Translations under genes and position numbers: made by a program
Assembly: GCA_024229275.1 (NCBI GenBank)
Contig: JAAESQ010000908.1
Coordinates: 1-64,000, forward strand
Direction of reading: 5' to 3'
Source: a bacterium
Lineage (GTDB): Bacteria > Acidobacteriota > Thermoanaerobaculia > Thermoanaerobaculales > Sulfomarinibacteraceae
Length of the DNA: 64,000 nt
Shown here: piece after piece, positions 1-64,000 of the stretch
How the letters are laid out: each line of letters opens with the position of its first letter
How positions within the stretch are numbered: position 1 is the first letter of the stretch
Notes under the pieces: model-generated
The model's database searches: none
What the model saw: the letters and a program-made list of their open reading frames with translations, nothing else
Told to the model about the DNA's origin: nothing

Positions 1-306
1 CCACCATCTCCTTCTTGGAGGATCAGCAACAGCGACATCCCCATCTTCTGTCCAGGCGTTGATCACCTTCCAGTCAGTGTTGGGGTGGAAGCCCTTCCAC
101 TCCCCCTTGGGGCTGCGGTGGAAGCCCCAGGCAGAACGGCCGAAGATGATGTTGGCTCCAGTGTCCTCGTAGTCGGTGCAGCGTTTGACCGGGTGCCGGA
201 AATTCTGCTTGAAGGCAGAGCAGCGTTCGAAGACGACTCCGACCTCATCTCCCCCGTCAGCCTTCTGGTAGTTCTCGCAGTGCGTGCAGAGGTTGTTGCT
301 GGTCAT
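1..306 (-). CDS. Cys-containing small protein, C-terminus off window (MTSNNLCTHCENYQKADGGDEVGVVFERCSAFKQNFRHPVKRCTDYEDTG...)
   Basis: Hand translation; open to window edge so absent from the ORF track; start overlaps upstream stop as ATGA (303-306); CxxC...C...C pattern. Confidence 0.7.
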   Translation of the reverse strand, partial: MTSNNLCTHCENYQKADGGDEVGVVFERCSAFKQNFRHPVKRCTDYEDTGANIIFGRSAWGFHRSPKGEWKGFHPNTDWKVINAWTEDGDVAVADPPRRRWW

Positions 307-626
307 ACGTACTTGCCGTACTCGTCGGAGATCATGTTGAAGAGGCAAGCAGCACGGATGGTCACCATCCAGCCGAAGCCCTTGCGGTCACGTCGAGGGT
401 GGCCGTCGTAGATGGGCTCGTTGGGGTCTGCCGGTTCGTCAGGCGCCATCCCAGAGAGGAGCCAGCCGATCTGATCGGCAGTATCTCGGTCGGCATCGGT
501 CTCCTGCACGTCCTGCCAGTTCTCGTACTCGCCACCAACGGCGTTGTAGGGAGAGAAGATGTGGGGGTTCTCGACACCAATGATGCCGAGAAGGTAGTCA
601 ACGTTGCGCTGCGGGGTCTGCCTCAC
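303..626 (-). CDS. Hypothetical early mini-protein (array member A)
   Basis: 107-aa ORF with ATGA overlaps to both neighbours. Confidence 0.7.
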   Translation of the reverse strand: MRQTPQRNVDYLLGIIGVENPHIFSPYNAVGGEYENWQDVQETDADRDTADQIGWLLSGMAPDEPADPNEPIYDGHPRRDRKGFGWMVTIRAACLFNMISDEYGKYV

Positions 627-850
627 AGGCCAATCTGGGACGAGGCAGGGAGACGATGGAATGCCCTCAGTTCCTCCTGGAAATTCTTGAGGGGGTCGTA
701 GTAGAAGGGAGCTTCATGCTCCACGAGCCACGACTTGGCGGGGTAGTCGATCAGGAGCAGCAGGCCCTGGACATAGGGAGTCTCCAGGAGATGCTTCTGT
801 TCGAGGAGGTCGGTGTAGGTCGCCTCTTGCGTCTCGTCGTCGTCACCCAT
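623..850 (-). CDS. Hypothetical early mini-protein (array member B)
   Basis: 75-aa ORF; start codon 6 nt downstream of a -10 hexamer. Confidence 0.75.
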   Translation of the reverse strand: MGDDDETQEATYTDLLEQKHLLETPYVQGLLLLIDYPAKSWLVEHEAPFYYDPLKNFQEELRAFHRLPASSQIGL

Positions 851-885
851 GCGTATAGGGTACGCATGCTTGCCGTATTTGTCAA
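848..885 (-). promoter_or_regulatory. Leftward promoter TTGACA-N17-TACCCT-N6-ATG with embedded ATGCTTGCCGTA (866-877)
   Basis: Minus strand reads TTGACAAATACGGCAAGCATGCGTACCCTATACGCATG. Confidence 0.75.
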
Positions 886-1007
886 CCCCCTACGGCGGCT
901 TTTATGGCCTCAGCGTTCGGCAGTTTTCCCGACTTCTTGGCAGCTTTGGGCTTCGGCTTCGAGACTGCCTTCTTGGCCTTCTTGGCGGCTTTCTTCTTGG
1001 CGGACAT
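882..1007 (-). CDS. 41-aa Lys/Ala/Pro-rich histone-H1-like peptide (MSAKKKAAKKAKKAVSKPKPKAAKKSGKLPNAEAIKAAVGG)
   Basis: Hand translation, below track length cutoff; ATGA overlap with ORF 1007..1240. Confidence 0.7.
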   Translation of the reverse strand: MSAKKKAAKKAKKAVSKPKPKAAKKSGKLPNAEAIKAAVGG

Positions 1008-1240
1008 CACAGTCTCCACATAGTTGGGCTCACTCCTCCAGTGTACCACTGCCATTTCACCGACCGTAGTTTAGGTGACCTCATCCCGGCGTCCACGACG
1101 AAGTTGGTGATGGCCTGCATGAGCTTGTCGGTGAACTCCGTGCGGAGCATGGGGTCCTCGATGGCTCCATTCTTTGGAGGAGGAGTGAAGACGATGAACT
1201 GGAAGACGTGGTCCCAGACCGGGTCGCCTTCTTCATTCAT
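1007..1240 (-). CDS. Hypothetical mini-protein (array member C)
   Basis: 77-aa ORF, overlapping neighbours. Confidence 0.7.
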   Translation of the reverse strand: MNEEGDPVWDHVFQFIVFTPPPKNGAIEDPMLRTEFTDKLMQAITNFVVDAGMRSPKLRSVKWQWYTGGVSPTMWRL

Positions 1241-1427
1241 TGGGAATCCCTGTGTGAAGTTCGATTGCAGCTTGGAGGGTGAGGTTGAACAACGGAGACG
1301 GAATCAACGGACCGCCATCGACAAACTCCCCGAAACAGATGTGGGAGACGTTGTACCAGATGTAGTGCTGGTGGTCCCCCACGGCGATGATGTCTTCAGC
1401 GCTGGCGGGCTGGCGGTCAATGGTCAT
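1233..1427 (-). CDS. Hypothetical mini-protein (array member D, MTIDRQPASAED...)
   Basis: Internal start of track ORF 1233..1550, trimmed to fit upstream gene. Confidence 0.6.
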   Translation of the reverse strand: MTIDRQPASAEDIIAVGDHQHYIWYNVSHICFGEFVDGGPLIPSPLFNLTLQAAIELHTGIPNE

Positions 1428-1665
1428 TCGTGGACTCCCAGGTGTTGAGGGCGTCCCATACGAGTCCAGAGATCCGTCGGCCAAGCTGAAAGGTTCCATC
1501 GGGATCGTACTCGGTCTTGTCCATGTCGCTCTCGGAGGGGTAGAGAGCAAGGAAGCAGATGTTGTCGAAGAGAGTCTGGCGGTCTGAGGTTGATTCCTGG
1601 AGTATGTGGAGACCGCTGGTGGTCTTGATTCCTCTGGGAGGCTCTCCCATTTCGATGTCCTTCAT
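1417..1665 (-). CDS. Hypothetical mini-protein (array member E, MKDIEMGEPPRG...LFDNICFLAL...VWDALNTWEST)
   Basis: Internal start of ORF 1417..1716; ATGA overlap at 1662-1665. Confidence 0.65.
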   Translation of the reverse strand: MKDIEMGEPPRGIKTTSGLHILQESTSDRQTLFDNICFLALYPSESDMDKTEYDPDGTFQLGRRISGLVWDALNTWESTNDH

Positions 1666-1934
1666 CGGGTGTCCTCGATGATGTAGACGTCCTGGTCGAG
1701 AGAGGGGAAGCCCCACTGGTCGTGGTCGAGATCCTGGAGGTCGAGGAACTGGTTGGCGGCGATGCGGAGAAGCTGTTGGATGTGATTGCCGTCGTGGCCG
1801 GCGTCGGTCTCAGCCCCCCAGTTTTCGACATCCTGATCGGAGTCCGCATTGAAGAGGAGGAGGTTCAGGTGGAGCCAGGGAGTGATGAAGCGGCCGACCG
1901 CCATTGCCTCTCTCATTGGATCGTAGATGTTCAC
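1662..1934 (-). CDS. Hypothetical mini-protein (array member F, VNIYDPMREAMAVG...)
   Basis: GTG start; overlapping neighbours. Confidence 0.6.
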   Translation of the reverse strand: MNIYDPMREAMAVGRFITPWLHLNLLLFNADSDQDVENWGAETDAGHDGNHIQQLLRIAANQFLDLQDLDHDQWGFPSLDQDVYIIEDTR

Positions 1935-2119
1935 CAGCGTTTCCTGCTTCCGGAGCGGCCGATGTGGTAGTGGTGGCCGAAGGCGCAGCGGTACTTGGTG
2001 AGGAAGCGTCCTCGGTGCTTCTTCTTCATGACGGTGATGGCCTCCTCGGCCAGTTCGACGGTCTTGTAGCACACCTTGCCGGTGCAGGCGTTGCGGCGAA
2101 TTCTGCGCCTGCTGCTCAT
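1931..2119 (-). CDS. Small zinc-finger-like protein (ACTGKVCYKTVELAEEAITVMKKKHRGRFLTKYRCAFGHHYHIG)
   Basis: Resembles small phage proteins of the TGK-x-x-Y...YRCxxxxxWHIG type; ATGA overlap. Confidence 0.65.
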   Translation of the reverse strand: MSSRRRIRRNACTGKVCYKTVELAEEAITVMKKKHRGRFLTKYRCAFGHHYHIGRSGSRKRW

Positions 2120-2340
2120 GTCCAGGGGACGTCCTTCCAGAAGCCCTTGAAGGTGCGGTTCAGGGGGGAGGCGATGCAGGTGTTCCAGACCTTGGACCTG
2201 ATGTTGTGGTGATACTGGCCGCAGGCCAGGACAGCGATGTGGAGGAAGAACTTCTGCTCGGGTTGGGAGCGGAAGTGGGGATTGACTCTGTCTAGGTTGT
2301 CTGTGTGGTCTGTGTCGAAGATGTGGCTGCTGGGGATCAA
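2116..2340 (-). CDS. Hypothetical mini-protein (array member H)
   Basis: TTG start overlapping upstream stop as TTGA (2337-2340). Confidence 0.5.
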   Translation of the reverse strand: MIPSSHIFDTDHTDNLDRVNPHFRSQPEQKFFLHIAVLACGQYHHNIRSKVWNTCIASPLNRTFKGFWKDVPWT

Positions 2341-2624
2341 AGGGTCCTTCCGCAGGCACGGCAGTATTCGCCTTCTTTGTAGATGCCCTGGCAGAGGAGG
2401 CAGGCTGGGTCTTCGCCCCAGGCGACGAGGGCTTCGTGGAGGTGGATGGAGATGCATCCTGGGAGGGGGTTGAAGCGGTTGAGGGGTTTGGAGATGGAGG
2501 CACCGAGGCAGAGGAAGGAGAGCATCGCCCACTGGGAGTAGGGAGCTGGGGAACCGAGGTCGGGGTCGATGGGGGTCTTCATGACAGCCTCTGGTGGCTC
2601 TTGAAGATGGTTCCAGGAGGACAT
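2337..2624 (-). CDS. Hypothetical mini-protein with C-terminal CxxC...CxxC knuckle (array member I)
   Basis: MSSWNHLQ...PACLLCQGIYKEGEYCRACGRTL. Confidence 0.6.
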   Translation of the reverse strand: MSSWNHLQEPPEAVMKTPIDPDLGSPAPYSQWAMLSFLCLGASISKPLNRFNPLPGCISIHLHEALVAWGEDPACLLCQGIYKEGEYCRACGRTL

Positions 2625-2658
2625 TAGATGGCGATGCCTTTGATGGTGGTGGCTGGCA

Positions 2659-2841
2659 TCAGAGCTTCCAGTCTCCGATGGCGATCCACATGTAGCGCCT
2701 GAACTGCGTGTCGATGTTCTCGTTCTTGGTGGTGGGACGGACACCAGTGAGAAGGAAGTGGACTCCGATGAGGTGGGCCACTTCTCCGTTGAGGCGGATG
2801 TTGGAGGCGTGGACGGAGGAGTGGAGTTCGGAGCGGATCAT
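2659..2841 (-). CDS. Hypothetical mini-protein (array member J)
   Basis: 60-aa ORF; ATGA overlap with 2838..3062. Confidence 0.65.
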   Translation of the reverse strand: MIRSELHSSVHASNIRLNGEVAHLIGVHFLLTGVRPTTKNENIDTQFRRYMWIAIGDWKL

Positions 2842-3062
2842 GGGAGGAGTTCCTCGATGGACTCGACGGCGTCCCAGAGGAGGTTGTAGGTGCCGTTGGC
2901 GAGCTTACAGGGACCAGTGATTTCTTCGCCTGGGCGCTCGTACATGAAGTCCTGGTTGGGGTCATTGCGGGAGGAGCGGTTGAGGAGCAGGTAGGCGAAG
3001 TTGTCGAAGAGGTAGTAGCCCTGATTGAGTTCATCGAGGTTCATGAGGTGGTCGTCGTTCAT
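2838..3062 (-). CDS. Hypothetical mini-protein (array member K, ...YYLFDNFAYLLL...LLWDAVESIEELLP)
   Basis: Internal start of ORF 2838..3587; adjoins the stop of 3062..3229. Confidence 0.65.
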   Translation of the reverse strand: MNDDHLMNLDELNQGYYLFDNFAYLLLNRSSRNDPNQDFMYERPGEEITGPCKLANGTYNLLWDAVESIEELLP

Positions 3063-3229
3063 CAGGCGGGGGGTCCAGGAGGATTCCAGAGGCGCTCCAG
3101 GCTCACGATGGCGTTCCAGATGGAGTCTTCGGTGCCTGTCTCCCATGCAGTGCAGCCGAGGAGCATTTCGAGATGTTCGTAGACTGCGCCTGCGGAGTCC
3201 CAAGCAGGGGCTGAGGAGTGTGGGTTCAT
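3062..3229 (-). CDS. Hypothetical mini-protein (array member L, MNPHSSAPAWDS...SIWNAIVSLERLW)
   Basis: Start codon 6 nt after -10 TACAAT. Confidence 0.65.
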   Translation of the reverse strand: MNPHSSAPAWDSAGAVYEHLEMLLGCTAWETGTEDSIWNAIVSLERLWNPPGPPA

Positions 3230-3268
3230 GGGTAGATTGTAGGGGGTGCTTGGTGCTATGGCAAGCAT
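3227..3268 (-). promoter_or_regulatory. Leftward promoter TTGCCA-N17-TACAAT-N6-ATG overlapping ATGCTTGCCATA
   Basis: Minus strand ATGCTTGCCATAGCACCAAGCACCCCCTACAATCTACCCATG. Confidence 0.7.
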
Positions 3269-3294
3269 GTTTTGAAAGTGGTTGTGGGGCAGAG

Positions 3295-3474
3295 CTACGA
3301 AGGGTTTGGCGGGTCGTGGAGGTCGAGGAGATCGGCAACACCCTGCCAGAAGGATGGAGTGCTGGACATGCGGAAGATGGGATTGGAGTAGATGTCTGGA
3401 GGGTCGAGGTCGAGAGAAAAGAGCAGGTAGAGAACGTGGTAGCGAGCGTAGCGGTAGTCTCCTGCTGAGGACAT
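3295..3474 (-). CDS. 59-aa mini-protein (array member M, MSSAGDYRYARYHVLYLLFSLDLDPPDIYSNPIFRMSSTPSFWQGVADLLDLHDPPNPS)
   Basis: Hand translation; just below the track cutoff; directly downstream of an ATGCTTGCCGTA site (3477-3488). Confidence 0.6.
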   Translation of the reverse strand: MSSAGDYRYARYHVLYLLFSLDLDPPDIYSNPIFRMSSTPSFWQGVADLLDLHDPPNPS

Positions 3475-3568
3475 GCTACGGCAAGCATATCATGGAAAGT
3501 GGTGCGGTTGGGGGAGGTAGTAGCTATTTGCACCGGAAATCGGACTCCGGTTCCAGGGGCGGGGGGAC

Positions 3569-3599
3569 AAAAAAAGGGCACCCCCACGTGGGGGTGCCC
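3569..3599 (-). terminator. Rho-independent terminator for leftward transcription
   Basis: Perfect 24-nt palindrome GGGCACCCCCACGTGGGGGTGCCC (3576-3599) followed on the minus strand by 7 T. Confidence 0.9.
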
Positions 3600-3605
3600 A
3601 GTGCG

Positions 3606-3866
3606 CTAGACGTTGCGCTTCGCGGCGTCGTTCAGGACGGCGCGGAGTGTGTCGGCCTTGCCGCGACCGATGCGGAGGGGCTTGGCGCCCTCAGGCTCGA
3701 CATGGAACAGCAGCCCGTACTTTTCGGTCTGGACGATGGCCCACGTGATGGGCCGGCCGGCTGCCGACGTGGTCTCGAACGGCCCCTCGACCACGGTGTC
3801 ACCCTTGGCGCTGGCCTTCGCCTTCTTCGCTTCGGGCTTGGGGAGACTGAATGTCATCTTGCTCAT
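3606..3866 (-). CDS. Hypothetical protein (MSKMTFSLPKPEAKKAK...)
   Basis: Track ORF 3606..3878; internal ATG preceded by GGAGGTCGCA. Confidence 0.75.
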   Translation of the reverse strand: MSKMTFSLPKPEAKKAKASAKGDTVVEGPFETTSAAGRPITWAIVQTEKYGLLFHVEPEGAKPLRIGRGKADTLRAVLNDAAKRNV

Positions 3867-4049
3867 TGCGACCTCCATACCGAAGGGGTTAGATCATTCC
3901 CTCGGCACTCTCCCCTCGATCGCCGTCGCCTGAATCACCAGATCCTTGGCTATATAAGGAGGTATATAAGAAGCGCACCCCCTATTGTGACTCGCGTGAA
4001 TATCGACACGGGTTGTGACCGAGATGTTTGTAGCAGCCGCTAAAAACAA

Positions 4050-4559
4050 TTATGTACTGTCACCATCATCTTGGGTGATGACGGCAGGCAGGGCAGGCAG
4101 GGCAGCCCCGACCTCAACAGCACGTGAGTCAGTGAGTTGTGCGATGCGTGCGTCGATCTGCTTGAGCAAACTGTTACGGTCGAAGTCCACAATGAGTTTG
4201 TCGCTTAGCATGCCGTGGATCTGGGCATTGGTGATGATCGCCTTCATCCGATCCTTATGGTCTTTGTCCCTAACGATCTCTGCCAGATGCATGACCAGTT
4301 CATCAGGCTTCACCCCACACATCTCACGCCACAGAACTCCACACGCTTCAGCCACATCCGGGAACTTCTTCGTCAACTTCGGTCCTTGCGTGTTGGGGTG
4401 AGCATACCCCACTAGCTTCGCTGCCTTCGTGGCATCCAACGCAGTCTCAGTAGCAAACTTCTCAAAGAAGCCCCGTACCTTTCCAGGTGGAGTCTTCTTG
4501 TACTTCGCCTTCAGCAGCGCCAGCCACTCCGGATCATGGCCATTCCCGTTCCCCTGCAT
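4050..4559 (-). CDS. Candidate terminase small subunit (HTH-like N-terminus)
   Basis: FATETALDATKAAKLVGYAHPNTQGPKLTKKFPDV resembles the small-terminase HTH pattern (...ATxAAxxAGY...P.V). Confidence 0.45.
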   Translation of the reverse strand: MQGNGNGHDPEWLALLKAKYKKTPPGKVRGFFEKFATETALDATKAAKLVGYAHPNTQGPKLTKKFPDVAEACGVLWREMCGVKPDELVMHLAEIVRDKDHKDRMKAIITNAQIHGMLSDKLIVDFDRNSLLKQIDARIAQLTDSRAVEVGAALPALPAVITQDDGDST

Positions 4560-4673
4560 ATCCCCATTCTACTACTTCACAACGTGACGCCTCAGGCCCA
4601 CCTCCCTCATTCCGGGGAAACCCTGGCCGGCGATCGAGGGGAAGGCAGCCAGCCCGGCAGAGAGGAGAAAAGC

Positions 4674-4874
4674 ATGTTTGGCGAGCCCATGGACTTTCCA
4701 GTACACGACCCAGAGCAGATCATCACCCAGTTCTACTCCCTGATCCACAACGACTTACTCAGCATGAACTTCCTCTGCTCAGAGGAGGGAGAGGCCCTCA
4801 CTCGCTTCGAGAACGACCTCATACCACACCGTCTATCCCAACCAAAAGGAGGCCAATCATGGCCAAAAGCCTGA
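4674..4874 (+). CDS. Hypothetical early protein
   Basis: MFGEPMDFPVHDPEQ...; 66 aa; purine-rich GAGGAG upstream. Confidence 0.6.
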   Translation: MFGEPMDFPVHDPEQIITQFYSLIHNDLLSMNFLCSEEGEALTRFENDLIPHRLSQPKGGQSWPKA

Positions 4875-5242
4875 AGCACTGCACCCACATCCACACAACC
4901 AAGGAGGCCGAGGAAGCCTGTAACCAGGAGGCAGAAGACGCAATCCTCCGCTCCGAACACTTCAACCAGTGGCTGGAGATCGACCAAGAAGACGACTTCC
5001 AAGAAGGCGAGTTCGACTCCTTCGCCTACTACATGGGCGATGCCTACCGCATCGACACCGACGACCTCAAAGCATCAGAGGAGGCCCTCTGCCACTTCCT
5101 CATCCACGAACCCACCACATACTCTGAGCCTCTGGGCATCCGCTCAGCCCACATCCCCGTCATGGCCCTCCGTCACGACGGCATCGGCTCCGCTCTCGCC
5201 CGAGGCATCAGCTCCTGGATCAACAGAGAGAATGGCGAGTAG
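4859..5242 (+). CDS. Hypothetical acidic early protein
   Basis: MAKSLKHCTHIHTTKEAEEAC...; AAGGAGG upstream of ATG. Confidence 0.65.
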   Translation: MAKSLKHCTHIHTTKEAEEACNQEAEDAILRSEHFNQWLEIDQEDDFQEGEFDSFAYYMGDAYRIDTDDLKASEEALCHFLIHEPTTYSEPLGIRSAHIPVMALRHDGIGSALARGISSWINRENGE

Positions 5243-5513
5243 CCACTGGCTGGACACCGTCCATCTCACCAAAGCCGCCCTCCGCATGTGCCGAGAAAGG
5301 AGCCGTATGGCCACACCCTACAGCCCCCACACCACCGTAAGGTACACAGGAGACACCGACTTCGATGACATCCTCACTGACGACTCAGCCTCCTTCTGGC
5401 TCAAGAGAGCCATCACCGAAGCCCGTCACCGTGACCCCATCGACGCCGCCAACGACGCCGAATTCCTCTGCTCCCTCCTCACATCCCGTGCTGCCAAAAT
5501 CCTCACGGAGTAG
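5232..5513 (+). CDS. Hypothetical early protein
   Basis: MASSHWLDTVHLTK... Confidence 0.6.
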   Translation: MASSHWLDTVHLTKAALRMCRERSRMATPYSPHTTVRYTGDTDFDDILTDDSASFWLKRAITEARHRDPIDAANDAEFLCSLLTSRAAKILTE

Positions 5514-5675
5514 GCTCCCTGACAGCTTCCTCTCTTCAGTCAGTCACAACTCCAGGCTCACATGGCTCATCTGGACAGACTGGCCCTCCATCCTGCCCCT
5601 TGAACTCTGGATACCCACCAACCGGGCTGCTGCATCTTTCGCAAGGGTCCAAGGACTCCTAGGGGAGCCACCACC

Positions 5676-5996
5676 ATGAAGGCACCCCGGTACGACAGCA
5701 ACCTCAACCCCACCGTCAACCACGACCTTGGCATCAACGCCACGGTCCTCGTCTTCGGCTCATTCCCTCCACCACCCAAAGGCGTCCACAAGACCGGCAC
5801 AGCATCCCTGTGCTGGAGGCTCTTCATCGACCAGATCACTGCGCTCTATCCCATTAACCAGGAGGCCCACAAGATGGCCATCACCCGCTACACACCCGAC
5901 CCCCGCACTGGCTCTCTCACCAATGGCACCGTCCAGCACGACTACCAGGAGCCCAAGGCACCCCGGAAGCGCAAGAAGGCAGCCGCCAAGAAGTGA
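5676..5996 (+). CDS. Hypothetical protein with basic C-terminus
   Basis: ends PRKRKKAAAKK. Confidence 0.6.
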   Translation: MKAPRYDSNLNPTVNHDLGINATVLVFGSFPPPPKGVHKTGTASLCWRLFIDQITALYPINQEAHKMAITRYTPDPRTGSLTNGTVQHDYQEPKAPRKRKKAAAKK

Positions 5997-6047
5997 TCTG
6001 GCTCATCTTCACCATGCCCTGGTTCCTCAACCACAAGGAGTGACCCC

Positions 6048-6311
6048 ATGAAGAACTGCTGGTCTGACTGTGCCAGATGCAGGGACCACCCAAACGAAAC
6101 AGGTTGGATAGACGAAAACGGCCAGCATTGGGACGTTCATCCACCCGACCCAGATCCCGAAGATCCTGATCCTCTGCACCGCATCACCCAAGTGCTGCAC
6201 CTGATCTCCCCTGACATCACCCGCTGGAACCACTCAGAGTGGCTATCAGACGCAGAGACCACAGCCGCCATGAATGCCATCCACCGTTTCTCCGAGAGAG
6301 ACAACGAGTGA
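6048..6311 (+). CDS. Hypothetical protein
   Basis: AAGGAG upstream of ATG. Confidence 0.65.
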   Translation: MKNCWSDCARCRDHPNETGWIDENGQHWDVHPPDPDPEDPDPLHRITQVLHLISPDITRWNHSEWLSDAETTAAMNAIHRFSERDNE

Positions 6312-6467
6312 CCCAACATCTGGTATGCCTGCCGTAAGCCCTACACAGTAAATAGTAGTGCTAACAATCCTGCTTGCCATGGTATAACTACCCTGGCTGT
6401 AGCGAGTTCCGAACGAATCCTACAGGGGGATAAACCCATAAAACCCCCTATCTACGAGAAAGGCCCC

Positions 6468-6683
6468 ATGAACACTGAGGACTACAACCTCATGCTCGAC
6501 ACCCTTAGAGGCATGGGCTTGGCTCTTCAAAAGCAGGTAGACAACCTGCAAGCCGAGAACCGCAACATCCGCCAACGCCTCACTTGCGTGGAGTCCAAGC
6601 TCATCCGCAATGGGCTTCACGACCGTCCAACCGAGGCTGACACCGACACTGTCAGCCTCCCCAAAGTCACACTGGAGGACTAA
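6468..6683 (+). CDS. Coiled-coil small protein
   Basis: GLALQKQVDNLQAENRNIRQRLTCVESK. Confidence 0.65.
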   Translation: MNTEDYNLMLDTLRGMGLALQKQVDNLQAENRNIRQRLTCVESKLIRNGLHDRPTEADTDTVSLPKVTLED

Positions 6684-6684
6684 C

Positions 6685-7293
6685 TTGAAGCACGCCAACG
6701 AACTCACACTCCGAGAGATCGAGCAGAAGCTCTCGGATTACGAAGACCTCAAGGACAAGCTGGAAGCCATCAAGGCCATCTGCACCGACGGCATCGTGAC
6801 CAGCAAGCCCATCACCAAGGATCTGACAGGCATCGTCCTGAAGCGCAAGCCCAAGGAGTCCTTCGCCACCTACAACCGCCGCAAGGCCATCGCTGCCGGC
6901 ATTCCCCCCAAGCGCAAGCACCGCCCCAAGAAGGCCAAGAGGAAGTCCAACGGCAAGGGCACCAAGCAGCAGTGCGAGAACCCCCTCTGCCGTGAGGTCA
7001 GTGGCCGAGCATCCCGCAACTTCATCAGCCACGGCACCAAGTTCTGCTGCCGAGAGTGCGGAGTCTTTTTGTCCAACCGTCTCCGTGGCTACGCCGTCAT
7101 GGTGGTGGACGGCCACAACACCCAAGCCAAGGCGTACACCCGGAAGTACCCCTTCATCCTGAACACCAATCAGGCCAAGCGTGTTCGTGGTCTGATCGAC
7201 TCCGTCCAGAAGCTCAAGAACAAGCAGCTTTCCAAGGACAAGGCCACCAAGAAGGGCACCAAGATCTTCTCCAACACCCCCAGTGCTCACTGA
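6685..7293 (+). CDS. Basic putative zinc-binding protein
   Basis: TTG start; CENPLCR...KFCCRECG; Lys/Arg-rich. Confidence 0.65.
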   Translation: MKHANELTLREIEQKLSDYEDLKDKLEAIKAICTDGIVTSKPITKDLTGIVLKRKPKESFATYNRRKAIAAGIPPKRKHRPKKAKRKSNGKGTKQQCENPLCREVSGRASRNFISHGTKFCCRECGVFLSNRLRGYAVMVVDGHNTQAKAYTRKYPFILNTNQAKRVRGLIDSVQKLKNKQLSKDKATKKGTKIFSNTPSAH

Positions 7294-7473
7294 GAACCTC
7301 GGCGCACGAAGTCACCAAGCTCTAAACCTCCAGGTATTGGCCATCGGGCTGACACCAAACTCGATGCCCACTGAGCATTACGGAGGGTTAGGGCACTGTC
7401 ACCGAGTATTCGCTAAGTCCGTCAACCGGTTCATCGACGTAGCTTTCCCAGACAAGAAGGAGCCAACCAAAGT

Positions 7474-8568
7474 ATGAAGAGACCCGAAGCACAAGAGTTC
7501 GAACAGATCGAGACCACTGTCGGTGCGCTGCCTGCCTACTTGGAGCTTGCCGACAACACCGGGATCGCTCTCAACATCATCGGTCCCCACGGTGTGGGCA
7601 AGACCCAGATCGTCTACCAGTGGGCCGAGGAGTCAGGTCGGCTCGTCTGCGACCGTGTCGTGTCCATCATGGACCCCACTGCTGACTTCGCCATGGCCGG
7701 CCTGGATGCAGAGGGCGACCTCAAGTTCAGGCACAACCGCTCTTTCCCCTTCAAGGGGTTCGAGGCAGAGTGGGTACACCCCAAGAGCAAGAACGCTCCA
7801 CTCATCTTCTTCGATGAGTTCAACCAAGCCCAAACGTCCCAGCAGAACATGGCCATGAAGCTGGTCCTCGAACGCCACCTTCACAATCGCCCCCTCATCG
7901 AAGGCTCCATGATGGTCCTGGCAGGCAACCGTCTGTCCGACCATGCCTTCGTGAACCGTTCCTCCGGTCCCATGGCCAACAGAGTCCTCTGGCTCTACCT
8001 TCAGCCCTCGCTCGAAGACTTCTTCGACTACGCTCACTCCACCGGGCGCATCAACGAGTTCGTGGTGGCCTACCTCAAGCTGAACCCCGAGCATCTGCAC
8101 ATCTCCACCATGCAGGAGACCACCCTGGACGACCAGACCAAGACCATGATCTCCTACGAAGGTCCCCATCCCACACCCCGCACATGGGAGTTCGTCTCCA
8201 AGGTTCTCGACTCCGAGCCCACCGAACACGTTCGACTCACCGCAGTGGCCGGTCTCGTAGGCCCAGCAGTCGCAACCCAGTTCGAGCAGACCTACCGCCT
8301 CAAGGACGACATGCCCAACCTCACCGAACTCTGCAAGACCGGCAAGGGCAAGGTCCCCAAGGACGTGGGTACTCGCTTCGTCCTCGTCTCCGCACTCCTC
8401 AAACGTGTGGACGCCAACAACCTCGGCAACATCCTCACCTACTTCGGCAACATGGACCCCGAGGTCTCCGTCATGTTCGTGAAGCTCATGCTGAAGCACA
8501 AGCTCACCCTCGCGTCCCATCCTGCATACGCTGCCTGGGCGGTGAAGCATGGCAACCTCCTCGCCTAG
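7474..8568 (+). CDS. MoxR-like AAA+ ATPase
   Basis: Walker A GPHGVGKT, Walker B PLIFFDEFNQA, AGN sensor-like segment MMVLAGNR. Confidence 0.8.
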   Translation: MKRPEAQEFEQIETTVGALPAYLELADNTGIALNIIGPHGVGKTQIVYQWAEESGRLVCDRVVSIMDPTADFAMAGLDAEGDLKFRHNRSFPFKGFEAEWVHPKSKNAPLIFFDEFNQAQTSQQNMAMKLVLERHLHNRPLIEGSMMVLAGNRLSDHAFVNRSSGPMANRVLWLYLQPSLEDFFDYAHSTGRINEFVVAYLKLNPEHLHISTMQETTLDDQTKTMISYEGPHPTPRTWEFVSKVLDSEPTEHVRLTAVAGLVGPAVATQFEQTYRLKDDMPNLTELCKTGKGKVPKDVGTRFVLVSALLKRVDANNLGNILTYFGNMDPEVSVMFVKLMLKHKLTLASHPAYAAWAVKHGNLLA

Positions 8569-9111
8569 AGACCTGAAGGCCAGGGTCGCAGAAGCTGTAT
8601 GTCAGGCCGAGACTCATTTCGAGTTGAACGGACTGGTCTCTCCTCTTCAGACTGCCGACCGTTATGAGACCACCTTCAAGCCCACCATGGACATCCTGTG
8701 TTTCGGTGAGACCCCGGAGGGATGGGGATGAAGGATCTTCAGCCCACACAGGATGTCATCAAGGAGCGCCTATGAGCCATCCCATGATGGGCACGGGGAT
8801 CGACAGCTACAAGAGAGTCGCACCTGATTGGGCCATGTGTGAGCAGATCCTCACCCTACTCACCTCACCCGACACACCATCAACCAAGAAGGGCATCGGA
8901 CGCAACATGCTCCAGTCCATCTACCGCGTGCTCATGGACAACAAGCCGATCACATCCTGGGAGTGTGCCTTCTGGTTGCCTCATGGAGGGGCAAAGTGGG
9001 GCAACCGCTTCACGGTACTCGAACACAAAGCAGTAACGAAACGCATCCGACGAAACCGCCGACGTACATTCGAGACGCTCAACCAAAAACCAATAAGGAG
9101 ACGCTAAGCAT

Positions 9112-10002
9112 ATGGAAACTCTGAAGGACATGACCCCTGCCGACGGCAGTGACGACAGCAAGGGCTCTCTGCAAGAGCGTGCAGTCCTCGTACGACTGGA
9201 GCGCAAGAACGTGTGGCTCGGCAAGCGCACGGACAAGGACATCAGTGCTGCCATCCAGACCTCCAAGGGTCTCACCAAGAGCCACGGTGACTACAAGCGG
9301 CACCTGTTCCCTGACTGCGATCAGCCACTGGAGCAGGCTCTGAACGCCATCAACCACGTGGACTACGTGTACCGTCGCCGCACCCTGCCCTGGCTGCCCG
9401 GAGTCAACATCATCGCCACCCCACTGTTCCTCACCTTCACCGAGGCCATGAACGAGGCACTCACTGCCCTCGATCGGAGTCGCATCGAACTCACCAACCA
9501 GTGGCCGGCCATGGTTGCTGCCGGCATCGCCAACTCCAAAGGCACCGCATCCTTGGACGAGTACCCACAGGTGGCCGACCTGGACGAGATGTACCGCATG
9601 GAGTTGACCTACTACCCGGTCCCCGACTCCGGAGACTGGCGCGTGACACTCCCCGCTGACGTCGTCCAGAACATCAAGGACCGCCTCCAGGAGGACAACG
9701 AGAAGCGCCTTGCCCAGACCACCATCGAAATCTGGAAGCGCCTCACTGCCGAGATCGAGGCTGCCTGGAAGAACCTCGACGGCAAGAAGCTCCGCCCCGA
9801 GTGGCTGGCTCGCATCAAGGAGTTGGCACAGTCCATCCCAGACCTCAACCTCGCCGACGACCCTGACCTCAACGCTGCTGCCAAGAAGGCAGAGGAACTC
9901 ACCCAGCACGACATCGAGACCCTCAAGGGTGACCCCGACCTCCGCAAGGAGACCGCCGAGAAGGCCGAAGCCCTCTACGACAACCTCAAGGACTTGTTCT
10001 AG
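9112..10002 (+). CDS. DUF3150-like helical protein
   Basis: 296 aa between MoxR ATPase and VWA protein; composition and context. Confidence 0.45.
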   Translation: METLKDMTPADGSDDSKGSLQERAVLVRLERKNVWLGKRTDKDISAAIQTSKGLTKSHGDYKRHLFPDCDQPLEQALNAINHVDYVYRRRTLPWLPGVNIIATPLFLTFTEAMNEALTALDRSRIELTNQWPAMVAAGIANSKGTASLDEYPQVADLDEMYRMELTYYPVPDSGDWRVTLPADVVQNIKDRLQEDNEKRLAQTTIEIWKRLTAEIEAAWKNLDGKKLRPEWLARIKELAQSIPDLNLADDPDLNAAAKKAEELTQHDIETLKGDPDLRKETAEKAEALYDNLKDLF

Positions 10003-10005
10003 GGC

Positions 10006-10461
10006 TTGCCAGCACAGAGCAACCTCATCTACGGGATGCCCTTCACGGACATTCCCGATGATGTGGCCGAGAACATCAAGAAGGAGTACGACGAAGAGGG
10101 GGAGGTCAACTTCAACGTGATCCCCTTCGAAGCGTACAAGAACGTGGTCGCTGATTGCGAACGTCAGGGACTGCTTCACGTAGTTATCCACCCCAAGAAG
10201 AAAGAGAGGTACGGAGACTTCCAATTCGAAGTCCACATGGAGGGTGAGGCAGATGAGACATGGGACGATGCCTGGATAGGCGTGGCCCTCACATCTCGTT
10301 ACTCTCCTGTCCTGGCCGACACCAGTCCATCAGGAGGGTGCTGGCCTTTCCGCTTCGACAACCGAATGACGCGCATCCAGCAGATCGCGGCGTTCGTCAT
10401 CAACGAGCATGCTCCCGACTGGTTCAAGGGGGAGTGGATCGTAAAGGAGGCATGGTATTGA
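10006..10461 (+). CDS. Hypothetical protein
   Basis: 151-aa ORF, TTG start. Confidence 0.6.
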   Translation: MPAQSNLIYGMPFTDIPDDVAENIKKEYDEEGEVNFNVIPFEAYKNVVADCERQGLLHVVIHPKKKERYGDFQFEVHMEGEADETWDDAWIGVALTSRYSPVLADTSPSGGCWPFRFDNRMTRIQQIAAFVINEHAPDWFKGEWIVKEAWY

Positions 10462-10826
10462 GCCTGAAAGAAGAGCTGACTCGACAGATCATCGAGCAGG
10501 GAGCCAAGAGGAAGCTGCAAAGATCCTTGCGGTTCACCGACGACGACATCGGCTACCGCATACGCTTCATGCACCGTCACCCCATGCCACCCGGAGGCGA
10601 GAAGCTGCCAACGGGTGAGTACCCCATCGGAGACACGCACTGCTACATCGAGCAGTGGCTCTTCAACGAGTGGAGGGTCTACTCCTGGGGGCAAGCACGC
10701 TGCTCACCCAGCGACCGATTCATCAAGGAGACTGGCAGACGTGTCGCTCTGAAACGTGCTCTGGCAGAGCAAGAGCCCCATTTCCGCACCTCTGCCTGGA
10801 CCAGCTACCTGGGGAGGAAGGACTGA
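10458..10826 (+). CDS. Hypothetical protein
   Basis: TTG start in TTGA overlap. Confidence 0.6.
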   Translation: MSLKEELTRQIIEQGAKRKLQRSLRFTDDDIGYRIRFMHRHPMPPGGEKLPTGEYPIGDTHCYIEQWLFNEWRVYSWGQARCSPSDRFIKETGRRVALKRALAEQEPHFRTSAWTSYLGRKD

Positions 10827-11038
10827 TGGGGTGGCCCACAGTCTCCAAACGTACGGTGATCATGGCTCTGGAGGAAGTAGCTTCTGACCCCAGAGACAGG
10901 GATCGAGTCCTCAACTTCATCCTGTCCCGAGGCATCGTGCCGCCCTGCGAGATCCTCGTGACCATCGGCTACAAATCCAGTGCGGACGCGTACGAGAACG
11001 GAGAGTACGTCCGCTACCTGAAGAAGGGAGATGCATGA
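10826..11038 (+). CDS. Hypothetical protein
   Basis: MGWPTVSKRTVIMALEE... Confidence 0.6.
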   Translation: MGWPTVSKRTVIMALEEVASDPRDRDRVLNFILSRGIVPPCEILVTIGYKSSADAYENGEYVRYLKKGDA

Positions 11039-11235
11039 AGAAGCCGTGGAAGGTAGACGTGATCGAGTCCGAACGTGGGTGGGGACAGAGCCTCATCAAG
11101 ACCGAGAGGTTCCACACCTACGAAGAAGCTGAGGGCTTCATGACGGACTTCAACTCCTCCGAGGAAACCCTTGGGCAGGACGAGGTCCCCGACTACTACA
11201 TCAAGGCCCTGCCTCCAGTGAAGGAGGGCACATGA
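11035..11235 (+). CDS. Hypothetical protein
   Basis: ATGA overlap. Confidence 0.65.
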   Translation: MKKPWKVDVIESERGWGQSLIKTERFHTYEEAEGFMTDFNSSEETLGQDEVPDYYIKALPPVKEGT

Positions 11236-11591
11236 GAGCCAGAGTCAAGAAGTCTCTGACCAACGTGAGGGAGATCCTCTGGGATGAGGTAGCCAAGAAG
11301 CTCCAGTTCGGGGAATGGATCCTCCTGCTAATGCACTCAACCATCGTCGGCTGGTACATCTACACCCACGAAGATCATGCAGCGTTCCTGGTGTTCATGA
11401 TCACGGTGTGGATGTCCATCGCCTTCGCCCACCGTATCGTCGCTGCCAACTACAGGGAGATGTACGAAGAAGCCAAGAACCCAGGAGGCATTGCCGGGTT
11501 CCTTGAGGCACTCGGCAAGGCAGGCCCACCTTCAGACCCATCACCAGGAGAGCCTCGCCTCGTCCACCCCGGAAACGAGACACAGCATTGA
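11232..11591 (+). CDS. Membrane protein
   Basis: Two hydrophobic segments (WILLLMHSTIVGWYIY; AAFLVFMITVWMSIAFA). Confidence 0.65.
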   Translation: MRARVKKSLTNVREILWDEVAKKLQFGEWILLLMHSTIVGWYIYTHEDHAAFLVFMITVWMSIAFAHRIVAANYREMYEEAKNPGGIAGFLEALGKAGPPSDPSPGEPRLVHPGNETQH

Positions 11592-11755
11592 TTACCAACA
11601 AGGAGATAGCAGAAGCCATCACATCCCGCCTTCTCGAAAAGGTCTGGTACGACACTGAAGACCCTGGACTACGGCGAAAGATCCAAGCCGAGATTGAGTG
11701 GGCTCTCTTGACGTTGCGTATCGACCCATGGCCAGAAGAAGAAAGGAAGGTATGA
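11588..11755 (+). CDS. Hypothetical 55-aa protein
   Basis: TTG start, TTGA overlap; not in track. Confidence 0.55.
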   Translation: MITNKEIAEAITSRLLEKVWYDTEDPGLRRKIQAEIEWALLTLRIDPWPEEERKV

Positions 11756-12060
11756 GCCACTTCTACAGCAGCATCCAAGGCAACAGAGGAGAAGCCACAC
11801 GCTGTGGCACCAAGGGCTCTGGCATTAGGGCCACAGCCCAATCCTGGGAAGGCAGCATCAGCGTGATCATGGATCACGACCACAACAGTTCCAAGAACAC
11901 CTACGAGATCAGAGCTACTTCAGGTTCAGGCATTGGAGGCACAATCATCAAGGAGGGCTACGTCGAAGACCTTCTGAAACCCGGTCCCATAGATGGTTTC
12001 GAGGACCACTTCAATCACCTTGTCGGTCAGCAAGCCGACGCAGAGAAAGGAGACGAGTGA
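11752..12060 (+). CDS. Hypothetical protein
   Basis: ATGA overlap. Confidence 0.6.
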   Translation: MSHFYSSIQGNRGEATRCGTKGSGIRATAQSWEGSISVIMDHDHNSSKNTYEIRATSGSGIGGTIIKEGYVEDLLKPGPIDGFEDHFNHLVGQQADAEKGDE

Positions 12061-13265
12061 AGAAAACCAAGTTGACGCTACCGCTCATTCGAGCGAAGAA
12101 CCAAGTCACCATGAAGGAATACTTCTACGCGGTTCTCATGATGGGCATGACGACAGTCGTGAAGGACGATCTGCCGGCTGCCATGGGGACTGACGGGAAG
12201 TGTCTCTACATCAATCCCAAGTGGATCAAGGAAGGCCAGTGGACCCAGGACCACATGATCTTCGGCTTCATGCACGAGTGCATCCACGTGATGACCGGAG
12301 ACATGTGGTGGGCCAACGAGTTCGGCCTTGACCAGATGCTTGCAAACTGTGCCGCTGACTTCTGGATCAACCAGACTCTGGAAGCCGAAGGCAAGATCCC
12401 ACCTGCCCACTGCCTGCTCAACAAGAAGTACACGGGCTGGACCAAGATGCAGATCTACAAGGACCTCCAGAATCAACAGCAGAAGCAAAAGCAGAAGCAA
12501 AAGCAGGGAGGAAGTGGGCAGGATCCGAAACCAGGGCAAGGACAGGCCGGCAAGAGCGATCCCTTCAATGGGGACGTGAAGCCGATGCCACCTGATCCCA
12601 ACCTGAAGGCCGAGATTGGACTGAGGGTGAAGTCGGCAGTGCAAGCAGCCAAGTCGTGTGGTGGTCCGGTACCCAAGTGGGCTCAGGACATCGTGGATGA
12701 CATCGCCAAGCCCAAGGTCAACTGGAAGCGCCGACTCCATCACCTTGCACAGCAGATTGTCTACGCGAAGAACGACTACAGCTACCGCCGCCACAACCGC
12801 CGGTACATCCCACACAACATCATGGCTCCGACCCTCTACTCCCCCGAGCCGACAGCAGGAGTCATCGTCTGCTCCGTTGATACTTCAGGTTCAGTCAGCC
12901 AAGAGGAGCTAAACCAGTTCTGGGGTGAGATCCTGGAGATCATGAAGTCTCTGTCTCCAAGGAAGCTGTGGGTGCTGGACGTGGACAGCAGCATCCGACA
13001 CAAGCGTTGCTACACACCGCAGGATGACCCACCCACCGAGATCGAAGTCCATGGTCGAGGCGGAACGTCCTTCCTGGAGCCATTCCAGTGGATCGAGGAT
13101 GAGCTTGGGGACGACATGCCTCAACTGCACATCTACCTCACGGACCTCGAAGGAGGCTTCCCGGCCAACGCTCCACCCTACCCCACCATCTGGGTCTCCA
13201 CCACAGAGCAGCAGGCACCCTTCGGAGAGACGATCTTCATCGACGTGGGAAGGGAGGGCTACTGA
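12057..13265 (+). CDS. VWA-like domain protein with N-terminal metallopeptidase-like domain (DUF2201-type)
   Basis: HECIH zincin motif (FGFMHECIHVMTGD) and MIDAS DTSGSVS. Confidence 0.75.
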   Translation: MKKTKLTLPLIRAKNQVTMKEYFYAVLMMGMTTVVKDDLPAAMGTDGKCLYINPKWIKEGQWTQDHMIFGFMHECIHVMTGDMWWANEFGLDQMLANCAADFWINQTLEAEGKIPPAHCLLNKKYTGWTKMQIYKDLQNQQQKQKQKQKQGGSGQDPKPGQGQAGKSDPFNGDVKPMPPDPNLKAEIGLRVKSAVQAAKSCGGPVPKWAQDIVDDIAKPKVNWKRRLHHLAQQIVYAKNDYSYRRHNRRYIPHNIMAPTLYSPEPTAGVIVCSVDTSGSVSQEELNQFWGEILEIMKSLSPRKLWVLDVDSSIRHKRCYTPQDDPPTEIEVHGRGGTSFLEPFQWIEDELGDDMPQLHIYLTDLEGGFPANAPPYPTIWVSTTEQQAPFGETIFIDVGREGY

Positions 13266-13266
13266 A

Positions 13267-13437
13267 GTGCAGGAGGAAGAAGTGAAGGAGGCAAAGATCA
13301 GCCCGACGCAGGTAGTCCGGGTCGTACAAATGCTGTTGGAGCCGGTAAAAATAGAGAACCAGCACCTGACTAAGCGTCTGAATGCCCTTGAGGCTGACAT
13401 CATCATCCTCAGCAATCGTTTGGGGAGGGTTGATTGA
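13267..13437 (+). CDS. Hypothetical coiled-coil protein
   Basis: GTG start; VQEEEVKEAKIS... Confidence 0.5.
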   Translation: MQEEEVKEAKISPTQVVRVVQMLLEPVKIENQHLTKRLNALEADIIILSNRLGRVD

Positions 13438-13913
13438 AACCACGAGAGATCGAGCCGCACATTCGTCCGTACAAGGTGGCAATCAAAGCACTTCTGCGGA
13501 AACACCTGCCACCACTTATCAGGCTGATACCAACTACAGCAGATACAGTCCATACGATGGGCGTACCAGATGACCAGACCACCAAGATGTTGGGAGTTAG
13601 CTTCGGCGTGACGACGCAGGTGGATGGAGCCAAGATCGTACCGTACATCCTGAACCACCCCGAACACTTCAAGGCGAAAGCTCCCAAGGACGTAGCCGGT
13701 ATCGTTGCTGCAAACGCTCTGCACTCGAAGATGGAAAGTCTCTCCAACCTCCTGAAGAACCATCCTAACCCTGGAAGACTGCCTGTCCTGCGAGGGAAAA
13801 CAGAAGAAGCCCCGAAACCAGAGGACCAGGAGGTCAACGATCTGCTGCTTGAGGCAGCCACCCTTGGGCAGATCCATCAGCGTGACTTCATGCTCCTCAT
13901 GCGAGAGGAGTAG
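13434..13913 (+). CDS. Hypothetical protein
   Basis: TTG start in TTGA overlap. Confidence 0.6.
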   Translation: MKPREIEPHIRPYKVAIKALLRKHLPPLIRLIPTTADTVHTMGVPDDQTTKMLGVSFGVTTQVDGAKIVPYILNHPEHFKAKAPKDVAGIVAANALHSKMESLSNLLKNHPNPGRLPVLRGKTEEAPKPEDQEVNDLLLEAATLGQIHQRDFMLLMREE

Positions 13914-13914
13914 A

Positions 13915-14604
13915 TTGAAAATTCAACTGACGGAGAAGCTGGACGTCAACGAGACCGACATCGCCCGGCTCGTACACTCACCGTTCGAGAGAGCAGTGTC
14001 CTCACTACAGGCGAAGGCACGACAGAAGGCCGCAACGAAGTGGATCAAGCAACACCGCTGGATCCTGACCTTGCAGACTCTGCCCGACGACATCTACAAC
14101 GCCCTTCCGAAGACCGACTCCCTGACGTGCATCAATGCCAACAGAGGGGTGACCAACATCAACTGTGGGAAGGTTCCTGATCTGAGTGGACTGACTGGAG
14201 ACCATTTCGGTGGGCCGAAGGTAACCACCAAGCTCGTTGACATCATTGCCTGCCACCCTGAGGCAGCAAAGGAGTACGAGGCAACGAAGGCCGTCGAGGA
14301 AAGGGGAAAGCAGTTCGAACAGGACGTGAGGGACTATCTCAACGCCTCTGGATTCACGAGTCCCACCCAGATAGCGTGGTCTGCCATGCCCTTGGTGGAT
14401 CTGATGCTCACCATCAACCCTGTGGACACAGTGATATACGGCAGGCGGCACCACCACATGGGGATTTTCCTTGCGAGGTTGAACAAGAGAAGGTACATTC
14501 AGCGCACCGACATGCGCCGACCGAAGGTAGTTCACATGCTTCCGGACGCTCTGCTCCCCGCCATCGGCGAAGCCAAACTGCTGCATGCAGCACAGAAGAA
14601 ATGA
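13915..14604 (+). CDS. Hypothetical protein
   Basis: TTG start. Confidence 0.6.
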   Translation: MKIQLTEKLDVNETDIARLVHSPFERAVSSLQAKARQKAATKWIKQHRWILTLQTLPDDIYNALPKTDSLTCINANRGVTNINCGKVPDLSGLTGDHFGGPKVTTKLVDIIACHPEAAKEYEATKAVEERGKQFEQDVRDYLNASGFTSPTQIAWSAMPLVDLMLTINPVDTVIYGRRHHHMGIFLARLNKRRYIQRTDMRRPKVVHMLPDALLPAIGEAKLLHAAQKK

Positions 14605-14876
14605 GACCACCACCCACAGAAAACGAGAAGCTCGACGTCTTCTCCAAAACCTATACAGCCGTGAACGATGCTTGCTACGAATTCCTGCAACTGATCCAGA
14701 AGAGAACCCATACAAGAGACCACAGCCAACGTGTTGACACCTACAGTGGGCTGAGGGAGGGCATATCTGTGCTTGTGCCTCTCCCCTTCAGGGATCAGGA
14801 GCCGGAATGGGAGACAACGAGAAGGACCAGGAAAGCAGCAAGCTCGTATACTCCGCGTCGGAATTCCAACAGCTAA
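14601..14876 (+). CDS. Hypothetical protein
   Basis: ATGA overlap. Confidence 0.5.
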   Translation: MRPPPTENEKLDVFSKTYTAVNDACYEFLQLIQKRTHTRDHSQRVDTYSGLREGISVLVPLPFRDQEPEWETTRRTRKAASSYTPRRNSNS

Positions 14877-15790
14877 CACTCCCCGACATCGGTTACTGGA
14901 TGCAGGACATGATTCCCAAGAAGGGGATCGTGCTTCTGCATGGCAAGTACGGAGCCTGGAAGACTGCCATTGGGCTGAACATCGCCAAAGGGGTAGCGGA
15001 AGGACAACCACTCTGGGGCCTGGACACGGAGCCCACCAAGATTCTCTTCTTGGAATGTGACACTCCTGTCCAGGCCATCCACTCAAGAGTCAAGACGCTC
15101 GACTTCACCGGACTCACAGTGGACTTTGCACCTATCTACCCCGGCTTCGATGTCGTGAACCCCCAACGTGACGAGTGGAACCAGACCAAGTACGACACCC
15201 TGCATGCCCGGCATGAAGCGGAGAAGTACGGATTGGTGATCGTTGACTCGTTGCGGACCATCCACAGCATGTCGGAGAAGGAGGGCGAGACTGCCAAGGA
15301 AGTCTACATGGCATGTGCTCGGCTCTTCCCTGAATCAACAGTGCTGCTCATCCACCACGATCGGAAGACCTACCGTGAGGACGGCCATGGGTCGAAGTTC
15401 AAGAGTCAGGAGCAACACGAGATGGATGCTGAGTCCTTCATGGGATCTCAGAGATGGATCGACCTCGCCACTACTGCTCTGAAGATTGCGAAGCATGGCC
15501 GCAAGGGCATCGTGGTCCACCAGAGCAAGTCCCAATGGGGAAAGCAGGCTGAGCCCATCTTCCTGAAGCCGAACGGCGACGGTGTGACCCTTGAAGTTCC
15601 AGCCCTCCTGGACGACAACGTGATTGCCAAGGCCGTGGCCATCATCCTGAAGACCACCACCATCAAGAACCTGACCCAGTTGGACAAGCTGCTGGCCAAG
15701 CATTTTGACGTGAGCGACCGATACATCCGGGATTTCCGGATCGGATATGAGGAGAGAAATGGACAAGTCCCAGTCCGAAGCCGCACCTGA
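14807..15790 (+). CDS. RepA-like/SF4 RecA-fold ATPase (AAA_25 type), putative replicative helicase
   Basis: Walker A GKYGAWKT, Walker B YGLVIVDSL, LLIHHDRK motif. Confidence 0.75.
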   Translation: MGDNEKDQESSKLVYSASEFQQLTLPDIGYWMQDMIPKKGIVLLHGKYGAWKTAIGLNIAKGVAEGQPLWGLDTEPTKILFLECDTPVQAIHSRVKTLDFTGLTVDFAPIYPGFDVVNPQRDEWNQTKYDTLHARHEAEKYGLVIVDSLRTIHSMSEKEGETAKEVYMACARLFPESTVLLIHHDRKTYREDGHGSKFKSQEQHEMDAESFMGSQRWIDLATTALKIAKHGRKGIVVHQSKSQWGKQAEPIFLKPNGDGVTLEVPALLDDNVIAKAVAIILKTTTIKNLTQLDKLLAKHFDVSDRYIRDFRIGYEERNGQVPVRSRT

Positions 15791-15935
15791 AGAAGAAGCC
15801 GTAGCTCTGCAAGAGACGACCGTGGCTGTTTCACGGGCAGTGATCGCGCTTGATGATCTGCTACCTGATGGAGAACTGGCATCTGTGGCTGCCTACCAGC
15901 ACACCCGGTTGATCTGCACGGGGAACATCTGGTGA
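15759..15935 (+). CDS. Hypothetical protein
   Basis: 58-aa overlapping ORF. Confidence 0.5.
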   Translation: MDKSQSEAAPEEEAVALQETTVAVSRAVIALDDLLPDGELASVAAYQHTRLICTGNIW

Positions 15936-16141
15936 GCGCCTCCTACGAGGAGGCCGTCGAATGTACCAAGTTCTTGACAGCTATGAGCCGGGCTCTGATC
16001 AAGGCAGAGGAGCGCCTGGACGCGCAGTTGTGGCAGGGATGGGGCACCCATGGTATCCGGAACGTTTCCTTACACACCATGGAGTTGGAGACTCTGATCT
16101 TCGGCTGGAGCCCTCCTCGCCAGACACCAGATGTTGTGTAA
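15932..16141 (+). CDS. Hypothetical protein
   Basis: GTG start. Confidence 0.55.
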   Translation: MSASYEEAVECTKFLTAMSRALIKAEERLDAQLWQGWGTHGIRNVSLHTMELETLIFGWSPPRQTPDVV

Positions 16142-16357
16142 GGCCATGCTTGCCACCACAAGGTGTGTGGTTCCAAGAAAAAATCTGTTGAAAACAAAGG
16201 ACTTAAAAGTAGGTACCGCGATTTGGAACCAGTATTTTTAGAGGGTGGTTCCAACAACGTAAGTATGCATGGATGAAAGGAATGTTAACCGAAGTCGGAA
16301 GACTTCGGAACCCCATAGATATTATATGGGGGTGGTTCCAATAGGGAGTTCCAAACA
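16142..16357 (+). promoter_or_regulatory. Structured non-coding region with GGTTCCAA repeats and hairpins
   Basis: No supported ORF; three GTGGTTCCAA copies, inverted TTGGAACC, CCGAAGTC-GGAA-GACTTCGG stem-loop. Confidence 0.6.
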
Positions 16358-16543
16358 ATGAGATTCGTGGACGAGGTTGACCGCGTGTTGGGATGGGCAG
16401 ACGGCAGATTCGCCAGGGTCTTGGAAAGTGAGGCTGAGACCTGCCTGAACCTGGACAACCTGATCTTTGGAGAACGCTACGTGGTGTGGCCAGATGAACG
16501 GTGGTGGCCGAACATAGAGGAACTGGACAGGAAGGACGCCTGA
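16358..16543 (+). CDS. Hypothetical protein
   Basis: 61-aa ORF. Confidence 0.6.
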   Translation: MRFVDEVDRVLGWADGRFARVLESEAETCLNLDNLIFGERYVVWPDERWWPNIEELDRKDA

Positions 16544-16553
16544 CAACCCTCCA

Positions 16554-16593
16554 TGGTGCATTTAGGACAGCCCTGGTGCATTCAGGACGGGCT
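16554..16593. repeat. 20-bp imperfect tandem duplication TGGTGCATTyAGGACrGsCy
   Basis: 16/20 identity between 16554-16573 and 16574-16593. Confidence 0.8.
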
Positions 16594-16608
16594 GTACGGA
16601 CTCTGAGC

Positions 16609-16773
16609 CTACCGCTGGTCCTTCCAACGAGCCAGAGCCGCTACACGGGCAATTTCGCTTCTTCTTCGCTTGCTGAGCTTCTTGGCTCTCGCCTTCCCAC
16701 CTGCCTTCGAGACTCTCTTCCGGGTCTCAGTGTCCAGATGATCGGAGCCTGCTGATTCCGCTTGACTTCCCAT
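16609..16773 (-). CDS. 54-aa basic protein, candidate DNA-binding regulator (MGSQAESAGSDHLDTETRKRVSKAGGKARAKKLSKRRRSEIARVAALARWKDQR)
   Basis: Hand translation; matches the recurrent KARAxxLSxxxRSEIARxAAxARW small-protein pattern; opposite to surrounding genes. Confidence 0.75.
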   Translation of the reverse strand: MGSQAESAGSDHLDTETRKRVSKAGGKARAKKLSKRRRSEIARVAALARWKDQR

Positions 16774-16800
16774 GACGGCAAGCATACCATGTCCATCATG
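16762..16800 (+). promoter_or_regulatory. Promoter TTGACT-N17-TACCAT-N7-ATG with embedded GACGGCAAGCAT (16774-16785)
   Basis: Direct reading; same layout as the 848-885 promoter. Confidence 0.75.
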
Positions 16801-16896
16801 GAGAAGCTACTGAATCTTGCAACGGCCATCGGGGTCACCATCACCATCTGCTCAGTGGTGGCCAGCATCGGAGTCATCCTGCTGGCGTTCATCTAG
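16798..16896 (+). CDS. 32-aa single-TM peptide (MEKLLNLATAIGVTITICSVVASIGVILLAFI)
   Basis: Hand translation; start immediately follows promoter. Confidence 0.6.
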   Translation: MEKLLNLATAIGVTITICSVVASIGVILLAFI

Positions 16897-16959
16897 CCGC
16901 AACCTTCACGGGGGAGGGGGGTGCGGCCAACCCTCTCCCCCACTTTCAAGGAGGTTGTT

Positions 16960-17436
16960 TTGGACGCAGTGGACTGCTCGACCGGGGAGAAGGACTACGG
17001 CTACAAGGACAAGGGCGATCCAAACCACACTGCCGTCACCTGCAAGGGCCGCACGAAGACCCACCCAATCTTCGATGACTGCGACTTCCAGGAGTCCTTC
17101 GGACCAGAGGGTGCTGACACCATGCACCATGGACTCACAAACTTCCGGACGGCAAACCCCAAGTCCACGGTTTCTCTGGAACCCTTCTGCATGCACGACG
17201 TGGAAGAGGTCTACCAGTACGCCATCGGTGAGAACGACGGAGCCGCGTGGCTGGTGGTTGGCAAGCTGTCGGATGGTCGGTACTTCTTCGTCTCTGCATC
17301 TTGCGATTACACCGGTTGGGGCTGCCGGTCTGGCGGCACTGCGTACGTGGAACGGGACCTTCCAACCCTAATGATCCTGGGCATCGACGACGGAGAGCAT
17401 CAGAGGCTTCGGGCATGGGTGCCAGCCAATGCCTGA
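16960..17436 (+). CDS. Hypothetical protein
   Basis: TTG start preceded by AAGGAGG; SASCDYTGWGCRSGG. Confidence 0.65.
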   Translation: MDAVDCSTGEKDYGYKDKGDPNHTAVTCKGRTKTHPIFDDCDFQESFGPEGADTMHHGLTNFRTANPKSTVSLEPFCMHDVEEVYQYAIGENDGAAWLVVGKLSDGRYFFVSASCDYTGWGCRSGGTAYVERDLPTLMILGIDDGEHQRLRAWVPANA

Positions 17437-17845
17437 CTACTACATCCTCGATCAGGACGGCAACCCAGTGGTCTGCTTCGACGTCAGGCAGTGGGGGGAG
17501 TGGTTCGGGAAGGCAGAGCGGAAGGTAGATGAGACCGCCATCAGGGCAGGCATCAGAGTGTCCACGGTCTTCCTGGGTCTCGACCATGCCTTCGGCGGGG
17601 GGCGTCCCCTCATCTACGAGAGCCTCGTCTTCGGCGGCAAGCTAGATCAGGAGATGAGGCGCTACTCCACCAAGGAGGAGGCACTGAAAGGACACGAGAG
17701 GCTGGTGAAGGAGGTAGAGGCAGAGGAGTTGACCTCTCAGGCCGTCGGCAAAGCTGTCAACGCCCTGGACCCTCCGGACGTTCATGAGTCCTGGGAACAC
17801 GCACGCACTCTGGCCATAGGAGAGACAGATGATCAGCAGGAGTGA
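17429..17845 (+). CDS. Hypothetical protein
   Basis: 138-aa ORF. Confidence 0.65.
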   Translation: MPDYYILDQDGNPVVCFDVRQWGEWFGKAERKVDETAIRAGIRVSTVFLGLDHAFGGGRPLIYESLVFGGKLDQEMRRYSTKEEALKGHERLVKEVEAEELTSQAVGKAVNALDPPDVHESWEHARTLAIGETDDQQE

Positions 17846-18896
17846 GTCGTACAGTCGGCTCACAGAAGGGCAACGGTGTAGATGGCGAAGGCTGCTCGGG
17901 TACCACTTCAACGACAAGGGCATCACGCCGAACGAAGCCAACAAGGATCTGCTCATCGGCGGCGCAGTTCACAAATGCCTGGAGACTGCACTCGGGCGGG
18001 CACGCGAGGGCCACGACTTCGACCATGCCATCCTGGATCCCATCATCGACGCGCATCGAAATGCTGTGACTCGAATGGTCCCCTCGGACTCTCCCGTCGA
18101 GAACGGCAACGAGTCCGCTGCCATGGTCGAAGGGCTGTCTCACGCCTGGGTCCGCATCACCCTGCCGTGGGTGCTGGAGAACTTCACCGTCCTCGACATC
18201 GAGCAGATGGAGAAGCTGAAGGTAGGCGACATGACCTTCCGAGCCCGTGCCGACTTCATCGCCCGTCACAAGGAGACCGGCCAGCTTTCGGTCCACGACT
18301 TTAAGACCCTCAGCTACTGGGACGACAAGAGCGCAGAGCAGTGGCACTTCAACATCCAGATGTACGCGACTGCCTACCTTATCGCTCAGCGCCTGGGTGA
18401 GCCTGTCCCTCACTACTACATCCACCCTCTGGTGAAGGGGAACAAGAAGTACCCCTCGCCCATCGTGAAGCCCTGGACTGCACCGGCTGTGACTCCAATG
18501 GGCAAGCCCCACTTCTCGCTGAAGTGGAAGAAGGGTTTCGAACGTCAGTTCGTCCACACCATCATGAAGGTGTCGGACTTCGTGTGGTCCCTCCCTGCCG
18601 ACAAGCTCGCAGCATTCGTCCCCGTTGCCGGCCCCTACGGTGTTGACGACGAGATGGCCAAGGACTACATCGACAGTGCTGTGGTCGAAGACGACTGGTG
18701 GTTTGACAACCTCTACAAGACCAACTGGAAGGAGTGGGACGACCCAGTTGCCCACGCCGACATGGTGAGAAGGTTCCCACGCTCCTACCAGTGTTGGGAC
18801 TTCAAGCGTCTGTGCGAGTTCCACCGGCTCTGCTTCCGCCGGAAGGGTTGGGAAGATCCCTACTCCTTCGGCTACAAGGTGAAGACCTTCAAATGA
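17829..18896 (+). CDS. PD-(D/E)XK (RecB/Cas4-like) exonuclease
   Basis: SYSRL...CRWRRLLGYHF...GGAVHKCLE; RARADFIARHKETGQLSVHDFKT. Confidence 0.75.
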   Translation: MISRSESYSRLTEGQRCRWRRLLGYHFNDKGITPNEANKDLLIGGAVHKCLETALGRAREGHDFDHAILDPIIDAHRNAVTRMVPSDSPVENGNESAAMVEGLSHAWVRITLPWVLENFTVLDIEQMEKLKVGDMTFRARADFIARHKETGQLSVHDFKTLSYWDDKSAEQWHFNIQMYATAYLIAQRLGEPVPHYYIHPLVKGNKKYPSPIVKPWTAPAVTPMGKPHFSLKWKKGFERQFVHTIMKVSDFVWSLPADKLAAFVPVAGPYGVDDEMAKDYIDSAVVEDDWWFDNLYKTNWKEWDDPVAHADMVRRFPRSYQCWDFKRLCEFHRLCFRRKGWEDPYSFGYKVKTFK

Positions 18897-19099
18897 CGGA
18901 GCGACACGGAATCATGATGAAGACCGACGAAGACCACAAGACCATCGACAACATGATGAGGTTCGGAGGTTCGTTCGTCCATGCCCTTGGTGACTGCTTC
19001 ATGCGGGCCGACGCCACCAACTTCGCCAAGCTCAAGGATGCCTTCCCCGAATACTGGGAGAAGTACGAGCATTTCGGAGAGACAAAGAATGGGCGCTGA
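18893..19099 (+). CDS. Hypothetical protein
   Basis: ATGA-type overlap. Confidence 0.6.
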   Translation: MTERHGIMMKTDEDHKTIDNMMRFGGSFVHALGDCFMRADATNFAKLKDAFPEYWEKYEHFGETKNGR

Positions 19100-19325
19100 T
19101 TTCTACATGAACCCTCCAAAGGAACAGTGCATCAAGTGCAAGAACTGGTACGAGATCAGGGAAGGAGGAGTCTGCACAGGCTGCTACCTCGCTGACCTGG
19201 AGAGGCAGCACGAAGGTCTCCTCAACACCTTGGCTCCTTCGAAGTCGAAGTGGGTCCAGCACATTTGGCGAAACGCCACGGCCTACTGCAAGAAGATCAA
19301 GGAGGAGTATCATGGACCCGCGTGA
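19090..19325 (+). CDS. Small zinc-ribbon protein
   Basis: CIKCKNWY...CTGC. Confidence 0.65.
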
Positions 19326-19608
19326 AGGCATCACGCCAACGAACTGTCCGCACTGCAAACATCACCTCGACGCGGCCACGAACCTCCAGAGCGAGGAGCG
19401 ACCAGCGCCAGGGGACATGACGGTCTGCATCAACTGTGCTGCCATCCTCCGCTTCGATGAGAAGTGCATGGCAGTAGCGTGCGACGGGATCCCCGACGAC
19501 ATGGCCTCCCAAGACCGCATGTTCCTGGAGCAAGCCCAGAAGGCAGTCCAACGCATGATCCAAAAGGGGAAGGATCTTCACAGTGTCAAAGGAGGGGAGA
19601 AGCGGTGA
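19312..19608 (+). CDS. Small zinc-ribbon protein
   Basis: CPHCKHH...CINC. Confidence 0.65.
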   Translation: MDPREGITPTNCPHCKHHLDAATNLQSEERPAPGDMTVCINCAAILRFDEKCMAVACDGIPDDMASQDRMFLEQAQKAVQRMIQKGKDLHSVKGGEKR

Positions 19609-19859
19609 GCGACCATCGGCCCCTGGAGACGCTGGCGCGGGAATGGCTGAGTCACACCGATCCTGATGAGGATCTACCTGTTACTCTCACCGCCCTCCTC
19701 CGCAGCCGAGACGAGCGTGCGCTGCGGATCGTGGATGAGTTCCAATCCCGCTGCGACAAAATGTGGAAAGCCAACGTTGGCGAGACGCACGACTTGAACA
19801 AAGGGGCATCCATAGCCTGCGACGAGATCAAGCGCCGCCTGGAGGCCGAGGATGAATAG
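19605..19859 (+). CDS. Hypothetical protein
   Basis: GTG start overlapping prior stop. Confidence 0.55.
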   Translation: MSDHRPLETLAREWLSHTDPDEDLPVTLTALLRSRDERALRIVDEFQSRCDKMWKANVGETHDLNKGASIACDEIKRRLEAEDE

Positions 19860-20049
19860 GTTCTGGCTTCGACCCACCGTGACGAAGAGAAGGAAGGTGG
19901 TCTCGGTGTCAGAGGATCTCCGCCGCTTCCCGGGGATCAAGGACACAGCCGAAGAGATCCTGTTCAAATGGAACTCGGAGGAAAACCTTCGCAGGGATGG
20001 GGTAGTTCCAACCGAGCGTTTCCCACTGCTGGAGGCCTCCGATGACTGA
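19852..20049 (+). CDS. Hypothetical protein
   Basis: 65-aa ORF. Confidence 0.6.
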   Translation: MNRFWLRPTVTKRRKVVSVSEDLRRFPGIKDTAEEILFKWNSEENLRRDGVVPTERFPLLEASDD

Positions 20050-20452
20050 GTGGAACGAGGAGACGCGGAAGCGGCTGAAACGGGACGTGAGAAAGGTTTC
20101 GCCCTTTCATGGCGAGCATAAGACCGACATCGCCGCAGCCCTGAAGGAGATCGAGAGGCTGAAGCCTAACGAGTGCCCAGACTGCGGCTGGCCTGGATTG
20201 GCGGGAGGGGCAGCAGCGTGCTCCTTCTGTGCTGTGGATAAGGCCGAGCAGCGCATCAAGGAACTGGAGGAGGAGAACGAGCGGCTACAGGCTGAGGCGA
20301 GGCAGCAACGGGAGTTCAAGCATCAAGCAAACACCAAGATCGAGGCGGCGCTGGCCCATCTTGAGGCGGCGGTCATTCACGTTCACGACAAGCAAATCAG
20401 TAACCTACTGTGGAAAGCAGTCGAGGCCCTCCGGGGGGAGGAGGGGCAGTGA
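20042..20452 (+). CDS. Zinc-ribbon/coiled-coil protein
   Basis: CPDCGWPG...CSFC plus heptad-rich C-terminus. Confidence 0.65.
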   Translation: MTEWNEETRKRLKRDVRKVSPFHGEHKTDIAAALKEIERLKPNECPDCGWPGLAGGAAACSFCAVDKAEQRIKELEEENERLQAEARQQREFKHQANTKIEAALAHLEAAVIHVHDKQISNLLWKAVEALRGEEGQ

Positions 20453-20658
20453 AACCTAACCCCAACAGCGTGGACTACACGCCACACATACGTGCTGGCT
20501 GGTGGATCTGGGTGGGGATCCTTGTTGTCACCGTCTTCTATGGGCTCCTTCCCGGCTGTGCCCCCAACGTCGGCCCCTGCTATGTCAACAACTGCGGGGT
20601 CGTCTGCTGCAACAACGACGGGCAAGTGTGCCCAACATGTTGGGAAGACACACCCTGA
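20449..20658 (+). CDS. Cys-rich putative exported lipoprotein
   Basis: TM followed by LLPGC lipobox-like sequence and seven further Cys. Confidence 0.6.
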   Translation: MKPNPNSVDYTPHIRAGWWIWVGILVVTVFYGLLPGCAPNVGPCYVNNCGVVCCNNDGQVCPTCWEDTP

Positions 20659-20723
20659 GATTCTGGTTTTGGCTCTCCGTTTTCTGCCTTTTAATGCTTG
20701 CCATCTCCGTCACAACCACATAG
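20637..20723 (+). CDS. 28-aa TM micro-ORF (MLGRHTLRFWFWLSVFCLLMLAISVTTT)
   Basis: Overlaps end of previous gene; strong hydrophobic segment. Confidence 0.4.
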   Translation: MLGRHTLRFWFWLSVFCLLMLAISVTTT

Positions 20724-20726
20724 ACT
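20694..20726 (+). promoter_or_regulatory. Promoter TTGCCA-N17-TAGACT overlapping ATGCTTGCCATC
   Basis: Direct reading; GAGGGGG SD then ATG at 20736. Confidence 0.6.
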
Positions 20727-20735
20727 GAGGGGGTT

Positions 20736-21218
20736 ATGAAGAAGCTACTGGACCAGTTCAAGAACATCTTGGGAGTCGGATGGACAGCAGGAGACTACCC
20801 GAACCATGAGTCTCAACAGGAACGCCTCGGCTTCGAGCAGGAGAAGGACTACTACTCCGACCCCTGGCACCACCACAACATTGGTGGCGCTCCTGGTTGG
20901 GTCCAGCAGCAGCACGAGGCACTCCGAAGGCAGCAGCAGGATCTACAGAACAAGAACAAGCAGGACGCCTACAACTACATGCAGCACGTCCAGAAGCAGT
21001 GCTTTCCTCCGCAGCAGGTGCAGCAGGCGTCACCCTTCGGTGGTATCGTGCCGACGCGGTCGGAAGGTGAGCTTGGCACCTTCACTGTCCACGCCCTAGT
21101 GTTGCTCTTCGGAGACCACCACGAGATCATTGCCAAGCATCTGGTTGAACTCCAGAAGCAGCATGAGGGTGACGCCCTGAGCGAGCTTTGGAAGTTTGCC
21201 AATGCCTACACTCCTTGA
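20736..21218 (+). CDS. Hypothetical Gln-rich protein
   Basis: 160-aa ORF with SD. Confidence 0.65.
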   Translation: MKKLLDQFKNILGVGWTAGDYPNHESQQERLGFEQEKDYYSDPWHHHNIGGAPGWVQQQHEALRRQQQDLQNKNKQDAYNYMQHVQKQCFPPQQVQQASPFGGIVPTRSEGELGTFTVHALVLLFGDHHEIIAKHLVELQKQHEGDALSELWKFANAYTP

Positions 21219-21357
21219 CGAACTGCAAAAGACCGAGGAGGAGGCTCCTCGTGTACCGCTGTGTGAACTTCCATGGTGTGTCACTCCCGTGCAAGACGCT
21301 GGACCCTTCTGCGCCCACCACAAGCGTGTCTACGACGTCTGGGTGAAGATCCCTTGA
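21202..21357 (+). CDS. 51-aa Cys/His protein
   Basis: CELPWCVTPVQDAGPFCAHH; not in track. Confidence 0.6.
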   Translation: MPTLLDELQKTEEEAPRVPLCELPWCVTPVQDAGPFCAHHKRVYDVWVKIP

Positions 21358-21635
21358 CCGAAGATGAAGAACTGGCTGCCGAAGAAGAACGGGCACATCT
21401 GGAATGGGTGAGGCAGCAGAATGAGTACGACATGCAACTCCGGGACTTCCAGGATACCTGCTACGAGGTCTCCGAACAGATCGACTACCTGCTTCAGGGC
21501 TACATGCCGCAGGCCATGATGACCCCACTGATGCGTAAATGTGTGGAAGCCATGACCGTGCAGCACATCTATCAGTCGTACCCACAAATGGAGGAGCTAC
21601 GTGACCGAGACGAGTCTGACGAGATCCCCTTCTGA
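21354..21635 (+). CDS. Hypothetical acidic protein
   Basis: TTG start, TTGA overlap. Confidence 0.6.
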   Translation: MTEDEELAAEEERAHLEWVRQQNEYDMQLRDFQDTCYEVSEQIDYLLQGYMPQAMMTPLMRKCVEAMTVQHIYQSYPQMEELRDRDESDEIPF

Positions 21636-22251
21636 CGATTTCACCGAGGAGCAGATCAACGACATCCTCCAGCAAGGTGACATCTCAAACCTGGACGTAA
21701 CGAAGCGCAGTCGGTTCCTCTACCGACTAGCTGAGAAGCTCAAGCTCGACCCCTTCGCCCGACCCTTCGACCTGATCCACGTCAAGAAGCCCGACGGTTC
21801 CAAGAAGCTCATCATCTACGCCAACAAGTCGGCGTCTGACCAGATCCGGGAGCGTGACAACCTCTCTGTTGAATGCTTGGAGGAAGGCCCCCTCGTAATC
21901 GGTGATCACGTGGACGACAGCATCTACATCTTCCGCGTGAAGATCTCCAACCCAGAAGGACGCACTGAGTTCAATGTTGGTGCTGTCTCTCTGGCTGGCC
22001 TCGACGGAGAAGACAAGGCCAACGCCATCATGAAGGGCTGGACGAAGGCATCCCGTCGAGCCACTCTAGGCTTTGCTGGTCTTGGATTCCCCGATGAGTC
22101 CGAGGTTGGGAGCATCCCTGGCACCGTGACGGTGACCCCTGGCGAGGGCAAGCCAGTGATCAACACGCCGCCCGCAGTCGAAGCTCAGGTCACGTCGTCC
22201 CTACCCCGTGCCTCCTCAAGCAGCAAGCCCCCCGTCCGAGTCACCCCATGA
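21601..22251 (+). CDS. RecT-like single-strand annealing protein candidate
   Basis: LDPFARPFDLIHVKK...NAIMKGWTKASRRATLGFAGLGFPDESEV resembles the (K)xKRRATLxxxGLGxxDE motif of phage annealing proteins. Confidence 0.5.
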   Translation: MTETSLTRSPSDDFTEEQINDILQQGDISNLDVTKRSRFLYRLAEKLKLDPFARPFDLIHVKKPDGSKKLIIYANKSASDQIRERDNLSVECLEEGPLVIGDHVDDSIYIFRVKISNPEGRTEFNVGAVSLAGLDGEDKANAIMKGWTKASRRATLGFAGLGFPDESEVGSIPGTVTVTPGEGKPVINTPPAVEAQVTSSLPRASSSSKPPVRVTP

Positions 22252-22529
22252 CGGAGACGAAGTGGGACGCCTTCTCGCACTGGGAGAAGGGAGGCTACGG
22301 TTTCAAATGGGGGACCGGTGACGAGATCAGGTTCCTTGATCGTGTAGGAGAGCATCGCCAGAAGAACAGGGCTCTCCTTGTGTCCGACAGGATCCATCTG
22401 CTCAACCAGTACACGGAGGGTATGAAGCTCCGTTCCAACTGGGGAGACATGGATCCTGAAGTCATCACGTCTCACATCCGTAATCTCATCCACCACTACG
22501 AAGCCATGTCGAAAGAGAAAGGAAGTTAG
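22248..22529 (+). CDS. Hypothetical protein
   Basis: 93-aa ORF. Confidence 0.6.
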   Translation: MTETKWDAFSHWEKGGYGFKWGTGDEIRFLDRVGEHRQKNRALLVSDRIHLLNQYTEGMKLRSNWGDMDPEVITSHIRNLIHHYEAMSKEKGS

Positions 22530-22531
22530 CT

Positions 22532-23194
22532 TTGCCTAACATCAACAAGCTGAATCTGTCGGACGAGCCACTGCCTCTCAACATCCAGGCCATGCCCTCT
22601 GGGCTTGGGTCCAGACCACAGACACCGCAGCCGGGGATCTACCGCTTCCGTCTCCCCGAGGCCCCGGCTATCGAGAACGTGTTCGACACACAGGAAGCCG
22701 ACGACACCCAGATCCTGCTGGCCGTCTTCAACAACGACGGCATGCTGTACAACATCAGCCTCAAGCAGAACTACACGGCCCGGATCAGCAACCGGTTCCG
22801 TGAGATCAAGGTCACCAACCCCGAGACGAAGGAGAAGGAGCCTCTGCTCATCTCCGACTTCGGCATGCTGCTCAAGGCACTGAACGCCGTGCCCGACCGC
22901 GTGTCGAACCGTGCGCTGGCCACTGCTCTCGTCCAGGCAGCCGGCACCGAGTTCATCGCGGAACACACCCTCACTGCCACCTGCAACAAGAAGAACCCCA
23001 TCTGGAAGCAGGGCAAGACGGTCGCCGGCAAGTTTGGTTGTGGCCGGCAGTACGCCGTCGAGGGCTGGAAGTCCGAGAAGTCCGAGAGACTTCAGCTTCC
23101 CGTCGTTGAGGGGCGTGTCGCGCTGCGCTTCACGTGCCCATGCGATGCCGAGCTTCGTTCCTGGGGTCAGCTTCAGGGATTCCGAAGTGTCTAG
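22532..23194 (+). CDS. Hypothetical protein, possible SSB-like role by context
   Basis: TTG start; next to annealing-protein candidate. Confidence 0.5.
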   Translation: MPNINKLNLSDEPLPLNIQAMPSGLGSRPQTPQPGIYRFRLPEAPAIENVFDTQEADDTQILLAVFNNDGMLYNISLKQNYTARISNRFREIKVTNPETKEKEPLLISDFGMLLKALNAVPDRVSNRALATALVQAAGTEFIAEHTLTATCNKKNPIWKQGKTVAGKFGCGRQYAVEGWKSEKSERLQLPVVEGRVALRFTCPCDAELRSWGQLQGFRSV

Positions 23195-23406
23195 TGGAGC
23201 AAAATACAAAGGAGGTCTGTTTGGGGGGAGTGGTGTGGGTGTGCCCGGCACCGTCCCCCCTGCATCAGGAACTAGCGGACCGCCTTCTGGAGCAGGAAGG
23301 GGGACCATCACGCGAGGCGCTGTCCTCCATTCTGGCGTTCGCAGCAAGCCGAGGTTTCCAGGAGGGGTTGCTGGCGGTCGAGCGATTCATAGTGGAGAAG
23401 ACTTGA
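23191..23406 (+). CDS. Hypothetical protein
   Basis: GTG start overlap. Confidence 0.5.
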   Translation, partial: LVEQNTKEVCLGGVVWVCPAPSPLHQELADRLLEQEGGPSREALSSILAFAASRGFQEGLLAVERFIVEKT

Positions 23407-23645
23407 TCGAATACACCATGGCCGAACTGATCTACACCCATGGCACTGCGTCCTTCCTGATGTACCACATCGGCGAGATCCCCAACTACTCCGGTGCCCC
23501 AGAGGAGAAGCAGCTTATCCGTACTCAACCCTTCCGCCCTGAACCAGCCGTCAACAACAAGGACATGATCCAGCGAAACCTCTACACCCTCTGCCTCAAC
23601 ATGCTTCCCGAGATGGGAGACGATGGAGGCCCAAGTGCAGCATAG
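23403..23645 (+). CDS. Hypothetical protein
   Basis: TTG start, TTGA overlap. Confidence 0.6.
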   Translation: MIEYTMAELIYTHGTASFLMYHIGEIPNYSGAPEEKQLIRTQPFRPEPAVNNKDMIQRNLYTLCLNMLPEMGDDGGPSAA

Positions 23646-23654
23646 GAGCCCGTC

Positions 23655-23837
23655 ATGGAACAACCGCAGCCGTTGTACTTCATCTGCCAGCAAGTCGATC
23701 GCATGAAGCGTGACGCCGACAGGCTCAACGGAGACGACCCCAGGAAAACCCTCATGGCCATCGGTGAGGCAGCCGAGTCTGTGTCCCACGAGATCGAACA
23801 CTTCCTGAAGTGGGGACCGAATGCACCACCCGGGTAG
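23655..23837 (+). CDS. Hypothetical protein
   Basis: 60-aa ORF. Confidence 0.55.
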   Translation: MEQPQPLYFICQQVDRMKRDADRLNGDDPRKTLMAIGEAAESVSHEIEHFLKWGPNAPPG

Positions 23838-24060
23838 TCTCCAGGTCGTCAGAGGGTTCAGAGGGCTGCGTCCTTGGGACGATGTTGACGACCCCTCCAG
23901 GGAACTGGGGAAGAGTTACTGCCCCACGAACATCGAGAGTCTCGTCATTGGTGAGACTCTCTTTCGCCCTCCCAACACGTGGGAGACCGTCACGCCGTTG
24001 ACCACCAAGGTGAGGAACATTCTTGACAGGACAGGGGACAGCTTCCGTCAAGCCTCGTGA
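23821..24060 (+). CDS. Hypothetical protein
   Basis: 79-aa ORF. Confidence 0.5.
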   Translation: MHHPGSLQVVRGFRGLRPWDDVDDPSRELGKSYCPTNIESLVIGETLFRPPNTWETVTPLTTKVRNILDRTGDSFRQAS

Positions 24061-25483
24061 GTGTAATGGTTGTGTCCTGCGGCAGAAGGGAGATGGGTTC
24101 GCCCTCCCCGAGCAGGCCGAATCTGTTATCACTCTGGTGGGCGAAGCATTGGGAGAAGAAGAGGTCGTCTACTCCCGACCGTTCGTTGGCCCTGCGGGAG
24201 AACAACTCGACCGTGCCCTGACCAAGGTTGGACTGCCCAGAGGTTCTGTCACTATCGGAAACGCCGTGAACTGCCGGCCTCCCAACAACTGGCTGACCGG
24301 CGCACCTTGGGAACACGCTTCCCTCAACCACTGCCGGGTCCACCGCCGGAAGTTCTACTCCCCCCAGGTCAGGGTGTACGTCACCCTCGGCTCTGTGGCC
24401 ACCAAGACCGTCCTCTCCGACCACGGCTACCCCTACGAGGGGAAGCTCAACAACTGGCACTCCACCGTCATCAAGCTGGACGAGAACCAGTACCTCATCC
24501 CCACCTTCCACCCCTCCTACCTCATGCAGGGGAACCAGAAGCTGTTCAACGCCCAATGCTACGCCCTCCGTCTGGCCATGGAGGTCGCCTCCTTCGGATA
24601 CACACCAGATCCTCTGGACCTCAAGGTCGATCCTCCACCCGACAAGTTCGAAGCTGATTTCGTCAGCAAGCTCGGAGGCATCGAGGAACACAGCGCCTGG
24701 ATGGCCGTGGACATCGAGACCTACACGTCCATGGGTGAAGCCGAAGACGATCTCACCTACGCTCTCGGTGACATCACCCGCATCAACTTCTCGGTGGATC
24801 CCGATGTGGGATGGACCGTACCGTGGGAGAACCGCTACCTCCCTCTAATCCAGAAGTGCCTGGAGACTCCTCACGCCAAGATCTTCTGGAACGAACGGTA
24901 CGACGTGCCCATCCTGAAACGAAACGGAATGAAGATCAACGGGGTGGTGGTCGATGCGATGCAAGGCTGGCACATGCTCCAACCGAATCTCCCAATGGGA
25001 CTCGGTTTTGTTGCTCCGTTCTATTGCAAAGTTGGGCCATGGAAGCATCTCTCATCTACGGCTCCTGGCCGGTATGCCGCCATCGACGCAGCCGCCACTC
25101 TGCGATGTGCATATGGCATCGGAGATGATCTCGCAAATGAAGGCCGGTGGGACACCTTCCACAAGTACATGACGACCCTCGACCGGAAGGTGCTGCACCC
25201 TGCGGAGGAGGTCGGCCTCCTCATCGACAGAAAAGAAGTCGAGAAGCTCCAGGAGATCCTGTACGAGCAGAGCGAAGCTGCCGAAGAGAAGATCAAGAAG
25301 CAGATCCCTGACTCTGCCCTTCCCTTGGAAGGTGGTTGGAAACGAGACCCCAAGGACAAGTGGCCTGGAGCTTTCATGCGAAAAGTAGAAGAGACCGTCA
25401 CCTGCTGCACAGATTGTGGGGAGACCGATGTCACGACCCGGCACAAATGCGAACCTCCGAAAGAAGAAGGAAGCCCTCCGTGA
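24023..25483 (+). CDS. Family-4-like uracil-DNA glycosylase fused to PolA-type 3'-5' exonuclease and part of the thumb
   Basis: UDG: CNGC, GEALGEEE, PFVGPAGEQLD, NCRPPNN...C, HPSYL; Exo: AVDIETYT, NERYD, YAAIDAA. Confidence 0.8.
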   Translation: MTGQGTASVKPRECNGCVLRQKGDGFALPEQAESVITLVGEALGEEEVVYSRPFVGPAGEQLDRALTKVGLPRGSVTIGNAVNCRPPNNWLTGAPWEHASLNHCRVHRRKFYSPQVRVYVTLGSVATKTVLSDHGYPYEGKLNNWHSTVIKLDENQYLIPTFHPSYLMQGNQKLFNAQCYALRLAMEVASFGYTPDPLDLKVDPPPDKFEADFVSKLGGIEEHSAWMAVDIETYTSMGEAEDDLTYALGDITRINFSVDPDVGWTVPWENRYLPLIQKCLETPHAKIFWNERYDVPILKRNGMKINGVVVDAMQGWHMLQPNLPMGLGFVAPFYCKVGPWKHLSSTAPGRYAAIDAAATLRCAYGIGDDLANEGRWDTFHKYMTTLDRKVLHPAEEVGLLIDRKEVEKLQEILYEQSEAAEEKIKKQIPDSALPLEGGWKRDPKDKWPGAFMRKVEETVTCCTDCGETDVTTRHKCEPPKEEGSPP

Positions 25484-25487
25484 GGCC

Positions 25488-25718
25488 ATGGAAGATCCTC
25501 AGATCCACGTGGTCAAGACTCTTCAGGCCGGTGTGGCGTGGGCCAATGAACTTGGCAAGGAACTCGGAAAGACGGATGCCGCCGACTGGCCCAAGGAGAA
25601 GATGGTTGTTGCAGCACTTACGTACGCTGCCGCAATGGCCTCTGAAACTTCCCTGGATGAAGACTCCTGGCTCGATCTTGCGATCATGGCATTCCGAGGG
25701 GTCAGCGTTGGACCTTAA
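25488..25718 (+). CDS. Hypothetical protein inside the polymerase split
   Basis: MEDPQIHVVKTL... Confidence 0.6.
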   Translation: MEDPQIHVVKTLQAGVAWANELGKELGKTDAADWPKEKMVVAALTYAAAMASETSLDEDSWLDLAIMAFRGVSVGP

Positions 25719-25890
25719 CGAAGTCAAGCCCATCTATGCCGACTGGTACACCCACATAGTCAAGCTGACTTTTGGTTCCATCCAGGAAGCGGTACTGATT
25801 CCGTACCACCAGCCAGAGAATCCCTTCGAGACTGCTCTCCAAGATCTCCTCGACAACCACTGGTGGGATGATGAAACCGCAGATATTTAG
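25708..25890 (+). CDS. Hypothetical protein inside the polymerase split
   Basis: TTG start, overlapping neighbours. Confidence 0.55.
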   Translation: MDLNEVKPIYADWYTHIVKLTFGSIQEAVLIPYHQPENPFETALQDLLDNHWWDDETADI

Positions 25891-26116
25891 AGCCACCAGG
25901 ATACGAAGAGCTATGAAGATTGAAACGGTGACGGTGTCCATGATCAAGTACGCACCAGGATCTCTCCCTGGAAGTTGGGGGGATCCCTACCTTCTCGACT
26001 ACGAGAACCTGATCTGGATTACTGGTGTGCCTCAATGCTCCAACGAGTCTTCCATCCAGATACAGGATGCTCTCCACAACATTCTCGATACCGTGGCTAG
26101 AACATGGCAACGCTAG
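25868..26116 (+). CDS. Hypothetical protein inside the polymerase split
   Basis: 82-aa ORF overlapping both neighbours. Confidence 0.55.
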   Translation: MMKPQIFRATRIRRAMKIETVTVSMIKYAPGSLPGSWGDPYLLDYENLIWITGVPQCSNESSIQIQDALHNILDTVARTWQR

Positions 26117-27357
26117 TTCGTAGACCGGCGAAGGTCACCCGCTGGTTCGTCCACGGGGAGTTCAACCCTGGCAGCCCGAAGCAGATCCGTGCGCTCATGG
26201 CTGCCTTCGGTGAGACCAGCCGACCGGGCAAACACTCCAAGAGCGGGAAGCCCTCTACAGACCGCAAGGTCATGGACAGACTGGCCACCAGACATCAGGT
26301 GTTCCGGGACATCCAGGACTGGAAGGACGTCAAGAAGCTCGACAGCACCTACGCCACTGGCCTCACGGCTCACGCCGACGACGACGACAGGATCCATGCC
26401 TCCTTCACACACAAGCCGTACACCATGCGGCTGGCCTGTATCAATCCCAACCTCCAGAACATCCCTCAGGACGACGAGGAGGACTCCTTTGCCAAGCAAT
26501 TCCGACGATGCATCATTGCTCAACCCGGATGCCGTCTCGTCAGCGCGGACTTTGCTGGCATTGAAGCTGTACAGACAGGTTGGTTTTCTGGCGACCGGGA
26601 TTACTATCGACTGGCTCGACTGGGCGTGCATGCGTACCTCGTATCTCACCGTCTCGATCGCCCAGTCAATCTGTCGTGGAGCGATGAGGATCTCGGAGCA
26701 GCACTATCCGAAGTGAAGGCGAAGTTCCACGACCGTCCCATCTACAAGCAGTTGAAGCGGGTGGTCCATCGGACCAACTATGGGTCCGGTCCGTACGGGA
26801 TGCACATGGACGACCCGCACATGTTCCCCACTGTTCAATCAGCCGAGGACCTCCAGGACTACTACTACACGCTCGTGCCGAAGCTGGCGAAGTGGCACTC
26901 CCAGGTCCGTACCCTGGCCAACGCCCAAGGATTCCTGGGAGGGGACGACCACCCCTACAAGTTCAAGGCGTGGTTCTGGGACGTCATGCACTACGAGCGC
27001 CGCCGAGATCGGATGGTCCGTGGGTCTGACTGGAACAAGGTTGTTGCCTACTACCCTCAGTCCAGCTCAGCAGGAAATCTGTTCGACACCATGCTCATGC
27101 TGATGGACAAGGAGGGGGACTGCTACGTGGGTGACCTGTTCTACGGGAAGACTCCCATCCGCGCCCTCATCCACGACGAGATCTTGGCTGAGGTCCCCGA
27201 GAACAAGCTCGACATCTTCTACGAACGCTGTGCCAAGGCCATGACCTACCCTGTCTTCTCACAGGCCCTCCCCAAGAACTGGGAACTCGGTGAGTACATG
27301 CAGCACCGCGCCGAGATGAAGGTCGGCCAGAACTGGGCCGACATGGAGGCCGTGTGA
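26104..27357 (+). CDS. polA-like: DNA polymerase family A, polymerase domain only
   Basis: FNPGSPKQ, KLDSTY, motif A SADFAGIE, motif B KQLKRVVHRTNYGSGPYG, motif C IHDEI. Confidence 0.9.
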   Translation: MATLVRRPAKVTRWFVHGEFNPGSPKQIRALMAAFGETSRPGKHSKSGKPSTDRKVMDRLATRHQVFRDIQDWKDVKKLDSTYATGLTAHADDDDRIHASFTHKPYTMRLACINPNLQNIPQDDEEDSFAKQFRRCIIAQPGCRLVSADFAGIEAVQTGWFSGDRDYYRLARLGVHAYLVSHRLDRPVNLSWSDEDLGAALSEVKAKFHDRPIYKQLKRVVHRTNYGSGPYGMHMDDPHMFPTVQSAEDLQDYYYTLVPKLAKWHSQVRTLANAQGFLGGDDHPYKFKAWFWDVMHYERRRDRMVRGSDWNKVVAYYPQSSSAGNLFDTMLMLMDKEGDCYVGDLFYGKTPIRALIHDEILAEVPENKLDIFYERCAKAMTYPVFSQALPKNWELGEYMQHRAEMKVGQNWADMEAV

Positions 27358-27650
27358 ACGCGAAGGCCAAGGGCGCACGGAGCGAACGGAAGGTCAGGGC
27401 TCAGCTTGAGGCTGATGGCTGGCACGTCGTGAAGTCAGGAGGTTCTCTGGGACTGTGGGACCTTGTTGCTCTGCACCCGACGGGCAAGGTGCGGCTAGTT
27501 CAGGTGAAGACGAACCGCAAACCTCCCAAGAAAGAGATGAAGAAGCTGAGCGAGTTCGCCGAACGTTGGTGGGGCACAGAGTGTCTGATAGCTGTGGTAT
27601 ACGACCGGAACCCCACGAAGTGGACTATTCTGAATCCATATGACAACTGA
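27354..27650 (+). CDS. Hjc-like PD-(D/E)XK nuclease (Holliday junction resolvase-like)
   Basis: GARSERKVRAQLEADGWHVVKSGGSLGLWDLVAL...VRLVQVKTNR. Confidence 0.75.
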   Translation: MNAKAKGARSERKVRAQLEADGWHVVKSGGSLGLWDLVALHPTGKVRLVQVKTNRKPPKKEMKKLSEFAERWWGTECLIAVVYDRNPTKWTILNPYDN

Positions 27651-27740
27651 TGTACTTGATATGGTAAAGTTTATCGTATTGTTCGTTCGGACATCCTTGA
27701 AAACAAAGAACTTACGCCAGCACTGACAAGGAGCGTCATA

Positions 27741-27947
27741 TTGAATACATCACTGGTCATCAAGGAGATCCCAGAAGTTGACCGGCCTGATCTTCCACCC
27801 GGCCCCTCCTGGAAGTGTACCGAGTGTGGAGCCACCCTCCGGATGAACGAGCATCACTCTGCTGGCCGACACGTGGTTCTCTTCGTGAATCAGAGGCCCC
27901 GCCTCTACGTCGAGCCCAGAACGAAGACTCTACTTGACAGAAGCTGA
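27741..27947 (+). CDS. Small Cys protein
   Basis: KCTECGATLRM. Confidence 0.6.
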   Translation: MNTSLVIKEIPEVDRPDLPPGPSWKCTECGATLRMNEHHSAGRHVVLFVNQRPRLYVEPRTKTLLDRS

Positions 27948-27971
27948 TGCTTGCCGTAGATTGAGAACATG
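27934..27971 (+). promoter_or_regulatory. Promoter TTGACA-N17-TAGATT-N6-ATG with embedded ATGCTTGCCGTA (27947-27958)
   Basis: Sequence ttgacagaagctgatgcttgccgtagattgagaacatg. Confidence 0.85.
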
Positions 27972-28226
27972 AAGCCTCGTTGTCGTCAGTGCCGAAAGGT
28001 CATGAGGGCAGCGAACGTCGAGATCATGTTCTACACTCCGGATGATCAGGCGTGGGGACTACACAAGGGGTGTGAGGAAGCCTACGAAGGAGCCAATGAA
28101 TCTGATTCTGCTGACGTTGATGCAAGCAAGTCTCGGAGTGAGCAGCATGCAGGTGTACGTGGACATCGCCACCCGAGAACTGAACCTACCACCCTCCACC
28201 GTGATCGAGCGAGGAGTCGGGCCTGA
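27969..28226 (+). CDS. Small zinc-finger-like protein
   Basis: MKPRCRQCRKVMRA...; C-terminal half overlaps 28096..28488 in another frame. Confidence 0.5.
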   Translation: MKPRCRQCRKVMRAANVEIMFYTPDDQAWGLHKGCEEAYEGANESDSADVDASKSRSEQHAGVRGHRHPRTEPTTLHRDRARSRA

Positions 28227-28488
28227 CTTCGCCTGGACCAACGGGCGTGACGTGTTCGTCCACACTCTCCTCTTCCAGGACGGCGTCCCTCCCGAGGGAG
28301 TCCTGGAGTTCATCGCCTACCATGAAGTGTGTCATATAGCACGGTGGGCAAACAGCGCAGAGCGGAACGACGAAGTCGGAACAGACGTATGCGCCATCCT
28401 GAACATCAAGGAGCGGACCCGTCGTCGGCACACAAGGGTGTTCGACAAGTGGTTTCGCTACCACAAGTTCCCGAGGAAGAAAGAATGA
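28096..28488 (+). CDS. Small zincin metalloprotease-like protein (HEVCH)
   Basis: FIAYHEVCHIARW; start 28096 or 28147. Confidence 0.65.
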   Translation: MNLILLTLMQASLGVSSMQVYVDIATRELNLPPSTVIERGVGPDFAWTNGRDVFVHTLLFQDGVPPEGVLEFIAYHEVCHIARWANSAERNDEVGTDVCAILNIKERTRRRHTRVFDKWFRYHKFPRKKE

Positions 28489-28688
28489 CCGAGAAAGCCC
28501 CGGCTACCCCAATGCCTGTTGCTCCAACCCAGGAACAGCAGGAAGTACAGCAGGCCCTTCAGGCTGTCCAGCATTTGTACGAGGTCACTGCAACCACACC
28601 TGCTCCACGCAACATCCACATCCAGTGTGAGCAGATGAAGAACCTGCTGATCGCTCACCTGACGAAGGACCAGAAGCCAGAGCCATGA
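28485..28688 (+). CDS. Hypothetical protein
   Basis: ATGA overlap. Confidence 0.6.
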   Translation: MTEKAPATPMPVAPTQEQQEVQQALQAVQHLYEVTATTPAPRNIHIQCEQMKNLLIAHLTKDQKPEP

Positions 28689-28691
28689 GGC

Positions 28692-29408
28692 TCAGTCATA
28701 CTCGACCGTCACCACCCGCATCCGAACGTCCGCGATGCGGACCTCGTTGTTCCCGTGCTGCGAGCCGAAGCCCGTGAACCGGATGTACTGACCGTTCCTC
28801 TTGGACCCGAAGTCGATCTCCTCCCAGGCGTTCGTGAGGATGAGATTCACGCCAGATAGGACGAGATTGTTCGGGTTCGTGAGCCCGGCCACGGTGTCGG
28901 CGATGTAGATGTCCACGTCCGTCAGCTTGTGCCGCGAGCTGCTCTGGACCCGGACCTCCATCTTGCTCATCCGCTTCTTGTAGTCGCGCAGCCGCCATGT
29001 GATCTCGTGGGCGTGGTCTACGTTGTGCTGCCACCACGTATTGTTCTGGCCGTCGATGCTGAGGGCCGCCTCGTCCCCGACCTCCTCACCACAGAAGTCC
29101 TCGACCCACAGCGGCGTGAACCACGCCCCCTCCTTCACGTTGAGGTTGAGTGGCTCGTTGTCGTAGTCGAAGAAGTCGATCAGGTTCTTGAGCCGGGTCC
29201 GTGAGGCATCCAGATGAAACTCGTCGTAGGTTTCGAGGCTCGGGTATCTCTGGGAGAGGGCGACGAATGTTCGAGTCTCGTTGCTAAGACCCCGAAGCTC
29301 CTCAATAACGGCAAGCTCAGCTTCGAGGTTGGTCTTAACGAACAGGTTGGGATCTGTCCAGAGCGTCAGGTCTCCTGCTGTTGGCTCGTAGAATCTCTTG
29401 CCTGCCAT
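28692..29408 (-). CDS. Putative virion/receptor-binding beta protein
   Basis: C-terminal part with RLRDYKKRMSKMEVRVQSSSRHKLTDVDIYIA...; next to fibre gene. Confidence 0.5.
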   Translation of the reverse strand: MAGKRFYEPTAGDLTLWTDPNLFVKTNLEAELAVIEELRGLSNETRTFVALSQRYPSLETYDEFHLDASRTRLKNLIDFFDYDNEPLNLNVKEGAWFTPLWVEDFCGEEVGDEAALSIDGQNNTWWQHNVDHAHEITWRLRDYKKRMSKMEVRVQSSSRHKLTDVDIYIADTVAGLTNPNNLVLSGVNLILTNAWEEIDFGSKRNGQYIRFTGFGSQHGNNEVRIADVRMRVVTVEYD

Positions 29409-29419
29409 TTAGTTGTCCT

Positions 29420-31993
29420 CTACGCGAAGATGAACAGGATGTTGAATTCAGCGTTGTTGCTGAAGGCGTTGCCTACGTCACCGGCAGTGCCGTCGATCTG
29501 GAACCACGTCCCGTTGTCGGTGACTGCCGTGATGTCGAACACCATGAACTCCGCACCATCCGACTGATTCTGGAGGTAAAGCTGGTCCCCCGACGCTAGG
29601 GCGGAGATGATGTTGCTCGCGTCTCCACCCCGGAACGAGATGTCGCTGATGGCGATAGACGTGACGCTGGCGAGTGTGGCGTTGTTGTTGCGGAAGTCGC
29701 CGCTGCCAGGGTCGGCCATCGTCGTGCTGTTGTCGAACTTCCAGTGACCACTGAGCGGCGCTACAGCCCCCGGTGGGGTGGTAACACGCCAGCGAGAACT
29801 CGTCCCGTCGTAGCGCAGAGTCATCGAACGGTCGGCACCGAGGACAAAATTCGGAGCGATGCTCCCACCTTGGCCCGTAATAATACGGTTCGCGGCAACA
29901 CTGCCAGTGCCCTCGTTCTCTACGAGAAGGTTCTCCGTGCCGACGTTGGTCAACTCGAACGTGTCGCCATCCTGCACCGCTGTCGCGTCGATGCCCGTGA
30001 TCGTTGAGGTCGTGGCGTTGCCCGACACCCTGGCCCAGTACCGACCGTTGTTGTTCGGTGAGCCCGTGAGGAGCCCGGCCCAGTCGTCGTTGTCGCCTGC
30101 CGACAGTGCCGACGGATTGATCGGCGGGTACTGGATGCTTCCGCGCTGCTTGAACCTTCCGGTAACACGCAAGGCCGCCCGTTCGGTGACGGTGATGCCG
30201 GGGTTCGAGGTCGTCATGCCTCCGATGACGAGAGTGTCGAGGCTTGCGATTGATCCTGCCGTGTTGTCGAGGCTGATCTGGTTGATAGTCCATGCAGCCA
30301 CGTCGCTCATGGCGAAGGTGCCGATGTTGAGGTTGCCTCCCTGGGTCAGCAGGTAGTCCGACCAGCCGCCGGCAACGTCCGCAGTCCGGTTCGGAGCCAC
30401 GAAGAGGCCAACCTGATTCCCGATCACGCCTGTCTGCCCGAAGGCATAGCGGTCGAAGCCGAAGCGGATCTGGGTGTAGTTGGTCTCGGACACGCCGAAG
30501 CTCTCGGCCTCGAAGAGGTAGGTGGGCTTTCCGGAGACGACACCGAAGGCGAAGAAGAGATCCTCACCAACAGCCGGATTGAAGTCGAGCAATCCCGCCG
30601 TTCCGTCCCACTCAAGCCGGACATCTTGCCCTGTGCCGAACACCACCGCGCCAGCGTCGTAGAAGAGGGCGTCACTGTTGGCAAAAAGAGAGTTGGCCGT
30701 GCCGTTGTTGACGAGGAAGAACTTGTTGGTTCCGTCGTTGATGGCGGATCGCACCGCCACCCGCACGGCGTTGCCGCCAGCGTTGTTCAGCGTGATGTCG
30801 TCCACTTCCAGCCCGACGTAGGAACCAAGCCTTTCAGTGCCGAGGCTTTGCCCGAAGAGAGCCTGTCCTGGGTTCCGGCACCACACCCCTCGGATCGCAC
30901 CGAAGTTGATCGTGGACCCAGACACCGTGTTCCAGTTTGGCTGGACGGTCATCCCGGTCCAGTTGGTGCAGTTGAGCACCGCACCGTTCGCCGCTCCGTT
31001 CAGAGTGCTAGCGAAGTTGATTGCGGCAACCGCAGCCACAGTCCTCGTACCCGAGAACGGCTGGCGGATCGTCGCTCCGGCATTGAGGATGAGAGCCTGG
31101 AGCGGGTTGTTCCCCGCCCCTGGACCCGCCACCAGTTGAGGCAACGCCTGGAGCACGGTGTACGCCGCAAAGCCCGGGTTGGCGGCCGCCGTGATCGTGG
31201 GAGCACCACGGAAAGACTCGTAGATGAAAACGCTGGTGTTGAATGTCAGGTCCCCCGACATGTTCAACCCGCCACCGATGAAGTTGCCAGGGAAGCTCTC
31301 TGTAGCGTCGTAGAGGAAGGCGTACGCCTCACCGCTGGGTTCGTACGGCCCGAAGACCATCGGTGAGTTCACGCGGATGAGCCCCAGAGAGGCGTGATCT
31401 CTACCCTGGAGGAAGAGATCACCACCGCCACTAGTACCGCCGAAGGCACTCTGACCGCCGGTCCTCCCGGCCAGGAGGAAGTATTGGAGATGGTCGTCGT
31501 CCCCAAGCCCGCCGAGCCCACCATGGTCGATGCCAGCAGCCAGGACCGTACCCCTGATCTCGACCTCATCGCTTCCCGCGTCATCCGTCCCCGCCCACGA
31601 AAAGCTGGCGGTGTCCACGAAGTTGCCAGCCCCACGAACTCCGATGTCCACATCGTTCACTCGGAACAGGAGATCTCTCTTGTGGACGTGGTCACTCCGA
31701 GCCAGGAAGGAGGCTACACCTTCTGAGGTCGCAGCTCCCAGATCAACAGCAGTAGCCACCGCCACGAAATGGGCATGATCCGAAGCTGCCCAACCCGTGG
31801 CTTCTGTGCCGGGGCTGGAGACCGTGTCCGGAGCAATGACAGTGGGATTGAGGTTGTTGAACCCAGGAGGCAGCCCGTCAGACCATGCTTCCTTGCTCTT
31901 CCGGAGGTACTCCTCCAGGTCCCTGGAGACATCCTCCCATGGTCTCCGGGTCAGGCGCGGGATGTTCGCCATGACCCTACGACTGTTGGCCAT
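29420..31993 (-). CDS. Tail fibre/spike-like protein
   Basis: 857 aa, fibre-type DHAHF, DHVHKRDL and DHLQYF motifs; beta-rich repetitive body. Confidence 0.7.
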   Translation of the reverse strand: MANSRRVMANIPRLTRRPWEDVSRDLEEYLRKSKEAWSDGLPPGFNNLNPTVIAPDTVSSPGTEATGWAASDHAHFVAVATAVDLGAATSEGVASFLARSDHVHKRDLLFRVNDVDIGVRGAGNFVDTASFSWAGTDDAGSDEVEIRGTVLAAGIDHGGLGGLGDDDHLQYFLLAGRTGGQSAFGGTSGGGDLFLQGRDHASLGLIRVNSPMVFGPYEPSGEAYAFLYDATESFPGNFIGGGLNMSGDLTFNTSVFIYESFRGAPTITAAANPGFAAYTVLQALPQLVAGPGAGNNPLQALILNAGATIRQPFSGTRTVAAVAAINFASTLNGAANGAVLNCTNWTGMTVQPNWNTVSGSTINFGAIRGVWCRNPGQALFGQSLGTERLGSYVGLEVDDITLNNAGGNAVRVAVRSAINDGTNKFFLVNNGTANSLFANSDALFYDAGAVVFGTGQDVRLEWDGTAGLLDFNPAVGEDLFFAFGVVSGKPTYLFEAESFGVSETNYTQIRFGFDRYAFGQTGVIGNQVGLFVAPNRTADVAGGWSDYLLTQGGNLNIGTFAMSDVAAWTINQISLDNTAGSIASLDTLVIGGMTTSNPGITVTERAALRVTGRFKQRGSIQYPPINPSALSAGDNDDWAGLLTGSPNNNGRYWARVSGNATTSTITGIDATAVQDGDTFELTNVGTENLLVENEGTGSVAANRIITGQGGSIAPNFVLGADRSMTLRYDGTSSRWRVTTPPGAVAPLSGHWKFDNSTTMADPGSGDFRNNNATLASVTSIAISDISFRGGDASNIISALASGDQLYLQNQSDGAEFMVFDITAVTDNGTWFQIDGTAGDVGNAFSNNAEFNILFIFA

Positions 31994-34900
31994 TAGAGGG
32001 GGACCTCACCACCCTCGTGTCCTCTAGCCTTTCGAGTCAGCTCCCCTCGGAACCTCACCACCATGTTCCGACGGTACTTGTCGTAGAGAGCCTTCACCAC
32101 GTCCTTCTTGGTCTTGGCCCCCAGAGGTGCCACGTCCTCGTTGTCAGGCAACCTCATGAAGTTGGGATCCTTCACCAGCCGTGTGCCGATGATCTTCGTG
32201 GCCTGCGACTGGGCCTGCGCGAGCATCTTCCGCTGTTCCTCAGTGTAGTAGACCTTCACACCCTTGATGTAGGTGTACTTCTTCGGAGGAGTTGGAGGAC
32301 TCCCGATCTGGTCCAGCATCTGGGCAGCCATGGCAGTAGGATCCGTCCTGGCCTGGGACCTCGTGATGGGCCACGTCAGCCTCTCGATCCCACTCCCCGG
32401 CCGCAGCCTCTCCTCCCCAGTCGGAGTGTACTGCGGGGGCAGCGTCCTCGACAGGAACGGAACCTTCGCCAGGAACGCCTCCTTCGACATGGGCTCGGTC
32501 TGCCTGTACACAGGGTCCACCGCCTGAGCCAGATGCCCGAAGGGGATCGGCCCGATGGTGTTGGGAACCATGCTCATCTGCATCTGCTTGATCCACTGGC
32601 CTGCATACCGCTGAGGATCCGACATCGCCGTGGACAGGCCCTCCAGCCCAGAGAGGAAGGTCTTGTTCGTCAGGTTCTCTGTGACCGTGGAGAACAGCCG
32701 GGTCATCCCGGTCTGGACGCTGTCGAAGTCCCCTCTCTTGGCTCCCTCCGCGATGTCAGCCGCCATGCCCACGATGGAGGAGATGGGCTCCAGCCGCTGG
32801 TAGCTGAGGTACTGGTCCCCTGCCTTCACAGCGTACGCCCTCCAGCCGGTCTCCCTGAGGTTCGCCTCGTCCACCGGGTCGATCGGCCCTCCACCCGTGA
32901 TGTTCCCTTGCATGGCCTCGTTGATCAGCCACATCCCGGCCATGGTCCCCACCATGGGACGAGCCAGGAGGTCCATCCGCTCGGCCGGCGAGACCCTGTC
33001 CCACTTCGACGCCACCTCGAAGAACCCGGCAGGTGTCCTCCTCAGGGTCTCCACCGCGATGTTGTACGGGGTCCGTACGAACGGGAAGATCAACTGGAAG
33101 GGCTTGCCACCCGGCTTCCTGAGAGCACTCTGGAACGCCTTCATGAAGTCGGGAAGCTCGGTCTGGAAGGTCTCCTCCCTGGCAATCCGGAAGCCCTCGT
33201 CATGGATCGGGGCATATCTCGCTGCCGTTGCCGCATCGACAGCCTCACCCTTCGCCACCTTCAGGTACGTCTGCTCGATGTCCCGCACGTACCGCGCCGT
33301 AGCCCCGTAGATGTCCTCGCCCGGCTTCATGCTCCAGCCTTCCTCACCTGCCTTCAGCTTTCGGAAGACGTCCCGGTAGTAGAACTGAAGCTGGCTGGCC
33401 TTCTTGAACAGGGCGTCCTCAGCATTCATGCCCTTGAACATGAACCGCACGAACTCCCCAGTCTTCCCCTCGATGGCTCCCACCTGATGCATCATGTCCT
33501 CGGCCAGGGAACCCATCCGATCCACGTCGTGGCCCATGGTCTCCGAGCGCATGGCCAGCCCGTCCTTGAACGCCTGATACCACTCAGGCAGCGCAGCCCC
33601 TCCCCAGTGCTTCATGGCCATGCTGTTGAGCTTCATCTCGCCCCAGTGCCGCTCAGGAGCCCTGCTCTGGAGCTTGGAGTAGGCCCGCTCCATCCCGATG
33701 CTCAGGGTCCGCTCAAGCTCTCGGACTCCCTGCACCAGAGTATTAGAGGCGATGTTGGCCACCCTGGACTTCCACCCCAGAAGGAACGCCTTGTAAGCCT
33801 CCAATGCCTTGTCCACATTCGAGAACTTCAGCATCCTCCGGTACTCAGCCGCCCACTCGTCGGAGTCCTTGAGCCCCGACCTCACCTCGGCCCAGATCGT
33901 CATCAGGTGGTCGGTGGCCCTGTCAGCATCTGCTCTGCTGCCCTTGTACCGGGTCCTCATCTTCTCGAACAGGCCAGCTCTCATGTCCTGGAACATGGCA
34001 GCTTCGGGATCCTGCGCCCGACCGAGCTTCTTCGCCGCAGCCAGCGCCCGCCCTGTCTCCGTCAGAGGGTTGATGATCTTCGGCATGCCCTCGTTGAAGT
34101 CCCTCATGGCGGTCTCGTACGTCATCCTGGCTGCTTCCACCTGCTTCGTGGTGGACTCCCCACGGGCCAGCTTCATCTGCTCACCGAAGAACTGGGCTTC
34201 CCGGTTCGCCACGTTGCCAGCCAGATCAGCGCCCAGGATCTTGGCCATCACCACATCCCTGTCGGACAGGCCCCGGCGACCCTTTCCAAGGATCCCGTAC
34301 AGATCCTCCTTGCTCTTCACGGCCAGGAGGTTCTTCACCTCCCTGTCCAGTTGGTCCCACCCCCTCACATTGTCGGCCTTGAACTGCTTGCTCAGCTCCG
34401 GGATCTGACGGGTCATCCGACTGAACAGCGTGATCGCTGCCTTTGCCTGATCACTCAGCCCGTCGATGGTGCCCAAGTTGTACCGAGCCCACACACCACC
34501 ACGCGCCGCAGGTGTAGCTGACGCCAGTGCCGCCAGTTCATCCGGGTCCTTCTTCGCTGTCCTCCGTGCAATCTGGAAGGACATGTCCAGCGCACGGTTC
34601 ATCATCAGATCCCCAGGCTTCTTCGTCCGGGTCAGTTGATCGAGAATCTGATACGCCTCATCTAGGCTTCGGACTCCTGGCTCTGTGGCTTCGGCCGCAA
34701 TTCGTCTGCCCTCTGCTTCGCTTCTGGCAGCGACTCTGGTGTCTTCTGCGGCCTGCCGTGCATCAACACCCCGATCAAGGGCGGCTTCTCCCAGTCGTCC
34801 GGACGCCCTTCGGTGGCCCGGCGGTACAGACTCACCGCGTTGTAGCCCTGTGCCGATGCCAACTTCAGAATCCGCTGCACCTTGGAGATGACGATTCGAT

Positions 34901-37900
34901 GCGCTGGTAGCGCGGCCTTCAGCAAAGTGTACAGGAGCCTCTCGGACACCCGCTTCCCCTCTCCAACTCTCTCTTCCAAAGCTCCCGGCATGTGCGTTTG
35001 CCTCCCGGTATTCCGGCATCAGTTCATCGAGCCCGGTCAACCTTTCATTCAGCATCCCTTCGACGCTGTCCACCCACCGGTCGAACTGACCGTCGATCTT
35101 CGACAGATACCTGACGTCATCGGCCAGCCCATGGAACGTCCCAGTGTGTTCCAGCAGCCCATTGTGCAGGGCCTCATGGATCAGCGTCCCCACCAGTTCC
35201 TCCGCTGCAACTTTCGGGTTGTCGATGTTCCGGAACAGAACCTCCATGGGGTTCACGTAGATCTTCCCGTCAGCGTACAGACCACGGAGCCACGGCGAAG
35301 CAGTCACGCCAGCCACGGCAGCGTTCAGCCCCATGATCTCGTTCATCTCCTTGACGATGCTGTCCAGGCCATCTGTCATGCCCCTGCCTGTCGCTCGGTC
35401 CAGCCTCTTCTGGAACTCTGGACCATGCGCCTCATCGAAGTTCACCGCCACACCGGTCGCGTCCTCCACAGCGTCCCGGTACTGGGTGTCCCTGGCCAGA
35501 GCAGCTCTCGGGCTCAACTCGCCAACCGGCTTCGACAGAGCCTGCTGCTGTGCGATCCAGTCCTTCCTGGCCTTGGGCAGCCGTCCCACGGTGGGCATCA
35601 GCGATCCTCGATCCGCGAGGTACGCCTTCCCATCCACCGCCACCCACTGCCAGTCCCCCTTGTCGATCCAGGCTACCTTCCCGGCGTCAGCCAGTTCACC
35701 GATCTTCTGCTGGCGAGCCACCCAGGAGGATCCCACTGAGGCAGGCTGGTCGGCCGGGATCTTCAGGCCGTCGAGGTCGATCGCCAGAGGTGTGCCCCTC
35801 TGCTCGATCCTCCAGTTCCAGCCTTCCCTTGTTGTTCCGAGCCGGAGTGCTGGAAGCATGAAGCTCTTCGACTCAGGCACAGCATCCTCGATCTGGAGAT
35901 GGCGCTTCGCTGTGCCCACCTTCATTACCAGTTCTCGACCTTGCCGATCAGCCCCGATGTGGAATACGGAGTTGAACCCACCGTTCGCAATGCGGATCGG
36001 CTGAATGTCTGGGTCGATGCCGAACGCCTTCTGCACGCCGGTCAGCGCCTGCCTCACACCCTGGAAGTCACCAAAGATCTGATTGCCACCCCTCAGGTAC
36101 ATGGCAGCCATCATCTGGCGGATCGGTCCCTGGTCCGTGTGCCGTGCCGTCTCCCCGAAGGGGACGTCCCACTTGAACATGTTCTGCCCGCTCTGGGCGG
36201 CGTAGGACACCCGCTGGAGCAGATCGTCCACGGTCTTGTTCTTCCCGAGCATCATCCGAGCAGCACCCTTCAGGAGGTCCCACATCCCCCGCTGCCCCGA
36301 AGCATGCTGCGTCAGGTAGTCCTTGTAGGCCCTCATCTGCGCGGCCTTGGCTGTGACGTCAGTCGTCATCGCAGCCGTCCTGGGAGGCCCTGCGTTCACC
36401 GGGTACATCTGGGACTGAGCGTTCTCGGTCAGCGTCCCTGGTCTGCCAAGGATCCCGTCTCTCCTGAGCTTGGCAACCTGAGCCTCGAAGTCCGGGAGCA
36501 ACTGGAGGGGGATCTCCACCGACTTCACACCCCGGCGGCTGGCGTCCCTCATGAAGTCGTCCAGGTTGTTCTCCCCACGACCTCCAAGAATGGTGATCCG
36601 CTCACCCTTCGAATCCTCGGCAGCTTCGAAGTACACCCTCCGGTTCCCAGGAAGCTCCACGCCCGAATACTTCTTGCCGTTGGGGAACCTCTCTCCCAGG
36701 TTCCCTTCGAAGTTCGGCTTGTAGCTCTTCGTCTTTGCGATGGGCAGCAGGCCACCGAGCCGAGCTTCCGCAGCTTCCTTGGCCCTCGCCCCGGCCACCT
36801 TCGTCTTGATGTCGAGGGCACCTTCCAGCTTCACCTGGGTCGCTGCGCTGGTCTCCTTGAACCGAGCCAGCACCTCCTCGATGACCTTGCCCTTGCCCAT
36901 GCTCTTCGACAGGCCGGCCCACTGCCTCAGGTTCTCGATGGCTGGCACGGCTCCCTTGAGCCGGCCCTTGCCCCAGATCTTGGCGCTGTCCCCTGCCTGC
37001 CACGCCGACCACATCCGCTTGAAGCCAGCCACGAAGTCATCATCGAAGGTGATCTCGTCCAAGCTCTTTCCGGAGAGGAAATTCCTGAAGAACGAGTCTG
37101 CCGCAGTCTCAAGCTCATGGGCGACCTTGGCGTTCGCATCCTTCAACCCGAGCAGGCGGTCATGGACATCCTTCATGGCCGTCAGCTTGTTCCTGGGATA
37201 CCCAGCACCCCAGATGAAGTCGCCGAGGGCCTTTCCGTCCAGCCCTTCCTGCACGCCCTCGATGTACTTCACCAGATCAGGCCGATTGACCCACCGGTCC
37301 TTGTACTTCAGGGCCTCCCTCGGCATGTCCTCCACAAGCTGGCCGATGTTCTCCTTGCCCTGTCGTGCAGCCAGTTCCTGGTACGGATCCCTGGCATCAG
37401 GATCCTTCAGTGTGACCGACGTGTCGGCCTCCACCTCCATGCCCTCTTCCGTCACCGGACGCTGAAGCTCCTTCAGACGCTTCACCTTCGTGCGGTCCCG
37501 CATCGTGGCGTACAGCGTGTTCAGCGCGACCCCGTCCTCAGCAGACAGGTCCAGCCGGTTCACGGCCTCAGCATGGGACAACCCCTCCTCCCTGATGGAG
37601 GCGTACTCCTGGAGTCCTTCCCTGCCGATGGGATCACCCTTGTACCGAAGGTCGATCTCGTCGGCTTCCTCGATCACCTCTGAGATGGGCCGGCGGAAGA
37701 CCTCTGTCTGACCCTTCAGAATGTCCTTCGCTCGCGCCTTCCCGGTCCCCTTCACCAGCTTGTCCAGGGCATCCGTCATCTTGGCGATGGCCTGTTCCTC
37801 GGTTCCCTCGTCCAGGAACCGTTCCATCAGCGTCGGCAGGGTGACCTTCTCGCCGTCGATGGTGAACTTCCTGCCCTGGGTGAGCTGCTTCCAGATCTGC

Positions 37901-40158
37901 TCCACACCCGAAGCAGTGGCATCCCTGACCCTGTCAGGCACACCCTCAGCAGTGTTCCTCCGCATCACGTCTCCCAAGGAGTTGATGATCCTCGGGTCGA
38001 TGTCGGGGATCGCAGCCGTCAGTTCCATGCGCCGCCTGACAGCCTGGACCAGTCCCTTCTGGAGAGCCGCCCTGTCCTTGGTCTCCCAGATCTCCTTGAC
38101 CTTGTCGATCCCACCAGCGTCCACGATCTCCACCTCACGGGGGGAGTTGCGGATGTTCTTCTGGGCAGCCTCGTGCTGCGTGCGGAATGCCTTCTCCTCG
38201 TCAGTGAGGGGCCGCTCCTTTGCGTCCTTCAGGATCTGACGGTACTTCTCCCTGCCTTCCTTGACGGCCTCCAGGTCTGTCTCCACCTCCTTGAGGCGCT
38301 TCCTGAACGCAGGACTGTCCACGAGACCCTTCCGCAGGCGCTTCAGATCCCGCATCCTTCCCACTTCTTCGCTCAGAGTCTGGAGTGCCAGCCTCAACAG
38401 GGGTTCCTTCGCCCCGTGCTTGATGGTCAGTTCCTGGATGTCCAGCGACAGCCGGTCAGCAGCCTCGTCAATCCCAGCGGTGACCTCCGGGGTGTCCATG
38501 GCTGGATCGGTCTCAGCAAGTTCCTGGCCTCTCTCCAGGGCCTCCACCTGCGCGGGATCCTTCCCCTTGCCCATGATGGGCTCAGCAGGTTCACTCACCT
38601 GTCGGGTGACCACCTTGCCCTCGGGGATCTCGACCCTCTGCCCTGGCTTCCCTGCCTCCGTGGGCTTCAGCGTGACCTCGTAGGGCTCCTCGGCCACCAC
38701 CTCCACTTCCTGAGCAGGAGGCCGGCGAATCTCCCCCTCTTCAGGCAGAGGCTCAGCCTCCAGCCCCTCTTCGAAGGTCCGGGGCTTCTGCTCCATGGTA
38801 GGAGGCTGCACTTTCTCTGGGGCCACCTCAGGCAGAGCAGCAAGCTGCTCATCCACCTGACGGACCTCGGCCTCGATCTGTGGTCTCTCCCTTCCTGGTC
38901 GCGGCCTCTCATCGAGAAGCTGCTCCCGCTGCAACTCCAGGCGCTGTCGCTCCTGGAGGACCTCCTGCGTGGTACGAACCCCCGAAGGCTCCGGAGCAGG
39001 AGGGGTTGGCTCGGTTCCAGGAAGCTCAGGTGGGAGAACCTCCGGGGGAACTTCTGTCACAACCTCAGGGGCTCTAGGTGGGAGCCCTTCTGGCTCAACA
39101 ACTTCCGGACGAATAGTTGTTGGTTCTGTTGTGACGTCTGGACCAATAGGCAGCGGTTCGGCTGCTGCTTCAGGTCGGATCTCCTCGGGCAGGATCTCAG
39201 CCGTGGGGAGGGGAGCCTCCTCTGGGATGATCTCTGCTGTCGGCAGGGGCTGGCCCTGTGCCTCAGGCCGCATCTCCTCTGGGAGGATGTCGGCCATGGG
39301 AAGCTCGCCACGGTCGGCTGCCAGGGCGGCATCCACAGCGGCCGGGTTCTGCTTCCTGATGGCCGCCTCCAGCATCTCGTCGGCCTTGAAGGTGTCGAAT
39401 ACGCCCTTCCCGATCAGGCTCGCCAGACCGGCCAGGAGAGCCCCGGAGGCCCCCTGAGTGGCTGCTTCCCCGTACTTGCCCTCCTGAGCCAGCCTCCAGG
39501 ACTCTGAGGCTGCCTGACCCACACCTGTGGCGATCTCGGGGGCGTAGGCCACACCACCCAGGAGCATGGCCCTGTCGATGGGCTGAGCGTGCTGCCCCAT
39601 CCAGACCCCTGCCCGCTGCATGGCAGTCCCCGTCTGGATGGCCTTCTGGAGGTCGGGGGCTGCTGAAGCTGCCTGGAGAGTTCCTCTGGTCAGAGCCCTT
39701 CCACCGGCTCCTGCCGCCTTTGCCACGGCTGGAATCCCTCGCAGGGCTCCCAAGCCCACCTTGCCCAGAACAGCAGGGGTGTAGGTGGTGGGATCTCCAA
39801 GGGCATTCGCAATGATCCTGGAGACTGGTCCGGTGATCTGACCAGGGACGCTCTGCTTCACGCTCTCCGGGATCCACTGAGCAGCCACGTCACCCAGTCC
39901 CGGCAGGGCTTCGCCCCTCTCAAAGACGTTGGACTCTGGGGTGATTGCCAGATCCCTGCGGAGTTCCTGGCCGGCTGCCTCGTACGCTGCGGGATCCATC
40001 AGGCCAAGAAGTTGGCCACCGACGTTCCCGAGTGCCCCGAAGGTACCCTTGACGGGCTGGAAGACTGTGTCCCAGAGCCCAGGTTCCTCCCGCACAGGAA
40101 GCCCAAGATCTGCTCTCAACGAATTTAGGTCGAGACCTGTCCTCCAGTCATCAGCCAC
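31993..40158 (-). CDS. Giant (2721 aa) polyvalent/internal virion protein with kinase-like and zincin-like segments
   Basis: Single ORF; P/E-rich linker, NGGFNSVFHIG...VMKVG, HEALH, FPFVRTPYNI. Confidence 0.75.
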   Translation of the reverse strand: MADDWRTGLDLNSLRADLGLPVREEPGLWDTVFQPVKGTFGALGNVGGQLLGLMDPAAYEAAGQELRRDLAITPESNVFERGEALPGLGDVAAQWIPESVKQSVPGQITGPVSRIIANALGDPTTYTPAVLGKVGLGALRGIPAVAKAAGAGGRALTRGTLQAASAAPDLQKAIQTGTAMQRAGVWMGQHAQPIDRAMLLGGVAYAPEIATGVGQAASESWRLAQEGKYGEAATQGASGALLAGLASLIGKGVFDTFKADEMLEAAIRKQNPAAVDAALAADRGELPMADILPEEMRPEAQGQPLPTAEIIPEEAPLPTAEILPEEIRPEAAAEPLPIGPDVTTEPTTIRPEVVEPEGLPPRAPEVVTEVPPEVLPPELPGTEPTPPAPEPSGVRTTQEVLQERQRLELQREQLLDERPRPGRERPQIEAEVRQVDEQLAALPEVAPEKVQPPTMEQKPRTFEEGLEAEPLPEEGEIRRPPAQEVEVVAEEPYEVTLKPTEAGKPGQRVEIPEGKVVTRQVSEPAEPIMGKGKDPAQVEALERGQELAETDPAMDTPEVTAGIDEAADRLSLDIQELTIKHGAKEPLLRLALQTLSEEVGRMRDLKRLRKGLVDSPAFRKRLKEVETDLEAVKEGREKYRQILKDAKERPLTDEEKAFRTQHEAAQKNIRNSPREVEIVDAGGIDKVKEIWETKDRAALQKGLVQAVRRRMELTAAIPDIDPRIINSLGDVMRRNTAEGVPDRVRDATASGVEQIWKQLTQGRKFTIDGEKVTLPTLMERFLDEGTEEQAIAKMTDALDKLVKGTGKARAKDILKGQTEVFRRPISEVIEEADEIDLRYKGDPIGREGLQEYASIREEGLSHAEAVNRLDLSAEDGVALNTLYATMRDRTKVKRLKELQRPVTEEGMEVEADTSVTLKDPDARDPYQELAARQGKENIGQLVEDMPREALKYKDRWVNRPDLVKYIEGVQEGLDGKALGDFIWGAGYPRNKLTAMKDVHDRLLGLKDANAKVAHELETAADSFFRNFLSGKSLDEITFDDDFVAGFKRMWSAWQAGDSAKIWGKGRLKGAVPAIENLRQWAGLSKSMGKGKVIEEVLARFKETSAATQVKLEGALDIKTKVAGARAKEAAEARLGGLLPIAKTKSYKPNFEGNLGERFPNGKKYSGVELPGNRRVYFEAAEDSKGERITILGGRGENNLDDFMRDASRRGVKSVEIPLQLLPDFEAQVAKLRRDGILGRPGTLTENAQSQMYPVNAGPPRTAAMTTDVTAKAAQMRAYKDYLTQHASGQRGMWDLLKGAARMMLGKNKTVDDLLQRVSYAAQSGQNMFKWDVPFGETARHTDQGPIRQMMAAMYLRGGNQIFGDFQGVRQALTGVQKAFGIDPDIQPIRIANGGFNSVFHIGADRQGRELVMKVGTAKRHLQIEDAVPESKSFMLPALRLGTTREGWNWRIEQRGTPLAIDLDGLKIPADQPASVGSSWVARQQKIGELADAGKVAWIDKGDWQWVAVDGKAYLADRGSLMPTVGRLPKARKDWIAQQQALSKPVGELSPRAALARDTQYRDAVEDATGVAVNFDEAHGPEFQKRLDRATGRGMTDGLDSIVKEMNEIMGLNAAVAGVTASPWLRGLYADGKIYVNPMEVLFRNIDNPKVAAEELVGTLIHEALHNGLLEHTGTFHGLADDVRYLSKIDGQFDRWVDSVEGMLNERLTGLDELMPEYREANAHAGSFGRESWRGEAGVREAPVHFAEGRATSASNRHLQGAADSEVGIGTGLQRGESVPPGHRRASGRLGEAALDRGVDARQAAEDTRVAARSEAEGRRIAAEATEPGVRSLDEAYQILDQLTRTKKPGDLMMNRALDMSFQIARRTAKKDPDELAALASATPAARGGVWARYNLGTIDGLSDQAKAAITLFSRMTRQIPELSKQFKADNVRGWDQLDREVKNLLAVKSKEDLYGILGKGRRGLSDRDVVMAKILGADLAGNVANREAQFFGEQMKLARGESTTKQVEAARMTYETAMRDFNEGMPKIINPLTETGRALAAAKKLGRAQDPEAAMFQDMRAGLFEKMRTRYKGSRADADRATDHLMTIWAEVRSGLKDSDEWAAEYRRMLKFSNVDKALEAYKAFLLGWKSRVANIASNTLVQGVRELERTLSIGMERAYSKLQSRAPERHWGEMKLNSMAMKHWGGAALPEWYQAFKDGLAMRSETMGHDVDRMGSLAEDMMHQVGAIEGKTGEFVRFMFKGMNAEDALFKKASQLQFYYRDVFRKLKAGEEGWSMKPGEDIYGATARYVRDIEQTYLKVAKGEAVDAATAARYAPIHDEGFRIAREETFQTELPDFMKAFQSALRKPGGKPFQLIFPFVRTPYNIAVETLRRTPAGFFEVASKWDRVSPAERMDLLARPMVGTMAGMWLINEAMQGNITGGGPIDPVDEANLRETGWRAYAVKAGDQYLSYQRLEPISSIVGMAADIAEGAKRGDFDSVQTGMTRLFSTVTENLTNKTFLSGLEGLSTAMSDPQRYAGQWIKQMQMSMVPNTIGPIPFGHLAQAVDPVYRQTEPMSKEAFLAKVPFLSRTLPPQYTPTGEERLRPGSGIERLTWPITRSQARTDPTAMAAQMLDQIGSPPTPPKKYTYIKGVKVYYTEEQRKMLAQAQSQATKIIGTRLVKDPNFMRLPDNEDVAPLGAKTKKDVVKALYDKYRRNMVVRFRGELTRKARGHEGGEVPL

Positions 40159-40175
40159 CGATCGCCCACCTTATC

Positions 40176-41390
40176 CTAGCTCTGAGGTGTGATTCCCGCT
40201 GGGGTGGCTCCGTACCCTCCCATACCACTCGTCACCATGGCCTGCTGGAAGCGAGCAGCACCTGCCGGATCGCTGGCCATCATGGACATCATCACCATGT
40301 TCAGCAGATTCGTCATGGAGGCGTTCTGGAACTCCTGCATCTTCTGCGCCTCGATGCGCTTCTTCATCCCAGGCTTTGCAAGCAGCTTCATGCCTTCGGG
40401 GTCGGTGGACAGCGTGGTCATGTATTCGTCCACCTGCTTCTGCACGTCAGGCATGACCCGTTCCTTGATACGAGTGTGCATGTTCATCGCAGACTCGTAC
40501 TGTCGGTTCAGCTTTGCTTCAAAGGGCAGTCCGGACTCTTCGGCCTGCGACTCCATCAGATCGGCCCGCGCACCTTCCAGTCTCAACTGATCCTCTGCCG
40601 TCCGGATGCCCAGAGACTTCCGCTTGTTCTCCAGCCACAGATCCTGGATCGCAGGCGACTCCGTCCTCGACACGTAGTCCCACGACGCCTGATCCGGAGG
40701 AAGCTGCCGTGATGCCGAGAACGCCCCACCCTGTCCTCGATCCTTTGCCCGAGACTCCGCAGCACCCAAGCCACCAACCCTCGGACCGACTTCGAACCCT
40801 CCCTTGGACCTTGTCCCTCCAGCACTCCGGCGCTGGGGAAGCTGTGCCTCCGGGGTGTGCGTTCCCATCTGAAGGCCAGCCCTCTGCCGAAGATCCGCGA
40901 TGTTCTCTGACGGGCTGTACTGCGCCTCCTGGGTCTGCTGTCCCCACGCTGCAAAGTCAGCCTCACGCTGCTCCTCCGGAGTGAGGCGCATCTCTCCACC
41001 TTGGATCATCTCTGTGGGAGGGCCACCTGTCTCTGGAGGAGGCTGTGCAGGAGCAGAATCGACAGGAGCAGCACTCGGTGGCTGGTAGGCCCCACCCATG
41101 GCCTGTCTGAGACTCTCCTCAGCACCCTCTTGACGGATCCTCTCTGCGGCCTCCCGCTCCTTGGCCCACTCCTCCATCTCAGTTCCAGCCCCATACACGG
41201 CACCACCCAGTCCAGGCTGGATCCGCTCAGCGGCTCCGATGAGGCCAGGAGAACGGAGAACGCCACCGACGCCTCCCCCCAACCCCGTGGTCAGGTTCTT
41301 CAGCTTCTCGGCTGCGAACGGAATGGTCCCCAGAGAAAAGCCTGCGAGTCCTGCCTCCAGAGGGTTGTAGGGCTTCGTTCCGTTTGCCAT
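40176..41390 (-). CDS. Putative internal virion protein
   Basis: 404-aa Gln/Ala-rich ORF in late operon. Confidence 0.55.
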   Translation of the reverse strand: MANGTKPYNPLEAGLAGFSLGTIPFAAEKLKNLTTGLGGGVGGVLRSPGLIGAAERIQPGLGGAVYGAGTEMEEWAKEREAAERIRQEGAEESLRQAMGGAYQPPSAAPVDSAPAQPPPETGGPPTEMIQGGEMRLTPEEQREADFAAWGQQTQEAQYSPSENIADLRQRAGLQMGTHTPEAQLPQRRSAGGTRSKGGFEVGPRVGGLGAAESRAKDRGQGGAFSASRQLPPDQASWDYVSRTESPAIQDLWLENKRKSLGIRTAEDQLRLEGARADLMESQAEESGLPFEAKLNRQYESAMNMHTRIKERVMPDVQKQVDEYMTTLSTDPEGMKLLAKPGMKKRIEAQKMQEFQNASMTNLLNMVMMSMMASDPAGAARFQQAMVTSGMGGYGATPAGITPQS

Positions 41391-41399
41391 CTCTATCTC

Positions 41400-42050
41400 C
41401 TACGGACCCTTGTATGTCGGCTGGTCCTGCTTGGCGGGCTGCTGTCCGTACATCCGCTGCCACATGCCGGGGTACATCTGCTGTGCCTGTTGCGGATCAA
41501 GTCCACCACCCTGGAAGCCCTGAGCCTGCTGGAGGGCGCTGGCCTGCTGCTGCCTCAGAGGATCGGCTCCAGGTGCCGCGCCTGCGAGGGCAGCGTACGT
41601 CTCCCACCCACTCCCCGGAAGGTTCAGACCGGTCATTGCCGAAGCCGCCGGCATGTTCCGCCACTGCGTGTTCGTCCCACCTGCGATGTTGAACGGGGTC
41701 ATCGCATCGAGGTCCGACTTCTGCTGCATCATGTCCCGGAACTGCTGGCCCTTCATGTAGGTCCCTGCGTCGGCTGCTGCGCGTGCCCCCTGCATGGTCT
41801 GCTTGTACGGATCCGGAGGAGCCGAGCCGAGAGCCTCGTTCCTCATGTAGTCCCGCCTCTGTGCATCCTGCTGGCGGTTCTCCAGGTCGTCCCGGTTCCA
41901 GGTGATCATGTTCCGCATGTCACCCATCATGTCTCTCTGGTCAAAGGCCCCAGCCTGCTGACCTGCAAACTGCCGAGGCCCTGGTCCCTGCATCCCACCT
42001 CGAAGCCCGCCCTGTCCCTGTGAGATGTTTCCGCCGAAGATCCCTGCCAT
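41400..42050 (-). CDS. Putative virion protein, Gln/Met-rich
   Basis: 216-aa ORF. Confidence 0.55.
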   Translation of the reverse strand: MAGIFGGNISQGQGGLRGGMQGPGPRQFAGQQAGAFDQRDMMGDMRNMITWNRDDLENRQQDAQRRDYMRNEALGSAPPDPYKQTMQGARAAADAGTYMKGQQFRDMMQQKSDLDAMTPFNIAGGTNTQWRNMPAASAMTGLNLPGSGWETYAALAGAAPGADPLRQQQASALQQAQGFQGGGLDPQQAQQMYPGMWQRMYGQQPAKQDQPTYKGP

Positions 42051-42061
42051 GGTCTTATCCC

Positions 42062-42877
42062 CTAGAGAAAGGCTTGCATCATGTTGTAGAACGGAGACAT
42101 GGCACCCTGCCTTGCACGTGCCTGCTCACCAAACCAGTTGATCTGGTTCCGTTCGTTCCCGAGAGCGTAGTTCGCCTGAGCGTTGTAGGCGTTGATGTTC
42201 TGGCCGTAGAGGTTCGCAAGATTACCTGCGATGTTGCTCCCCAGGCCACCCATCTGAGATGCCAGTCCAGCCTTCGCAGCAAAGGTCCGGTTGGCAGCAT
42301 CAAGCTGGCCTCCCTGAAGCTGCTGGTTCAGGCCCCGACCGTAGTCAGCAAGGGCTCTGCCAGTGAAGCCGCTGCCCGGTCCGAACCCCCTGCTTCCTGC
42401 CCCGGCAAGCTCGGCCTCGATCCCTTGAGACCCTGCCATCCGGCTCTGGGCCAGTGCCTGCTTGTAGTAGTCGGGGACCTCGTCGTAGAGGCCCTCCATC
42501 TTCTCGTAGGCTCCGGTTTGGAACTCGTTGGGCTTGAGGTTCTGCTGGAGCTTCGACATGTCGAAGTTGACGGTCGGGCCACCGTAGCCACGGCCTCCAC
42601 CTCCTCCACCCCCTGCTCCACCACCGCCCCCTCGACCCCCACCTCTACCGCCACCAGCACCTCGGCCACGGATCACCTGTCCTCCGGTCTCCCGGAAGTT
42701 CCTGGGGGTGTACTTCCCAGGAGAGCCCAGAACTTGGCCTCCTGTAGGGCTCTTGGAGCGGGCAGGGGCAAAGGCACGGGCCTGCCCTCCAACCGTCTCC
42801 ACCCGACGGCCCGATTCGGAATACGGGCTGGTCTTGGCACCACCCCCGCCACCGCCTCCTCCGAGTCCACCTGCCAT
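42062..42877 (-). CDS. Gly-rich virion protein
   Basis: poly-Gly tracts then helical C-terminus. Confidence 0.6.
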   Translation of the reverse strand: MAGGLGGGGGGGGAKTSPYSESGRRVETVGGQARAFAPARSKSPTGGQVLGSPGKYTPRNFRETGGQVIRGRGAGGGRGGGRGGGGGAGGGGGGGRGYGGPTVNFDMSKLQQNLKPNEFQTGAYEKMEGLYDEVPDYYKQALAQSRMAGSQGIEAELAGAGSRGFGPGSGFTGRALADYGRGLNQQLQGGQLDAANRTFAAKAGLASQMGGLGSNIAGNLANLYGQNINAYNAQANYALGNERNQINWFGEQARARQGAMSPFYNMMQAFL

Positions 42878-42914
42878 TTTGCGCTCCTACCTATGATACC
42901 AAAGCCCTGGTCAC

Positions 42915-45200
42915 TCAGACCGGGAAGGGGTAGCTCACCGGGTCGTTGAACATGTTGTGGGAACCAGGACCAAACTCAGCCCCCCACCCCGAGAATCTGA
43001 CCTTCTCCGCACACAGGGTCACGTAGAACTGGATGCTCATCCCCCTGGCTGCCAGCCTCAGATCCCCCACCGGCAGGATGTGAGCCCCCCGGAACAGGGA
43101 TCGGCTGTCGTTCTGGGCGTCCACCCCATCCCATGGAGTCAGGTCCGTGTAGGCCACCTGAGGCTCCAGGGGGTTGGTCAGGGACCGGGTGATCTCCACC
43201 CTGCCCACGTTGTTCTCGTTCTGGAGGACTGCCGATTCTTCCCCCGGATAGGGCTGGATGAACCCCTGGGTCGCCGCCTGCTGTGTTCCAGTCCCAGCAT
43301 CCTCGTCAACATCCCAGTAGCGGGTCTTCGTGCCCTCGTGGATGGCGTGGACCCACAGCCTCTTGTAGCTCTTCCCCTCCCGGAGGTAGGCCCCACTCTG
43401 CTCGTCCCCCTGAGCAAGGTGGTGAGGCATCAGCACCCGGAAGTCGAACGGCAGGAACACGTCCCGTCCATGCCACGTGATGGTCCCGTCGTCGTCACTG
43501 AACCACCATTCATTTGGAGAGTACCTGCCAGGGAAGACCGAAGGATCCGACGCCGGAAGGCTGTTGTCCCTGTCCATCCGGCAGATGATTCGGTCCGTGA
43601 CCGGAGGATCATCAGCGGTCGTCAGGCTGGTGTGGGGCTTCTGATACAGCATGTACATCCCGCCGTAGTCGTCCCCCGCAGCCTGCTTCAAGTAGGCCGC
43701 GATGTGCTGAGACTTCCCAAGGATCTGCCAGTTCCCAGGAGCTTGCGTCTCCACCTCAGTGGTGTCCATGGAGATCCTGGACGCTGCGAACCCTCCACCC
43801 GTCACCGGGGAGAGCGTGGTGTAGTCCACCACCACCGTGCCGCCCACGATCCAGGCATTCCACGTCGGGTCGTGTGTGCCCCTCCAGAACTTGAACCGGG
43901 TCTCATCCGGGTTGTACGTAGATCCATCAGGGTCCAGCTCGCCAAACATCGAACCAAACTGCGCCGACGTCACGTCCCGGAAGAAGTGCCTGTTCTCCGG
44001 ACTCATCGGATGCCAGCCACCCGTGTACATGTACGGGCCTTCCTGAGTCCAGACGTAGGGATACCCATGGATCACCATGTTCCCCACGTGGGTGATCGCC
44101 CCAATGTTGGGGTCGGCCACCGTGAAGGTGAAGTCGTTCTCGGTGTAGCCCTGGAGAATGTAGCTGGACTTGTCCGTCAGGACCAGACAGTAGTCCCTGG
44201 TGCTGAGCAGCGAGACCACCACCTCACCGTTCCTCGTCCGGAAGTTCAGTCCGGTGTACCTCTCCGGGAAGAACAACTCCGAGACGTAGACGGTGTCAGG
44301 TGCGTCCGGATTCCCAGCCATCACCTGCCGGTCATGGTAGATCGCGTTGACCGTGCAGTAGGGGAACCTCTCAAAGCTGTCCTGGAACGCCTCACCCCTG
44401 GTGGCCAGCGTGCTGCTCTCCACCAGCTCGGTGGTCCCCAGGATGACCCTGGTCACCAGCCGGGGGAAGTCGCCAGCCTCCTCGATCCACAGTTCCACGT
44501 GGGTGGCCCTGGTCAGCGGGAACGCTTCGAAGGTCAGCCCAGAGACATCCGCCACCTCGATGAACGGCTCCACAACGAACGTCCTCGACCCGTCCACATC
44601 CAGGATCCTGCGTGTCAGCCCCGAGATCACAGTCCGGTCCCCTGGGCGCAGGAAGAAGTGCCTGATCCTGGGATCGTCCGTCTTCATGGTCCCAGGCTTC
44701 GTGGTCCCCAGAGCCTCGACTGTCCCCTCCGAGATGAACACGTCGTCGGGAGGCCGAAGGGGCATGGCTGTCCAGGTCCGAGTACCCGCATCGGCCAAGA
44801 TCGCCACCCCTGCGCTCAAGGTGCTTCGTTCTCCAGTCACCTCGTCGTAGAAGGACCAGTACGCCACCCCTGCACTACCGCTCCCTCCAGCGACTGTCGG
44901 AGGATCCGTGGGGGCCAGGATGCCCTGACGCCACAGGGTGTACGCCTCGTCAATCACCATGTTGGAGGAGTAGCCCCCAACGATGTAGCTGCGCCCGTCG
45001 TAGAACGCCACGCTTGGAGGAGTGTCAATGGAGGTGACCCCGAACGGCAGAGCCATGGGCACCTGATTGACTGCGGATCCCCCTGATGCTCCTCCTGCCA
45101 TGGATCCAGACACAGCATTCGGATCCTGCCAGCCAAGGATCTGGCCGCTCCTCGACCCGAAGTCGCTGGAGTCCGGAGAGTCGAGACCCAGAAGGATCAA
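42915..45200 (-). CDS. Putative tail nozzle/stabilisation protein
   Basis: 761 aa, beta-rich, adjacent to propeller-like protein. Confidence 0.55.
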   Translation of the reverse strand: MILLGLDSPDSSDFGSRSGQILGWQDPNAVSGSMAGGASGGSAVNQVPMALPFGVTSIDTPPSVAFYDGRSYIVGGYSSNMVIDEAYTLWRQGILAPTDPPTVAGGSGSAGVAYWSFYDEVTGERSTLSAGVAILADAGTRTWTAMPLRPPDDVFISEGTVEALGTTKPGTMKTDDPRIRHFFLRPGDRTVISGLTRRILDVDGSRTFVVEPFIEVADVSGLTFEAFPLTRATHVELWIEEAGDFPRLVTRVILGTTELVESSTLATRGEAFQDSFERFPYCTVNAIYHDRQVMAGNPDAPDTVYVSELFFPERYTGLNFRTRNGEVVVSLLSTRDYCLVLTDKSSYILQGYTENDFTFTVADPNIGAITHVGNMVIHGYPYVWTQEGPYMYTGGWHPMSPENRHFFRDVTSAQFGSMFGELDPDGSTYNPDETRFKFWRGTHDPTWNAWIVGGTVVVDYTTLSPVTGGGFAASRISMDTTEVETQAPGNWQILGKSQHIAAYLKQAAGDDYGGMYMLYQKPHTSLTTADDPPVTDRIICRMDRDNSLPASDPSVFPGRYSPNEWWFSDDDGTITWHGRDVFLPFDFRVLMPHHLAQGDEQSGAYLREGKSYKRLWVHAIHEGTKTRYWDVDEDAGTGTQQAATQGFIQPYPGEESAVLQNENNVGRVEITRSLTNPLEPQVAYTDLTPWDGVDAQNDSRSLFRGAHILPVGDLRLAARGMSIQFYVTLCAEKVRFSGWGAEFGPGSHNMFNDPVSYPFPV

Positions 45201-46477
45201 TGGTCCCCCTTCATCAACTCGATGCTGCTGCCAGTTCCCACTCCAGACATCACGGCCTCAATGCCCACAGGGCTGATGACTGTCCTGGGGGTTTGGTAGA
45301 ACCCGATTGCAGATCCTCCAACTGCTGGGGATCTGAAGCCGTAGCAGAAGTAGACCCGGTTCCCGAACACAGCCATTCCCTTGGCGATGATCGGTCCCAG
45401 TGCGCTCTCCGTGTTGATCTGAACGGTGCCGTCGAAACCAACATCGTCTCGGAACACCGGGGTCTCGAACGTGTCGCTCGGCCACACCTTCGATCCACCT
45501 GTGAAGGTGTACGCCCCGATCCTGGCTCCCACTGTGGCGCTCGACCAGCCAGAAGGCAGTCCAGGAGCCCCTACCGTCAGAGTCGGCACTCCTGCCGGCT
45601 CGGTGTAGGTGCTGACGTTGCTGTCTCCGTAGATCGTCATGGAGTCCCCACCAGGGACCATGGCATTGGCGAACCCAGAGTGGAGGAACGCTCCATCCGT
45701 CACCCCTGACCAGACTCCAGCGTCATCCCGGAAGTGCAGGGTGGTGTCCCCTGCAATCCCCAGGAACAGCTTCCCCTTGAACTCTGCAAACGAAGCACCA
45801 GAAGCCCCAGGCGTTCCAAGGGTCACCTCTGCGAAGACAGTCAGCCCGTCATAGGAGAAGACGAAAGCGGAAGCCACTCCAAGAGGATCCGCCACGAACA
45901 CGTACAGCCTGCCGTTGAACTCGTGCATGGCGTACGCACGGAACCCAGCAAAAGTGTAGAGAATGTCATCCGTGGGAAGGTCGGCCAGAGCCTGACCGAT
46001 ACGGTAGATCCTCCGAAGATACCCTGTGTCCCCAACGAAGATCTGTCCATTGAACCTCTCCACCACCGGAGGTGCTGCCACCACAGTTGGGTAGCTGGCG
46101 ATGTCCACCGGCTGCTTGAAGGGTTGGTCCAAGATCGAGAGATACGAGCTTGAACCGTCGTACCTGCCCACCCACAACTGATTGTTCTGCCGGGTAGGGT
46201 GATGCTCCGACATGAACTTGCCGTCCCATTGGTGCAGCGTCTCCGTGTACGGAGCAGTCGCCTGTGTCCTCAAGAAGTCCGGGATGTAGTCCACGTAGGT
46301 GTACGGAGGCCGGGAGATGACTCCTCCCCCCTGAAACCTCCCGTTCAGAACCATCCTGGGGCGGTTGGGGGGATTCGACCCTGCGTCTGGATCCTGGAGG
46401 ATCCCACCAAGGGAGAACCCCTGGCTTCCCACACGGTAGTCGAACCGTTGACCGTCTTCTAGCTTGAGTCGGCTCAT
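45197..46477 (-). CDS. Beta-propeller-like tail protein
   Basis: MSRLKLEDG start inside track ORF; repeated FNGxIFV/FNGRLYVF/FKGKLFLG blades. Confidence 0.6.
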   Translation of the reverse strand: MSRLKLEDGQRFDYRVGSQGFSLGGILQDPDAGSNPPNRPRMVLNGRFQGGGVISRPPYTYVDYIPDFLRTQATAPYTETLHQWDGKFMSEHHPTRQNNQLWVGRYDGSSSYLSILDQPFKQPVDIASYPTVVAAPPVVERFNGQIFVGDTGYLRRIYRIGQALADLPTDDILYTFAGFRAYAMHEFNGRLYVFVADPLGVASAFVFSYDGLTVFAEVTLGTPGASGASFAEFKGKLFLGIAGDTTLHFRDDAGVWSGVTDGAFLHSGFANAMVPGGDSMTIYGDSNVSTYTEPAGVPTLTVGAPGLPSGWSSATVGARIGAYTFTGGSKVWPSDTFETPVFRDDVGFDGTVQINTESALGPIIAKGMAVFGNRVYFCYGFRSPAVGGSAIGFYQTPRTVISPVGIEAVMSGVGTGSSIELMKGDH

Positions 46478-46479
46478 GT

Positions 46480-46914
46480 TTACTTCACAGACGGCTTGGG
46501 AGAGACCACCTTCTCTGGGTTCGAGAACTTCGCCCACGCTGCCACGACGAAGGCATTGGCGATGGCGACCCATTCCTGGGCGTCGATGCCATCACTGCCC
46601 ATGGCAGCCTGCAAAATGCCCCCGCAGGCTGCTACTCCTGCAACAAGGGCCAGCGCCCACTTCGGGACCTTCGATGCTTTTCCGTCCATCTTTTCCTCCA
46701 GTGCCCTCTCGACTTTGGGTCGAACGACGCGGAGCAACAGTCTGCCCCACCAGGGCGGTTTTGCTTCTTTCGGCTTCGACGGCCGTGGCCCGTGTGTCCG
46801 AACCATAGCGACAGTGAGGTTCTTCCTCATCCTCCGCATGTTTGCAGTGGGGTTCGCCTTCCTCAGTTTCTCCCACTGCAACCGGTCGATCTGCATCCAA
46901 CGTTCGTAGGTCAC
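46480..46914 (-). CDS. Protein with C-terminal hydrophobic segment
   Basis: GTG start VTYERWMQ...; KWALALVAGVAACGGILQAAMG. Confidence 0.5.
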   Translation of the reverse strand: MTYERWMQIDRLQWEKLRKANPTANMRRMRKNLTVAMVRTHGPRPSKPKEAKPPWWGRLLLRVVRPKVERALEEKMDGKASKVPKWALALVAGVAACGGILQAAMGSDGIDAQEWVAIANAFVVAAWAKFSNPEKVVSPKPSVK

Positions 46915-47246
46915 TTCTTCTTTCGCTTCGGCCTTCGCCTTCCTGTCTTCGTTTCGTACTTCATGGAGTACCAGATCCAGAACGCTGCTGGCGCTCCATA
47001 GATGATGACTGGCCAGACCGACGTCGTGAACAAGAAATGCAGGCTCAGCCCTACCCAGAAGGCACTGAACGACCACCGTCGGAGGAACTTGTACCTCTGG
47101 TTCCTCTTCTTCAGAGCCCAGATCCTCCAGATCCACTCCGACTTGGTGCCCTCGAACCTCTTGTCGAACTTGGCCACCAACTCTGGGATCAGGAAGAACC
47201 CGAAGACCAGAAGGAGCCACCAGTAGTCTGTCCAGTCGTAGCTCAC
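46911..47246 (-). CDS. Membrane protein (possible holin)
   Basis: Multiple hydrophobic segments; basic C-terminus. Confidence 0.55.
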   Translation of the reverse strand: MSYDWTDYWWLLLVFGFFLIPELVAKFDKRFEGTKSEWIWRIWALKKRNQRYKFLRRWSFSAFWVGLSLHFLFTTSVWPVIIYGAPAAFWIWYSMKYETKTGRRRPKRKKK

Positions 47247-47392
47247 TACTTCTTGATCCCCTTGATGTCCTCAGGCTTGTGAGGCTGATCCAGGTTCAGA
47301 CCTCCAGAGCCATGCTTCTCACTCCACATGCCTGCCTGTCTGCCCTTGAAGATGATCTCAGCGATCTTCACCAACCAGTTCGGCAGCTTCAT
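47246..47392 (-). CDS. 48-aa protein (MKLPNWLVKIAEIIFKGRQ...)
   Basis: Hand translation; not in track; stop overlaps next GTG start. Confidence 0.55.
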   Translation of the reverse strand: MKLPNWLVKIAEIIFKGRQAGMWSEKHGSGGLNLDQPHKPEDIKGIKK

Positions 47393-47401
47393 GCTCTCCT
47401 C

Positions 47402-48403
47402 CTACCAGTCGAACTCACCACAAGTCCTTCCGTCTTCGGTGCAGAACTTCGAGTGTCCATGACAACGAGCTTGGGCTCGATTCTCCTTGACGCAGGCGTC
47501 CTCGTTGACACCCTCGACACAAGGATCGAGCTTCTCCCCATCACACCACCACTGCTGCTCCCCGATCTCCTGCTCTTCACAGACTTCCCGATCAGGGTCG
47601 CCCTCATTCCGTAGAGGACACCATGTCCTGTTGGTGAAGCCGGCCTCAGTGCAGTAGTCGAAGCTCTTGACCTGATACACCGTGTCCACATCTTGGTGAT
47701 GCTTCTTCCCCTTGAACCTTGCCTCCAAGCCCGTCGGATCCGGATCGACGCACTCACCGCCTGGAGGCTCAGTGGGGTCCGAGTCTTCATGGCATCCCAC
47801 GAAGACCCCTCTCCCGCTGTTCGTCCACGCACCGTTCCCGAAGAAGACCGCGTGGTTCTCCTCGTAGCTGCCGTCGTCCCTCTGGATGAAGACCGCCTCG
47901 ATCCCGCCGATGAGACACCGGTTGGGCATCTGCTCTCGAAGCTGCTCCGCGAGCTTCTGGAGATTCTCCTGTGGCGGCCGGCCCCTCAGATCGCCGAGGA
48001 TGTTCGTCGCCTCCTTCACCTCGTCCTGGAAGTCAGCCCCAGGTGTCGGGCAGTCGATGGCAACGAGGTTGCTCTCCTCGACACAACCCCCTGTTCCAGG
48101 AGGAGGAGTCGGCTGAGGTGGACCAGGATCACAATCCGAGGCGTACTCGCAATGCTCTGGGTTGTTGGTCGGGTTGTGCGAGCAGGGGCTCTCCTCGGTG
48201 CTGCACGTCTGCGGAGGATCTGTCTCGTGGCACCCCGGCACCTCCAGTGGGCATTTCCACGGGGTCGCGGTCGGAGTAGGCTCTGGTGTTGGTTCAGGGT
48301 TAGGTATTCCATTGCAGGAAGGCAAAACCCCTATGGCACATAGAGTTACGAACGAAAGAATGTGAGAAAAAATTCTCAAGTTCCCTCCTAGTCGAGAACG
48401 CAC
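47402..48403 (-). CDS. Cys-rich exported lipoprotein
   Basis: Signal peptide ending GVLPSC; about two dozen Cys. Confidence 0.7.
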   Translation of the reverse strand: MRSRLGGNLRIFSHILSFVTLCAIGVLPSCNGIPNPEPTPEPTPTATPWKCPLEVPGCHETDPPQTCSTEESPCSHNPTNNPEHCEYASDCDPGPPQPTPPPGTGGCVEESNLVAIDCPTPGADFQDEVKEATNILGDLRGRPPQENLQKLAEQLREQMPNRCLIGGIEAVFIQRDDGSYEENHAVFFGNGAWTNSGRGVFVGCHEDSDPTEPPGGECVDPDPTGLEARFKGKKHHQDVDTVYQVKSFDYCTEAGFTNRTWCPLRNEGDPDREVCEEQEIGEQQWWCDGEKLDPCVEGVNEDACVKENRAQARCHGHSKFCTEDGRTCGEFDW

Positions 48404-49353
48404 TCACACCGGAACGTCGTGTTGCCGTGCCAGGACGCCTCGATGTCACCACACTTTGCCCGTTCGCAGTCGATCTTCTCGTTCCTCCACCAAAGGCAGA
48501 GGTTCGAATTGTCGATGGCGTGAGACCAGCAGGTGTTCTGCTGTCCTCGGTTCAGGCTCAGCCCCGACTTCCAAATCGAACCGTCGTCCTCGACTCGGTA
48601 GTCACTCCCGGTGTTCGAGAGGTAGGTGACGCAGTACCGTCCACGCCAGTCTCCACCTTCCCGTTCGGTCCACGTCTCTGGCTCGGGATCAGGCTTGCAC
48701 TTGTAGTCGATGGTCTTCGTGCAGACCTTCGTCCTCTCGCACTCGCCTTCCTTCCACTCCGAGCATTTCACTGTCTCCTTCGGGTCCTCGACGCAGATCT
48801 TCTTGCACTTCGACTGGTCAACCGAGAAGCTGTCGCCCACCACGAAGGAACTGTCCGGGATCCCTCCAGGACCCCAGGAGTCGTCCACCTGGACGGTGCA
48901 GACGCCATCCGATCCCTTCGGAAGGGTCACCCTCACCCAGTATTCGCACGACTTCCCCGGCTCCACCTCGGTGCAGCCTCCATGATTCGGGGTGCCGGTC
49001 GGGGTCTGTTGAGTGGCACACGTCACCTGATCGTCGTTGAAGGCCGAGAGGCGCGAATACTTCTTCACGTTCGACTGGTTCTCCAGCAGGAACCTTCTGA
49101 GTCCACCGTTCTTGTGGCAGGATCCAGGTCCCCACTCGTCGTAGACCACGGTCACCTTCAGACCGTTCTTCGTCCACGTATCTCCAGCCCCTCCACCAAC
49201 AGCGGTAGGAGTCACGTCCTGCGATGTCGGCGCAACGGCCTCGGGTGCCACTGGGCTGGGAACCGTTCCTTCTGGTCCGCCACAGTTGCTTCCAAGGGTG
49301 CCCAAGGCACAACCCACGATGAGCATGAGCCCTGTCCAACTTCGTACTCTCAC
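48388..49353 (-). CDS. Cys-rich exported lipoprotein
   Basis: Signal peptide with LGSNC lipobox-like site; Cys-rich. Confidence 0.65.
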   Translation of the reverse strand: MRVRSWTGLMLIVGCALGTLGSNCGGPEGTVPSPVAPEAVAPTSQDVTPTAVGGGAGDTWTKNGLKVTVVYDEWGPGSCHKNGGLRRFLLENQSNVKKYSRLSAFNDDQVTCATQQTPTGTPNHGGCTEVEPGKSCEYWVRVTLPKGSDGVCTVQVDDSWGPGGIPDSSFVVGDSFSVDQSKCKKICVEDPKETVKCSEWKEGECERTKVCTKTIDYKCKPDPEPETWTEREGGDWRGRYCVTYLSNTGSDYRVEDDGSIWKSGLSLNRGQQNTCWSHAIDNSNLCLWWRNEKIDCERAKCGDIEASWHGNTTFRCECVLD

Positions 49354-49362
49354 AAAGCCTCC

Positions 49363-49854
49363 TTACAGATACCAGTCCTTGCCCCAGGACGCTTGTCCCC
49401 CTTTTCCTGCGGGGTCTGCGAAGAAGCTGGTCCCGTACATCTGGTTCATCCACTCGGCCTTGCTCTTCCCCTGTTCCTGAGCTTGCCGAGCCATGTTCTG
49501 TTTCGCCGCAGCGTACTGCTCCTGCGACATGTCCTGGCCTCCACCCTGCTGTTGGTTGAAGGCTTGCTGCTGCTGCCCTGCCGTGGCCTGTTGAGGGGGA
49601 GGGGGAGCAGGCCGACTGAAGCCACCACCACCTCCACGACTCGCACCACCAATGGAGGTCTGTCCTCCACCGCCTCCTCCACCGGAGGAAAGCTGAGGAC
49701 CGCCACCACCTCGCCTTGGGCGACGGGCTCCACCGAAACCTCCACCAGCACCTGCCTGAGGAAGCCTTGGCTGACCACCACCCCCGAAGTTGCTGCCACC
49801 TCCACCTCTGGAGTGGCCGGCACCACCGCCGAATCCGAGTGCCCCGAATCCCAT
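49363..49854 (-). CDS. Gly/Gln-rich low-complexity protein
   Basis: MGFGALGFGGGAG...; start overlaps HNH stop (TAATG). Confidence 0.55.
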   Translation of the reverse strand: MGFGALGFGGGAGHSRGGGGSNFGGGGQPRLPQAGAGGGFGGARRPRRGGGGPQLSSGGGGGGGQTSIGGASRGGGGGFSRPAPPPPQQATAGQQQQAFNQQQGGGQDMSQEQYAAAKQNMARQAQEQGKSKAEWMNQMYGTSFFADPAGKGGQASWGKDWYL

Positions 49855-50255
49855 TACATCCCCCTGACCTGGGGTCGTCCGACCAATTCTCCATTGTCTT
49901 TGGTCTTGATCGAATGACAGTTGGGACAAAGAACTTGTGTGTGGTGGAACTCGTCCCAGATCTTCGGATTCGTAATCACTCGTCCTGCCCAGAAGGAATT
50001 CGTCTCCTTCTTCCTCTGGAACGGGACGATATGATCGAACTGAAGGACATCAGGCCGTTCTTTCCAACCACAGAGTTCACACTTTCCTCCAACTTGTCGA
50101 AGGAGGTACATCTTGTTGTTGATCCTCTGCCTCTTGTAGTAGTCCTTGTGGCAGGGGATGCACCAAGCATTCAAGCCCTGCCACATTCTTCCGTTGTAGG
50201 GATGAAACTGTTTGGAGTCCTTCTCCTCTTTGCACTTAGAGCAAGTCTTGCTCAT
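49854..50255 (-). CDS. Free-standing HNH endonuclease
   Basis: CxxC pairs, GGKCELCGWKERPDVLQFDHIVP...VLCPNCHSIKT. Confidence 0.85.
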   Translation of the reverse strand: MSKTCSKCKEEKDSKQFHPYNGRMWQGLNAWCIPCHKDYYKRQRINNKMYLLRQVGGKCELCGWKERPDVLQFDHIVPFQRKKETNSFWAGRVITNPKIWDEFHHTQVLCPNCHSIKTKDNGELVGRPQVRGM

Positions 50256-50257
50256 AG

Positions 50258-51058
50258 CTACATTCCGCCTGTGTAGAAGGTTGGTTGCACTGGCGGGGGA
50301 GGCCACGGTGCGGTCGGCTGTGCGAAGTTCCCGCTCGCCTGTGGAGCCTGCGGGTACTCCGGAGGAGCAGGACCAGCGTTCGTCATGAACTGGTCAGGCT
50401 GCTGAGGAGCAGTGGGCATGCTGCCTCCAGGCAAAGCTGGCTCGATCCCCACCGGTCCTGCCACCTCTTCCTCTCCTCCTTCGAACCCTGCTGCCTGATC
50501 TGCTGCCTTGGTGGCCTCAGGCTGCTGTTCTGAGCCTCCACCGATCTCCCCTGGCACCTGCCGTTCCGGCATGGCAAAGGAGACTGGCTCTCCAGGCTGC
50601 CTTTCAGCAAGCTGCTCAGCCGAACCCTGAGCCACAGGCAGGTTCGTCTCTGTCCCTGCCTCTGTCTCGACAGTCGGCTCTCCAGTGTCCGGGGTAATGT
50701 CCTCTTCCTCGGCGACCTCCTCGACCGGCTTGGCTGCCTTCGCGTCTGCCTTGGCACCCTTGGCCTTCCGGAGCTTCCTGTTGATCCACTTCCTATGCTC
50801 TGGATCAGCAAGGTCTTCTGCTGATCCCACGTTCTTACTGCCCAGGATCTTCCTGGCTCTGCGCTCCCAAGGACTGTCCCACTCCTGCACACCCTGAGCT
50901 TGCTGTCCTGCGGTCGCCTGCGGTGAATCAGGAGCAGGAGGCGCCGTCGGATTGGCCGGCTGTGTGCTCGGCAGACCCGGCTTCTCAGGCTCAGCAGGGC
51001 GCTGAGGAGTCCCTCCTCCACCGCCTCCGTACTCTCTTGGGGCTTCACGGTAGGCCAT
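50258..51058 (-). CDS. Pro/Ala/Glu-rich virion-associated protein
   Basis: 266-aa low-complexity ORF. Confidence 0.5.
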   Translation of the reverse strand: MAYREAPREYGGGGGGTPQRPAEPEKPGLPSTQPANPTAPPAPDSPQATAGQQAQGVQEWDSPWERRARKILGSKNVGSAEDLADPEHRKWINRKLRKAKGAKADAKAAKPVEEVAEEEDITPDTGEPTVETEAGTETNLPVAQGSAEQLAERQPGEPVSFAMPERQVPGEIGGGSEQQPEATKAADQAAGFEGGEEEVAGPVGIEPALPGGSMPTAPQQPDQFMTNAGPAPPEYPQAPQASGNFAQPTAPWPPPPVQPTFYTGGM

Positions 51059-51378
51059 CAGTCACTCTCTCCCCACCACATCACGTCCTGCGGGAAGTCG
51101 GGCTCCTCGGCGACGTCCGCGTGAACGTGCAGATTGTAGACCCCAATCCTCCGGAACCCAACATTCTGGAGAGCCTGGATCATCCTGAATCGAGGCATCG
51201 ACTGGCTGCACCGGATGTCCACTGCCAGCCCCTTCCCATGCGCCTTCGGGTCTCCAGGGCGGTACCCGCTCGTGATGGTGAACGGAACCCCAGACTGCTC
51301 TCGTGCCCAGTCGAGCCTCTCCACCAACATGGGATTCAGACCTTCAATCTCCTTGGCAGTGAAATGCTTGGCCATCAT
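51058..51378 (-). CDS. M15-type peptidase (endolysin)
   Basis: ITSGYRPGDPKAHGKGLAVDI...GVYNLHVHADV. Confidence 0.85.
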   Translation of the reverse strand: MMAKHFTAKEIEGLNPMLVERLDWAREQSGVPFTITSGYRPGDPKAHGKGLAVDIRCSQSMPRFRMIQALQNVGFRRIGVYNLHVHADVAEEPDFPQDVMWWGESD

Positions 51379-51788
51379 TCAGGCTCTGGTCTTTCTGGAG
51401 GAGCAGGCGTCAACTCCAAAACCGGCTTTACCTGATTGCGTCTCTGACTCGGAAGGGTGAAGAGGATGTCGATGATCTTCTGCTGCCCTGCCACGATGGA
51501 CTTCTGCCCCTCCTTCAAATCCTTCACATCTCCCTTGATGTACTCGACGTCCTTCTTCACCAGTCCGAGTTCCTCCCGGTTGTGGTTGGAGTTGCCCAGA
51601 GCCGTGTCGGCAGTCCCGTAGACCAAGGTGAAGGCCCACCCACCGAGCCCAATGACGACAGTCAGGAGGAGAGTCAGGAAGGCTCCCACTGCCCACTTCG
51701 TCAGACGATCCGGTCCACGGGCAGCTCGGACTGCGCTGTAGTCCCCGGATTCTCTCGTGTAGCCTCTAGTGCTAGTCATGGATTGCAA
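51375..51788 (-). CDS. TM + coiled-coil lysis-associated protein
   Basis: One TM (WAVGAFLTLLLTVVIGLGGWAF), then heptads; next to endolysin. Confidence 0.6.
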   Translation of the reverse strand: MQSMTSTRGYTRESGDYSAVRAARGPDRLTKWAVGAFLTLLLTVVIGLGGWAFTLVYGTADTALGNSNHNREELGLVKKDVEYIKGDVKDLKEGQKSIVAGQQKIIDILFTLPSQRRNQVKPVLELTPAPPERPEPE

Positions 51789-51791
51789 TCC

Positions 51792-52565
51792 CTAGTATGG
51801 CGCGAACGTGGTCAGTAGAGCGTTCCGTTCAGCATCCGAGATCTCCCGGTCGAAGATCGCAATCTCATCTACCTGCAACCCAAAGGGAAAGCTGCACCCA
51901 AGCCCACTGGCGTAGAAGGACCCAGTTGGTGTGTAGGAGGCAGCAGAAACAGCGTTGGACACCTTGACCGTCCCGTTGTTGACGTTGCAGTGCAGCTTCC
52001 CGTTGGATGCCGACCTCCAGGCAATGAACAAGCTGAAGGTGGCATCTACGGTCGGGCCAAACTCAGTGGTTGAAACAAGGCACACAGATCCTCCACCAGC
52101 CTGTTCTCCTATTCGAATGTCGAGCCCGCCGAGATCGTTGACGAGAGTCTGGAGTCCAAGGGTGTCACCGTTCACAATCCCGCTGAAGTTCCCCTCCCCA
52201 GAGATGTCGGTGGGGAACCAGAAGCTCATTGTCCACTCGGAGCCGAGGTTGACGGCCGTTGCTGTGAGACAGGCTACTGGTGCAAGGCTAGACTGTACCC
52301 CGTTGCCATCACGTCCAGCAATCACCGAGACGTTGTCTCCGGTCCCCTCGGTCAGATCGTTCGCCGAACAGTCGTTCACCCTGGTGGCCCCGACACCCTC
52401 ATTCAGGTTCCAGCACTCAACGGCGTCGGTCAGGTCTGGTCCCACAGGGCTCACCCCACCAATTGCTGCATCACAGGTGTCAGGGGGGTAGCCCTTTGGG
52501 CATTCCACCTCCTGAGCCACCAGCATCGGGGCCATCAGGAATACGAGCAGGAGTAGTTTCTTCAT
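51792..52565 (-). CDS. Exported LamG/ConA-lectin-like protein
   Basis: Signal peptide MKKLLLLVFLMAPMLVAQ; WTMSFWF...VDEIAIFDREISDAE. Confidence 0.7.
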   Translation of the reverse strand: MKKLLLLVFLMAPMLVAQEVECPKGYPPDTCDAAIGGVSPVGPDLTDAVECWNLNEGVGATRVNDCSANDLTEGTGDNVSVIAGRDGNGVQSSLAPVACLTATAVNLGSEWTMSFWFPTDISGEGNFSGIVNGDTLGLQTLVNDLGGLDIRIGEQAGGGSVCLVSTTEFGPTVDATFSLFIAWRSASNGKLHCNVNNGTVKVSNAVSAASYTPTGSFYASGLGCSFPFGLQVDEIAIFDREISDAERNALLTTFAPY

Positions 52566-52987
52566 GGTCTTGCCGCTGCGAACAGAGTAGTGATCGAGAA
52601 GCAGTCCGTAGACTGCGAAGCATTGATTGCAATCTCCCCGGCGATCCTGTCAGGGACGTTGTAGTCGTCCGTGAACACTTCGCAGGAGTCGGCATCGTTG
52701 ACCGAAGTCCAAGTAGTAACAACAGGCCCAGCCTCACAGCTTGTGAGGGCGAACCCCGACGGGGGAGTATCGTCAGTGGTAATCCCAGGTATTCCACCAC
52801 AAGTGTCGTAGGCGATGAGCAGGTTGTTCAGGGTGTAGCACGGGCAGTCGAGGATTGGTGGGGGAGCAATTGGAGTCACCCCAATCCCACCCTCATCACA
52901 GGTGTCAGGAGGATAACTGGAGGGACAGTCCGACTGCGCCCACACGAACATGGGAGCCAGAAGCAGCAGTAGAAGGAGATTCTTCAA
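52562..52987 (-). CDS. Exported protein sharing leader with 51792..52565
   Basis: MKNLLLLLLLAPMFVWAQSDCPSSYPPDTCDEGGIGVTP. Confidence 0.65.
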   Translation of the reverse strand: MKNLLLLLLLAPMFVWAQSDCPSSYPPDTCDEGGIGVTPIAPPPILDCPCYTLNNLLIAYDTCGGIPGITTDDTPPSGFALTSCEAGPVVTTWTSVNDADSCEVFTDDYNVPDRIAGEIAINASQSTDCFSITTLFAAARP

Positions 52988-52989
52988 GG

Positions 52990-54078
52990 CTACCTCCCTA
53001 CATCGATTGTCCCGTAGATCTCCTCGCGGACCGCGTTGTCCGTCCCGTCGTCCCGAATTCCGATTCGACAGAACGCAAAGGCGTTGTTGGCCAGCCCTCG
53101 GGTAAAGCGATCACCTGTGGAGGCAAACGAGCAGACGCTGGTGGACAGAGTACCGAACCCACAATCTGAAGCCGGTCCCGGATAGACCTGGACTGGCTGA
53201 GCCCCAGGGGCTCCGCTCAGGCATTCCCAGACCACTTCCAAAGCACCAAGGTCACCTGCGTCGTATTGGATCCCCAGGTTGATGTTGGTGTAGCCCGAAA
53301 CAGAGATCCACCCGTCAGTCACTGCTGTCCCACAGACGGTCTTTTTGTACCTCCAGGTGAACCCACCAGTAAGATCGACAGCGTCTGCCACTGTGATCGT
53401 GTCGTCATCAGCATTGGTGACCACAGTCAGGACCTCGACGTTCCCGTTCGAACGCCGGACATTGAGGACATCCCCAATGTCTACCACTGCAAACACGTCG
53501 TCAGCAGCATTCACCCCAGTGACTGTGATGCTGGAGCCTGAAGTCTCGATCTGGCCAGCTCCGTTGATGGAGTTCCCGAAGGGGTCGTTGTTCTCCCCCT
53601 CCACCACACAGTAGGTGAGAGTCGAGGTTTCCAGGTCGTAGTTGTAGGCGAAGTTCCCAGACTTGAGGACACCCGGTTGAGAGTCCTGCGCGAAGGCAAA
53701 GGCCGGGAACAACAGCGCCACGGCCACAACCAGCACCCTCAGGTACTCCTTGGCTGTGGTCACAGCAGGTGGTTCGTCAGGAGCCAGACCGGCTTCACGC
53801 TCGTCCTTGGTGGTCTTGTGCCAGTCGAGGACGACTGCCTCGGCCCACTTCTTGTTGCCGGCTTCCCACTCGGCCTTGGCGATCTTCTTCAGGCTAGATT
53901 CACCCTTGCCTCGGGCGATGTAGCCAACTCCGAACCTCCCGAACAGGTTGACGACATGCTTGGCTTCCGCTTCGTCATCGAAGACCGAGATGCTGTCTGG
54001 AGCCAAGGTTCGGGCCTTGGAGTCGAACATGTACTGGAGCGGTTCGACACACGGACTGTAGACTGCCTTCATCACCAC
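52990..54078 (-). CDS. Bipartite protein with an internal signal/TM segment
   Basis: Soluble N-terminus, YLRVLVVAVALLFPAFAFAQD, then beta-rich domain. Confidence 0.6.
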   Translation of the reverse strand: MVMKAVYSPCVEPLQYMFDSKARTLAPDSISVFDDEAEAKHVVNLFGRFGVGYIARGKGESSLKKIAKAEWEAGNKKWAEAVVLDWHKTTKDEREAGLAPDEPPAVTTAKEYLRVLVVAVALLFPAFAFAQDSQPGVLKSGNFAYNYDLETSTLTYCVVEGENNDPFGNSINGAGQIETSGSSITVTGVNAADDVFAVVDIGDVLNVRRSNGNVEVLTVVTNADDDTITVADAVDLTGGFTWRYKKTVCGTAVTDGWISVSGYTNINLGIQYDAGDLGALEVVWECLSGAPGAQPVQVYPGPASDCGFGTLSTSVCSFASTGDRFTRGLANNAFAFCRIGIRDDGTDNAVREEIYGTIDVGR

Positions 54079-55040
54079 ATCCTCCCAACAGACATCGGCA
54101 TTTGCTGCGGACGGTTTGCCTTCAGTCGTCCTACACGGACACCGTCAGACAGTGCCCTCATGAAGTCCTCACGGAATCTCGGAGACCTCTTGTCGTTTTT
54201 CGACCGGTTGGCGTACCATGTTGTTCCTGCCAAAGCAGCATGGTGGAGGTACCCTGGTAGCGCGATCGCCTTGTTCAGGTCAGTGAGGGGATCCGTCCGG
54301 ATGAGCTGAACGTCATAGTAGACCGAAAGGCTTCGATCATCAGCAGGGTTCCCTGACAACAGAGACAACGCACCTGTCTGAGTCGTTGTCACACTCATGG
54401 AGACAGGCCCTTCTGCTGAGGTCACTGGTTGTCCATCCAACCTCGTGACGTTCCAGTCCCCGTTTGGGGTGCTGATCGTGGTGATGGTGAACAGGCCGTT
54501 CAGGTCGGAGGCCGAGAACCCAGAGATGGTGATCAGATCCCCAACACTGGCATTGGGCAGTTCCAGCAATGTGGAGTCCAAGTCGTACGAACTTCCTGAT
54601 GCTCCAGAGGCTCTGCCGTCAGAGGGGTTGGTTTCGGCTCGGGCTTGGCCGATGGCGTAGACCCTGTTCTGCTGGTACTTCGCAGGCCACACGTTGTTGT
54701 TCCGCATGGCCAGCATCTCCTGGTAGTTCACTTCGACCCAGGGAAGCTGACCAGATCCACCAGAACTGGCGTTGAGGGAACCGACAACGACGTAGCCGTC
54801 GGTGCCGATCCCCCCGAAGTTCACCGGAAGGACTGCGCCTCCCGCCACCAGATTGAGGACAGCAGTGTCATGGCGGAAAGGCCACCATGTCCTGTTGTTC
54901 CAGATCTCCTCTACCGCCCGGTCGTAGTAGAGGGCAAGGCGAGCCTCACGCTCAGCAGATGACCCGTACAAGGCTGACGGAGTGTCATCCTCGAACTCAA
55001 CAACGTCATTCAGAAGTCTGGAGAGCGTGCCATAGAACAC
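54072..55040 (-). CDS. Head-tail connector/tail tubular-like protein
   Basis: RAVEEIWNNRTWWPF and position next to head genes. Confidence 0.5.
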   Translation of the reverse strand: MFYGTLSRLLNDVVEFEDDTPSALYGSSAEREARLALYYDRAVEEIWNNRTWWPFRHDTAVLNLVAGGAVLPVNFGGIGTDGYVVVGSLNASSGGSGQLPWVEVNYQEMLAMRNNNVWPAKYQQNRVYAIGQARAETNPSDGRASGASGSSYDLDSTLLELPNASVGDLITISGFSASDLNGLFTITTISTPNGDWNVTRLDGQPVTSAEGPVSMSVTTTQTGALSLLSGNPADDRSLSVYYDVQLIRTDPLTDLNKAIALPGYLHHAALAGTTWYANRSKNDKRSPRFREDFMRALSDGVRVGRLKANRPQQMPMSVGRMW

Positions 55041-55856
55041 TTAGTTCACCTTGGGAGTTTCCCCGTCAGGCATGTGCCCGACCTTCCTGATCCGGTACTT
55101 CTTCTTCAGCTTGTTCCGGACGTCCGGATTCTCCAGGAGCTTGGCAGCAAGCTCAGCCGGATCCACATCCGGTACTGCTGAGGCTGCCCTCTTCGCCTTG
55201 GCCATGGCCTCGGCAAGAGCGAACGTTTCGAACTCCTCATCGAGATCGTCGTCCATGTCTTGAGACAGGGTGTCCACCAGTCCCAGATCCTGCTTCATCT
55301 TGGCGTGGGACTTCTCCAGCACGAAGATGGCCCGCTGGTAGTCCTGGCCAGGAGGTGGAGGGGCGTACCCAGCCCGTGAGTTCACCTCTCGTGCTGTCTG
55401 GTAGGCGTTGATGCACTCCGTTGCCCATGTGATGAGGAACTGGTCGTACCGGGTCCTACCAGCCTCCTTCACTTCCTTGAGCATGGTCGGAGTGGGAGAT
55501 GCCGGCAGAACCGAGATCCCCTTCTTGGCGTACGACCCTGTGGCCTCACCAGTCTCGGTGTCGATCTTCAGGATGTTCTTGATCGCCGCCGAGGCGAACC
55601 AGTTCGGAGGATCACCCTTGGTTGGAGCGTGCCCGTCCGCCCGCACGGTGTACGTGTCCTTGATGACGAAGGTGCCAGGGATCTTGGCACCATGCTCGTC
55701 CAGAGCAGGACGGTGACCAACCTCATCCACTGGAGGCACTGTCATCTGGAGCCCTCCCCACTTCAGGATGAGGGCTTCGGGAGTCGCATTGTGCAGCACG
55801 AACGATTGCACCTGCGGCTTGAAATCCGGCATGTACGGAATTGGCGTCTGCGACAT
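55041..55856 (-). CDS. Hypothetical virion protein
   Basis: 271-aa ORF. Confidence 0.5.
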   Translation of the reverse strand: MSQTPIPYMPDFKPQVQSFVLHNATPEALILKWGGLQMTVPPVDEVGHRPALDEHGAKIPGTFVIKDTYTVRADGHAPTKGDPPNWFASAAIKNILKIDTETGEATGSYAKKGISVLPASPTPTMLKEVKEAGRTRYDQFLITWATECINAYQTAREVNSRAGYAPPPPGQDYQRAIFVLEKSHAKMKQDLGLVDTLSQDMDDDLDEEFETFALAEAMAKAKRAASAVPDVDPAELAAKLLENPDVRNKLKKKYRIRKVGHMPDGETPKVN

Positions 55857-55869
55857 GGAGGTAGTCTCC

Positions 55870-56604
55870 TTATCTCAACCCAAACTTATGAGCCCGCCAC
55901 TTCTGGTAGGTCTCAATCTCACTGTCACTGATCCGGTCCATCACCTTCTTGGCGTAGTTGGCGAAGTCCTTGTTGCGCTCTTCCATCTCCTCTTCACGGG
56001 CTTCACGGCGTGCTGCTGCTTCCCGAAGAGGCCGCTCGTACAGTTCCTCTCGGAGTTCAGACTTGAACTCCTCTTCGGTCTTGTTGTCGGCTCCAGCCCA
56101 GGAATCCCAAGCCTTCATCACCATACCCATGTCGAACGGAAGGTAGTCGCCAGGAAGATCGAGGTACTCCTCAGTTGGAGCTTCACCCTGATGGATGAAC
56201 CAGATTGCGTTTGGTCTCTCGAAGGTGATCCCACTGCACGGCATACTGGGCATGTCACAGCGGAATGGGAACAGATCCGACCGTGCGGGCTTGATCACCC
56301 GACCCAGAGCATGCCGACCGTACACGACATCCTGCTCCCCCGTGAGGTTCCGGGGAGTCCGAAACACCCAGTGGACCCACATGGGCACAGCATCCGGAGC
56401 GAACTCCCAGATCTTCTTGACCAGCCGAGGATCCCAAGGGTACGCCGGATCGGGGATACAGGTGTACTGCATGTCCACGTAGCGGTAGCCACGTGCTGAA
56501 GCAAAGTCCGTCCGCACCGGAAGAGTGCCCGTGACGGGCATCTCCTCCGGTACAGGCAAACCCTGTCCTGGGACGATTTCAGCGCCCCACTCACCCAAGT
56601 CCAT
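55870..56604 (-). CDS. Hypothetical virion protein
   Basis: 244-aa ORF. Confidence 0.5.
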   Translation of the reverse strand: MDLGEWGAEIVPGQGLPVPEEMPVTGTLPVRTDFASARGYRYVDMQYTCIPDPAYPWDPRLVKKIWEFAPDAVPMWVHWVFRTPRNLTGEQDVVYGRHALGRVIKPARSDLFPFRCDMPSMPCSGITFERPNAIWFIHQGEAPTEEYLDLPGDYLPFDMGMVMKAWDSWAGADNKTEEEFKSELREELYERPLREAAARREAREEEMEERNKDFANYAKKVMDRISDSEIETYQKWRAHKFGLR

Positions 56605-56606
56605 GG

Positions 56607-57461
56607 CTAGAACTGGAGCGACTCGTCGTCATCGGCGACGTCGCCGATGGTGACTGCCAGCCACTCGTAGGAGCATGCGGCTGCCCCCTGGAGGAAGAAG
56701 GCACTCGGAACGTAGGCCACTGCGTCGGCCAGATCCTCTGCGGCTGGAACCTCGATCTCCTTGACGAAGTCCTGGGTGATGTTCCGGTAGTAGTAGGTGG
56801 GATGTCCACCCTTCATCCGGACTTCCAGTTCGATGATGTCGTCGTCTGCCAGGGTTCCCTGGTTCGGGATGGGAGTCGTGGTGGTTACGGCACCGCCAAC
56901 GATGGTCTCGACGTTGACCACCCCGGCCTGCACGTTCAGGCAGACCAGATCGTTGTAGTCGTCCAGGTTGGCCTGAGCTGCCTCTGCGAACCGGAACCCG
57001 AGGGAGCATTCCGCTGCCTCGGAAACGTCGTCCAGAAGGAACCTCATCTTGGCAAACTTGTTGCCCCTGGAGGGATCACCGACGGTGCCACCCAGAGGGT
57101 TCACGGCGCTCTGGATCCCACCAAAGATGTACTCGACACCCTCGGCTGCAACCTGATCCAGTCCTGCGACCAGCCGACCGGAAGTGGCGTTCTGTTGCGG
57201 AAGCACCAGCGTCTGGCCTGCGCCCTTGATGTGGTACGCCGCTTGTCCAGGGAAGAACCCGCCGAAGTGGGCGAAGTTGAAATCGCCCGTCGCTCCGGTC
57301 GGATCGGCGAAACCGTCTATGGCAGTACAGAGAGGGGAGGCTGACGGCCACTCCTGGTGAAGGTACGAACCACCCCTCTTCAGGTTGGCGATGATCTTGT
57401 CAGGGCTGACAGCAGGGTTGTCCCCACCCAACAGTGAACGTCGTGCGAGTCCGTTACTCAT
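56607..57461 (-). CDS. Hypothetical virion (decoration/LamG-like) protein
   Basis: 284-aa ORF directly downstream of capsid candidate. Confidence 0.5.
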   Translation of the reverse strand: MSNGLARRSLLGGDNPAVSPDKIIANLKRGGSYLHQEWPSASPLCTAIDGFADPTGATGDFNFAHFGGFFPGQAAYHIKGAGQTLVLPQQNATSGRLVAGLDQVAAEGVEYIFGGIQSAVNPLGGTVGDPSRGNKFAKMRFLLDDVSEAAECSLGFRFAEAAQANLDDYNDLVCLNVQAGVVNVETIVGGAVTTTTPIPNQGTLADDDIIELEVRMKGGHPTYYYRNITQDFVKEIEVPAAEDLADAVAYVPSAFFLQGAAACSYEWLAVTIGDVADDDESLQF

Positions 57462-57501
57462 TTCTCTCGTCCTTTCCTTCTCCCGTTAGAGAAAGAGATT
57501 C

Positions 57502-57523
57502 GGGGGTGGTTTCACCCACCCCC
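57502..57523. terminator. Stem-loop just downstream of capsid candidate (attenuator/processing site)
   Basis: GGGGGTGG-TTTCAC-CCACCCCC, 8-bp perfect stem, no U-tract. Confidence 0.6.
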
Positions 57524-57531
57524 TATACGGG

Positions 57532-58869
57532 TTAGTCGTTGAGCTGCGGATCCTTCAGGTCGCGGATGACGGCATTGGCCACCGGCATGTCGCAGCCGAT
57601 GTTCTCCATGCACGCCATGAACGCTTCCCACTTCGCCTGCCGGTTTCCGCTGGAGGCGATGGCGAGGTGCAGTAGCGACCCCTCATCGACCCACTGGGTC
57701 TCCTGAGCGATGTAGTGGAAGAACGTGTCCCACGCCATCAGGAACAGCTCTCGGGGGATGATGTCGAACGACCGGTTGATCCGGAGAGCCACGCCCGGTG
57801 CGTAGTGGACGAGTTCTCCTTCCTTGTAACCGGTGCCCTTGTCGTAGGTGCCCGACTGTACTGCACGACGCCGATCCGGGGCCACGAACTCGATGTACTT
57901 CTCCACCTGTCCCGGTGTGGTCCAGATGTCGGTGACTCGCTTGCCGGATTCCTCGTGGACCTGATGAGAGGTACGGATGAGCAACTGCTCAGTCAGGTTG
58001 CGGAGGGTGCCGCCGTTCTCGTCCACGATGGACTTCAGCTTCTCGTTGCCGACAAGCGTGCGGTCCACCCCGTGGATCGAGGTGTTGTAGGTGCCGTCGT
58101 CAATCAGACCACGGATCCCGTTGGCGAACGAGGTGGAGACCTCGGTGGTCAGGCCGTCCTTCGACACGACGATGATCGTGTCGTCAGCAGCAACCGTTGC
58201 ACCGGCTGTGTGGTCTGCGACGGCCACACCAGCTTCAGTCTCGAACGTGACCACCCGAGTCTGGAAGTTGACGGATGCCACTCGGACACCATCGGTTGTA
58301 GCCGAGGTACCCCGAGGAGCAGTGATGTCAGCACCGTCACGCACGGAGACCTTCATCCCCTGTCGGACGAGCTTGGTGGCCTCCGGCTTGCGGAGGGTGA
58401 TGGACGCCGCGATGGCCGACTCGACATACGAACGGATGCCCTGGCCGGCGGTGGCGACGTAGGTGGACTCGACAAACTTGCCGAGGTTGGAAGCAGTCTC
58501 TTCCGTACGCCGACGAACCTCACCACCGGACCACGCCGACTTGCCAGTGTTCGCGGCACGCCGAGTGAGCCAGCCGATGTTCATCGTCGCCTGGAAGATC
58601 GTGGGGCGCAGATTGAACTGCACCTCGTTACGACCCCGAGCCGTCTGAAGGTCGCCCTCGTCCAGGATCTGCGCAACGTTCTGCGGCAGAGCCAGCACGC
58701 CGTTGAACTTCACGTCACCTTCGGTAACGCGAGCACCAGCGGGTGTGGACTTGGACAGCTTCTCACGGAAGGGGGCTTCCTCGTTGATCATGGGCTCCAG
58801 CGCCTTGGTGGGGTAAACCACCTTCAGCGCCACACCCAGATCGGAAAAGCCCGAACCGATGTTGGCCAT
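57532..58869 (-). CDS. Major capsid protein candidate
   Basis: 445 aa, downstream of scaffold-like gene; SDLGVALKVVYPTKALEPMINEEAPFREKL... Confidence 0.7.
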   Translation of the reverse strand: MANIGSGFSDLGVALKVVYPTKALEPMINEEAPFREKLSKSTPAGARVTEGDVKFNGVLALPQNVAQILDEGDLQTARGRNEVQFNLRPTIFQATMNIGWLTRRAANTGKSAWSGGEVRRRTEETASNLGKFVESTYVATAGQGIRSYVESAIAASITLRKPEATKLVRQGMKVSVRDGADITAPRGTSATTDGVRVASVNFQTRVVTFETEAGVAVADHTAGATVAADDTIIVVSKDGLTTEVSTSFANGIRGLIDDGTYNTSIHGVDRTLVGNEKLKSIVDENGGTLRNLTEQLLIRTSHQVHEESGKRVTDIWTTPGQVEKYIEFVAPDRRRAVQSGTYDKGTGYKEGELVHYAPGVALRINRSFDIIPRELFLMAWDTFFHYIAQETQWVDEGSLLHLAIASSGNRQAKWEAFMACMENIGCDMPVANAVIRDLKDPQLND

Positions 58870-58892
58870 CTATCTTCCCCTGAGGAGAAGAA

Positions 58893-60041
58893 CTATTCGC
58901 CGAGGAACTGCTTGGCTCTCGCCTTTGCGAACTCCGGTGTCCAGTTCTTCCCATCTGGACCGAACTGCTTCATGCCCTTGGGGACGTTCGGCTCACGCAT
59001 GCCCTTCGGTAGCTGAGGGCCACCTTGGACGGGAGTCTTCGGTCCGGAGTTCTCGGGTGTACGACCCTTGACCGCCGAAACCTTTTTGAAGTTGGACTTC
59101 ATTCCCCACGCTTCTGCGTACTCGCCCATCAGATGCTTGACCGCCGCCCCGATGTCGATGCCCGGTGCGTCCTTGGGCAGTCGATTCAGATGTGCGGAGA
59201 TCTGGTTCCTGATGGAGGAGTTCAGAATGGCAAACTGCTTCGAACTTGGATCGACTCCAAAGCCCTTGGCCTCTGCCCGCATGGCAACGTTGAACTCGTC
59301 CCTCGTGAGTCTTGCTACCCCGGCACTTCGTAGTTCAGCCTTCTTTGCCTGATCCCTGCGGTCCAACACATTCCGTTCGGCCTGTTTCGCGGTTCGCTGA
59401 AGTCCACGAGACTCTCTGTTGATCCGGTTCATCTCACGCCGACCCTGGTTGATGGTCGTCATGACACGGCCAAGCTCAGCCTTTCGGCTTGCAACCTGCT
59501 GTCTGAGCGTGGTCTTTTCGAAGTCTTCCGCCTTGCTGGCTTCGACTTCGAGAACCTTGATGTCGCCTTCGATCTGGCCGTACTGACCGACCAGATGCAT
59601 CTGTTCCTGTTGGATGGCCTCTACTTCCTGTTGCAGGGCTGCCAGTTCTTCATTGAGACTCTTGACGTCGGGATCCTCGGCCAACAGGGCTTCTGGATCG
59701 TCATCTTCAAGATCTCGGTTGAGCAGGTACTCCTTCAGTTCCTCGATCTCGGCATGAAGCCGCGAGGAGGAATTGGCCTGCTCAAAGTAGGCATTGACAA
59801 GGAGTTCCTCGTCGCCACCGTACTTGTCCAAGAGCTTCTGGAGAGTGGGGCTGAGACCCTTTCCAGGCCCATCTCCTTGATCGGCGTCAGTGGTCTCGTC
59901 TCCGGTGTCGGTTTCAGGGGTGTCGGCTTGGGCATCTTCCTCGGCTGCTGCGGCCGTCTCAGCATCGAGGTCGTCCGTCTGCTCACCAGCCTCAGGGGAG
60001 TCCTGTGTGGCAGCATCAGCGACGTCTGTGTCTTCAGGCAT
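58893..60041 (-). CDS. Scaffold-like protein
   Basis: Acidic N-terminus, long coiled coil, basic C-terminus; between portal and capsid genes. Confidence 0.65.
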   Translation of the reverse strand: MPEDTDVADAATQDSPEAGEQTDDLDAETAAAAEEDAQADTPETDTGDETTDADQGDGPGKGLSPTLQKLLDKYGGDEELLVNAYFEQANSSSRLHAEIEELKEYLLNRDLEDDDPEALLAEDPDVKSLNEELAALQQEVEAIQQEQMHLVGQYGQIEGDIKVLEVEASKAEDFEKTTLRQQVASRKAELGRVMTTINQGRREMNRINRESRGLQRTAKQAERNVLDRRDQAKKAELRSAGVARLTRDEFNVAMRAEAKGFGVDPSSKQFAILNSSIRNQISAHLNRLPKDAPGIDIGAAVKHLMGEYAEAWGMKSNFKKVSAVKGRTPENSGPKTPVQGGPQLPKGMREPNVPKGMKQFGPDGKNWTPEFAKARAKQFLGE

Positions 60042-60081
60042 CGGTCCCTCCGTGTGCGGGGTAGGCCCTCACACTTCCAAA

Positions 60082-60270
60082 CTACTTTACCACAATGACT
60101 TCTTCCGGCATCTTCGCAAAATCCATGGCCTGCATCTTGAAGGACTGGCAGCACCTCGCGCACTTGATGACTGTGGGGTGCTGGCCCGAAGAGAACCTGC
60201 CCATCACCAGACCCTTGTCCTTCTTGGTCCAGGTGATGGTGTTGCAGTTCGGGCAGATGATCTGCTTCAT
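60082..60270 (-). CDS. Small zinc-ribbon protein
   Basis: MKQIICPNCNTITW...KCARCCQSF. Confidence 0.65.
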   Translation of the reverse strand: MKQIICPNCNTITWTKKDKGLVMGRFSSGQHPTVIKCARCCQSFKMQAMDFAKMPEEVIVVK

Positions 60271-60692
60271 CTGAGTCCTTTGGCCTGTTCCTTGGCGGCA
60301 TGAGGCTCCTGAGCATTGCAACAGCCCTTCGCCATCACACCTTCCTTCAGGTCGAACATCTTCGGCTTCGCCTTGTTGAGGACCATGAACAGGTGGCAGT
60401 GGGAGTCCTTTGGTACGTACCACTTACAGTTCTCGCACCTGACCGACCGGCTCACCAGCCCAGCCTCCTTCGGGGAGACCAAGGGCATCACCCCGCCGTC
60501 AGGCTTCGGTGTTCCAGGAACGTACAGCCCACAGGACATCCCTGCCGTCACCACCGTGTTCTTCCCGATGACGTGGCAGCGCATGGCGTTCGGACCCTTG
60601 TTGCTGGTCCACATCATGCAGGATCCGCACTGGGCGAAGTTGTCCTTGTTGTTCCTGGGATCCATGTACAAGAAGGAGTCACGTGTGATCAT
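60267..60692 (-). CDS. Cys-rich protein, internally duplicated (HiPIP-like or Zn-binding)
   Basis: CGSCMMW...RCHV...SCGLYVPG and CENCKWYVPKDSHCHL...GCCNA. Confidence 0.6.
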   Translation of the reverse strand: MITRDSFLYMDPRNNKDNFAQCGSCMMWTSNKGPNAMRCHVIGKNTVVTAGMSCGLYVPGTPKPDGGVMPLVSPKEAGLVSRSVRCENCKWYVPKDSHCHLFMVLNKAKPKMFDLKEGVMAKGCCNAQEPHAAKEQAKGLR

Positions 60693-60850
60693 GCAAATCC
60701 TTTGGCCTGTGCCCCTGCCTTATGGCCCTTCTTGGAGGGCTTCCAGCCTGTTTTCCTCATCGTGCCGTAGACGTAGGCGTCAGCCCGCTCACCAGAGAGC
60801 CCCTTGCTGGCAGCCTTCCGTTTGAGCTGACGCTTCAACGCCTCAGGCAT
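60689..60850 (-). CDS. 53-aa basic protein (MPEALKRQLKRKAASKGLSGERADAYVYGTMRKTGWKPSKKGHKAGAQAKGFA)
   Basis: Hand translation; overlaps both neighbours; not in track. Confidence 0.65.
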   Translation of the reverse strand: MPEALKRQLKRKAASKGLSGERADAYVYGTMRKTGWKPSKKGHKAGAQAKGFA

Positions 60851-61071
60851 CAGGCCCTCTTCCGCTTCCGACGTGACCTCTTGCCCATGGGAGGATTCGG
60901 TCGAACCCCTACCTCAGCGTCATGCTCTTCCAGGTCAGAGAGCCCAACTACCTGCTGACCAACGGTCGTGCCGTAGTTCTTCCGGCCGAAGTTCTTCACG
61001 ATGGGAAGGGTCTTCGGGTTGGTCTTCTTCTTGGAGACAGGCGTGGTTGCATGCAACAGAGATCCTGCCAT
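60850..61071 (-). CDS. Hypothetical basic protein
   Basis: 73-aa ORF. Confidence 0.6.
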   Translation of the reverse strand: MAGSLLHATTPVSKKKTNPKTLPIVKNFGRKNYGTTVGQQVVGLSDLEEHDAEVGVRPNPPMGKRSRRKRKRA

Positions 61072-61340
61072 TACTTTGCCCTCTTCTTCTCACGCCACTT
61101 TCTCAGAGCAGTAGTCCACTCCTTGGTGCTGTCGTAGTCGGACTGCTTGGGCATTGGCCCGGCTTCAGCCTTCCCACCAGTTGCCTCTGCAACATCACCG
61201 ATGCCCTTTCGCTGCTCTCCTACTGTGGCTGCCTCGTCCGAGGCTCTCTCCGTCTCTGCCTCAGCAGCACGGCTGACCCGCATGCGGGCCTCCCACTGGG
61301 CATGAGTCTCACCCTTTCGACGGTCCTTTGCTCCTGCCAT
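61071..61340 (-). CDS. Hypothetical charged protein
   Basis: MAGAKDRRKGETHAQWEARM... start inside track ORF. Confidence 0.6.
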   Translation of the reverse strand: MAGAKDRRKGETHAQWEARMRVSRAAEAETERASDEAATVGEQRKGIGDVAEATGGKAEAGPMPKQSDYDSTKEWTTALRKWREKKRAK

Positions 61341-61350
61341 CTTCCTCTCC

Positions 61351-64000
61351 TTACTCCGTCTGCCCTGGAGCCGGTCCAGGACCGGACGCCGGGGGTGGTG
61401 TGGTAGCTTGCGCGGCTGCTTCCATCGCCGCCTTCTGCGAGAGGAGACGATAGGCGTCAACGACTGCACGGAACCTCAGGAACTGAACGATCCTCTGCTG
61501 CGCTGCTGCTGGATCCTCCATGGTCTCTGAAGCCTTCTGCATGGCAATGCCCTGGAGTCCAGCGACTGGCTGACCGATGGTGTGCTTCTCGATCATCTGC
61601 TGCCACACGCCGAAGACCTTGATCTCCATCTGCTTGGGCAGGAAGATTGGAGGAGGAGGCTCCTGGGGAGGAGGAGGGATGTTGGCAGCAGCGTCGGGCT
61701 GTCCACCCTGCGGACCTGAGGCTTCCATCGCCACAGTGACCATGGTCTCGTACCGCGCCATCTGCTCCTCGTACTGAGCCGTGGCCTTGGCGAACATCTC
61801 GTTGGCCACGTTAGGCTCTGGCTCTCCTCCATAGAACTCCCTGGTCTGCTGGTCCTGAGCTTCCATTCGAGCAAGCTCGTCCTCCCACCCGGCGATGAGA
61901 GGAAGGATGCTTCCCCAGCTAGCCTCGTCGGCCATCTGCTTCCCCTCGTCCTGGAGGAGTTGGGTGCCAAGAGTCTGGAACCGGATGTTGGGGTTGTCGA
62001 TGCTGGCATCGATGACAGGGATGGTCCCGTCGTCCACGAAGTCCACCCACTGCTGCTTGGCTTTGTCGATCTGGAGGTTGGAATCCTCATTGATGTCCGT
62101 AGGCAGACCCATGTTCTCCAGGATCCGCTTCCTGGCCAAAGGCGAAGAGATGTCATAGAGCTGGTCGGTCAGGGCCTCACGGGTGGCCTCACGCTGAATC
62201 ACAGAGTGATCCACGTACGCCTGCTTCTCGACCTGAACCTTGGTCTGGCCGGCGATGGCCTCCCGGTTGTACTGTTTCACTTCCCAGGAGCCGTCTGGCG
62301 AGGCGGCTTCGTAAGTATCGGGGTCCACGCGGTTCACCCAGAGGAGCTTTAGCTGATGCTCCCAGACTGACTCCAGGGAAGTGACGATCCCGCGCTCGCG
62401 TGTGGCCCTCTTCCGCTCGGCCTGCTCACCCAGGATCTGCAATCCCGAGGTGGTGGTCACGTTGCGGGGGGCCTCACCGATCTCGATGTCGGCGGGTCCA
62501 ACGATCGCCGTCATGTCATCGACGCAGGACTGGCGTTCTTGATACACGCCAGAGGGCATGAGGATCGACCCGAACACCTCAGGCTTGGCGTTGGGGTTGA
62601 TTGGAGACACACGGTATCGGAACAGCTTCCCAAGACCGTAGGCCGAGTTGAACTCTGGACCTTCCAGGTCCGCGTCGTCCGGGATGATGAGGTTGGGCGA
62701 GCCCATCCTCTCTCTAGCCTCGATGGTCTGGGCGTCCATACCGTTGATGCGGTTCTGAGGGGAGATGAGGTCGTCAGCCAGGGCCTTGCCCCAGAACTCC
62801 CCCTCTCGCTCCTTCCAGACCGCTGTCGTGAACAGGACTTTCGGGACCGCCGCCTCACCCTTCTCATCCTGGAGGTTCTGCATGAGGGTGGTGTTCTCAG
62901 CGATCAGGTTCTGCCTGCTGCCGATGACCACGATGTTCCGGCCCTCCGGATGACGGAAGGAGGGGTTGTGGTACATCTCGAAGACCTGGACGTGGTGGTC
63001 GTAGATCCCCGCGTCGAACCCGTAGTCGAACCGACCGATGATGTCCCATTCACCCAGGAAGGGGTGGTTCCTCATCAGTTCCTCGGCATGCTCGGGCTCG
63101 ACCTTGTCGATGAGGTGAGGCCAATGCTCCTCGACGTAGTCGAGGGAGCGGACCTTCCCAATTCCATGCATGTTGAGAGCGGCATGTTCGATGTTGACGC
63201 CAGCGTTCTCCGGGAAATACTCGAACGGAGAGATGACATCGATATCTGTCCCACCCTTCGGAACGTTCTGGCCAAGGGGGCGAGCAAAGATGTCCTGTCC
63301 CATGGACTGCTCTTCGTCCAACTCCGCAGAGACCAACGGACCTCCACACGCCACGCACGCGGAGATGGGCACACCCTCCTTCGTGTTCGGCTCGGAGTAG
63401 AGGGCTCCACACTGGGTGCAACCGAGGGCATCGACGGACACCCACATCAGCTCACTCCAGTTGTCGTTCCAGTGGGACTTGATGATCCCAGTGCCGAACG
63501 TGATGACGTTGCGGATGAACTTGTCCCGCTTGTCGGGCCAGTCCAGCTTCTTGAGCCGGTCGTTCAGAACGTCGTTGGCCACCTTCACTGCGGCCTGCAT
63601 CCGAGGGTCGCGGGTTCCCGTCACCACCTTCGGCTTCCACTGCCTCTTCGACAGAGTCGCAAACTCGATGTCGATGGCGGGTGCGATGCGGTTCGTGACG
63701 GGGCGAGGCAGCTCGATCTCGGTGGTGGGCTGCATCTCACGGAACGCAAAGCCGCGAACACCTTCAAACGTCTGCTCCCAATCGCGCTCGATCCACTGCC
63801 GACCCAGGTCGTAGTAGAGAGCCAGGGCGATCCGCGTCAGATGCCTGTTCCGGTACTGGGAGTGCCGCTGGAAGTAGCGGTCACGGAATCCGATGATGTA
63901 GTCCTCGTCGGCTTCCATCGTCGGAAACCGGTACATCTTGTCCCGGCCGTACAGGAGATCAGGCACCTTCTGGTTCCTCGGGAAGATCTGCCACGGCAGA
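61351..64000 (-). CDS. P22-like portal protein; frame remains open at the right edge
   Basis: YRNRHLTRIALALYYDLGRQWIERDW...; frame continues upstream of 63966 (LPWQIFPRNQKVPDLL). Confidence 0.7.
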   Translation of the reverse strand, partial: LPWQIFPRNQKVPDLLYGRDKMYRFPTMEADEDYIIGFRDRYFQRHSQYRNRHLTRIALALYYDLGRQWIERDWEQTFEGVRGFAFREMQPTTEIELPRPVTNRIAPAIDIEFATLSKRQWKPKVVTGTRDPRMQAAVKVANDVLNDRLKKLDWPDKRDKFIRNVITFGTGIIKSHWNDNWSELMWVSVDALGCTQCGALYSEPNTKEGVPISACVACGGPLVSAELDEEQSMGQDIFARPLGQNVPKGGTDIDVISPFEYFPENAGVNIEHAALNMHGIGKVRSLDYVEEHWPHLIDKVEPEHAEELMRNHPFLGEWDIIGRFDYGFDAGIYDHHVQVFEMYHNPSFRHPEGRNIVVIGSRQNLIAENTTLMQNLQDEKGEAAVPKVLFTTAVWKEREGEFWGKALADDLISPQNRINGMDAQTIEARERMGSPNLIIPDDADLEGPEFNSAYGLGKLFRYRVSPINPNAKPEVFGSILMPSGVYQERQSCVDDMTAIVGPADIEIGEAPRNVTTTSGLQILGEQAERKRATRERGIVTSLESVWEHQLKLLWVNRVDPDTYEAASPDGSWEVKQYNREAIAGQTKVQVEKQAYVDHSVIQREATREALTDQLYDISSPLARKRILENMGLPTDINEDSNLQIDKAKQQWVDFVDDGTIPVIDASIDNPNIRFQTLGTQLLQDEGKQMADEASWGSILPLIAGWEDELARMEAQDQQTREFYGGEPEPNVANEMFAKATAQYEEQMARYETMVTVAMEASGPQGGQPDAAANIPPPPQEPPPPIFLPKQMEIKVFGVWQQMIEKHTIGQPVAGLQGIAMQKASETMEDPAAAQQRIVQFLRFRAVVDAYRLLSQKAAMEAAAQATTPPPASGPGPAPGQTE

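What the first reader, a model, noticed from the sequence alone, without database searches (positions are those of the whole stretch)
848..27971. Recurrent intergenic 12-mer ATGCTTGCCRTA: candidate phage operator regulon
Seven ATGCTTGCC copies lie in or at the edge of intergenic or 5' regions: 866-877, about 3257-3268, 3477-3488, about 16148, 16774-16785, about 20694 and 27947-27958. Near-copies occur at 6325-6336 (ATGCCTGCCGTA) and 6371 (CTGCTTGCCATG). By base composition a 9-mer is expected about 0.5 times on both strands of 64 kb. Copies occur in both orientations, and several sit inside the -35/-10 spacer or overlap a promoter element. This fits an asymmetric operator (as in mycobacteriophage stoperators), but with a different sequence.
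Basis: partly seen in the sequence, partly recalled or inferred. Interest (0 to 1): 0.85.

Follow-up and report, generated by a model that had tools for sequence, protein, structure and literature searches.

The report
Phage operator on all strong early promoters
A short DNA word is repeated in the gaps between the genes of an uncultured phage and sits on every strong early promoter we could predict, in this phage and in its close relatives, so it is most likely the docking site of one master switch protein, which we could not identify.

Summary
ATGCTTGCC occurs 7 times in the window (0.46 expected), all in gene gaps, and is the commonest intergenic 9-mer of the circular 66.9-kb phage contig; no copy is coding. 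The near-copies at 6325 and 6370 are real too. A motif-blind sigma70 scan ranks six promoters far above the rest; five overlap an exact copy. The word lies in the -35/-10 spacer (866, 16785, 27947), forms the -35 (3268, 20694) or abuts an extended -10 (6370). Four of these promoters appear leaderless (ATG 6-7 nt after the -10). Related phage contigs keep the word at matching promoters (866, 3488/3268, 6370, 16146, 16785) while flanks have diverged, and the strong late promoter in the relatives lacks it. The word is at background density in the rest of the bin and in other phages. An operator regulon is well supported; repression is inferred from variable position and both orientations. It is not a stoperator system by the features tested: few sites, mostly on promoter cores, no strict orientation. 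It works more like the dispersed operators of P1 C1, without their sequence. No regulator, integrase or helix-turn-helix repressor was recognised; two candidates (g14, g22) were inconclusive.

The parts
866..877 (+). operator copy ATGCTTGCCGTA, reversed in the spacer of a leftward promoter
   Evidence: same place in relatives G061 and G062
857..885 (-). sigma70-like promoter TTGACA-N17-TACCCT, ATG of ORF 623-850 six nt after the -10 (leaderless)
   Evidence: relatives have TTGAC[AT]-N17-TACAAT with the same spacer element
623..850 (-). 75-aa ORF g2 of unknown function, first gene after that promoter
3257..3268 (-). operator copy ATGCTTGCCATA; its TTGCCA is the -35; a partial inverted half (ACCAAGCAC) follows after 5 bp
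   Evidence: complete inverted half GGCAAGCAC in G063 and G064
3236..3264 (-). best-scoring promoter of the contig, TTGCCA-N17-TACAAT, ATG at 3229 six nt after the -10
3062..3229 (-). 55-aa leaderless ORF
3477..3488 (-). operator copy ATGCTTGCCGTA at the position of the single site of the relatives; the -10 present there (TAYAAT) reads GAGACT here
3570..3601 (-). intrinsic terminator (GC hairpin plus T run) between g14 and operator 3488
3606..3866 (-). g14, 86-aa basic protein in front of the operators; candidate regulator, unproven
   Evidence: AlphaFold pLDDT 65 and no fold match
6325..6336 (+). operator near-copy ATGCCTGCCGTA, no clear promoter on it
6370..6381 (+). operator copy CTGCTTGCCATG abutting extended -10 TGG-TATAAC (6383-6388)
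   Evidence: TGCTTGCCATGGTATAA invariant in C907, G061, G063 and G064
6685..7293 (+). g22, basic zinc-finger-like protein downstream of the 6370 promoter; candidate regulator, weak
   Evidence: homologue in G064 only; AlphaFold pLDDT 61, no fold match
16146..16157 (+). operator copy ATGCTTGCCACC at the edge of an iteron-like non-coding stretch
   Evidence: G064 has a copy at the matching place and orientation, 19216(+)
16774..16785 (-). operator copy ATGCTTGCCGTC, reversed in the spacer of a rightward promoter
   Evidence: kept in G064 at 19852(-) despite a 3-bp shift relative to the -35
16762..16790 (+). promoter TTGACT-N17-TACCAT, ATG 16798 seven nt after the -10
16798..16896 (+). 32-aa hydrophobic (probably membrane) peptide, similar peptide in G064
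20694..20705 (+). operator copy ATGCTTGCCATC; its TTGCCA is the -35
20698..20726 (+). promoter TTGCCA-N17-TAGACT in front of ORF 20736-21218
27947..27958 (+). operator copy ATGCTTGCCGTA in the promoter spacer
27934..27962 (+). promoter TTGACA-N17-TAGATT, ATG 27969 six nt after the -10
27969..28226 (+). 85-aa leaderless ORF with an N-terminal CxxC pair

Best explanation
ATGCTTGCCRT is the operator of one sequence-specific DNA-binding regulator, most likely phage-encoded, which occupies the -35/-10 region of the strong host-sigma70 early promoters of this phage and blocks RNA polymerase. One protein would thus switch off the leftward and rightward early genes together, either to keep them silent in a quiescent state or to end early transcription in the lytic cycle. 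Shown by computation: enrichment, intergenic placement, overlap with predicted promoters, conservation in relatives. Inferred: that a protein binds the word, that it represses, and that the phage encodes it.
For: Seven exact copies against 0.46 expected; 7 intergenic and 0 coding. Five of the six best promoters found without using the motif overlap a copy; placing seven sites at random in gaps never gave 5 in 200000 trials, and for promoters whose -35 lies outside the motif, 3 observed, P about 0.0002. Conserved islands at orthologous promoters in G061, G062, G063 and G064 with diverged flanks. At 16785/19852 the copy stays in the spacer despite a 3-bp shift against the -35. Position and orientation relative to the -10 vary, which suits steric blocking better than activation. 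The late promoter of G061, G062, G063 and G064 lacks the word. Background density in the rest of the bin and in other phages. The 17-mer TGCTTGCCATGGTATAA occurs exactly in three of 2.9 million viral contigs, all relatives found here through terminase.
Against: No binding protein found: no HTH, S24 or integrase family among the called proteins scanned. Three copies (3488, 6325, 16146) are on no recognisable promoter. Two promoters use TTGCCA of the motif itself as the -35, so their overlap is partly built in. Promoters are consensus predictions for an unknown host. No expression data.
Confidence: 0.68

Rival explanations
1. The word is an activator box or the recognition element of a phage-modified RNA polymerase: it marks a promoter class instead of repressing it.
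For: All strong early promoters carry it; at 3268 and 20694 it supplies the -35; seven of nine copies point along local transcription.
Against: The distance from the motif to the -10 ranges from overlapping by one base to 18 bp and the orientation flips; several promoters have good TTGAC(A/T) and -10 hexamers of their own, so need no activator.
Confidence: 0.15
2. A host-encoded regulator binds the word and the phage has adopted its sites, so phage genes follow a host signal.
For: No phage repressor was recognised.
Against: The word is at background density in the rest of the bin, and inverted pairs are no commoner than the reversed control. The bin may not be the true host; no spacer-like match was found in the two 20-kb stretches searched.
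Confidence: 0.1
3. A true stoperator system: a repressor that stops elongating polymerase at sites in short gaps, as in cluster A mycobacteriophages.
For: Asymmetric word in gaps; three copies off promoters (3488, 6325, 16146); seven of nine point along transcription.
Against: About nine sites instead of 20-30; six on promoter cores; two conserved reversed sites; no match to the L5 13-mer above chance; no repressor relative recognised.
Confidence: 0.05
4. Chance or codon-usage artefact.
For: Short word, and the bin average is about twice that of the reversed word.
Against: Zero coding copies, ten-fold excess, positional conservation.
Confidence: 0.02

Closest known systems
Phage P1 C1 repressor operators (22 dispersed asymmetric 17-bp sites, ATTGCTCTAATAAATTT; PMC8546580)
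   Same: One asymmetric word dispersed over the genome; in P1 the C1 repressor inhibits promoters next to its operators.
   Different: Different sequence (0 matches at up to 3 mismatches); about nine sites; no C1-like protein recognised; life style unknown.
Cluster A mycobacteriophage operators and stoperators (L5, Bxb1; PMC6550527, PMC9283540)
   Same: Short asymmetric word in intergenic regions, some copies on early promoters.
   Different: Sequence, number, promoter-centred placement and mixed orientation differ; no repressor relative recognised.
Lambda CI/Cro operators
   Same: Operators overlap -35/-10 of early promoters.
   Different: Lambda operators are symmetric and clustered at two loci; here mostly single half-sites at separate promoters (from general knowledge).

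Membership tests
Cluster A stoperator system | Consensus of the L5 type, GGTGGMTGTCAAG (recalled; it varies between subclusters) | tested here: not met
   5 matches at up to 2 mismatches, 5.07 expected
Cluster A stoperator system | 20-30 sites, most not promoter-associated | tested here: not met
   Nine sites, six on predicted promoters (definition)
Cluster A stoperator system | Sites oriented with transcription | tested here: not met
   Seven of nine along, two against and conserved against
Cluster A stoperator system | Repressor with N-terminal HTH and stoperator domain | tested here: inconclusive
   No such family hit in Pfam or PHROGs scans; distant homologues can be missed
P1 C1 operator regulon | Dispersed asymmetric operators, with the repressor inhibiting promoters next to them | tested here: inconclusive
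   Dispersed, asymmetric and promoter-adjacent: met. The repression itself could not be tested
P1 C1 operator regulon | 17-bp C1 operator sequence | tested here: not met
P1 C1 operator regulon | C1 repressor homologue | tested here: inconclusive
   No repressor family hit; no direct C1 comparison was run
Lambda-type symmetric operators | Palindromic operator bound by a dimer | tested here: not met
   A recognisable inverted half was seen only at 3268 (partial) and, complete, at its counterpart in G063 and G064
Any repressor regulon | A protein binds the word and lowers transcription | not testable with these tools
   needs EMSA and reporter assays

The most novel reading that the evidence does not exclude
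A phage with no recognisable integrase or HTH repressor controls nearly all its early sigma70 promoters, many of them leaderless, through one asymmetric operator read by a DNA-binding protein of an undescribed family (candidates: the g14 family or the zinc-finger-like g22).
Probability: 0.3. Interest if true: 0.6.

Novelty: new variant of a known kind. Interest (0 to 1): 0.48.

Why it matters
It gives a concrete, conserved regulatory code for a group of uncultured phages whose early genes are otherwise mostly unannotated. The word marks which small ORFs are probably really expressed (several leaderless), and it provides a probe for finding the regulator by DNA affinity or one-hybrid methods.

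Tried and rejected
Regulator hunt: Pfam and PHROGs scans of most called proteins gave no repressor or integrase. g15 looked like an HTH regulator but reads as a small terminase subunit (weak phrog_51 hit; the judgement rests on the sequence pattern). AlphaFold of g14 and g22 was low confidence without fold matches. A wider operator family in the distant relative G066 was looked for and not found. The two bin contigs with the 12-mer outside the phage have it inside long ORFs, as expected by chance. A 35-nt, 86% match on bin contig C963 was checked as a CRISPR spacer and is not in a repeat array. Host assignment failed. The near-copy ATGCTTGCT next to the late promoter (contig 64578-64586, outside the window) is not conserved and was left out of the regulon. 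The word was looked for in papers; the listed hits were not about phage regulation and gave no lead.

Full report
Setting. The window is bases 1-64000 of contig C907 (67,051 bp) of an 8.65-Mb metagenomic bin. The contig ends in a 141-bp direct repeat, so it closes to a circle of 66,910 bp. It is a phage: terminase large subunit (phrog_38), DNA polymerase, ATPase phrog_1297 and HNH-type protein phrog_1314, and a 2,700-aa internal virion protein. Genes run leftward from 4559 round the circle to 28692 and rightward from 4674 to 28688 (my own codon-usage gene calls). No named phage in the collection is similar to the first 25 kb at DNA level.

Observation. They are not chance: 0.46 expected, none of 100 shuffles reaches 7. 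None lies in a called gene; the word is the most frequent intergenic 9-mer and is absent from coding sequence. The same 9-mer occurs 93 times in the remaining 8.58 Mb of the bin, about 0.7 per 64 kb, and 11 times in 1.21 Mb of other, mostly terminase-related loci.

Promoters. I scored sigma70-like promoters over the whole circle without using the motif. Six stand out (9.4 and above; the next is 7.8). Dinucleotide shuffles give on average 0.9 at that level, at most 3. Five overlap an exact copy. In 866 and 16785 the word is reversed in the spacer, in 27947 it is forward in the spacer, and in 3268 and 20694 its TTGCCA is the -35. The sixth is the late promoter at contig 64593-64621. Site 6370 abuts an extended -10 that this scan does not score well. 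Random placement of seven sites in gaps never gave five overlaps in 200,000 trials; restricting to promoters whose -35 is independent of the word gives 3 observed, P about 0.0002. Four of the promoters put an ATG 6-7 nt after the -10 (850, 3229, 16798, 27969), so their messages would be leaderless.

Conservation. Terminase relatives in IMG/VR (76-79% protein identity for the closest) include G061, G062, G063 and G064, syntenic through the early region as far as their contigs reach. The word is at matching places: 866 = G061 10819 = G062 10486, with TTGAC(A/T)-N17-TACAAT; 6370 = G061 13978 = G063 10824 = G064 10317, with TGCTTGCCATGGTATAA invariant; 16146 and 16785 = G064 19216 and 19852, same orientation and nearly the same separation (631 and 628 bp). 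At 19852 the copy has shifted 3 bp against the -35 but is still in the spacer. Site 3488 is the positional counterpart of the single site of the relatives: same terminator, same GGAACCGGAGTC box, same word. Its -10 (TAYAAT in relatives) reads GAGACT here, and the full promoter is found at 3268 instead. In G063 and G064 this site has a complete inverted second half, ATGCTTGCC-ATAAC-GGCAAGCAC; at 3268 it is partial. G066 (46% terminase identity) does not share the system beyond one exact and one near copy. The exact 17-mer from site 6370 occurs in three of 2.9 million viral contigs, the same three relatives.

Mechanism. A motif that is fixed in sequence, always in gaps, centred on -35/-10, but free in orientation and register is what a repressor that blocks RNA polymerase leaves behind; an activator or sigma-type element would sit at a fixed distance from the -10. 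In the relatives the strong late promoter lacks the word while the strong early promoters have it (in G061 one further hit of score 8.0, inside g36 and so probably not a promoter, also lacks it). This points to control of early genes as a set. Shown by computation: the word, its enrichment, its overlap with predicted promoters, its conservation. Inferred: binding, repression, a phage-encoded regulator. Not known: whether the phage is temperate. No integrase, S24 or HTH repressor family was hit, so lysogeny is unsupported and an early-gene shut-off in a lytic phage is equally possible.

Regulator. g14 (3606-3866) is a small basic protein family, followed by a terminator and directly in front of the operators in all three gene maps; the link between the C907 and the G061/G064 members rests on position and a 33-37% alignment, not on a significant BLAST hit. 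g22 (6685-7293) is basic with a C..C/C..C finger and lies under the 6370 promoter, but is absent from the known part of G061. Neither gave a confident model or fold match. The regulator is unidentified.

Known systems. The nearest functional parallel is P1 C1, with 22 asymmetric 17-bp operators dispersed over the genome (PMC8546580); the sequence differs. I therefore file this as a new variant of a known kind, the multi-operator phage regulon.

Noticed in passing
24023-27357 (+): The family A DNA polymerase is split into two ORFs (24023-25483, 26104-27357) with about 620 bp of small ORFs between; in the distant relative G066 the same stretch is one open frame. No Rfam intron was found there.
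   Followed up: partly
16160-16360: Iteron-like repeats GTGGTTCCAA in both orientations in a non-coding stretch downstream of the AAA_25 helicase gene, also in G064; candidate replication origin, with an operator copy at its edge.
   Followed up: partly
3540-3560 (-): A conserved CCTGGAACCGGAGTC box upstream of operator 3488 in C907, G061 and G064, sharing TGGAACC with the iteron-like repeats.
   Followed up: no
303-3474 (-): The leftward region holds a run of small acidic ORFs (g1, g2, g6, g7, g12, g13, ORF 3229) that look like diverged paralogues of each other.
   Followed up: no
contig C907 64051-64125 (-), L007:4051-4125: tRNA-Met (CAT) just past the window end.
   Followed up: no
28147-28488 (+): g64 carries an HEVCH metallopeptidase-like motif in a small protein downstream of operator 27947 (sequence).
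   Followed up: no
L024/L025 (G066): G066 has several TTGACA-N17 promoters with the -10 TAGATT/TAAGTT preceded by CC, one with ATG 6 nt downstream, but no shared operator word was found.
   Followed up: partly

What the first reader, a model, noticed from the sequence alone, without database searches (positions are those of the whole stretch)
16609..16800. Ultra-compact divergent switch with a 54-aa basic protein missed by the ORF track
A leftward CDS (16609-16773) sits alone within the rightward arm. Its ATG is 24 nt from the rightward ATG at 16798. That gap contains the 12-mer (16774-16785) and the rightward -10 (TACCAT). The rightward -35 (TTGACT, 16762-67) lies inside the leftward CDS, and the minus strand reads TATGCT-N7-ATG, a possible leaderless promoter. 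The product carries KARAKKLSKRRRSEIARVAALARW, a recurrent small basic protein pattern of unclear function. Hypothesis: it is the autoregulated protein that binds the genome-wide 12-mer.
Basis: partly seen in the sequence, partly recalled or inferred. Interest (0 to 1): 0.85.

Follow-up and report, generated by a model that had tools for sequence, protein, structure and literature searches.

The report
Phage divergent switch with tiny basic protein
A bacterial virus carries a real, conserved 54-58-residue basic protein gene packed head-to-head against another small gene, at one of about nine copies of a short DNA signal that mostly sits on its promoters; the signal looks like a viral on/off site, but whether this tiny protein is what binds it is unproven.

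Summary
The window is 95% of a 67-kb tailed-phage contig, with repeated ends, in an Acidobacteriota-like bin. ORF 16609-16773(-) (54 aa; 58 aa from an ATG inside the 12-mer) faces a 32-aa membrane-peptide gene (ATG 16798) across 24 nt, and a TTGACT-N17-TACCAT promoter spans the gap and the start of the leftward gene. The gene is genuine: a sister phage keeps it in the same place and orientation at 83% identity, with 17 synonymous versus 8 amino-acid codon changes.

The 12-mer is phage-specific and strongly tied to sigma70-like promoters, in either orientation and at different offsets. In the sister phage one copy is a perfect palindrome. This fits an operator better than a sigma-specific element. 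Several promoters put the start codon 6-7 nt after the -10 box, predicting leaderless mRNAs.

The protein is not a lone oddity. Its GGKARAKKLS..RRSEIARxAAxARW segment is the stand-alone form of the N-terminal module of P63C-domain proteins (PHROG 2384), whose C-terminal part matches phage anti-repressor Ant. That supports a role in transcription control, but nothing shows 12-mer binding: no HTH, a poor fold model, no motif near other family members. I put 'this protein binds the 12-mer' at about 0.3.

The parts
16609..16785 (-). Small basic 'KARAK' protein gene: 54 aa from ATG 16773, 58 aa from ATG 16785; pI about 11.5
   Evidence: syntenic homologue in L024:4456-4623 (-), 83% identity over 54 aa; 17 synonymous vs 8 nonsynonymous codon differences, 18 of 33 base changes at third positions
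16774..16785 (-). Copy of the 12-mer (ATGCTTGCCGTC, 1 mismatch), inside the spacer of the rightward promoter
   Evidence: the core ATGCTTGCC is conserved at the same place in the sister phage (L024:4623)
16762..16790 (+). Rightward promoter TTGACT-N17-TACCAT, 7 nt before ATG 16798
   Evidence: the sister phage has TTGACT-N17-TACATT-N7-ATG despite a 3-nt deletion in between
16798..16896 (+). Rightward gene: 32-aa hydrophobic membrane peptide
   Evidence: ORF list; related ORF in L024, MGKPHNLATEVG...LLAFVPGR; an alternative ATG at 16789 has no counterpart in the sister
16781..16786 (-). Possible leftward -10 (TATGCT), 7 nt before ATG 16773
   Evidence: Sequence; the sister has TATTAT-N7-ATG; no good -35 in either
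16146..16154 (+). Second ATGCTTGCC copy, inverted relative to the first, about 640 bp away; no promoter found on it
   Evidence: pair I3; conserved in the sister at L024:3987; no promoter above shuffled flanks
866..877 (+). 12-mer inside the spacer of leftward promoter TTGACA-N17-TACCCT, 6 nt before ATG 850
3257..3268 (-). 12-mer (1 mismatch) providing the -35 of TTGCCA-N17-TACAAT, 6 nt before ATG 3229; imperfect palindrome
   Evidence: the sister has a perfect palindrome with TTGCCA-N17-TATAAT
3477..3488 (-). 12-mer just upstream of ATG 3474 (-); promoter unclear
6371..6378 (+). TGCTTGCC followed by ATGG and TATAAC; a degenerate copy (ATGCCTGCCGTA) at 6325
   Evidence: the sister has a tandem pair with TTGCCA-N17-TATAAA
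20694..20702 (+). Motif providing the -35 of TTGCCA-N17-TAGACT, upstream of ATG 20736
27947..27958 (+). 12-mer inside the spacer of TTGACA-N17-TAGATT, 6 nt before ATG 27969

Best explanation
This is one node of a phage-encoded early transcription circuit. The 12-mer (core TGCTTGCC) is an operator lying across or inside sigma70-type promoters that host RNA polymerase can read. A protein bound there would block, or less likely help, the polymerase at about six to eight early promoters, several of which make nearly leaderless mRNAs. At 16.6-16.9 kb one operator sits between the leftward KARAK gene and the rightward membrane-peptide gene, so a single binding event would set both. The KARAK protein is the best single candidate for the binder or for a partner of it, which would make the locus autoregulated. 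Shown here: conservation of the gene, motif enrichment, and association of motif and promoter. Inferred: that the motif is an operator, and that the promoters are active and leaderless. Guess (about 0.3): that the KARAK protein is the factor that binds.
For: Gene: kept at the same place and orientation in the sister phage at 83% identity, mostly by synonymous change, while several neighbouring small genes are below 50% or not found. Motif: 6 matches versus 0.07 expected; 8 of 10 TGCTTGCC cores lie wholly in non-coding DNA although 88% of the genome is called as coding; no enrichment in the bin. Promoter link: with the motif held fixed and its flanks shuffled, the summed promoter mismatch over 12 sites in two phages is 35.5 versus 57.8 +/- 2.5, and none of 500 shuffles reached it. 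Four of six strict promoters in the whole 67 kb lie on the motif, a fifth has a degenerate copy beside its -10, and both strict promoters in the sister contig lie on it. Orientation and offset vary (-35, spacer, near -10) and one copy is a perfect inverted repeat, as expected of an operator. Protein: the module heads P63C-domain proteins whose C-terminal part matches PHROG 'anti-repressor Ant'; no other recognised DNA-binding regulator or integrase was found among 59 early proteins.
Against: No HTH, ribbon-helix-helix or other known DNA-binding fold was found for the protein, and the model is only a helical hairpin with pTM 0.38. Family members in other phages are not accompanied by this motif. 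Two motif copies (16146 here and its counterpart in the sister) have no promoter. Most copies are one-sided, which a dimer would not favour. Only two independent phage lineages were available. All promoters are predictions.
Confidence: 0.45

Rival explanations
1. The 12-mer is an operator as above, but a different phage protein binds it; for instance the conserved coiled-coil-like protein 6468-6683 or one of the unannotated left-arm proteins. The KARAK gene is merely one of the regulated early genes.
For: 6468-6683 is conserved (62%) and lies just downstream of a motif copy; most early proteins have no annotation; no binding evidence exists for KARAK.
Against: None of these candidates has a recognised DNA-binding domain either; the KARAK gene is the one bracketed by two conserved, inverted motif copies in both phages.
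Confidence: 0.35
2. The KARAK protein is a general nucleic-acid binder (nucleoid- or KGG-like) that coats DNA or RNA without recognising the 12-mer.
For: pI about 11.5, no DNA-binding fold, family spread across phages, plasmids and bacteria without a shared motif; weak KGG/LEA_5 resemblance of relatives; one relative is annotated 'RNA-binding protein'.
Against: KGG and LEA_5 scores are below the curated cut-offs and the target itself has none; the placement inside the conserved divergent operator region is then unexplained.
Confidence: 0.25
3. The 12-mer is a promoter element for a phage-modified polymerase, as the T4 MotA box (TGCTT core) is for middle promoters, rather than a repressor site.
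For: Shared TGCTT core with the MotA box (recalled from general knowledge); in 3268, 20694 and the sister's 7015 the motif occupies the -35 position.
Against: Distance to the -10 varies from about 1 to 18 nt and the motif occurs in both orientations; several promoters also have a good TTGACA of their own.
Confidence: 0.12
4. The 12-mer is a host regulator's site picked up by the phage.
For: Phages often carry host operator sites (general knowledge); the host's own factors are unknown.
Against: No enrichment in the bin's 8.6 Mb: 45 versus 42 reversed controls, 6 of the 45 in the phage itself. Caveat: the bin may not be the host.
Confidence: 0.05

Closest known systems
P63C-domain proteins (PF10546; PHROG 2384)
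   Same: The N-terminal about 33 residues are the same module (GG.ARA..LS.ERRSEIAR.AA.ARW); PHROG 2384 hit E=1.6e-5, hhalign 96% to a P63C protein
   Different: The roughly 300-residue C-terminal part with the P63C domain is absent; this is a stand-alone module
Stand-alone small proteins with the same module in genomes of the bin's class and in IMG/VR contigs
   Same: Same basic C-terminal segment; in two genomes a stand-alone gene lies next to a KARAK-P63C fusion gene, convergent with it
   Different: Those often have a longer N-terminus (MPKRS...KNPAAVALGRLGG); no convincing 12-mer beside the 21 IMG/VR members checked
Cluster A mycobacteriophage operators/stoperators (L5, TipsytheTRex)
   Same: Short, mostly asymmetric sites repeated through a phage genome, some in promoter regions, others in intergenic gaps (PMC9283540)
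   Different: L5-type sites number over twenty, are 13-mers oriented with transcription, and are bound by a 183-residue two-domain repressor; here about nine cores in both orientations, one perfect palindrome in the sister, and no such repressor found
Arc/CopG-type small phage repressors (recalled)
   Same: About 50-residue proteins can be autoregulating repressors
   Different: No ribbon-helix-helix; the model has no strand
KGG repeat proteins (PF10685)
   Same: Glycine-pair plus basic helix pattern; relative L007 scores E=0.002, below cut-off
   Different: The target itself has no Pfam hit

Membership tests
P63C-domain protein family (PF10546 / PHROG 2384) | N-terminal KARAK module | tested here: met
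   PHROG 2384 E=1.6e-5 over residues 24-56, profile positions 6-38 of 338; hhalign to L171 protein prob 96%
P63C-domain protein family (PF10546 / PHROG 2384) | C-terminal P63C domain | tested here: not met
   No Pfam hit in the 58-aa protein; the ORF is too short to hold it
KGG / stress-induced bacterial acidophilic repeat (PF10685) | Pfam gathering score | tested here: not met
   No hit for the target; the one relative that hits is at 18.8 bits versus cut-off 20.4
Dispersed phage operator set (stoperator-like) | Same short site repeated in one phage genome above chance | tested here: met
   6 vs 0.07; 8 of 10 cores non-coding
Dispersed phage operator set (stoperator-like) | Sites overlap promoters | tested here: met
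   (35.5 vs 57.8 +/- 2.5); predicted promoters only
Dispersed phage operator set (stoperator-like) | Sites oriented with the direction of transcription | tested here: not met
   Both orientations relative to the promoter
Dispersed phage operator set (stoperator-like) | A repressor that binds the sites | not testable with these tools
   Needs protein-DNA binding assays
HTH or ribbon-helix-helix repressor | Recognisable DNA-binding domain | tested here: not met
   Pfam, NCBIfam, PDB sequence profile and Foldseek gave none; the model is low-confidence, so a new fold is not excluded
T4 MotA-type middle promoter element | Fixed spacing between box and -10 | tested here: not met
   Spacing and orientation vary

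The most novel reading that the evidence does not exclude
The stand-alone KARAK module is a minimal sequence-specific DNA-binding domain of a new type that autoregulates a divergent, leaderless promoter pair and controls a small phage-wide regulon through the TGCTTGCC operator; the same module would then be the DNA-reading part of P63C anti-repressor-like proteins.
Probability: 0.2. Interest if true: 0.8.

Novelty: new variant of a known kind. Interest (0 to 1): 0.52.

Why it matters
Many phage, plasmid and bacterial small proteins with the GGKARAKKLS..RRSEIAR pattern have no assigned function. This locus gives a concrete test case: a conserved gene sitting on a defined, repeated candidate target site, and a link to P63C proteins, whose other half resembles anti-repressors. 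If the protein binds the site, it would give a function to a widespread module and describe how this phage group times its early genes. If it does not, the operator set still points to an unknown regulator in this phage lineage.

Tried and rejected
GenBank phages (INPHARED): no match for the small protein or a relative. Searches for more close relatives by the ATPase, the exonuclease-like protein and a conserved pair alignment gave only the sister contig 3300001687_000534, plus one distant phage (25% identity) in which my check found no KARAK ORF. The palindrome search in IMG/VR returned the sister, its 98%-identical neighbour 3300027917_003053 (not an independent witness) and four unrelated contigs. 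Co-occurrence of KARAK genes with GCTTGCC in other phages: none convincing; L007 shows a look-alike TATGCTTGACGTG-ATG upstream of its KARAK gene, which I treat as chance. Rfam and terminator scans of the locus: nothing. A weak PDB hit to the HIF-1alpha basic region (E=0.015) was judged a composition match. A count of the leaderless pattern on loose promoters was not significant (4 found versus 0-5 in simulated sequence), so the leaderless reading rests on the motif promoters only. My simple coding-bias gene caller did not pick the KARAK ORF; conservation, not codon bias, is the evidence for it.

Full report
WHAT IT IS PART OF. The window is bases 1-64000 of contig C907 (67,051 bp) in an 8.6-Mb, 1694-contig bin. 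The first 100 bases recur at 66,910, so the contig is a probably complete phage genome of about 66.9 kb. The early genes run leftward from about 4.6 to 0.3 kb and rightward from 4.9 to 28.7 kb; the structural genes run leftward from about 66.5 to 28.7 kb. The bin's RpoB is closest, at 66%, to Vicinamibacteria and other Acidobacteriota, so the host may be an acidobacterium; binning of phage contigs is unreliable.

THE OBSERVATION. It is correct in its coordinates, with three refinements. The 12-mer copy at 16774-16785 has one mismatch. The ORF has two possible starts (16773 giving 54 aa, 16785 giving 58 aa, the latter inside the 12-mer). And the motif is early-region-wide rather than genome-wide.

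THE GENE IS REAL. A related IMG/VR contig, 3300001687_000534 (26 kb), is colinear over terminase, portal and both early arms. It carries the same leftward gene in the same place (L024:4456-4623), 83% identical over 54 residues, with 25 identical, 17 synonymous and 8 non-synonymous codons and 18 of 33 changes at third positions. Several small neighbours are far less conserved or not found. The rightward partner is a small hydrophobic peptide in both. In the sister, 3 nt are missing between the shared -35 and the start, yet TTGACT-N17-TACATT-N7-ATG is again found; an alternative promoter reading there scores equally.

THE MOTIF IS TIED TO PROMOTERS. Six matches at one mismatch or fewer compare with 0.07 expected. 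Eight of ten TGCTTGCC cores lie wholly in non-coding DNA, in a genome that is 88% called as coding. The best sigma70-like promoters overlap it: TTGACA-N17-TAGATT at 27934, TTGACA-N17-TACCCT at 866, TTGACT-N17-TACCAT at 16762, TTGCCA-N17-TACAAT at 3264, TTGCCA-N17-TAGACT at 20698; in the sister TTGCCA-N17-TATAAT at 7011 and TTGCCA-N17-TATAAA at 10304. Because TTGCC is inside the motif, I held the motif fixed and shuffled its flanks: the summed mismatch over 12 sites was 35.5 against 57.8 +/- 2.5, with no shuffle of 500 reaching it. Two sites (16146 and its counterpart in the sister) have no promoter. The sites come in both orientations and at several offsets, and one is a perfect inverted repeat. 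This is how an operator behaves, and it argues against a fixed-position promoter element. The bin itself shows no enrichment.

LEADERLESS STARTS. At 850, 3229, 16798 and 27969 the start codon follows the -10 by 6-7 nt. That predicts leaderless or nearly leaderless mRNAs. It is inferred from spacing only; a general count on loose promoters was not above simulated sequence.

THE PROTEIN. It has no Pfam or NCBIfam family. PHROG 2384 matches its C-terminal half (E=1.6e-5). Plasmid proteins with the same N-terminus (Deinococcus ficus, Acinetobacter larvae) are P63C proteins, match PHROG 2384 nearly end to end, and their C-terminal part matches PHROG 'anti-repressor Ant'. In two genomes of the same class as the bin, a stand-alone KARAK gene lies next to a KARAK-P63C fusion gene. 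Of 152 genomes of the class, 17 (the bin included) have the module, and 26 IMG/VR contigs do. A fold prediction gives a helical hairpin of modest confidence (pLDDT 73, pTM 0.38) with no PDB match.

HOW IT MOST LIKELY WORKS. An operator in the 24-nt gap would let one bound factor control both genes of the divergent pair, and the same factor would act at several other early promoters. The KARAK protein is the leading candidate for that factor or its partner: its gene is bracketed by two inverted, conserved motif copies, its module belongs to anti-repressor-like proteins, and no other regulator was recognised. Binding itself is untested; I give it about 0.3. The strongest rivals are another unannotated phage protein as binder, and a general nucleic-acid-binding role.

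RELATION TO KNOWN SYSTEMS. The nearest working analogue is the operator/stoperator set of cluster A mycobacteriophages, whose repressor binds an asymmetric 13-mer as a monomer (PMC9283540). The differences are both orientations, fewer sites, a palindromic version, and no such repressor found. By sequence the protein belongs with the N-terminal module of P63C proteins but lacks the P63C domain, so it is not filed as a P63C protein.

Noticed in passing
window 16166-16350: GGTGGTTCCAA / TTGGAACC direct and inverted repeats beside the promoterless 12-mer copy at 16146; the sister phage has the same repeats at G001:C1 19166-19436. Possibly a second operator or an origin.
   Followed up: partly
window 16551-16588: Two tandem 18-nt copies (CCATGGTGCATTTAGGAC, 89% alike) just downstream of the 61-aa gene.
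   Followed up: no
window 885-1007 (-): 41-aa lysine/alanine-rich histone-H1-like peptide (MSAKKKAAKKAKKAVSKPKPKAAKK...) ending just before the 12-mer promoter at 866.
   Followed up: no
G120 contig C49 (L167, L171) and G150 contig C25 (L170, L174): Stand-alone KARAK gene and KARAK-P63C fusion gene about 1 kb apart and convergent, in two genomes of the bin's class; a possible two-gene module.
   Followed up: partly
window 300-3500 (-): Row of small, mostly acidic proteins with similar length and layout; blastp finds no clear paralogy.
   Followed up: partly
contig C907 64578-64621: TTGACA-N17-TATCTT promoter (-) with a degenerate motif copy (2 mismatches) just after the -10.
   Followed up: partly
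window 31993-40158 (-): Single 2721-aa ORF in the structural arm, very long for a 67-kb phage (possibly a virion-associated giant protein).
   Followed up: no
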